DNA from: Chromera velia
Taxonomy: Eukaryota; Sar; Chromeraceae
Direction of reading: 5' to 3'
Assembly: GCA_018398765.1 (NCBI GenBank)
Contig: JAHBMJ010001832.1
Coordinates: 1 to 26,533, forward strand
DNA: 26,533 nt
The first letter of the stretch is position 1; the number at the start of each line of letters is the position of its first letter. The position numbers were made by a program, and so were the translations under genes. The notes under the pieces are model-generated. The model worked only from the letters and a program-made list of their open reading frames with translations. It searched no databases and was not told the origin of the DNA. Below, in pieces: positions 1 to 26,533 of this stretch.

Positions 1-3
1 AGG

Positions 4-47
<44 letters not shown>

Positions 48-117
48 GAGGGAGAGGGAGAGGGAGAGGGAGAGAGAGCGGAAGGGGGTGGAGAGAAGAG
101 AAGAGAAGAAAAGAGAT
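1..117. repeat. (GA)n-rich purine tract
   Basis: The window opens with an almost pure A/G stretch dominated by AG dinucleotides with GGG interruptions. It would lie in the first intron of the TXNDC9-like gene, or beyond it, and holds no coding signal. Confidence 0.9.
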
Positions 118-427
118 GGAAATGCAGCAAGGGGAGATACAAGGAAAGAGAGGGAGTCGGGGAAGGTGCAGTTTTAAAAGGCAAAGGACATGAAAAAAGA
201 GGGTCGACTGCCAAGGGAGGGGATACAAGAAAGAGTTTGAGAGTGCGATAGATAACCGTCCTTCGGCACCTTCTCTTCCGTTTCTCTTTCGATTGTCTGC
301 TGCGGTCTGATCAGCCTCCTGAGAGAATGGTCGTTCCCCAACGTTCCCCATTTCCTTACAAGTGTGTAAAAAGAGAGAAGAGACTAGTGAGTGGATATCT
401 GAATGTGCATCTGAGAGACTGACTGAC

Positions 428-694
428 CATTCGTTTACTCTTCTTGGCGGCCTCAAAGAATTCCTTCTCGCTGAAGAGTTCCGAGTAGGTCCCGTGTCCG
501 ATCTCCATCCATGACTGCCTTTCCTTGGAGGCACTTTTCATCTGCTCCAGGCGTTTGCGCCTCAACTCTTCGATGTCATCCTCATTCATGTTGTCCAGTC
601 TGTTGATCTCTGCATCCAGAGCCTCTTCCTTAGCCTCTAGAGCCTTCAGGACTGTGTCCTCTAACAGGCCCTGCAGCATGTTCGGGTCCCCCAT
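428..694 (-). CDS. TXNDC9: TXNDC9-like (phosducin/thioredoxin-like) protein, first coding exon, partial gene
   Basis: Eighty-nine codons from ATG (694-692) to a donor ATG|gtcagt at 428/427, phase 0. The peptide is helical and charged (leading Met-Gly-Asp-Pro, then Leu-Leu-Glu-Asp...). It carries the N-terminal signature of the TXNDC9/PhLP3 family: 'LDAEINRLDNMNEDDIEELR', then 'RRKRLEQMK', and 'GHGTYSEL', which matches the family's Gly-His-Gly-x-Tyr just before the thioredoxin fold. The exon stops where the first thioredoxin strand (VVCHFYR-like in animals) should begin, so the catalytic-fold exons must lie left of position 1; I did not find them in 1-427. In animals the protein binds the CCT/TRiC chaperonin and modulates actin and tubulin folding in the cytosol. 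Beyond the donor the frame reads on into low-quality sequence, which I treat as intron. A TATAAAT lies close upstream of the ATG, too close to be a normal core promoter. Confidence 0.88.
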
Positions 695-1487
695 TGTGGA
701 TTTATAGGGTGGAGACAGTCAGCCTATGAATGACTAGAGTCTGCGCAAGACAACAGCTAGAGACTTCACCGATTTTGAACCGCTCAGTCTGCAGTCTGTC
801 TTTCTTTTTCCACTGGCACTTGCAGCAAAACTGAATACCCCACCGGCACGAAAGTTCAAGATCAAGTATGTACTAGCGAACATGAAGGGAATTGTCACCC
901 ATGCATCGATCCGGTCAATGTATGGATTGTATAGGATCGAGCGGGAACTTTTCGAACCGATCTTTGACGTTTTAAATATTTGATCAGAGATCTTCTACAC
1001 AGAGCTCGGCTGAGAGCCGCGGACGTCTCCATGCATTACGCGTGCAGCAAATTTCAATCTGACGTGCCCACGAGGCTATTTCCCGCCCAAAATTCCGGGC
1101 CGGGCCATTGACGCACGCGGTGAGCGGGAGCATAAGGGGCAAATTAATGGGGAGGGTCCCTTTGAAGTTGTTTTCCACCGTCAAAGGGTAGCCTTTGCCA
1201 AGGGGACAAACTTTTAGAAAGTTTTTGCCCTGCGACCCCTGCCTCTCCCTTCTTTTCGTTGTTCTCCGAGTCCTACTCTACCGCCGCTTGAGAAATAAGC
1301 CGCAGTAAAAGTGATTAATGAGCAGTGTTCCTAAATTGAGAACAGACGGGACGAACCAGAACTTTTTGACAAACTAGGCTAGATCCACTCCTCATATATG
1401 GGGACGCGACATGCATAACAAAAACCTCAATCAAGTTGATCTGACGCATACTGACGCATGCAATTTTTTGTGCTGCATGACTGCTCG
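695..1487. other. Intergenic, upstream of TXNDC9-like gene
   Basis: No convincing coding sequence on either strand. This segment should hold the 5' leader and promoter of the TXNDC9-like gene, which reads leftward. I see no clear core element beyond AT-rich patches near 970-985. Confidence 0.5.
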
Positions 1488-1765
1488 CATGCAGATCAAC
1501 CAACGTCCGTCCTCAGGAGTGAAACCTCCAAAAAAAGAATGTTAAGAAAGTCTGTCGCCAACATTTCCAGCTGTAAAAAGGAACATGCACGATTTCTACT
1601 TACAATCTCAGCTACTCCCAGTCAAACATCTTCTTACATCTTCTTAATTTCCATTCTTTCTTTCCCTCAATTTTTTTTTTCTTCCCCGGAGTCCCCTCTC
1701 TGGCTGGCTGGACAATACTAGACGATTGCTGGACTACGCACTAGACAGAGTGTGAGATCAGGGGG
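1488..1765 (-). pseudogene. Decayed copy of the 5' end and upstream region of the TOP6B-like gene
   Basis: This stretch matches the start of the TOP6B-like gene near 16695-16885, in the same orientation. Shared blocks include CTGTCGCCAACATTTCCAGCT around the start codon, GGAGTGAAACCTCC inside the first codons, TTCTTTCTTTCCCTCA upstream, and CTGGCTGGCTGGA further upstream. The similarity therefore covers about 25 codons plus about 100 bp of leader or promoter. The copy starts ATG-TTG-GCG-ACA-GAC-TTT-CT like the parent, but relative to the parent has a net 4-nt loss within the next ten codons, so the frame is lost. It is too diverged to be an assembly duplicate. Confidence 0.75.
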
Positions 1766-3160
1766 ACAAAAAGCACCCCACTCGCCCCCGGCATGCAAAA
1801 AGCTAGAAACTGTTGTATATAAAATAGACGCAGTGTAGCACGGCCCCCTGGGTATGCACCGAAAGGCTAAACGTTTAGATGGGCCCTGACTAGGGCCCTG
1901 AGCGCAAGCTAGCACGACAAGATGAAATTGTATACTGAAGTATCAGAAATAATTGTTGATTAGTCTAGACTTGATCAGAATCATCAGATGTAGAAGTAAT
2001 ATTTATAGAAAGCTGTTTCTGACAATCTGACCGGATCTAACCAGATCGACATACTCTAAGACATAAAATAATATTTACGTCTACGTATCGAAACTTTTAA
2101 GGCACAAACGTGCGTGGCTAGATTTTCCAAGTTAATTTTCCAATATCGTTTATATCACTGCTCATCATGAATCTTATGGTAGCGAGCCGGTTGTACTCAA
2201 ACAATGCTTTGTTGATTGTTTTTTTGATATTTTTTACTCCTCGTCTCTCTCCTTCCTACATGCAATGTCGGAGACTCAGAGTCACCATAACAGAGTATGT
2301 CAATTTTGCTCAAAGGTAGTATTATGTTCTAGGTTAGCAGCCAATATATAAGGTCATATGATTATTATAAATAGAGATGCATCTAGAGATGCATTGGCCG
2401 TAGTAAGTCTAGGGACTGTCAGAAAGGGCTAGAAAAGGAAGGAGGTTTCAACCAGTAATAGTCCTAGTAATAGTCCCAGTATGGATCAATCTGACTGAAA
2501 AACAAACAGAAACAATTATTCTACCATTCAAAGTTAATTAAGATTAATCCAGCCGTAGCTTCCACGCCCGCACATGTGTAAGCAAGGTGTCTGACCAAGG
2601 CATGCCGGAACTACCTTAGACGCCACACATAGAAAAAAAAAAAGTTGGGAACGCCTAATTTTATTATTATTTTTTTTTATTTCAAGTGCCTCCAAAAGGA
2701 AAAAAATCACTTTCAACTCTGAAACTTACTTTTCCACACAAAATGTAAACCTAACTTTTGACATTAAAAAAAAAAAATGAGGATGCCTAATTTTTTTTTT
2801 CTTTTTTTATGTGCAGCGCCTAGGAACTATCTCCCTGTCACTATCGACTGGAACTTTTTAGGACTCTAATAGGAGATTCAAGTTCAGCTTAAGTTCTGCG
2901 CTTTTCACGTATAAAGTTCAAAACTTCAAGTCTCTTCCGAAGTTCTGCGCTAGGTTATGCTAGGTCAATCTTTACTAGTGTTTAATACCACAGCCTGAGT
3001 GTAACCACACTTTATTTTAGTACATACATTTTTCCACTTAAATGTCATCGTCACTCTTATCTAAGAAAAAAAAAAGGCGAGAAAACCGGAAAAACTAAGC
3101 ATCTTCCGAAGTTCTGCATCTCTTATCTCAAATCATACCCCGAACTTCTGCAGCCCAGGT
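1766..3160. other. AT-rich intergenic stretch without recognised genes
   Basis: Repeated short stops in all frames. There are several A or T homopolymers of 8-13 nt (2631-2642, 2670-2679, 2766-2777, 2791-2800). The block 'A-run, G-rich, GCCTAATTTT' occurs twice (about 2630-2675 and 2765-2800). The word CGAAGTTCTGC recurs near 2938 and 3108, with relatives near 2900 and 3153. This looks like old repeat debris. Confidence 0.5.
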
Positions 3161-3179
3161 TTAAGGACTCAATAGTGAC

Positions 3180-3880
3180 AAAGGGGTAGCCAGAACGAAT
3201 ATATAAGACGATATGGAATGCACCATATAATATCACAGCACCATACAACAGGTAGAAGCCTAGAGTACGAACACTCTGATGAGGCCCCAGTAAGAGAAGA
3301 GGAACGCGTCGTCTTGACAGAGGAAATGATAGATCTCTTGCTAGATCTCTTATAAGATGAGATCCATCTGCTTAAGGAGATACTTAACACCAACCAGTCA
3401 CCCTTTTCTGTCCCGTTTCGAGTCTTAGTCCCCGAATAGAAGTGCAGATTTCAAATCATCTACTGGGGTTTTCTGCAAGACCTTGAGGATCTTCTCGAGG
3501 ATTTGAAAAATGTTTTGAGAAAATCATATCTCCTCCCATTCCTCCTCAATCCAAACCAACGCCTAGACCAACGCCCTCCTACGGGGTTTGAACAACTTTG
3601 ATCCCCTCCACCACTGGTACATCCTAGGGCACATCACTCACAATTTCCCCAAAGAGATGAAGCTGTCATGAAGCAAGACTATGACAAGATCCGTGCTGCC
3701 CTGTATAACCGCTTTGGTATATCTGATGACGTCTATATTGATACCACCCTAAACAGTCTCCGCGGTCTCCCCCATGGGTGATGCTGTCATACCTGTGGTG
3801 CAGGCGGAGCTTCCTCTCCCGTGACTGGTGCTGCTGCTGCTACAATGGCTGTGTGTCTTCCAATCCCACTTACTAACTAG
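3180..3880 (+). mobile_element. Decayed coding remnant, possibly from a retroelement; family unknown
   Basis: Stretches of this segment read as protein-like sequence on the plus strand, in different frames: a segment rich in Glu/Leu/Asp near 3215-3420 and one containing 'DYDKIRAALYNRFGISDD' near 3670-3775. The composition suits an old structural (gag-like) gene, but no family motif was recognised and no terminal repeats were found. It is clearly broken in several places and treated as a fossil. It could equally be a dead host gene. Confidence 0.3.
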
Positions 3881-3900
3881 GGTTCACACTCTGAAGTTGT

Positions 3901-3951
3901 AAAAAAAGAAAGAAAGAAAGAAAGAAAGAAAGAAAAAAGGAAAGAAAAAAA
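3901..3951. repeat. (GAAA)n microsatellite
   Basis: Six consecutive GAAA units flanked by imperfect A-rich units, directly after the decayed remnant. An A-rich simple repeat here could be the tail of a retroposed piece, but no target-site duplication was found. Confidence 0.8.
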
Positions 3952-4239
3952 GTTTGTCTGAGTTTTGTTTGTTTCCAGCTTTACTTGAAAAAGGCTATAA
4001 ATCAGGCCCCCTCCTCATTTATGAAACTCGTCAGTTAGGGTGCCCTTATTTTAAAAATAAATTTTCTTGAGATCATACTGAGTCTAGTATACTCTATAGT
4101 ACTCACTCTCATTCAAGATCGAACGTAGGATCGATCGAACCCAGAATTAAATTTTTGATACCAGCTTTGGTATAGATTTAATTTTCCTTTATATTTATGA
4201 ACACCCGTTTGAGATAAGAAGAGCACTAGCACAGGCAGG

Positions 4240-5250
4240 CCAACAGCCTTCTTTTAAGACAAGAGACAGAATAGTTAGATGGTTGAGAGAAAGAAACGTA
4301 GATAAGATAGAAAAAAGAAAGAAAAAAGTGTTTAAGGGGCAGGTAGAAAAAACAATTAAGAGTCAAGACAAGAAAGAGAGAAGAACAGGTAAGACTGAGT
4401 CAGTTTGAGGGGGTTTCAGGGTGGTACAGAGCGGTTCAGAATGGAAATCGCCTTCATTTGTGATCTTTTCTTAAGAAAGAAGAAAATGCAGAAAGAAACA
4501 CTGGTGTACTCCATGTATGCATCAGAGAAAAAGATATTGGAAAAGCCCCTTCTTGCTACACCAAGCCGGCACCCTGGTCAGTACATAGAAGGAGAGTAGC
4601 ATTCAGACTTGGAGAAAGAAGCTTCGCTGTCACAAAAAAAAGAGTGCCGCAGAAAGGTAAACAGAGAGTGCCACTTAAGAAATGAATTTGTCTATTTCTA
4701 TTCTGTTTTGACTTGCTTAGCCTTTCAGTCCTCGAAGATGAGGTCCACGTGCTCATAGAATGCCCAGTGCATGAATGGGAAAGGGAGGAATGCATTGGCT
4801 ATCTGGTACAAGGGTGGACAGATGAGAAGAACAAAAGAGCAAAGCGTGTAAGAAAGTCAGAAGGGGATAGAAAAATCGATAAAATGGCCCTGTTCACCTT
4901 TTTGGTCAACGAAGCAGACTACCATGTAAATACACTTATAAAAAGAATCTTGATGAGATGAAGAGTGTGGAGGAGATGTAAAGAGGAACTTAAGGATGCT
5001 TTTCGAGATGTAACTGCCGAACAGCTTACAAAAGTCCATGACAAAGAAGAAAAAGGGAAAAGAAACAGAGAGCCGCGTTCCAATGTAGAAAATCTGATCG
5101 GTATGGTTTATCAGATGAAAAGAGCAAGAGAAACAGGCTCTGCACATAGGTATACGGTCACAAAAGTAATAGAGAATGTATGCTATCGCTCTACCCTTGC
5201 ACTCTGTCACTCTGTCTTTCACTCGCACTTCCTCAGAGAAAGTCAAGCAT
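4240..5250 (+). mobile_element. LINE (non-LTR retrotransposon) 3' fragment, copy 1, broken
   Basis: The plus strand reads 'LEDEVHVLIECPVHEWEREE' near 4727-4790, a form of the C-terminal Cys/His cluster (ED-E-x-H-x-L-x-x-C-P) found after the reverse transcriptase of many non-LTR retrotransposons. Just upstream one frame reads VAFRLGERSFAVTKKRVP, which aligns with the matching part of the copy at 20.7-22.2 kb. DNA similarity is also visible (AAAAGCCCCTTCTTGCTACA here, AGAGCCCCTTTTTGCTATAC there). Downstream follow 'MALFTFLVNEADYHVNTLI' and a Lys/Glu-rich tail. Several stops and frame changes separate these pieces. No reverse-transcriptase or endonuclease domain remains, and the 3' boundary is not clear. 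Confidence 0.65.
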
Positions 5251-5637
5251 AACTTAATATTATCCCAGGACCATAATTCAACTGCATCCATGTTTGTTGG
5301 CAGTAGCAATGGTTTTGAAGTTTGTAGAAGTTTTGAAGGCAAGAAATTCATGTGTCGTGATGAGATGTATCATTGCATGTATGCGTACATGGTGTGGAGT
5401 AATGTGCATGAATATATGATGCAAGGAGGACGTCAGATAACTGGTATGCAGGTCTAGGGCTCCAGCCCCGAACACAATGTAATCCTGTAATCCTATATAG
5501 TTAACAAAGTTCTAAAGAAAGAAAGAAAGCTAGTATGAGTTTTTCTTGTTTAAAACTTTACATGTACAGTGTGAACCCATAGTCTTCAACCCTAGCTTGC
5601 TAGCTAGCTTGTCAAACGCTACACGCCTATGAGGGCC

Positions 5638-5645
5638 CTACTTAG
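5638..5645 (+). repeat. Target-site duplication, left copy
   Basis: CTACTTAG, identical to 6775-6782 on the other side of the hAT-like element. Confidence 0.8.
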
Positions 5646-6774
5646 TAGTGCTAGGAAAGGGTTTAAGGTTCAAAGTTCAAGGTTCACTTCGAAGTAATGA
5701 ACCTGAATCAGGTTCAAAAACAGGTTTAAAAACAGGTTCACTTTTAATTAATAGAAACCTAATTTTTTTGTGTTATTTTATGCCTTTAAATTAGGTTTTA
5801 ATACATTTTTAGAACGTTTTATTATAGAATCTATGCCTTAGTAGTGTTTTTAAATAGTTTAAATCAATACTTACGCTCACATTAGGTGCTAGTCTCAAGT
5901 TATTCACTGTTTATAGTCAAAAATTAGTAATTAAAAAAGCCTGAAAAAATTAGAAAATATCATAATTAAATTTATATGATCGTATTAATTATGACAATTT
6001 CATCACAGCGTTTCTTTCTTTCTTTCATCTGCTCACCGGTTGCCCCACGGCCCCGGCTCCCCCCCTCCCTCTCTGTGTACCGCCGCCTCTTTGACTTGCT
6101 GCTCTCGGCCTCTGATTTCGGCTTCAATGCACAAGACACGACCGGAGGTGTCAGAGAGAATGGGACCGCTGGAATTTTTTTCAACAAAGAGAATGAAAAA
6201 GGGTTGTACAGTGAAAGAGGTTGGACCTATGGGTAGCCCTCTTATAGCTGGGAGTTTTAAAAAAAAGATCCGGAGACGGCAGTAGCGGAAGCAAGCAGAG
6301 GGACTACTGCCGGCACGAGTCTGAAGCAGCCCCTCCAAAAAGACATTGTCAATCACACTGTCGTGCAGACTGCTGTCAAACAAATTCTATATTTCCTCAT
6401 TCCTTCAGTGGAGACTGTCCGTTTTGATACGGGGCCTTGCAAGTGGAAAACTTGGTAAGTCACATGTACTTCTTCACTTCTGCAACCGTCAGCATGAGTT
6501 TTTATGCTGACATATGATGCTGACATATGCTGACATGCGTCTGTCCGACACAATAGATTGAACCGGCTGGGGACAGTTGCTGTACACGTGGCTCCGGCTC
6601 CTTATTTCACCTATATCGGCCGCGGGCGGCGCGGGCCTGGCCGGCCTTGTGCCAGTGGCCGCGCGTCTGGCCTCCAAAACAGGTTCAAAACAGGTTCAAC
6701 CGGTTTAAAACAGGTTCAACAGGTTCACTTTTTCAGATTTGAACCTTTTCTCAATGAACCTTAACCCAGCCCTA
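5646..6774. mobile_element. hAT-like non-autonomous DNA transposon with 8-bp TSD
   Basis: The ends are imperfect terminal inverted repeats: TAGTGCTAGGAAAGGGTTTA... at the left and, as reverse complement, TAGGGCTGGGTTAAGGTTCA at the right. Identical 8-bp copies of CTACTTAG flank it at 5638-5645 and 6775-6782. An 8-bp duplication and a TAGGGCTGGG-type end fit the hAT superfamily. Both subterminal zones carry many AACAGGTTCA-like words (5656-5745, 6675-6765), as hAT transposase-binding repeats often do. No transposase is present. The core, about 6005-6665, is much richer in G+C than the ends, with an open frame on the minus strand and clusters such as GGCCGCGGGCGGC, so the element may carry captured host DNA. 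Confidence 0.8.
6033..6383 (-). other. Open frame in the GC-rich core of the hAT-like element, possible captured exon
   Basis: An open minus-strand frame of 116 codons containing 'GPILSDTSGRVLCIEAEIRG' and ending near GGCAACCG|gtgagc, a good splice-donor match. The composition resembles host exons in this window rather than the element's AT-rich ends. No family was recognised, so it may be a captured exon fragment or chance. Confidence 0.25.
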
Positions 6775-6782
6775 CTACTTAG
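6775..6782 (+). repeat. Target-site duplication, right copy
   Basis: CTACTTAG, identical to 5638-5645. Confidence 0.8.
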
Positions 6783-7156
6783 GGCCTGATGACGATGGCG
6801 TATGATGATGATAATATTTTCGTCTTAAATTGATTTATATTAAATCACTAGTTAAATCATAATATTATCATATATGCTATGCTATGCTATGTTATCTATA
6901 GTATATTTTTTTATAAAATGCTTTTAAAATAGAATTGACGACTATAGTTACGAGCTAGGTTACGAGTTTATACAGTAACATCTTGTTGTATGACACAGTT
7001 TTAGCGTTAGAGCGGCCGTTTTGCATGAAAATATCCCTCCTGACAACTAGTGAGTAGTAGTAACGCCGACATGGTCTGTCCGTGCACTCTACCTACGGTG
7101 CAACAGTGTGACTGCAACCGTCCCCCCCCCCCCCTACCGCCCCACCAGATATCTAC
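6783..7156. other. Intergenic, 3' side of the TOP6B-like gene
   Basis: AT-rich up to about 7010, with the short repeat ATGCTATGCTATGCTATG near 6871-6890. A 12-nt C run lies at about 7121-7132, just past the stop codon of the TOP6B-like gene. No poly(A) signal could be assigned with confidence. Confidence 0.4.
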
Positions 7157-8569
7157 TCAGAAGTCATCATCCTCCTCGTCCTCTGCCCAAAATTCTTCTT
7201 CTTCTCTTGTGAGGCGCCTCCAGACCGTCCCCTCACTGTCCCTCTGTTCTTCCTGTCCTTTTCCGCCTCCACCTGTTTTTCGTTCTTCTCCATTTTGATC
7301 CAGGCTTCCGGTTGGCCTCATGTACACCCCCCTTCTCCTGTCCTCCTCTTTCTTTTCTTCCTCTCTCCACTCCGATACCAACATCCGCCCTCTCCCCCTC
7401 CCCCTCTCTGCTCCATGCTGCGACTGCTGCTGTCTCTGCACAAACGGAAACGGAGAGCCGAGAAAAGAACCGTCTTCTCCCTCTCCCTCTCCCTCTCCAA
7501 ACTCATCCCCCCCCTCTTTCCACTCCCCACCCCCTCCCAGATGCCCCCCCTCCCTCTGCCGTTCCTCCGCGAAGAACGAAGACCGAAGAGCACCGTCGTG
7601 TTCCCCCACTCCCTCAGCCTGAGAGTCAGAGTACCCCCCACACTCCCCCCAGTCGGACCCCATCGCCCAGCTCTCCACTGTAGCCACGGACCCCGGCACA
7701 GAGAACATGGGGGGCTGCCGGGGCCCTCCCTCTTCCATACCCCTGCTTTCTGGGTATTGTGAGGGGGGAATGCGTGTGTGAGCCTGGGAGGGGGGGGGAG
7801 ACGGAGAGGGTTTCTGTCTCTTTGTCGGTTTGGGCTGTGGGGCACTGTCTGTGGGTCTTCTTTGCATTTGCATACCTTCTCCTGTCTGTTCGTTTTCTTT
7901 TTCCTTCGCATTTTTCTTCTTCTTCTTCCCCACCCGTCCTTGTCCTGCCTCGGGGTGCATGTGCTGTTCTGTCTGTGCATGTCCCCCCGTCTTTCCTTTT
8001 GTCTGCTGTGCGTCTGTCTCTCTCCTCCCTTTGGTGTTCGTGCCTGAAGAAGAAGAAGAAGAATTGAGACGCATCTTTTCGAGTTTGGACAGAACGACCT
8101 GCAGAATCCTTTCCCGAATCGTGTCGGCATCAACTTCCCTTTCTTCCGCAGCAGCAAGGGGGGGGCCGTGAGGGGGAAGAGAGAGAGAGAGGGCCTCTTC
8201 CGAATCTGCATGGTCGTTCTCGGCCCCGATCGTTCGCTGTGAGTCCGGCGTGCCGGGGCCCTCCTGAACCATACCGTAGGGGGCGTTGCCTCTGGGGCCC
8301 TGCGGACCCAGGCCGATCCAGGAGGAGGCTGTGGGTGAGTGCCTTAGACTAGTACAGGTGGGGTCTTGTTCATCGTCTCCTTCCTCCATGAAGGGGTTGG
8401 ACGGGGACAGGGAGAGTGTGTCTCTGTCTCTGTCTCTGCAGTGCTGCCCTCCGAGGAGACCCAGCATCCTAAGGCACTCACCCTTGAAGGCCCCAGAGCG
8501 GCTCCGGGAGATGATGGCGGACAGAGAGCGCGCAATGCTGGGGGCCAGGAAGTCGGCGGCGTGGCGGTA
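7157..8569 (-). CDS. TOP6BL: TOP6B-like last exon: final transducer helix and disordered tail
   Basis: 471 codons including the stop, after acceptor gcacgcag, phase 0. It begins 'YRHAADFLAPSIARALSAII', then 'SRSRSGAFKGECLRMLGLL', resembling the last conserved block of MTOPVIB-type proteins. The remaining ~430 residues are low complexity: Ser/Pro, Gly/Glu and basic patches (KKKKKNAKEKE, PTKRQK, possible nuclear signals), with one helical island 'TIRERILQVVLSKLEKMRL'. The tail ends in an acidic Trp-containing motif, 'EEEEFWAEDEEDDDF'. In animals the tail of the orthologue binds REC114; whether this one does is unknown. A consensus donor (AAGG|GTGAGT, near 8482) lies inside the exon and could allow a shorter isoform. 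Confidence 0.82.
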   Translation of the reverse strand, partial: YRHAADFLAPSIARSLSAIISRSRSGAFKGECLRMLGLLGGQHCRDRDRDTLSLSPSNPFMEEGDDEQDPTCTSLRHSPTASSWIGLGPQGPRGNAPYGMVQEGPGTPDSQRTIGAENDHADSEEALSLSLPPHGPPLAAAEEREVDADTIRERILQVVLSKLEKMRLNSSSSSSGTNTKGRRETDAQQTKGKTGGHAQTEQHMHPEAGQGRVGKKKKKNAKEKENEQTGEGMQMQRRPTDSAPQPKPTKRQKPSPSPPPSQAHTRIPPSQYPESRGMEEGGPRQPPMFSVPGSVATVESWAMGSDWGECGGYSDSQAEGVGEHDGALRSSFFAEERQREGGHLGGGGEWKEGGDEFGEGEGEGEDGSFLGSPFPFVQRQQQSQHGAERGRGRGRMLVSEWREEEKKEEDRRRGVYMRPTGSLDQNGEERKTGGGGKGQEEQRDSEGTVWRRLTREEEEFWAEDEEDDDF

Positions 8570-10009
8570 CTGCGTGCAGACAGCAGAGAGAAGAGGAAGC
8601 TAGATCGAGACAGATGCATGCATACATGTACTGAACTGGAAATGCACTGACATATGAAGATGCGCACATCATCCACACCTTCCACCACTACAGCGGGAGA
8701 TTCCGCAGATGTAATGTTGTGTGTGTGTGTGTGTTTGTGCGTGCAAAAGGTCGCTGACCGAGTGGGTGCACGGTTTCGCTGTTCGTGATGGAGGGAGAAG
8801 TAGAGCAACAGACGGATAGAGAGAGCATGAAAGGGACGTGAAAGAGAGGCCTGCATCTCCACCTGTCCTGTGTCCACAAAAAGAAAACGAATGAAAAAAG
8901 CAACCATGCATGTAGACTGCATGGAAGTCCTCCCCTCTTGCCGTGACGTGAAAAGAGACGCCCCGACAAACAAACGGCATAGCTGCTCCATACATTGATT
9001 GATACATACACAAATACAGTCTCTCTCTCTTGCTTGGTACAGGCATGAATGTTCCAACCCGACTATCTGGCTGACTGACTGACCTGAAAGTCTGTTTTTG
9101 TTTCAAATTCACTCGGGTGCTTCTTTCGGGCTCCTTCAAAAAGGGACCTGCAAACACAGAAAGACAAAGAAACATCAACACATACACACACACGAACATT
9201 CTTCATGATGCGCAGGGTAGGTAGCATTCTTCCCCTTTGACTGCAATCTGTACCGACAAACAGACAGGCAGCCATCCACACAGACAGACGGACGACAGCT
9301 CATCTCATGCAGAAACAAAGAAAGAGAGACAGACAGACGGCCCCTCACTTCCTCAAGAGCCCCAAACAAAGTGTGCGATGCAGACAGACAGGAAAACCCC
9401 CTTCCGACCTGAGTCCCTCCCGCACAGCGCGTTGAAGAGAAGGGGTGGCCTGCAGGAGCCCTCCATGCAGAGAGAGAGAGAAACGTGCATGTACGCGAGG
9501 GGAGGGGAGGGGAGGGAATGTTTCAAGGAATCATGACTCAGAAAGGCAGAGAGAAAGACGGTAGGATTGAAGCACAAAGGGAGTCAAGAAGGAAAGAAAG
9601 CAAACAAGAAATTCAGAAAAAAAAGGAACAGAGAAGGAGGGAAGGAAGGAAGGAAGGAAGGAGGGAACGGCACGGTTGATGGAAAGGAAAGGACAGGAGC
9701 CTAAACAGATGGAATTAAAGGAGGTAGGCGAGGATCGAAAGAAAGCAAATGATGGCAAGAAACAAAAAAAGAGGAAGGGTCACTCTTCCTGTCCGCTCCA
9801 CCCCTCTCTCAACCTCTTCTCCACAATATATTTGCTTCCTTCCTTCCTGCCTGAATCTCATTTAATTCTGTCAAGCGACTTCCTTCCTTCCTTCCTCTTC
9901 AAGTTCCTTTCCAGGACGAGAGAGAGAGAGACAGAGCTGAATTTTTTCATCCTAAATTCGCACCTCCCTCGAACGAATCCCTGGGTACCCCCTCCACCTG
10001 CCTGAATGA

Positions 10010-10050
<41 letters not shown>

Positions 10051-13000
10051 CTTCAGATACGACTTATGGAGAGTCCCAAATTGAAGCTTCCGGCCCTCCA
10101 CGTTGATCATCTGCGTGCGCCTTCGTTCGTTCGTTGCAATTAAGGGAGAGGGGAGGGAAGGAAGGAAAGAGGAGAGATGAAAGGAGAGAGAGGTGAAGGA
10201 GGAAGGAGGGGAGATGAAAGGAGAGAGAGGTGAAGGAGGAAAGAGGAGAGATGAAAGGAGAGAGAGGTGAAGGAGGAAAGAGGAGAGATGAAAGGAGAGA
10301 GAGGTGAAGGAGGAAGGAGGAGAGATGAAAGGAGAGAGAGGTGGAGGAAAGAGGAGAGATGAAAGGAGAGAGAGGTGAAGGAGGAAGGAGGAGAGATGAA
10401 AGGACAGAAAGAGAGTTGAAGTGAAAGCCCATGCATGCAAACGGACGGCAAGGGAGGCCCGGGGGAAAGAAAATAAGCGAGTATGTAAGGCCAACAGATA
10501 TTTCATTGTAACATTTAATGAGAGAATTAATGGACGAATGGATGAATGAATGAATGAATGAATGCATGAACCAATAGAGGAAGGAATGAACCGATGAGTG
10601 CACTTTTCAATGTGACCACACACAGGCCGTTTGCATCTCCATAAATGAATCTCATGTAAACATTTACTTTCATACAAAAAGAAAAAGAATTCTGTATGAA
10701 AGTGAACACAGGCCGTTTGCATCTCAATGAATGGATCTCATGTAAAAGGGCCCAGAATCACGAGGAACAGTCAACAAACTTCTCGTTCGAGCTGTTTCTC
10801 TGCCATGAATGGAAACAAAAATGAGAAACGAGAGACAGGTATCCTCATGCAGACATGCACCACTCGACCATCAGTCTGTGCATGCCAAGAGCAAACAGAA
10901 CAAAAACTCCCATTCCCGCCCCCCCCCCCCNNNNNNNNNNNNNNNNNNNNNNNNNNNNNNNNNNNNNNNNNNNNNNNNNNNNNNNNNNNNNNNNNNNNNN
11001 NNNNNNNNNNNNNNNNNNNNNNNNNNNNNNNNNNNNNNNNNNNNNNNNNNNNNNNNNNNNNNNNNNNNNNNNNNNNNNNNNNNNNNNNNNNNNNNNNNNC
11101 CCCCCCCCGACTGACCACCCGAAGTTTTTTCCACCCACCCGAGGCCGCCTTCTTCACGCGGAACCGAACTCCCCCCTGCATGCATTAATGGATTGGTGGA
11201 TTTATGCGTGAAATAAATCGTGAGGAGAGGACACAATGAGTTCGTGGTGGAGGGAGGGAGATAGGAGACGGCCACCGACCCAACCATCAAGGAGGGAAAA
11301 ACGGATCAGAAAGTACCGGAAAATTCAAACATGAGACGCATCATAGAGAGAGAGCAACTCTCTCTCTGTGGACCTCAAGACGTTGCGGGTACACTCCGCT
11401 GCCCGACAAGCAAGCATTGAGAGAGAGAAATCAAGAAAGACAGAACGAAGGGACGACGTCTGTTTCTTTTCTTTCCTCTTTTGCAAGCACAGAACAGGAA
11501 AAGAGAAGAAAAACGACCGCAGGGCTGGGAAAATTTAAAGAAAGAAATGGATCGAGAGAGAAAATCACGTCACGACGAGATTAGGCAGATACAATCCTCT
11601 CCTTCCTTCCTTCCTTCCTTCCTTCCTTCCGTCTTTCCTTCCTTCCCGCCTTCTGCCTACGCAGCTTTTTCCCGACGAATTCTCTGACACGCTGAAAGAA
11701 AAACCGAATGACCGACTGTCCGGCATGACCGACTGACTCGCTGACTGACCAATTGTTTGAGAAAATTAGTCCTCCCCCCTCCTCTTGATTCTCTTTCTTC
11801 TTCCAAACCCCCCCCCTCCCCTCCTCCCTCTATACAACCAAAAGAAGCCTTTCCGGGGCCCCAGGAGGACCCCATACCCTCTCCCCTCACAGTCACACCT
11901 CCATACTCCCACACAGACAGAGGCAGAGAAAGAGAACCGGGTTCCTTCACACCCACACCACCCTCAGGGCCTTCATCCTCCTCGTCCTCCTCCTCGTCCT
12001 CTCCAAAGCCCCCAAACCCCCCCTCTTCCTCTTCATGTTCGTCTTCGCCTGCCATCCGTTCTTCTTCTTCTTCGTCCTCCTCTTCCTCCATCCATTCTCC
12101 CATTGCGTCTCCTTCCCCCCTCGTTCTCTTCCTTCTCTGTCCTCCTCTACTCCGTCCCTGTCCCTGTCTCTGCTGTCTCTGCACCCCCCTCACGGCCTCG
12201 AAGCTTCCCCTGTCGTCTGAACTCTCCAGAGCCTCCGCAGACACCAGACGCACTCCGAACTTCCCTCCCAAATCGCGAAAGAAGTCCCTACATGCAGATC
12301 GACATGCAGACAGCCAGGCATTAATGTCGAGCAGACAAGCGAGAGCAGTGTGTGCTCAAGTCCGGTGGGGCAGACACATTCAGTACAGCAAGATAGAAAT
12401 AGATAGAATACAGAGGGGAAACAGGTGCCTGAGTGCAACAAAAAATTAATTAGCAAGAAGAAAAAGCTAATTAATTGAGCAAGATAGATAGAATACAGAG
12501 GGGAAACAGGTGCCTGAGTGCAACAAAAAATTAATTAGCAAGAAGAAAAAGCTCATTAATTGAGCAAGATAGATAGAATACAGAGGGGAAACAGGTGCCT
12601 GAGTGCAACAAAAAATTAATTAGCAAGAAGAAAAAGCTAATTAATTGAGCAAGATAGATAGAATACAGAGGGGAAACAGGTGCCTGAGTGCAACAAAAAA
12701 TTAATTAGCAAGAAGAAAAAGCTAATTAATTGAGCAAGATAGATAGAATACAGAGGGGAAACAGGTGCCTGAGTGCAACAAAAAATTAATTAGCAAGAAG
12801 AAAAAGCTAATTAATTGAGCAAGATAGATAGAATACAGAGGGGAAACAGGTGCCTGAGTGCAACAAAAAATTAATTAGCAAGAAGAAAAAGCTAATTAAT
12901 TGAGCAAGATAGATAGAATACAGAGGGGAAACAGGTGCCTGAGTGCAACAAAAAATTAATTAGCAAGAAGAAAAAGCTAATTAATTGAGCAAGATAGATA

Positions 13001-14878
13001 GAATACAGAGGGGAAACAGGTGCCTGAGTGCAACAAAAAATTAATTAGCAAGAAGAAAAAGCTAATTAATTGAGCAAGATAGATAGAATACAGAGGGGAA
13101 ACAGGTGCCTGAGTGCAACAAAAAATTAATTAGCAAGAAGAAAAAGCTAATTAATTGAGCAAGATAGATAGAATACAGAGGGGAAACAGGTGCCTGAGTG
13201 CAACAAAAAATTAATTAGCAAGAAGAAAAAGCTAATTAATTGAGCAAGATAGATAGAATACAGAGGGGAAACAGGTGCCTGAGTGCAACAAAAAATTAAT
13301 TAGCAAGAAGAAAAAGCTAATTAATTGAGCAAGATAGATAGAATACAGAGGGGAAACAGGTGCCTGAGTGCAACAAAAAATTAATTAGCAAGAAGAAAAA
13401 GCTAATTAATTGAGCAAGATAGATAGAATACAGAGGGGAAACAGGTGCCTGAGTGCAACAAAAAATTAATTAGCAAGAAGAAAAAGCTAATTAATTGAGC
13501 AAGATAGATAGAATACAGAGGGGAAACAGGTGCCTGAGTGCAACAAAAAATTAATTAGCAAGAAGAAAAAGCTAATTAATTGAGCAAGATAGATAGAATA
13601 CAGAGGGGAAACAGGTGCCTGAGTGCAACAAAAAATTAATTAGCAAGAAGAAAAAGCTAATTAATTGAGCAAGATAGATAGAATACAGAGGGGAAACAGG
13701 TGCCTGAGTGCAACAAAAAATTAATTAGCAAGAAGAAAAAGCTAATTAATTGAGCAAGATAGATAGAATACAGAGGGGAAACAGGTGCCTGAGTGCAACA
13801 AAAAATTAATTAGCAAGAAGAAAAAGCTAATTAATTGAGCAAGATAGATAGAATANGTCACACCTCCATACTCCCACACAGACAGAGGCAGAGAAAGAGA
13901 ACCGGGTTCCTTCACACCCACACCACCCTCAGGGCCTTCATCCTCCTCGTCCTCCTCCTCGTCCTCTCCAAAGCCCCCAAACCCCCCCTCTTCCTCTTCA
14001 TGTTCGTCTTCGCCTGCCATCCGTTCTTCTTCTTCTTCGTCCTCCTCTTCCTCCATCCATTCTCCCATTGCGTCTCCTTCCCCCCTCGTTCTCTTCCTTC
14101 TCTGTCCTCCTCTACTCCGTCCCTGTCCCTGTCTCTGCTGTCTCTGCACCCCCCTCACGGCCTCGAAGCTTCCCCTGTCGTCTGAACTCTCCAGAGCCTC
14201 CGCAGACACCAGACGCACTCCGAACTTCCCTCCCAAATCGCGAAAGAAGTCCCTACATGCAGATCGACATGCAGACAGCCAGGCATTAATGTCGAGCAGA
14301 CAAGCGAGAGCAGTGTGTGCTCAAGTCCGGTGGGGCAGACACATTCAGTACAGCAAGATAGAAATAGATAGAATACAGAGGGGAAACAGGTGCCTGAGTG
14401 CAACAAAAAATTAATTAGCAAGAAGAAAAAGCTAATTAATTGAGCAAGATAGATAGAATACAGAGGGGAAACAGGTGCCTGAGTGCAACAAAAAATTAAT
14501 TAGCAAGAAGAAAAAGCTAATTAATTGAGCAAGATAGATAGAATACAGAGGGGAAACAGGTGCCTGAGTGCAACAAAAAATTAATTAGCAAGAAGAAAAA
14601 GCTAATTAATTGAGCAAGATAGATAGAATACAGAGGGGAAACACGTGCCTGAGTGCAAGAAAAAAAAAAAAATGCAAACAGGTCTATCTGCACGCCGGCT
14701 CCGAAACAGAACAAAATAATGGAATCAAGCCGAAAGATAAAAGGGAGACTGCAGGAGACTTGACCGCTCACCTCTGCCTACCCACCAACCACCGACCGAC
14801 CCACCTGCAGGACTGGAAGAGAGCACATGAGAGGGCGTCGGCGTAGAGGAGCGGCATTCCGTTGGCTGCACGGCTCAG

Positions 14879-14923
<45 letters not shown>

Positions 14924-16778
14924 TTCGCAGGCAGACAGACAGGCACACAGAGGGAGAGGGAGACACAGACGAATTGTGGGACTATCAGTACTGTTTGCGA
15001 ACAGACAAGACAAATGGAAGGCAATAAACACACAAACAGGATGAGTGAAAAAGAAGGCGAAATGTTGAGCATGCTGACTGAGTGGAGAAAAAAAGACGAA
15101 CAACAAATTGCTGTCCACGTTCATGTGGACAGAGAAACAATTCCTTCCACGGTATCTGTGCTTCTTCAGATAACCTGCGTTCGTACAAGTTGACCTGACA
15201 AGGTGAAATAACAGACTTCCAATATCACAGACAGACAGACAGACGTACCTCAATGACTCCATCCTCCTCTTCCCTGTCTTCTGCCTTTGCCATCATTTCC
15301 CTTTCCCTTTCTCTCTGTGTGCTCCCCTGCGTCTCTCTCCGACTCCCTCCCACAGCACCACCTGTACTTTTCCCTCCCCCTGCAGCTGCTCCTCCGAAGC
15401 CTCCCGCCATGAGATCGTCAGAGAAAGAAGTTTCTTCGTCTACCTCTATCTCTGTCCGTGCTGATTCGTTGACTTTCACAGCCGTCTCAAAAAGAAGAAA
15501 GGAGACCCTGACGTCATCCCCCCGGGTCTCTCGTCTCTCCAGAATCCCCACCGACGACCTGCAGCCCTCCCTCTCCTGCCCCCTTTGGAGAGACCGAGTG
15601 GCCCTTTCCTGTCTCTGTCTCCTTCTGTCCGTCTCTGTATCTCTTCTGTCCAACCCAAAGTCTCTCGCCCCCCCTCTTCCTTCTTCCTCCTCCTCACAGA
15701 CATTTTGAGAAAAGCTGAAAGAAAGATTTCCTCCCATTCCCTCTTCCTCCTCTTCTTCGGTCTCCCTCACTCTCTCTCTCTCTCCCCTACCCCCCCTGAG
15801 ATCGCCGAAACGGAACCCCAACAGATTCTCCACAACGCTCCACTGAGGAAACCTTTCTTCTTCCTCTTCCTCTTCCCCCCCCCTCCCTCTTCTCTCTGTA
15901 CATGAAGGGGGAGGAAAGTCAACCGACACCACCCCACAGGACGAAGCGGCGTCAACGAAGGACAAAGACACCTGCGGATGCCACACAGACGAGTGCGCAA
16001 TGTAGCTACACACCCGGGGATCTGCCTGACGGTGGGGAGAGAAGACCACCACAGAGAACTCAGACATCCAAGGCCACTCTTCGAAGGGCCTCCTGGAATG
16101 CACACAGTTGCACACCAGGGGAGACTCAGACTCTGCGTTGTACTTCAGTTGGAACGACAAGACTTCCCCAGGACGCACTCTCAACTTCACAGAGATCGCA
16201 CCGTCTGTCCACCGGGTCGCGTGGAGAAGAACCAACTTCAGGCCTACACCAAACTTCCCTGCAGGCGTACTTTCTTTTTCTTTCTCACTGTCCCCCCCCA
16301 CATGATCTGAGCTGCTTTTTACAAAAGAGTTCTTGGAGGACCCGAAAATCGTCCCCAAAAGATCCAAATTCTCCACCTGCACCCCTGTGCCGCTGTCCCG
16401 CACACTCACCCGGAGGGCGTGGAGAGTGTCTCTCGGCAAGTCCTGGTAGCTCTCGGGGATTCTCTTCAACAGACTGCTGTGCTCCTCCTCAACACAAACC
16501 TCTGCCCTCAAATCACGACCTTTCTCCTCCCCCTCTTCATCTTCCCCTCCGTCTCCTTCCTCCGTGAAAGAAGAGGAACTGGAAGAATAAGAAGAAGGAC
16601 GCTGTTTCCCTCTTTCCCAGGCTGTGGTGGCACTGGGTGCACCCACTCGGGATGACCTGAGCATTTCGAGGGAATCCAGCGCGTTGTCCAGAAGCTCTTT
16701 GCAGCTCATCAACAGACCGTCCTCGGGAGTGAAACCTCCAAGGAAGGAATTTCGAAACAGAAAGTCTGTCGCCAACAT
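7157..16778 (-). CDS. TOP6BL: Topoisomerase VI subunit B-like protein (TOP6B/MTOPVIB/TOPOVIBL family), seven-exon model
   Basis: Proposed exons: 16778-15249, 14878-14805, 12287-11750, 11175-11116 (tentative), 9449-9409, 9147-9084 and 8569-7157. All junction phases agree (0, 2, 0, 0, 2, 0) and the sum is 1240 codons including the stop. The order of parts matches the family: a GHKL ATPase fold (residues about 10-260) with N-box, DxGxG and glycine-rich lid motifs, then the transducer ('AANGMPLL' and following strands), then the last transducer helices ('PSLQRAVREGLRSLFE', 'APSIARALSAIISRS'). Topo VI B-type proteins pair with Spo11/TopVIA; the meiotic forms support double-strand break formation in the nucleus. 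An acidic insert (exon 3) and a disordered tail of about 430 residues are additions. I saw no H2TH domain, which favours a meiotic B-like form over canonical TOP6B, though the ATP motifs look intact. The 85-bp array and the duplicated block interrupt intron 2 in the assembly. Confidence 0.82.
9084..9147 (-). CDS. TOP6BL: TOP6B-like 64-nt exon: transducer helix
   Basis: Acceptor tgtttgcag, donor TTTCAG|gtcagt, phase 2 in and 0 out. It encodes 'SLFEGARKKHPSEFETKTDF' and a final Gln. It continues the helix from the microexon and leads to the conserved 'A-x-x-I-A-x-x-I' helix of the last exon. Confidence 0.83.
9409..9449 (-). CDS. TOP6BL: TOP6B-like 41-nt microexon: transducer helix
   Basis: Acceptor ctcctgcag, donor CTCAG|gtcgga, phase 0 in and 2 out. 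It encodes 'ATPSLQRAVREGL' plus two thirds of an Arg codon, an amphipathic helix like the start of the long C-terminal transducer helix in topo VI B proteins. The phase fits the next exon exactly. Confidence 0.7.
9635..9664. repeat. (GGAA)n microsatellite
   Basis: About five GGAA units in the long intron between exon 3 and the microexon; a complementary (TTCC)n stretch lies at 9877-9894. Confidence 0.8.
10009..10050. repeat. Compound (CT)n(CA)n microsatellite
   Basis: Ten CT units run directly into about nine CA units. Intronic in the TOP6B-like gene. Confidence 0.85.
10169..10410. repeat. 37-bp purine minisatellite, about six and a half units
   Basis: The unit begins GAGAGATGAAAGGAGAGAG and ends AGGTGAAGGAGGAARGAG. 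One unit lacks about 6 bp. Since 37 is not a multiple of 3, each unit changes frame; the long open frames read across it are an artefact of a stop-poor repeat. Intronic. Confidence 0.85.
10527..10566. repeat. (AATG)n microsatellite
   Basis: Four perfect AATG units at 10545-10560 with diverged units (ATGG, ACGA) before them. Confidence 0.7.
10621..10747. repeat. Direct repeat pair around a hairpin
   Basis: About 40 bp starting CACAGGCCGTTTGCATCTC at 10621 recurs at 10707 with few changes. Between them ACTTTCATACA (10666-10676) and TGTATGAAAGT (10693-10703) form a perfect 11-bp inverted repeat with a 16-nt loop. Intronic. Confidence 0.75.
10931..11099. other. Assembly gap (169 N)
   Basis: Undetermined bases bounded by a C run on each side (10919-10930 and 11100-11108). 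The homopolymer probably stopped the reads. Confidence 0.98.
11116..11175 (-). CDS. TOP6BL: TOP6B-like tentative 60-nt exon beside the N gap
   Basis: Twenty codons, 'GGVRFRVKKAASGGWKKLRV', between acceptor gcatgcag and donor GTG|gtcagt, phase 0 in and out, so it can be included or skipped without changing frame. A basic strand ending in W-x-x-L would fit the stretch before the final transducer helices. It lies 16 nt from the C run that borders the gap, so local sequence quality is doubtful. Confidence 0.42.
11596..11646. repeat. (CTTC)n microsatellite
   Basis: Seven or more TTCC units in the intron downstream of exon 3. Confidence 0.85.
11750..12287 (-). CDS. TOP6BL: TOP6B-like exon 3: transducer strands plus acidic insert
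   Basis: 538 nt, from acceptor gcatgtag to donor CAATTG|gtcagt, phase 2 in and 0 out. The joining codon AG|G gives Arg and continues 'DFFRDLGGKFGVRLVSAEAL', the strand after the PLL motif in Top6B proteins. Next comes a Gln/Arg-rich part, then about 65 residues dominated by Glu/Asp, then a Gly-rich run ending 'GRTNFLKQL'. The acidic block is unusual for the family. An identical truncated copy lies at 14252-13857. The donor assignment is by phase and site quality only. Confidence 0.82.
12390..13855. repeat. 85-bp satellite array A in intron 2, 17 units
   Basis: One 91-bp first unit (6 extra nt), then sixteen 85-bp units from 12481 and a 15-nt stub that stops at a single N. The units are almost identical; one has GCTCATTAAT for GCTAATTAAT near 12551. 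Each unit holds AATTAATTAGC and GCTAATTAATT, an 11-bp inverted repeat with an 11-nt loop. On the gene's strand each unit reads pyrimidine-rich DNA followed by CACTCAG, like an intron 3' end. Confidence 0.95.
13856..13856. other. Single-N contig join
   Basis: One N falls inside an 85-bp unit and is followed at once by a repeat of sequence from 11892 onward, as expected where overlapping contigs were not merged. Confidence 0.85.
13857..14354 (-). pseudogene. Second, truncated copy of TOP6B-like exon 3, probable assembly duplicate
   Basis: I see no difference from 11892-12389 (offset 1965). It contains exon 3 from its acceptor (exon start 14252) to the N. Identity of both exon and flanking intron, plus the N, argues for an assembly artefact rather than a recent tandem duplication. 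Confidence 0.75.
14355..14660. repeat. 85-bp satellite array B, right-hand edge
   Basis: Three full units (first one 91 bp, as in array A) and a diverged last unit that turns into an A run at about 14660. Arrays A and B are probably the two ends of one array of unknown true length. Confidence 0.9.
14805..14878 (-). CDS. TOP6BL: TOP6B-like exon 2: start of transducer domain
   Basis: 74 nt between acceptor tgtgcag (after a (TG)n tract) and donor TGCAG|gtgggt, phase 0 in and 2 out. It encodes 'LSRAANGMPLLYADALSC' and on to 'FQSC', matching the family pattern R-x-A-N-R-x-P-L-L at the transducer start. The usual Arg after Asn is Gly here. Confidence 0.85.
14882..14916. repeat. (CA)n microsatellite forming the acceptor tract of intron 1
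   Basis: About 17 CA units. On the gene's strand this is a (TG)n tract directly before the exon 2 acceptor, so its length could influence splicing. Confidence 0.85.
15231..15247. repeat. (CAGA)n run at the 5' end of intron 1
   Basis: On the gene's strand this reads GTACGTCTGTCTGTCTG starting at the donor. Confidence 0.85.
15249..16778 (-). CDS. TOP6BL: TOP6B-like exon 1: GHKL ATPase domain
   Basis: 510 codons. The start ATG (16778-16776) has an in-frame TAG 9 nt upstream. Motifs: N-box 'CKELLDNALDS' (Glu28, Asn32); 'LRVSVRDSGTGV' with Asp128-x-Gly130-x-Gly132; 'GKFGVGLKLVLLHA' (Gly174-Gly179), very close to the GKFGLGAKMALIWS of plant TOP6B. Residues 220-275 (e.g. 'SEFSVVVFSPHRQAD', 'WHPQVSLSFVDA') fit the strands closing the ATPase fold. 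Low-complexity Ser/Glu blocks sit at 60-100, between motifs I and II, and at 290-400. The segment 'DDVRVSFLLFETAVKVNES' may begin the transducer. The exon ends ATT-GAG|gtacgt, phase 0, followed by a (GTCT)n run. Confidence 0.9.
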
Positions 16779-17624
16779 TTCCAGCTAGACAACGGAACAC
16801 GACTCCCAAGTAAACACCTTTTTTCAATTCTTTCTTTCCCTCACCTTTTTTGCTTCCCCGATCTTCCTGGCTGGCTGGATAGAGTGTGAAAAGGAGACGG
16901 GTATGAGAAACTTTATTCAATCAAGAAGAAACGGAACTTGTCCGAAAGGCAAAAATGCAGATGTCACTCGTCGTGCAGGTCTGTGTACTCAAACCAATGA
17001 GGACGATCGAAGATGATCCATGGCCGGTTCGAATGGATCAGAATCAACTAGCTCTGAAGATCTCGTAATTGCTCCCGCGGCGGTGCCATTGCACTCATGC
17101 AGTCCGCGCACTCCGCTCGCGCGGTGCGAATGGCCTAGCTGACCGCGCCTGCATGGCCGCCCAGCTAGAAAGCGACAACTCAAAGGAGCGCGTGCATGCA
17201 TGCATGCATGCATGCAGTTAATTGACGCTTTGCAAGCATATATATATATATGCAACGTTGCATGCATGCAACACGTGCATATGTTACTACGTACGTTGCT
17301 GTTTAACTGACAGATTGTCGATATGTGTTTACACACAGATGAATTGTTGGGAACTTCTATACTTCATCCAAGTAGAAGACGTAGAAGATCAACACACTCA
17401 TATAGACGCACTACACGAGAGCGACAGACAAGTGTATGTCAGCCAACTTGAAGAAGAACTGCTTGACCGAAAAAGTATATAAAGCCGCGAGAATCTATTC
17501 TTGTCAATTCGATCTCTCGATTCCTATGATATGCTCCAACGTCGAGACCACGCGATCCGTCTATTTATGACATATTGCATGAACTCCAAGAGACCGTTGC
17601 TTCTGTGAAGTCGAGAATCACTTG
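16779..17624. other. Intergenic region between the TOP6B-like gene and the plus-strand remnant
   Basis: Contains the upstream region of the TOP6B-like gene (shared with the copy at 1.5-1.8 kb), a (GCAT)n run at 17192-17216, an (AT)n run near 17238-17250 and a TATATAAAG at 17476. A 47-codon frame (17339-17482) overlaps the TATATAAAG and is not convincing. Confidence 0.5.
17192..17216. repeat. (GCAT)n palindromic microsatellite
   Basis: GTGCATGCATGCATGCATGC, self-complementary, so able to form a cruciform. Confidence 0.85.
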
Positions 17625-19278
17625 ATGTCGTTCTCAAGCCTCCAGTCACGAATCGACAGCCTGGCTCAAGCAGCAGGCCTGAGAATCTCAACAGATGGAG
17701 AAACCTTCCTCAAAGATCTTTTGACATCCGTCCAGCTTCCAAATAGAAATCTCATCAAATTCTTAAGAGATCAAAACGGTGAATACGTGCCAAAGGAATC
17801 GGAGGACTGGAAGAAAGTTCGAAATGAGGGCGCAACAGAGCAGTCAGGAGCCTGGCAGGATGAAGACGGGAACTGGCTCGTCCCCCTGCTCATCTCGGTA
17901 CCCAATGTACAGTACAACAGAAGGGGAAGAGGTGTTGCAACCCGAACAGAGTACAGACTTCACGCGGGCACAAATGCTTACCTTACAAATTCGCACTCCC
18001 CAGTCCCCAGAGGGTTGTGGGACACTTCCACCGTCCTAACAATATCGCGAGCCGTCCTTGGGGTGTCTGAATACGGCGGGGACTTCAGCCAGGACGCCCT
18101 AACAGTGTCACACTATGAGGGAAATGCGACAGTGATTCGCACGGTGGGGGGGAAGGTATTTGCTTGCACTAGTCTCCACACATTTTAGAAAGAGAAAAAG
18201 CAAGAGGGGGTTGTAGTGGGAGCCGAACCTTATCCTCTGAGGTCCGTGAGATTGGGGCTCACGATGACAGGAGGCCCGGAGGAAGACGACCAGTGGGATA
18301 AGTGGAATCTCGTGAAATTCAGGTCTCCTGAAACATCGGAAGAGTGCTTGGCCCACGCATCATCTTACGCATGGGTCAGCGTGTCCAAGCGTGGGGCGTC
18401 TCCGCGCCACCTCCAGGGGTGAGCACAGACTCTCTAATGAAAACCTGCAATTTCGTTCGAGTCACTGTTTCAGTGGGCAATACTGAGGAGAGTAACGTGA
18501 ATGACGTCGATTACTATGACGATATCCGAACTCTCATCCCTGCTCGTCAACATGCAAAGTTCGCAGGTCCCGATGGAGAGTGCATCTCTCCCAGTCTGTC
18601 GCAGCTCTACGCCTCTGATATGTTGGGGCGCTCGACATAACTGAGCTGCTGTTCACTCTCAGGGCAGTTTTCAACCTCAAGTTAGGGGGTAACCGTTTCA
18701 CGTGGGAGGAGGAGGAGCTAGTTACAAAGCAGGAAGCAGAGGCTCTTTCTGTAGGGCATGAGGTTCACCGGGCTGACTCACGGGAGAGGTCGATGCCGGG
18801 AGACAGAGGTTGGGGGGCAAGAGTGAGCCCCTCTGTGCTCGAGAGACATATCAATGGAGGGTCGAAAGCTCTGGCCTCCTTCCCCTTGCCTTCGATCCTA
18901 GGAATGTGCGGAGCCCCCTACGTCACGATGCTTGAGCAAAAAATTCGACTGCTCTGCATTCATGCATACGGGTTTCATGATCAGCCTGGTTCTCCCTCTC
19001 TCGGAGTGCTCGTTGGTGCTCTCGGTAAACTTGACGAGTGGGTTAAGCAACCTCTTCCCCCTCGGAATCCCGAGCCTAGGTCCAGTGGCACTAAAGTGAA
19101 TGAAGGGTGGTTCCGTTGGTTTGGCTTGGGTGGCGCGGCTCCTGCATCACCGAGTCTGACTGATTCGGTTTCGTTTTCTTCTCCTCGAATGCACACCCAA
19201 CAGCTGGAGGAAAGAAAGACCGAGGTTCAAATGATGCGAGTGCAACTTGCGACGAGTGCGGGAGAAGACGGCACCTAA
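17625..19278 (+). pseudogene. Broken protein-coding remnant of unknown family, possibly an old viral or mobile-element gene
   Basis: About 1.65 kb with strong protein-like character but spread over more than one frame, with about three breaks. Early part: 'GETFLKDLLTSVQLPNRNL', 'QDEDGNWLVPLLISVPNVQ', 'RGLWDTSTVLTISRAVLGV'. Later part: a helical segment near 18900-19050 and a Pro/Ser-rich end. A compact helical and strand-rich protein with a disordered tail would suit a capsid or nucleocapsid protein, but I recognise no motif and a dead host gene is possible. A TATATAAAG lies 150 bp upstream and a 7-bp hairpin lies 45 bp downstream. No terminal repeats were seen. Treated as a fossil. Confidence 0.45.
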
Positions 19279-19322
19279 GAGTCCGCTCTGAAAAGGCAGC
19301 GAAATTGATTCACCATGCAGGC

Positions 19323-19342
19323 TGAGCACTAGATTGTGCTCA
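19323..19342. other. 7-bp perfect hairpin after the broken remnant
   Basis: TGAGCAC, loop TAGATT, GTGCTCA. It sits 45 bp past the end of the remnant and could be part of its old 3' end. Confidence 0.5.
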
Positions 19343-19344
19343 TG

Positions 19345-20075
19345 CTTATGACAGACTCGGAGCAGGGGGGGGGGAAAGGATTTCCGATCGTGCACAGTCA
19401 ACAGTGCTTTGGTCTTCCTTTTCTTTTCATTTCTGCTCATTCCCAATCCTTTGAAATTCCTTTGAACTATAACTCTTTAGCATTCTTTAGCAACAAACAA
19501 GGACAACTTTTCAGAATAAGAAGACTTTTTTGAATAAAACAGTTTCTAAGCTTTAATACATGAACATAAATATAAATTTACACAAACTACTGACTATAAA
19601 TCACGAATAAAACATCAAATTCAATTATGATAATTCATCATTCTATATATTTGATATCATAGTTTGAATCTAATTTATTTAATTTATCTGGAGATTTACT
19701 TTAAATTAAATAAAATAATTTGAATTAAATTGAGGCAGTTAAAGTCATCACTGGCCCGCCAGTAAGAAGACCACTTAGGCTTTGGCTGACTGTGGAGTAT
19801 GACAAATGTTTGTTCAAAGCCTAGGTTCAAAGCTTTCTTTTTATTTAACAGATGTAAAAAGCTAGACACCAGCCCAGAAAAATAAAGAGCAGCAATTGAA
19901 AGCGCGAGCTTAAAACGACTGGATGTCATTCAATACCAACCGTTGAATACCGTTGAATGGTTACAGTATTAAATAACACAATATCTGGCCTCAGACACAA
20001 TTATTAATTAATTATTAAAATTAATTCAATATAATATCTGATATATAAAAGCGGCTAGAAAAGAGGATTAGAAAA
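19345..20075. other. AT-rich intergenic stretch
   Basis: Mostly A+T with TTAAT-rich runs (for example 20000-20035) and stops in all frames. No gene or complete repeat element recognised. Confidence 0.5.
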
Positions 20076-20148
20076 CTAGCTTGTTGTGTGCCAGTGGCGG
20101 CACACAGAGTCCCACCGATTGTACGTGCGTCACGTCGGTGGGAGCTAG
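20076..20148. ncRNA. Compact three-helix foldback, candidate structured RNA or transposon end
   Basis: CTAGC (20076-20080) can pair with GCTAG (20144-20148). Inside lie two perfect hairpins: TGTGTGCC/GGCACACA (20085-20106, 6-nt loop) and TCCCACCGA/TCGGTGGGA (20110-20143), the latter with a further inner CGTG/CACG pairing. This makes a closed three-way junction of 73 nt that is G+C rich in an AT-rich setting. It is not a tRNA: no T-loop and no anticodon arm of usual form. Confidence 0.4.
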
Positions 20149-20750
20149 AAAAGTGGAACAAATGATGTTACGAATCAATTAATCAATCAGTTAATAAAAA
20201 TTGCTTTGACCGAGTGTAAGAAAGAAAAGAAAAAAAAAAACGAAATCGTTTTCAATTATAAATAAAGTCTTAATTAAGCTTGTATACTAAAAAAAACCTA
20301 GTTGAGCAACTTGCCAGCAGTGAGCTAAGTATAATTGTTTGAGGTACGTGAATCATATATCTACTGCATTGTCCAGGGCTTACTAAGCATCGATCGACTA
20401 AAGAAAAACAAAAGATCCCCCAAACCCCACATTTTTTTTTTCTTTCTGACATGAAGTTTCTGTTACACTCAAACAACTGTTGTTTAAGCGTTGTATAAGT
20501 CTAGGTACAAGTGTTGTTTATGTGTTGCATAACTGTTACTAATTATTATAGAGCAAAGCCAACTTCATTCAAAAGCCAAGATATTAAAGTGTTGTTTAGA
20601 GTTAAAAAGTAAAAAAAAAAAAACTTTTCCGATTGTTTCTAGGATCGTTTACTTTTTTTCTTCTTTTTTTTCTTTAATGGCAAGTTCAGCCGACACCTAT
20701 AGAGGGATTACTATAGAGGGATTATATATCTCGAAGTGGTTTCCAGAACG
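20149..20750. other. AT-rich intergenic stretch
   Basis: A-runs at 20229-20240 and 20611-20624, and T-runs near 20433 and 20652-20675. The word CTATAGAGGGATTA occurs twice in a row (20697-20725). Nothing else recognised. Confidence 0.4.
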
Positions 20751-22157
20751 ATTTAGTGGGTAAGGAAGGCTTTGAAGGAGAAAAGAAATGAAGCAGTAGG
20801 GCAGGCAATCCTCACATGCCTAAGAGAGGGGGTAGAAAACGAAATGGGGGGGGGGAGAGGAATGCATCCTTTTCATATTTTCCCTCATCTGAAGCAATGT
20901 GCACAGGCACTCTACACAGACAGAGGAATGCACCCTTTTGTAAAAGAAAGACTAAAAGGAAGCGCAGAGCAGAGAGAAATACAGGTAGTCAACAAGAAAG
21001 TGGACGGGATAGAGAGATGACTGCTGAAAAGAACAAAAAATGAGCTAGACAAGAAAAAGAGAGAGGCGTTTGCACATAAAATAGAAAGAAACATAAGAGA
21101 GAAGAGCAGTCAGGAGAAGGCAGAACTGACAGGAATGATGATGGCTGACGTGCACAGAAAGGTTTCAAACGGAAAGGGTCTCCACCTTTCTTTGTTTAAA
21201 GACAGAGCAGATAGAAAGGTTGGCTTGACAATGAAAATAGACAGAGAGAAAATAGGGAGAGCCCCTTTTTGCTATACGAGAGTGGCACCGCGATCGGAAC
21301 ACAGGAGGAGAGCAGCATGCAGGGTAGGAGACAGGGCTGTGGCTGCGACTCAGGGAAAAATTCCGATAAGGGGGGGAGAGAAGGTGCCGTTACAGAAAAG
21401 GACGTGCCAGTTCTGTCGAAGGTGGTTGGGAATCAAGGTGGTGGAAGATGAAATCCATCTAGTGACAGAATATCCTGTTTTTAACATAGAGAGAGCAGAG
21501 ATGTTCAGGAAGATAGAAGAGAAATAGGACAGCAAGATGGAAGAAAGAGCCAGAAAGGCAGCCACAGAAAGAGAAGGGCTTAATAAAGAAGAGGGAAAAA
21601 GAGACAACTCGACGCTTTTCTGCTTTCTGTTAAATGAATGTCATACTGCAGTCGATGAGTTTTTGGAATGGGCGTCATTCAGATGGAGGGTGTTTGAGGA
21701 GTGTCCAGGACGGTACGGACACATAGAGGGAGACGCTCTGGCAGCTAGATATGCAGGAATCACCGGAAGGCAGCGGGCGATCGAGAGACTAACAAAAGAA
21801 TATGAGGAGACGATTGATAACTTAGAGACGACCGAAGGAGCATTAGGGTGGGGAAGGAGGGAGCCGCAGAAGAAGATTGATAAAGCGAACAAGAAGAGCG
21901 AGGAAGCCCAAATCGTATGCCGTTTCAGATCGATTTTCAGGCTGGAAAGCCAACACGGATCCAGAGCCGTGGCTTGAACAACGAACAATCATGCAGCAGC
22001 GGCCAGGGCAACAGACTCTGGCGGGCCCCGAGGGTGGGGTCTGATACCTCAGCTTAGGCTGGGGAACGTCCCACTTAGCGCCCCACCCTGCTAGCTCTGG
22101 CGACAGATAGACATAGCGGGAAGGCCTTAGGGCGGAACATATCAATCAATCAATCAA
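20750..22157 (+). mobile_element. LINE (non-LTR retrotransposon) 3' fragment, copy 2
   Basis: One plus-strand frame is readable from about 20763 to 21977 with only a few stops (TGA near 21018, TAG at 21525-21527). It contains 'KRTCQFCRRWLGIKVVEDEI' followed by HLVTEYPVFNIER, the C-terminal C-x2-C...ED-E-x-H cluster of non-LTR elements, with Cys replaced by Tyr in the final CP. Downstream 'STLFCFLLNECHTAVDEFL' matches 'MALFTFLVNEADYHVNTLI' of copy 1. After the frame ends, about 160 bp of G+C-rich 3' UTR leads to a tail of ATCA repeats (22141-22157), a typical LINE 3' end. The endonuclease and reverse-transcriptase core are missing, so this is a 5'-truncated copy. Confidence 0.75.
22141..22157 (+). 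repeat. (ATCA)n tail of LINE copy 2
   Basis: Four tetranucleotide units that mark the probable 3' end and orientation of the element. Confidence 0.75.
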
Positions 22158-22384
22158 ATCATAGGGCATTACTAAATTATTTGTTACTTAATTATATACA
22201 ATATGGACTGCCAGGAACTATAGACTCCAACAACTATATATAGTTCAATAATAGTCATTGAACTGTTATTCATTAATTCATTTATTCATTCTAGGCACTA
22301 GCCTTTCCCGGAGGCTTTCCGATCAGTAGCGTAACACTTAAAAAAGAAAATATTCGTTTGCTCTATATAATATGTTAGAGTATG

Positions 22385-22423
22385 TTACCCTAAGTGGTTA
22401 GGGTAAGGCATGCCTGACCCTAA
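22385..22423. repeat. Overlapping palindromes with CCCTAA/TTAGGG arms
   Basis: TTACCCTAA-GTGG-TTAGGGTAA (22385-22406) is a perfect 9-bp hairpin. The second arm also pairs with ACCCTAA at 22417-22423 across AGGCATGCCT, giving a competing imperfect palindrome. Confidence 0.7.
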
Positions 22424-22575
22424 GACATATTAGCGCCGGCAAGGTCTAATAATATGATATACATGCACAGACAACTTGCACGGGGGCACATGGGGGCACA
22501 AAAAAAATATTGAATATGTTTGCTCTGGGTTGGCTGATAGGATTATTGAAGCAACCGCTTTTTATTTCTTTAGTA

Positions 22576-23037
22576 TTAACGTATGCAGACTCTTCTACAC
22601 ATACGCGAGGCCCCTGCCACTTGCAGCGACGCCCTCCCCTGCAGGCAGTACACTCCCGACGGTTTCACCTCCAGCTCCTCCCCCTCATCCCCGTCGACAG
22701 GCAGACCTGCCACCTTCAGCCCCCCCAAAGAAGAGCCAGAGTCTCCTTCCAAAGCCTGCAGCAGGAAGGTGTGGGATAGGTGGGGGACCAGCCCGGAGTC
22801 CACAGAGACGGCAGGGCCCATGTCGACCTCACACCCAACAGAGGCCCCGGCATGCCTCACCTTGCAGGGGAACGAGAAGGAGGACCAGGACCCAGTCTCG
22901 GGGTCCCCCACGGTGCTGTCCACCTCACACGCCAGAGGGTTACTCAGCGCCCCCCCCCTCCCCCCCAACCCTGCCGACGGAAGGGGAGGGAGGACGACCA
23001 GAGGGACAGAGTAGTCCAGGGAGATCGTACGGTCACC
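22576..23037 (-). CDS. RGP1: RGP1-like last exon
   Basis: Acceptor tgatcgcag, 153 codons then TAA. 'GDRTISLDYSVPLVVLPPLP' opens it, then a Gly-rich loop, 'SWSSFSFPCKV' and a further beta-rich tail. A GTATGT donor at 22604-22599 could instead splice to an unseen exon; the family normally ends soon after the F-S-F-P-x-K-V block, which supports the TAA. Confidence 0.65.
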   Translation of the reverse strand, partial: GDRTISLDYSVPLVVLPPLPSAGLGGRGGALSNPLACEVDSTVGDPETGSWSSFSFPCKVRHAGASVGCEVDMGPAVSVDSGLVPHLSHTFLLQALEGDSGSSLGGLKVAGLPVDGDEGEELEVKPSGVYCLQGRASLQVAGASRMCRRVCIR

Positions 23038-23979
23038 CTGCGATCATTCAAATGTGCAGATCGAATCATCAGATGCGCATCTGTAAAGCCGGTCGATCAG
23101 CGTTCTGAAGTTCAGAGGGGCCGAGCAAACCGGTGCGACACCTCGCATACCAACGAAGCTCGACAAAAGACAAGAACGAAGAATGTACGGCGAGCAAAGA
23201 AAATGGTGGAGGTCATATTCAAAGAACACGTCACGGACAGGTTGAAGCGGGAGGGATGGTGGCGGAAGCGGAAAGATCCAAAACGAACAACGGCAATCAC
23301 ACCACACAGATCAACGAAACCCCAACAGAATCACGATACAAAGGGAGACACACCGTCAGTGCCTTCAACGGTTCAGGAAATAGAAATTTCCCTCCGCCAC
23401 CCTCTTTTCCGTCTCCTTGTTGGCTCCCCTTTTTGCCTGCATCCCCAGAAACAGCTACGCGTGTACAACAATACACATGCATGGATTCACACAAACAATG
23501 CAAATATCTCCCGTCCCATCTATAGAAGGCTCCCTTTGGGCTCCTCTAGTTTCTTGAATGAGCTGATAGAAAAAACCAGGGAGGAAAGAAGAAAAGAACT
23601 ACTATGACGAGAAGCCAGGACCAGCAGACAGGCAGGCAGGCAGACAGACAGACAGACAGACACGTGAATGAATGAGACCGAACAGACAGCCCTTCGACAG
23701 GCAGAAATCCTCTTTCGGTCTGCTAGAAGAACAAAAGGGAATGAAGCACATTCAAAACCAAAAAGACAGAAATCCTCTTTCGGTCTGCTAGAAAAAAAAA
23801 CGGGAACGAAGCACAGCCAAAAGCAAGAAGACAGAAATCGTCGGTCTGAGAGAAAGGGCGGGGCCTCGCATATCCAGTCACAGCGAATACAGAAAGGAAA
23901 AGAAAGAACGAAAGAAAGAAAGAAAGAAAGAAAGAAAGAAAAAAAGAAAGAAAGAAGGAAGGAAGGAAGGAAAGAAGGA

Positions 23980-24011
<32 letters not shown>

Positions 24012-24085
24012 CGGACCTTCGGTGGCAGAAATGCGAAGACAGTGGAAGCAGAAGTGCAACTCGTAGGAGACTTCTACTGCATGAG

Positions 24086-24128
<43 letters not shown>

Positions 24129-24980
24129 CCAGAGAGAACCAAAAAGAATGAAAAAGCAGATTTAAGAGAAAAAAGAGCGATAAATCGTGGAAAGAAAAGA
24201 AGGACGAAAAAGAAACAATGGATGAAGTGACGGAAGACACCGGTGTTAGTGAAGAGATGAAACAAGACAGAGAGAGTGGAATGAATGAAGTGGGCCACCC
24301 CGACTCCCAACCGTTCAACCTCCATTCATTCCTGAATTCATCATCAAGTTGAATTAAGGAAGTGAGAGAAAGAAAAGGGATATAGATATGAACCAAATCA
24401 AAGGAGCCCCCTCCGTATCTCAATCTGACCACCTCGAACAGAAGTTGAACGCTCTTCTGTTCTCTAGGCACAAACAAAACCCCCCCCCGCATCCCCTGTA
24501 TGGCCGCCCACCTGCGTCTGTATGAAAGGAGGGGCACAAAGATGCCGCCAGGGGAACTTGCACGATCAATCTTCTGCTCGACGCCGTCACTTCTTTCCTC
24601 TCCCACAGGACCACAGAAGAACTCGCAGGCTTCACCTCGGCAGCTACCTGACCGACCATGCAGATCTTATCAGATCAGATTCGCAGCGAAATCAAAGAAA
24701 AGAAAAGTGAACGAACGAAAACGTCGAAAAAATCTGAACATCAACTCCGTCCTCTCATTGACCTGACTGCCTCCCAGCCAGCCAGCCAGACAGACAGACA
24801 GACAAAAGGGAGCCGTGAACTCCGAAGAGAAAATACATGAAGGCAGCTAGGGAGACTAATTGATGTCTGTCTCGAAAACGGACGGCAAAACATCTCTCAA
24901 TGGGGAAGGCCTTGCATGCAGAAAGAAGAAAGAAAGAAAACACATCCACCCTCCCTCCCTCCCTCCCAGCATCCCATCCC

Positions 24981-25014
<34 letters not shown>

Positions 25015-26358
25015 GACAGACCGACGAACGAACGAACGAACGAACGGACCTGCCTGAGTCCCGACACGGTGGAGGCAGACAGAGAGAGTCCTGCAGCTGC
25101 GGAGGCCCCCAGCAGTCCTCTCGGTTTTTTTGGTCCCCCGTCCTGTTCCCCTCCTCCTCTTCCTCCTCCTCCTCCTTGTGCCTGTGTCTGTGCTTGGAGA
25201 GACGACAGAGGGGCCGGCCCTCTTGACTCTTGCTGGTGTTGTGAGGGAAGGACAAGGATGGAGGAGGCGGACGAATTTGCGGCGTTCTGCTGGACAGGGA
25301 CAGAGAGGGGGACAGACAGCGCGGCGGCATCGATCGACGAGTAGGCGTCAGAGATCACCGTCTCCTTCCGCACGAGGGCCAAATGCAACTGCAAACAGAC
25401 AGACAGAAAGAAAGACAGAAATTAAACAGAGGGGGAAAAACGACAAATGGGTAAATTCCATCGCCCAAACGACACGCAGGTGGCGAAAAAATCACCCCTA
25501 AGAAAACTACCCGGAAAAGAACACATAATATTTCGGTTGCTCTCAGACGCAAACGCATGGACACACACTCCACTGTCTCTATCGGAGCGTCTGAGCAGTC
25601 AGAGGAATGCACACTACCAGAATGAGAACCAAAAACATTTTGCTTCACAAACTCATCGATCGGTCTCTTCTCTGCCCTTTCTTCCTTCCTTCCTCCCTTC
25701 TCCCCATGCACCGACCGACCTCAAGCGTCTCCACGGAAGCGTCCGAGAAGTCCAAAACCACGGGCACTTCGAGTCCCACGTGCCCACACGAAGCAGATGA
25801 GAGAGAAGGGGGGGAAGAGGAGGAGGAAAAGGGACCCAGACGAGGCCCCAGAGAACCTCGGGGCAAGCCGTGGCCCCAAGGGGGGGGATGGGATGAGGAG
25901 GACCTGCACGCACGCACTTAGAGGGAGGGAGGGACAGAGGCATCTCGCTAGGGGGACAGACGACTGCATGCACACACTCAGAAACTGCACGGCCGGCCGG
26001 TAGGCCTGCAGAAAAACCCTGCAGGCAAGCAGGTGCTCGCTTTGTTCTCTCTCTGCATGCGTACCCGGCCGCTCTTCCTTCCTTCCCCCTTTTGTTCGTT
26101 TGATGCAAGCTTGGCAAAGTGTCCTTTTCCTTCCCCTCTGCCTGTCTGTCTGTTTGTGCATGCGTGGCTGTGTATGCGCCTTGAACGAAGCAAGCTCATC
26201 TGTTCTCAAAGAAAACTTTTCCCTTAACAAAAGCCTTGCCCCGACTGACGTAGTGGAAGATGAAGAGGAAGAGGAGGGAGGCACCATCTGTCTGCTGAAC
26301 GCCCGAGGGACCCCTATCACGCACACCTTCCGACCCCCTGCGCGAATCTGGAGCCATT
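22576..26358 (-). CDS. RGP1: RGP1-like protein, C-terminal part, six-exon model (5' end outside window)
   Basis: Exons 26358-26250, 25903-25720, 25388-25050, 24647-24512, 24461-24394 (tentative) and 23037-22576 chain in phase (2, 0, 0, 1, 0) to a TAA, about 431 residues. Key match: 'VVLDFSDASVETLELHLALV' and 'RKETV' follow the Rgp1 pattern (x-F-D-F-S-x-x-x-V-x-C-x-Q-x-S-V-S-L-x-x-E-E-x-V). The next exons give 'KEVTASSRRLIVQVPLAASL' and PSFHT, fitting the R-T-S-F-S-L-P-I-P-L...P-G-F-x-T motif, then strands and a 'SWSSFSFPCKV' block like the family's F-S-W-D-L-P-I-K-V. RGP1 joins RIC1 as exchange factor for Rab6/Ypt6 at the Golgi. Long Ser, Gly and Gln stretches are inserted between the strands. 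The N-terminal arrestin-like half should lie right of the window. TRAPP-type beta-sandwich proteins are an alternative. Confidence 0.62.
23630..23664. repeat. (CAGG)n(CAGA)n microsatellite
   Basis: Tetranucleotide run inside the last RGP1-like intron. Confidence 0.85.
23697..23860. repeat. 65-bp tandem repeat, about two and a half units
   Basis: CAGAAATCCTCTTTCGGTCT starts at 23702 and 23767, with a shortened third unit from 23832. Intronic. Confidence 0.8.
23903..24010. repeat. (AAAG)n/(AAGG)n microsatellite
   Basis: About 108 bp of AAAG with an AAGG block in the middle. Intronic. Confidence 0.9.
24088..24123. repeat. (GA)n microsatellite
   Basis: About 17 GA units. Intronic. Confidence 0.9.
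24394..24461 (-). CDS. RGP1: RGP1-like internal exon e (tentative)
   Basis: Chosen because it converts phase 1 to phase 0, as the neighbours need. Acceptor tgcctagag, donor GATTTG|gttcat. Encodes 'EQKSVQLLFEVVRLRYGGGS', a strand that could match the family's V-S-L-x-W-x-L-x-F-E-F. An earlier donor, GAG|gtggtc at 24433, also gives phase 0. Confidence 0.4.
24512..24647 (-). CDS. RGP1: RGP1-like internal exon d
   Basis: 136 nt, acceptor gtcggtcag, donor GACGCAG|gtgggc, phase 0 in and 1 out. Encodes 'VAAEVKPASSSVVLWERKEV' then TASSRRLIVQVPLAASLC, like the family's strand leading to P-I-P-L. Confidence 0.65.
24776..24804. repeat. (CCAG)n(ACAG)n microsatellite
   Basis: Tetranucleotide run in the intron between exons c and d of the RGP1-like gene. 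Confidence 0.8.
24979..25049. repeat. (CAGA)n(CGAA)n run at the 5' end of an intron
   Basis: On the gene's strand it reads GTCCGTTCGTTCGTTCG... from the donor of exon c, then (GTCT)n. Confidence 0.85.
25050..25388 (-). CDS. RGP1: RGP1-like internal exon c
   Basis: 339 nt, acceptor ctgtttgcag, donor GGCAG|gtccgt, phase 0 in and out. Starts 'LHLALVRKETVISDAYSSID', completing the strand begun in the previous exon. The rest is a low-complexity insert (Ser/Ala, Gln, a GGGGGRGGG block). Confidence 0.72.
25720..25903 (-). CDS. RGP1: RGP1-like internal exon b
   Basis: 184 nt, acceptor gtgcgtgcag, donor CTTGAG|gtcggt, phase 2 in and 0 out. A Ser/Pro-rich first half is followed by 'CGHVGLEVPVVLDFSDASVE' and TLE, the first half of the diagnostic strand pair. 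Confidence 0.72.
26250..26358 (-). CDS. RGP1: RGP1-like internal exon a
   Basis: 109 nt, acceptor ggatgcag, donor ACTAC|gtcagt, phase 1 in and 2 out. Encodes 'WLQIRAGGRKVCVIGVPRAF' then SRQMVPP and a Ser run. 'KVCVIGVPRAF' could be the strand matching the family's I-x-V-P-F-x-V. An in-frame ATG (26370) lies just upstream after a stop, so a start there cannot be excluded. Confidence 0.55.
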
Positions 26359-26520
26359 CTGCATCCATCAATCATGTATGCATGCACGCATGCGAGCTGA
26401 TGATGCTACACGCGTACGAAGAACGGGAAGACGTCCAAGCATGCATGTGCAGAACAACAACGCGGTGGGTCACAAAGAGACCCACACGAATGCAGGGAGG
26501 AAACTTTGAGGGGGAAAAAG

Positions 26521-26533
26521 GGGGGGGGGGGGG
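26521..26533. other. Terminal G run
   Basis: Thirteen G residues end the window, probably a contig edge at a sequencing-resistant homopolymer. Confidence 0.7.

Follow-up and report, generated by a model that had tools for sequence, protein, structure and literature searches.

Splice donors with C at intron position +3 and four-base GT runs in Chromera velia

The 5' splice site of canonical U2-type introns reads (A/C)AG|GU(A/G)AGU (PMC3488318), and a second review likewise gives the +3 base as usually A or G, describing its contact with G44 of U6 as only weak (PMC11732430). Tandem GTNNGT donors with a 4-base offset are known in human genes (PMC2423196). Among alveolates, Symbiodinium uses GC and GA donors (PMC4083563) and Amoebophrya carries non-canonical introns (PMC7789003), and in yeasts a lineage-wide shift of donors to U at +4 left the pairing sequences of U1 and U6 unchanged (PMC10581693). 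The donors of Chromera velia analysed here share with the canonical U2-type site the G at −1, the GT, the A at +4, the G at +5, the T at +6, the AG acceptor and canonical U1 and U6, but their +3 base is mostly C (56%), with A or G in the minority. Like the human tandem donors, they often have a second GT at +5 (81/114), the use of which would shift the frame; unlike them, the GT series runs on through +9, +13 and +17, and splicing at the second GT is here hypothetical. Symbiodinium and Amoebophrya are likewise alveolates with unusual 5' splice sites, although theirs vary at +1 and +2, whereas here GT is kept and +3 has changed. The resemblance to the yeast case lies in its lineage-wide scale with unchanged snRNA pairing sequences; it differs in position (+3, not +4) and in base (C, not U). 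The runs behave like tetranucleotide microsatellites in their whole-unit copying and roughly geometric lengths, except that one end is anchored at a splice junction. These are not U12-type donors (RTATCC) either: GTATCC falls outside the 25 commonest hexamers and +5 is G in 97%. A literature search of open-licence papers found no earlier report of this combination of +3 C and GTNN.

The window, that is, the whole 26,533-nucleotide stretch analysed (contig JAHBMJ010001832.1, assembly GCA_018398765.1), contains seven predicted donors for which the earlier note had given letters and coordinates; all seven strings were recovered exactly, on the minus strand. Two lines of evidence place them: the reading frame, and a donor matrix built from 114 introns on other contigs, with which we ranked the 1512 minus-strand GTs of the window. 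The features are as follows.

417..427, minus strand: donor tract GTCAGTCAGTC, first intron after the TXNDC9-like exon; matrix rank 3/1512
428..694, minus strand: coding exon MGDPNMLQGLLED...KKSKRM, an open frame with its next exon outside the window
9071..9083, minus strand: donor tract GTCAGTCAGTCAG; matrix rank 1/1512
11731..11749, minus strand: donor tract GTCAGTCAGCGAGTCAGTC; matrix rank 7/1512
14789..14804, minus strand: donor tract GTGGGTCGGTCGGTGG, G at +3; matrix rank 4/1512
15227..15248, minus strand: donor tract GTACGTCTGTCTGTCTG..., A at +3; matrix rank 33/1512; 4-base repeat at 15227-15244
15249..16784, minus strand: open frame, weakly topoisomerase VI subunit B-like (NF003218, E 4.7e-7, 28.7 bits)
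25024..25049, minus strand: donor tract GTCCGTTCGTTCGTTCG...; matrix rank 22/1512; 4-base repeat at 25024-25046
25709..25719, minus strand: donor tract GTCGGTCGGTG; matrix rank 2/1512

Five of these seven donors have C at +3 (427, 11749, 9083, 25719 and 25049), with G at 14804 and A at 15248. We take the exon at 428..694 to be TXNDC9-like; searches with it returned no PDB match, no Pfam match over the cut-off and no phage match. The score of the topoisomerase-like frame lies under the NF003218 cut-off of 274, a HATPase_c match (E 3.5e-4) is also under its cut-off, and PDB yielded no match. A repeat search of two short stretches found nothing.

Housekeeping proteins served as references for alignment to 222 kb of the same genome, and introns were inferred from those alignments. 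Out of 57 region-strand alignments, 16 scoring below 250 were left out; the remaining 41 yielded 180 introns, 179 of them evaluable. A filter (margin 6, identity 0.4, at most two gaps, at least 60 bases) retained a high-confidence set of 114 introns from 34 regions, in which the donor is fixed by the protein, and left 65 evaluable introns outside. DEAD-box loci were located in the genome outside the counted regions. The 1627 GTs lying within introns served as control. Junctions were first set with six permitted dinucleotides; when all 16 could then compete up to 30 bases away, with the AG acceptor imposed, GT won at 63/66 junctions and AT at one of the 66.

The +3 base of the 114 protein-fixed donors was C in 64, G in 29, A in 13 and T in 8, so that most lack the purine of the U2-type consensus (present in 42/114), which is a preference and not an absolute rule. 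C thus reaches 56% (region bootstrap 95%, 0.47-0.64), as against 28.8% after intron-internal GTs. The rest of the profile is more familiar: G at −1 in 84%, A at +4 in 53%, G at +5 in 97% and T at +6 in 73%, with A and G at +3 reduced to 11% and 25%. Introns outside the filter showed the same lean more weakly (C 27, G 23, A 9, T 6). Genes with the pattern encode chaperonin, tubulin, AAA and phosphatase proteins. The earlier note's claim that introns begin with GTC and GTNN runs holds beyond the window, with on-phase GTs also far above controls, and its suggestion of a genome-wide donor feature gains support within our sample, since +3 C occurs in 27/34 regions and in every protein group aligned. 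The +3 C is present with or without a 4-base tail (16/27 donors without tandem GT, 27/47 with GT at +5 only, 17/34 with GT at +5 and +9); the two halves of the pattern are separate. It is coupled to A at +4, found in 44/64 donors with +3 C versus 7/29 with +3 G (P 1e-4), and U at +4 is rare alongside it (6/64).

Canonical donors are read by U1 and then by U6, and the RNAs of Chromera look ordinary at these points. Three U1 matches were found, one of which (L001) exceeds the Rfam cut-off and begins AAACUUACCUGG, canonical where the donor pairs. The second (L002) has a canonical 5' end and a 3' part that departs from the model, and the third (L003) covers model positions 12-123 only; for these reasons both look like truncated U1 copies. 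Among seven U6 matches, the five copies fetched all carry ACAGAGA. The compensating U1 base that the earlier note had proposed to look for was not found at the U1 5' end, and, with both RNAs canonical where the donor meets them, no base compensates for the +3 C. Canonical RNAs combined with odd donors hint at an unusual balance in the choice of splice start.

The reading that we tentatively prefer, and regard as quite possible, is that the introns are GT-AG introns of the major spliceosome and that their 5' splice site consensus has shifted genome-wide to G|GTCAGT, favoured by U6 and extended by slippage. A C at +3 would lose its pair with U1 position 6, but Watson-Crick pairing with U6 G44 would be open to it; donors would thus bind U1 less strongly and, once handed over, U6 more strongly. 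The near-fixed +5 G, together with the frequent +4 A, may keep both helices workable. Fixed-register energies with example oligos were −7.5 kcal/mol for GUCAGU against U1 and −11.6 for GUAAGU; against U6 they were −1.8 and +0.7 kcal/mol, respectively (test letters AU at +7/+8). Two results count against the U6 model: U at +4, which gives the most favourable fixed-register energy with U6 (−6.9), is rare with +3 C, and unconstrained RNAduplex predictions gave no gain (GUCAGUC −0.1, GUAAGUC −1.4). Pairing with U6 extended past +6 was considered and rejected by eye, as C at +7 and A or G at +8 are unpaired with U6 before ACAGA. In its fuller form, which we consider doubtful, the nuclear genome would have moved from U1-optimised donors (+3 purine) to U6-favouring ones (+3 C), with snRNA pairing sequences unchanged and tetranucleotide runs anchored at donors. 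If true, the pair between +3 and U1 would be dispensable genome-wide while U1 and U6 stay canonical at their pairing positions, and the role of U6 G44 and the U1-to-U6 hand-off would become testable in nature, as a natural experiment.

A protein contact (for instance with U1-C, LUC7, SNRNP27 or PRP8) might instead set the +3 C, an explanation that we find rather unlikely. The coupling between +3 and +4 fits base pairing, which speaks against it; in its favour, the genome has an SNRNP27 gene and a LUC7 gene, the latter matched twice on a single contig, either of which could have diverged, and in yeasts the +4 preference is tied to SNRNP27K and METTL16 with snRNAs unchanged, according to PMC10581693. 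A METTL16-family gene was also found, though this reading of PF05971 is uncertain, and the same family matches in 5/14 prokaryote control genomes.

Beyond +3, GT recurs in the 114 donors at +5 (81), +9 (40), +13 (32) and +17 (21). Between +9 and +25, 123/570 on-phase positions carry GT (0.216), against 75/1710 off-phase positions between +7 and +26 (0.044); outside the filter, GT stands at +9 in 10/65 introns. Selection for tandem GTNN would account for this phase if U1 or one of its auxiliary proteins bound in several registers and the cut were held at the first GT by U5 and the exonic G, yet we judge such functional redundancy unlikely. GT at +5 is absent from 33/114 donors, GT at both +5 and +9 is lacking in 80/114, and no run length is favoured, the counts (33, 47, 15, 8, 6, 2, 2, 1) falling roughly geometrically from two units. 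Past +8, lag-4 copying is similar at the G, the T and the two N positions, the NN bases being copied at least as faithfully as GT, which indicates that whole units are copied. Runs that have reached GTNNGT do continue in 34/81 donors versus 74/239 intron-interior sites (Fisher P 0.078), as redundancy would predict; the next continuation occurs in 19/34 and 40/74. The interior rate is itself raised by seeds that are largely repeats, and extension over whole regions was ~0.21-0.24 (195/920 on one strand, 260/1096 on the other), and inside the window it was 10/77 and 24/128. Since donor runs extend more than these, a modest donor-specific excess is possible. The splicing-enhancer role raised in the earlier note did not find support, because NN is copied like GT and interior runs extend nearly as often.

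Past +6, the tail resembles a tetranucleotide repeat that has grown from GTNNGT as its seed, as our preferred reading supposes. Replication slippage may lengthen the donor on its intron side into (GTCA)n, (GTCG)n or (GTTC)n: GTNNGT already holds one full 4-base unit and half of the next, and the introns are rich in tetranucleotide repeats. Cleavage would fall at the first GT, usually with an exonic G at −1. As to the slipping of U1 that the earlier note considered possible, the protein alignments place the cut at this first GT; in 2/114 donors another GT lies four bases before the one used. With four-base repeats sitting on donors, the genome would have an unusual source of variation at its splice sites, and gene finders trained on other genomes could misplace donors here. 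Intron lengths modulo 4 (remainders 0, 1, 2 and 3 in 24, 24, 35 and 31 of the 114 introns) show no clear phase locking. The interiors of introns abound in tetranucleotide repeats, neighbouring identical 4-mers occurring at 0.059 for lag 4 versus 0.015 and 0.017 for lags 3 and 5.

This abundance, and the weaker pattern of low-confidence introns, would suit an artefact of composition, low-complexity sequence or misplaced junctions, which we strongly disfavour and consider very improbable: C follows GT about half as often inside introns as at donors, its share at donors rises with the support of the set (27/65, 64/114 and 37/63 in the strict set of GT winners of the any-dinucleotide competition), GT wins even where it is optional, and the out-of-sample matrix recovers the window sites. 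Introner-like insertions with common fixed ends, carried with odd splice motifs by the alveolate Amoebophrya (PMC7789003), are likewise very improbable: an all-versus-all blastn of the 114 introns did not show the lengthwise sharing between loci expected of introners, giving 17 non-self matches from 10 queries, mostly short. Of those listed, one spans 339 bases (67%), another 92 bases (79%) and the others 20-42 bases.

Donor sequences were established in the genome from which the window (contig C1829) derives, which comprises 177.8 Mb in 4040 contigs. Loci of the chaperonin, tubulin, AAA and phosphatase families and three U1 loci were combined, giving 59 regions (222 kb). These were aligned to 14 reference proteins with a spliced protein-to-DNA aligner that demanded GT and AG and had otherwise no donor preference. 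Scores of at least 250 were reached in 41 of 57 region-strand alignments, which contained 180 introns (179 evaluable). Every GT and AG up to 45 bases from each junction was compared; 115 introns passed the filter (margin 6, identity 0.4, at most 2 gaps), and 114 of them, in 34 regions, were at least 60 bases long.

The surprising part of the donors was the third intron base. The earlier note had described C at +3 in the window; it is not confined there, being the commonest +3 base in the sampled genes (C 64, G 29, A 13 and T 8 of 114 introns in 34 regions; C in 37/63 of the strict subset). The rest of the consensus comprised G at -1, the last exon base (84%), A at +4 (53%), G at +5 (97%) and T at +6 (73%), the leading hexamers being GTCAGT (29), GTGGGT (11), GTCAGC (9), GTCGGT (7) and GTAAGT (7). 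In a competition test, six donor dinucleotides were allowed when the junctions were placed, and in the re-scoring all 16 competed within 30 bases (identity at least 0.5, no gap, margin 6); GT took 63 of the 66 retained junctions, 37 of these 63 with +3 C. This C was accompanied by +4 A in 44/64 donors, versus 7/29 for +3 G (P = 1e-4). Matches on the exon side and on the intron side showed a negative correlation (Spearman -0.42, P = 3e-6), in agreement with the two-class model. The 5' splice site variant is real and present across the sampled genes; a search of open-licence papers found no report of it.

Each of the seven donor strings that the earlier note had located was present on the minus strand of the window, five with C at +3 and two with another base; the rest of the note's roughly eleven donors came without coordinates. 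A matrix built from the 114 introns ranked them 1, 2, 3, 4, 7, 22 and 33 among 1512 minus-strand GTs. The exon at 428-694 (-) is putatively TXNDC9-like; profile and structure database searches gave nothing backing that name. The frame at 15249-16784 (-) showed weak similarity to topoisomerase VI subunit B, and profile searches of the gene region at 22.6-26.4 kb gave no match. A 100-base segment from the beginning of the topoisomerase-like frame (16700-16799) recurs at 79% identity near the left end (1490-1585), perhaps as a duplicated fragment.

The GT repeated every four bases behind the donor is a separate phenomenon and not the cause of +3 C, since C was similarly common with or without it (16/27 donors lacking GT at +5 and +9, 27/47 with GT at +5 only, 17/34 with both). 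GT occurred at +5, +9, +13, +17, +21 and +25 in 81, 40, 32, 21, 16 and 14 of 114 donors; from +9 to +25 it filled 123/570 on-phase offsets, versus 75/1710 off-phase ones (+7 to +26). GTNN runs of one to eight units numbered 33, 47, 15, 8, 6, 2, 2 and 1. Beyond +8, units agreed alike at G, T and both N positions, so whole units are copied. The interiors of the sampled introns were themselves rich in tetranucleotide repeats, with adjacent identical 4-mers at 0.059, as against 0.014 in exons; the intron values for lags 3 and 5 were 0.015 and 0.017. Given GTNNGT, the run went on at 34/81 donors versus 74/239 interior sites (P = 0.078), and the next step at 19/34 versus 40/74. Continuation was lower in whole regions and in the window (0.13 to 0.24), so a donor-specific excess of extension is possible. 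The tail is probably mutational in origin; in the simplest reading, slippage seeded by GTNNGT would extend the donor into the repeat.

Protein alignment placed the cut at the first GT of the run, with a GT four bases upstream in 2/114 introns. A cut at the +5 GT instead would change the reading frame, and human 4-base tandem donors often yield NMD candidates, according to PMC2423196. Acceptors had the consensus TGCAG (-5 T 0.85, -4 G 0.85, -3 C 0.98; 114 introns). A second 4-base phase was visible at this opposite intron end (T 0.67 at -9, G 0.53 at -8), and was weaker (lag-4 identity 0.446 over the last 24 intron bases).

The compensating U1 base envisaged earlier was not found. Among three U1 matches in the genome, the sole one above Rfam's cut-off begins AAACUUACCUGG and the remaining two are incomplete; U6 gave seven matches and was canonical through ACAGAGA in all five copies fetched. 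Judging from these sequences, no snRNA base would compensate for +3 C. In the U1 match above the cut-off (L001, 1501-1512), position 2 carries A instead of the U of the Rfam consensus (AAACUUACCUG versus AUACUUACCUG), so that +7 U would pair; despite this, +7 is mostly C in the sampled donors. From the +4/position-5 pair named in PMC10581693, we infer that +3 C mismatches U1 position 6. It would face U6 G44, with which the usual +3 A or G interacts only weakly according to PMC11732430 and PMC9803359. In fixed register, U1 energy was -7.5 kcal/mol for CAGGUCAGU versus -11.6 for CAGGUAAGU, and U6 energy -1.8 kcal/mol for GUCAGUAU versus +0.7 for GUAAGUAU; in unconstrained RNAduplex the U6 gain was absent (GUCAGUC -0.1, GUAAGUC -1.4). 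The rarity of +4 U with +3 C (6/64) counts against a pure U6 drive. METTL16-family and SNRNP27 genes were found in the genome, in line with +4 A; the METTL16 family also has bacterial members. The U6 explanation of +3 C is offered as a proposal.

The genome also contained 11 alveolin-family (IMCp) and 58 light-harvesting-protein matches, pointing to a photosynthetic alveolate as the probable source. Other frames in the window were:

17583-19278, plus strand: long frames of 201, 102 and 219 aa
4730-4800 and 21021-21977, plus strand: frames with VHVLIECP-like and EDEIHLV-like stretches

The 201- and 219-aa frames had no match in Pfam or NCBIfam, nor had 21021-21527 (+) in NCBIfam. The VHVLIECP-like and EDEIHLV-like stretches are reminiscent of non-LTR retroelement protein tails. 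Finally, 809 bases are duplicated at 11892-12700 and 13857-14665 (identity 99.6%), and both stretches lead into an 85-base satellite (17.1 and 3.6 copies). Because there is one N at the join, near 13856, the duplication may be an assembly artefact.
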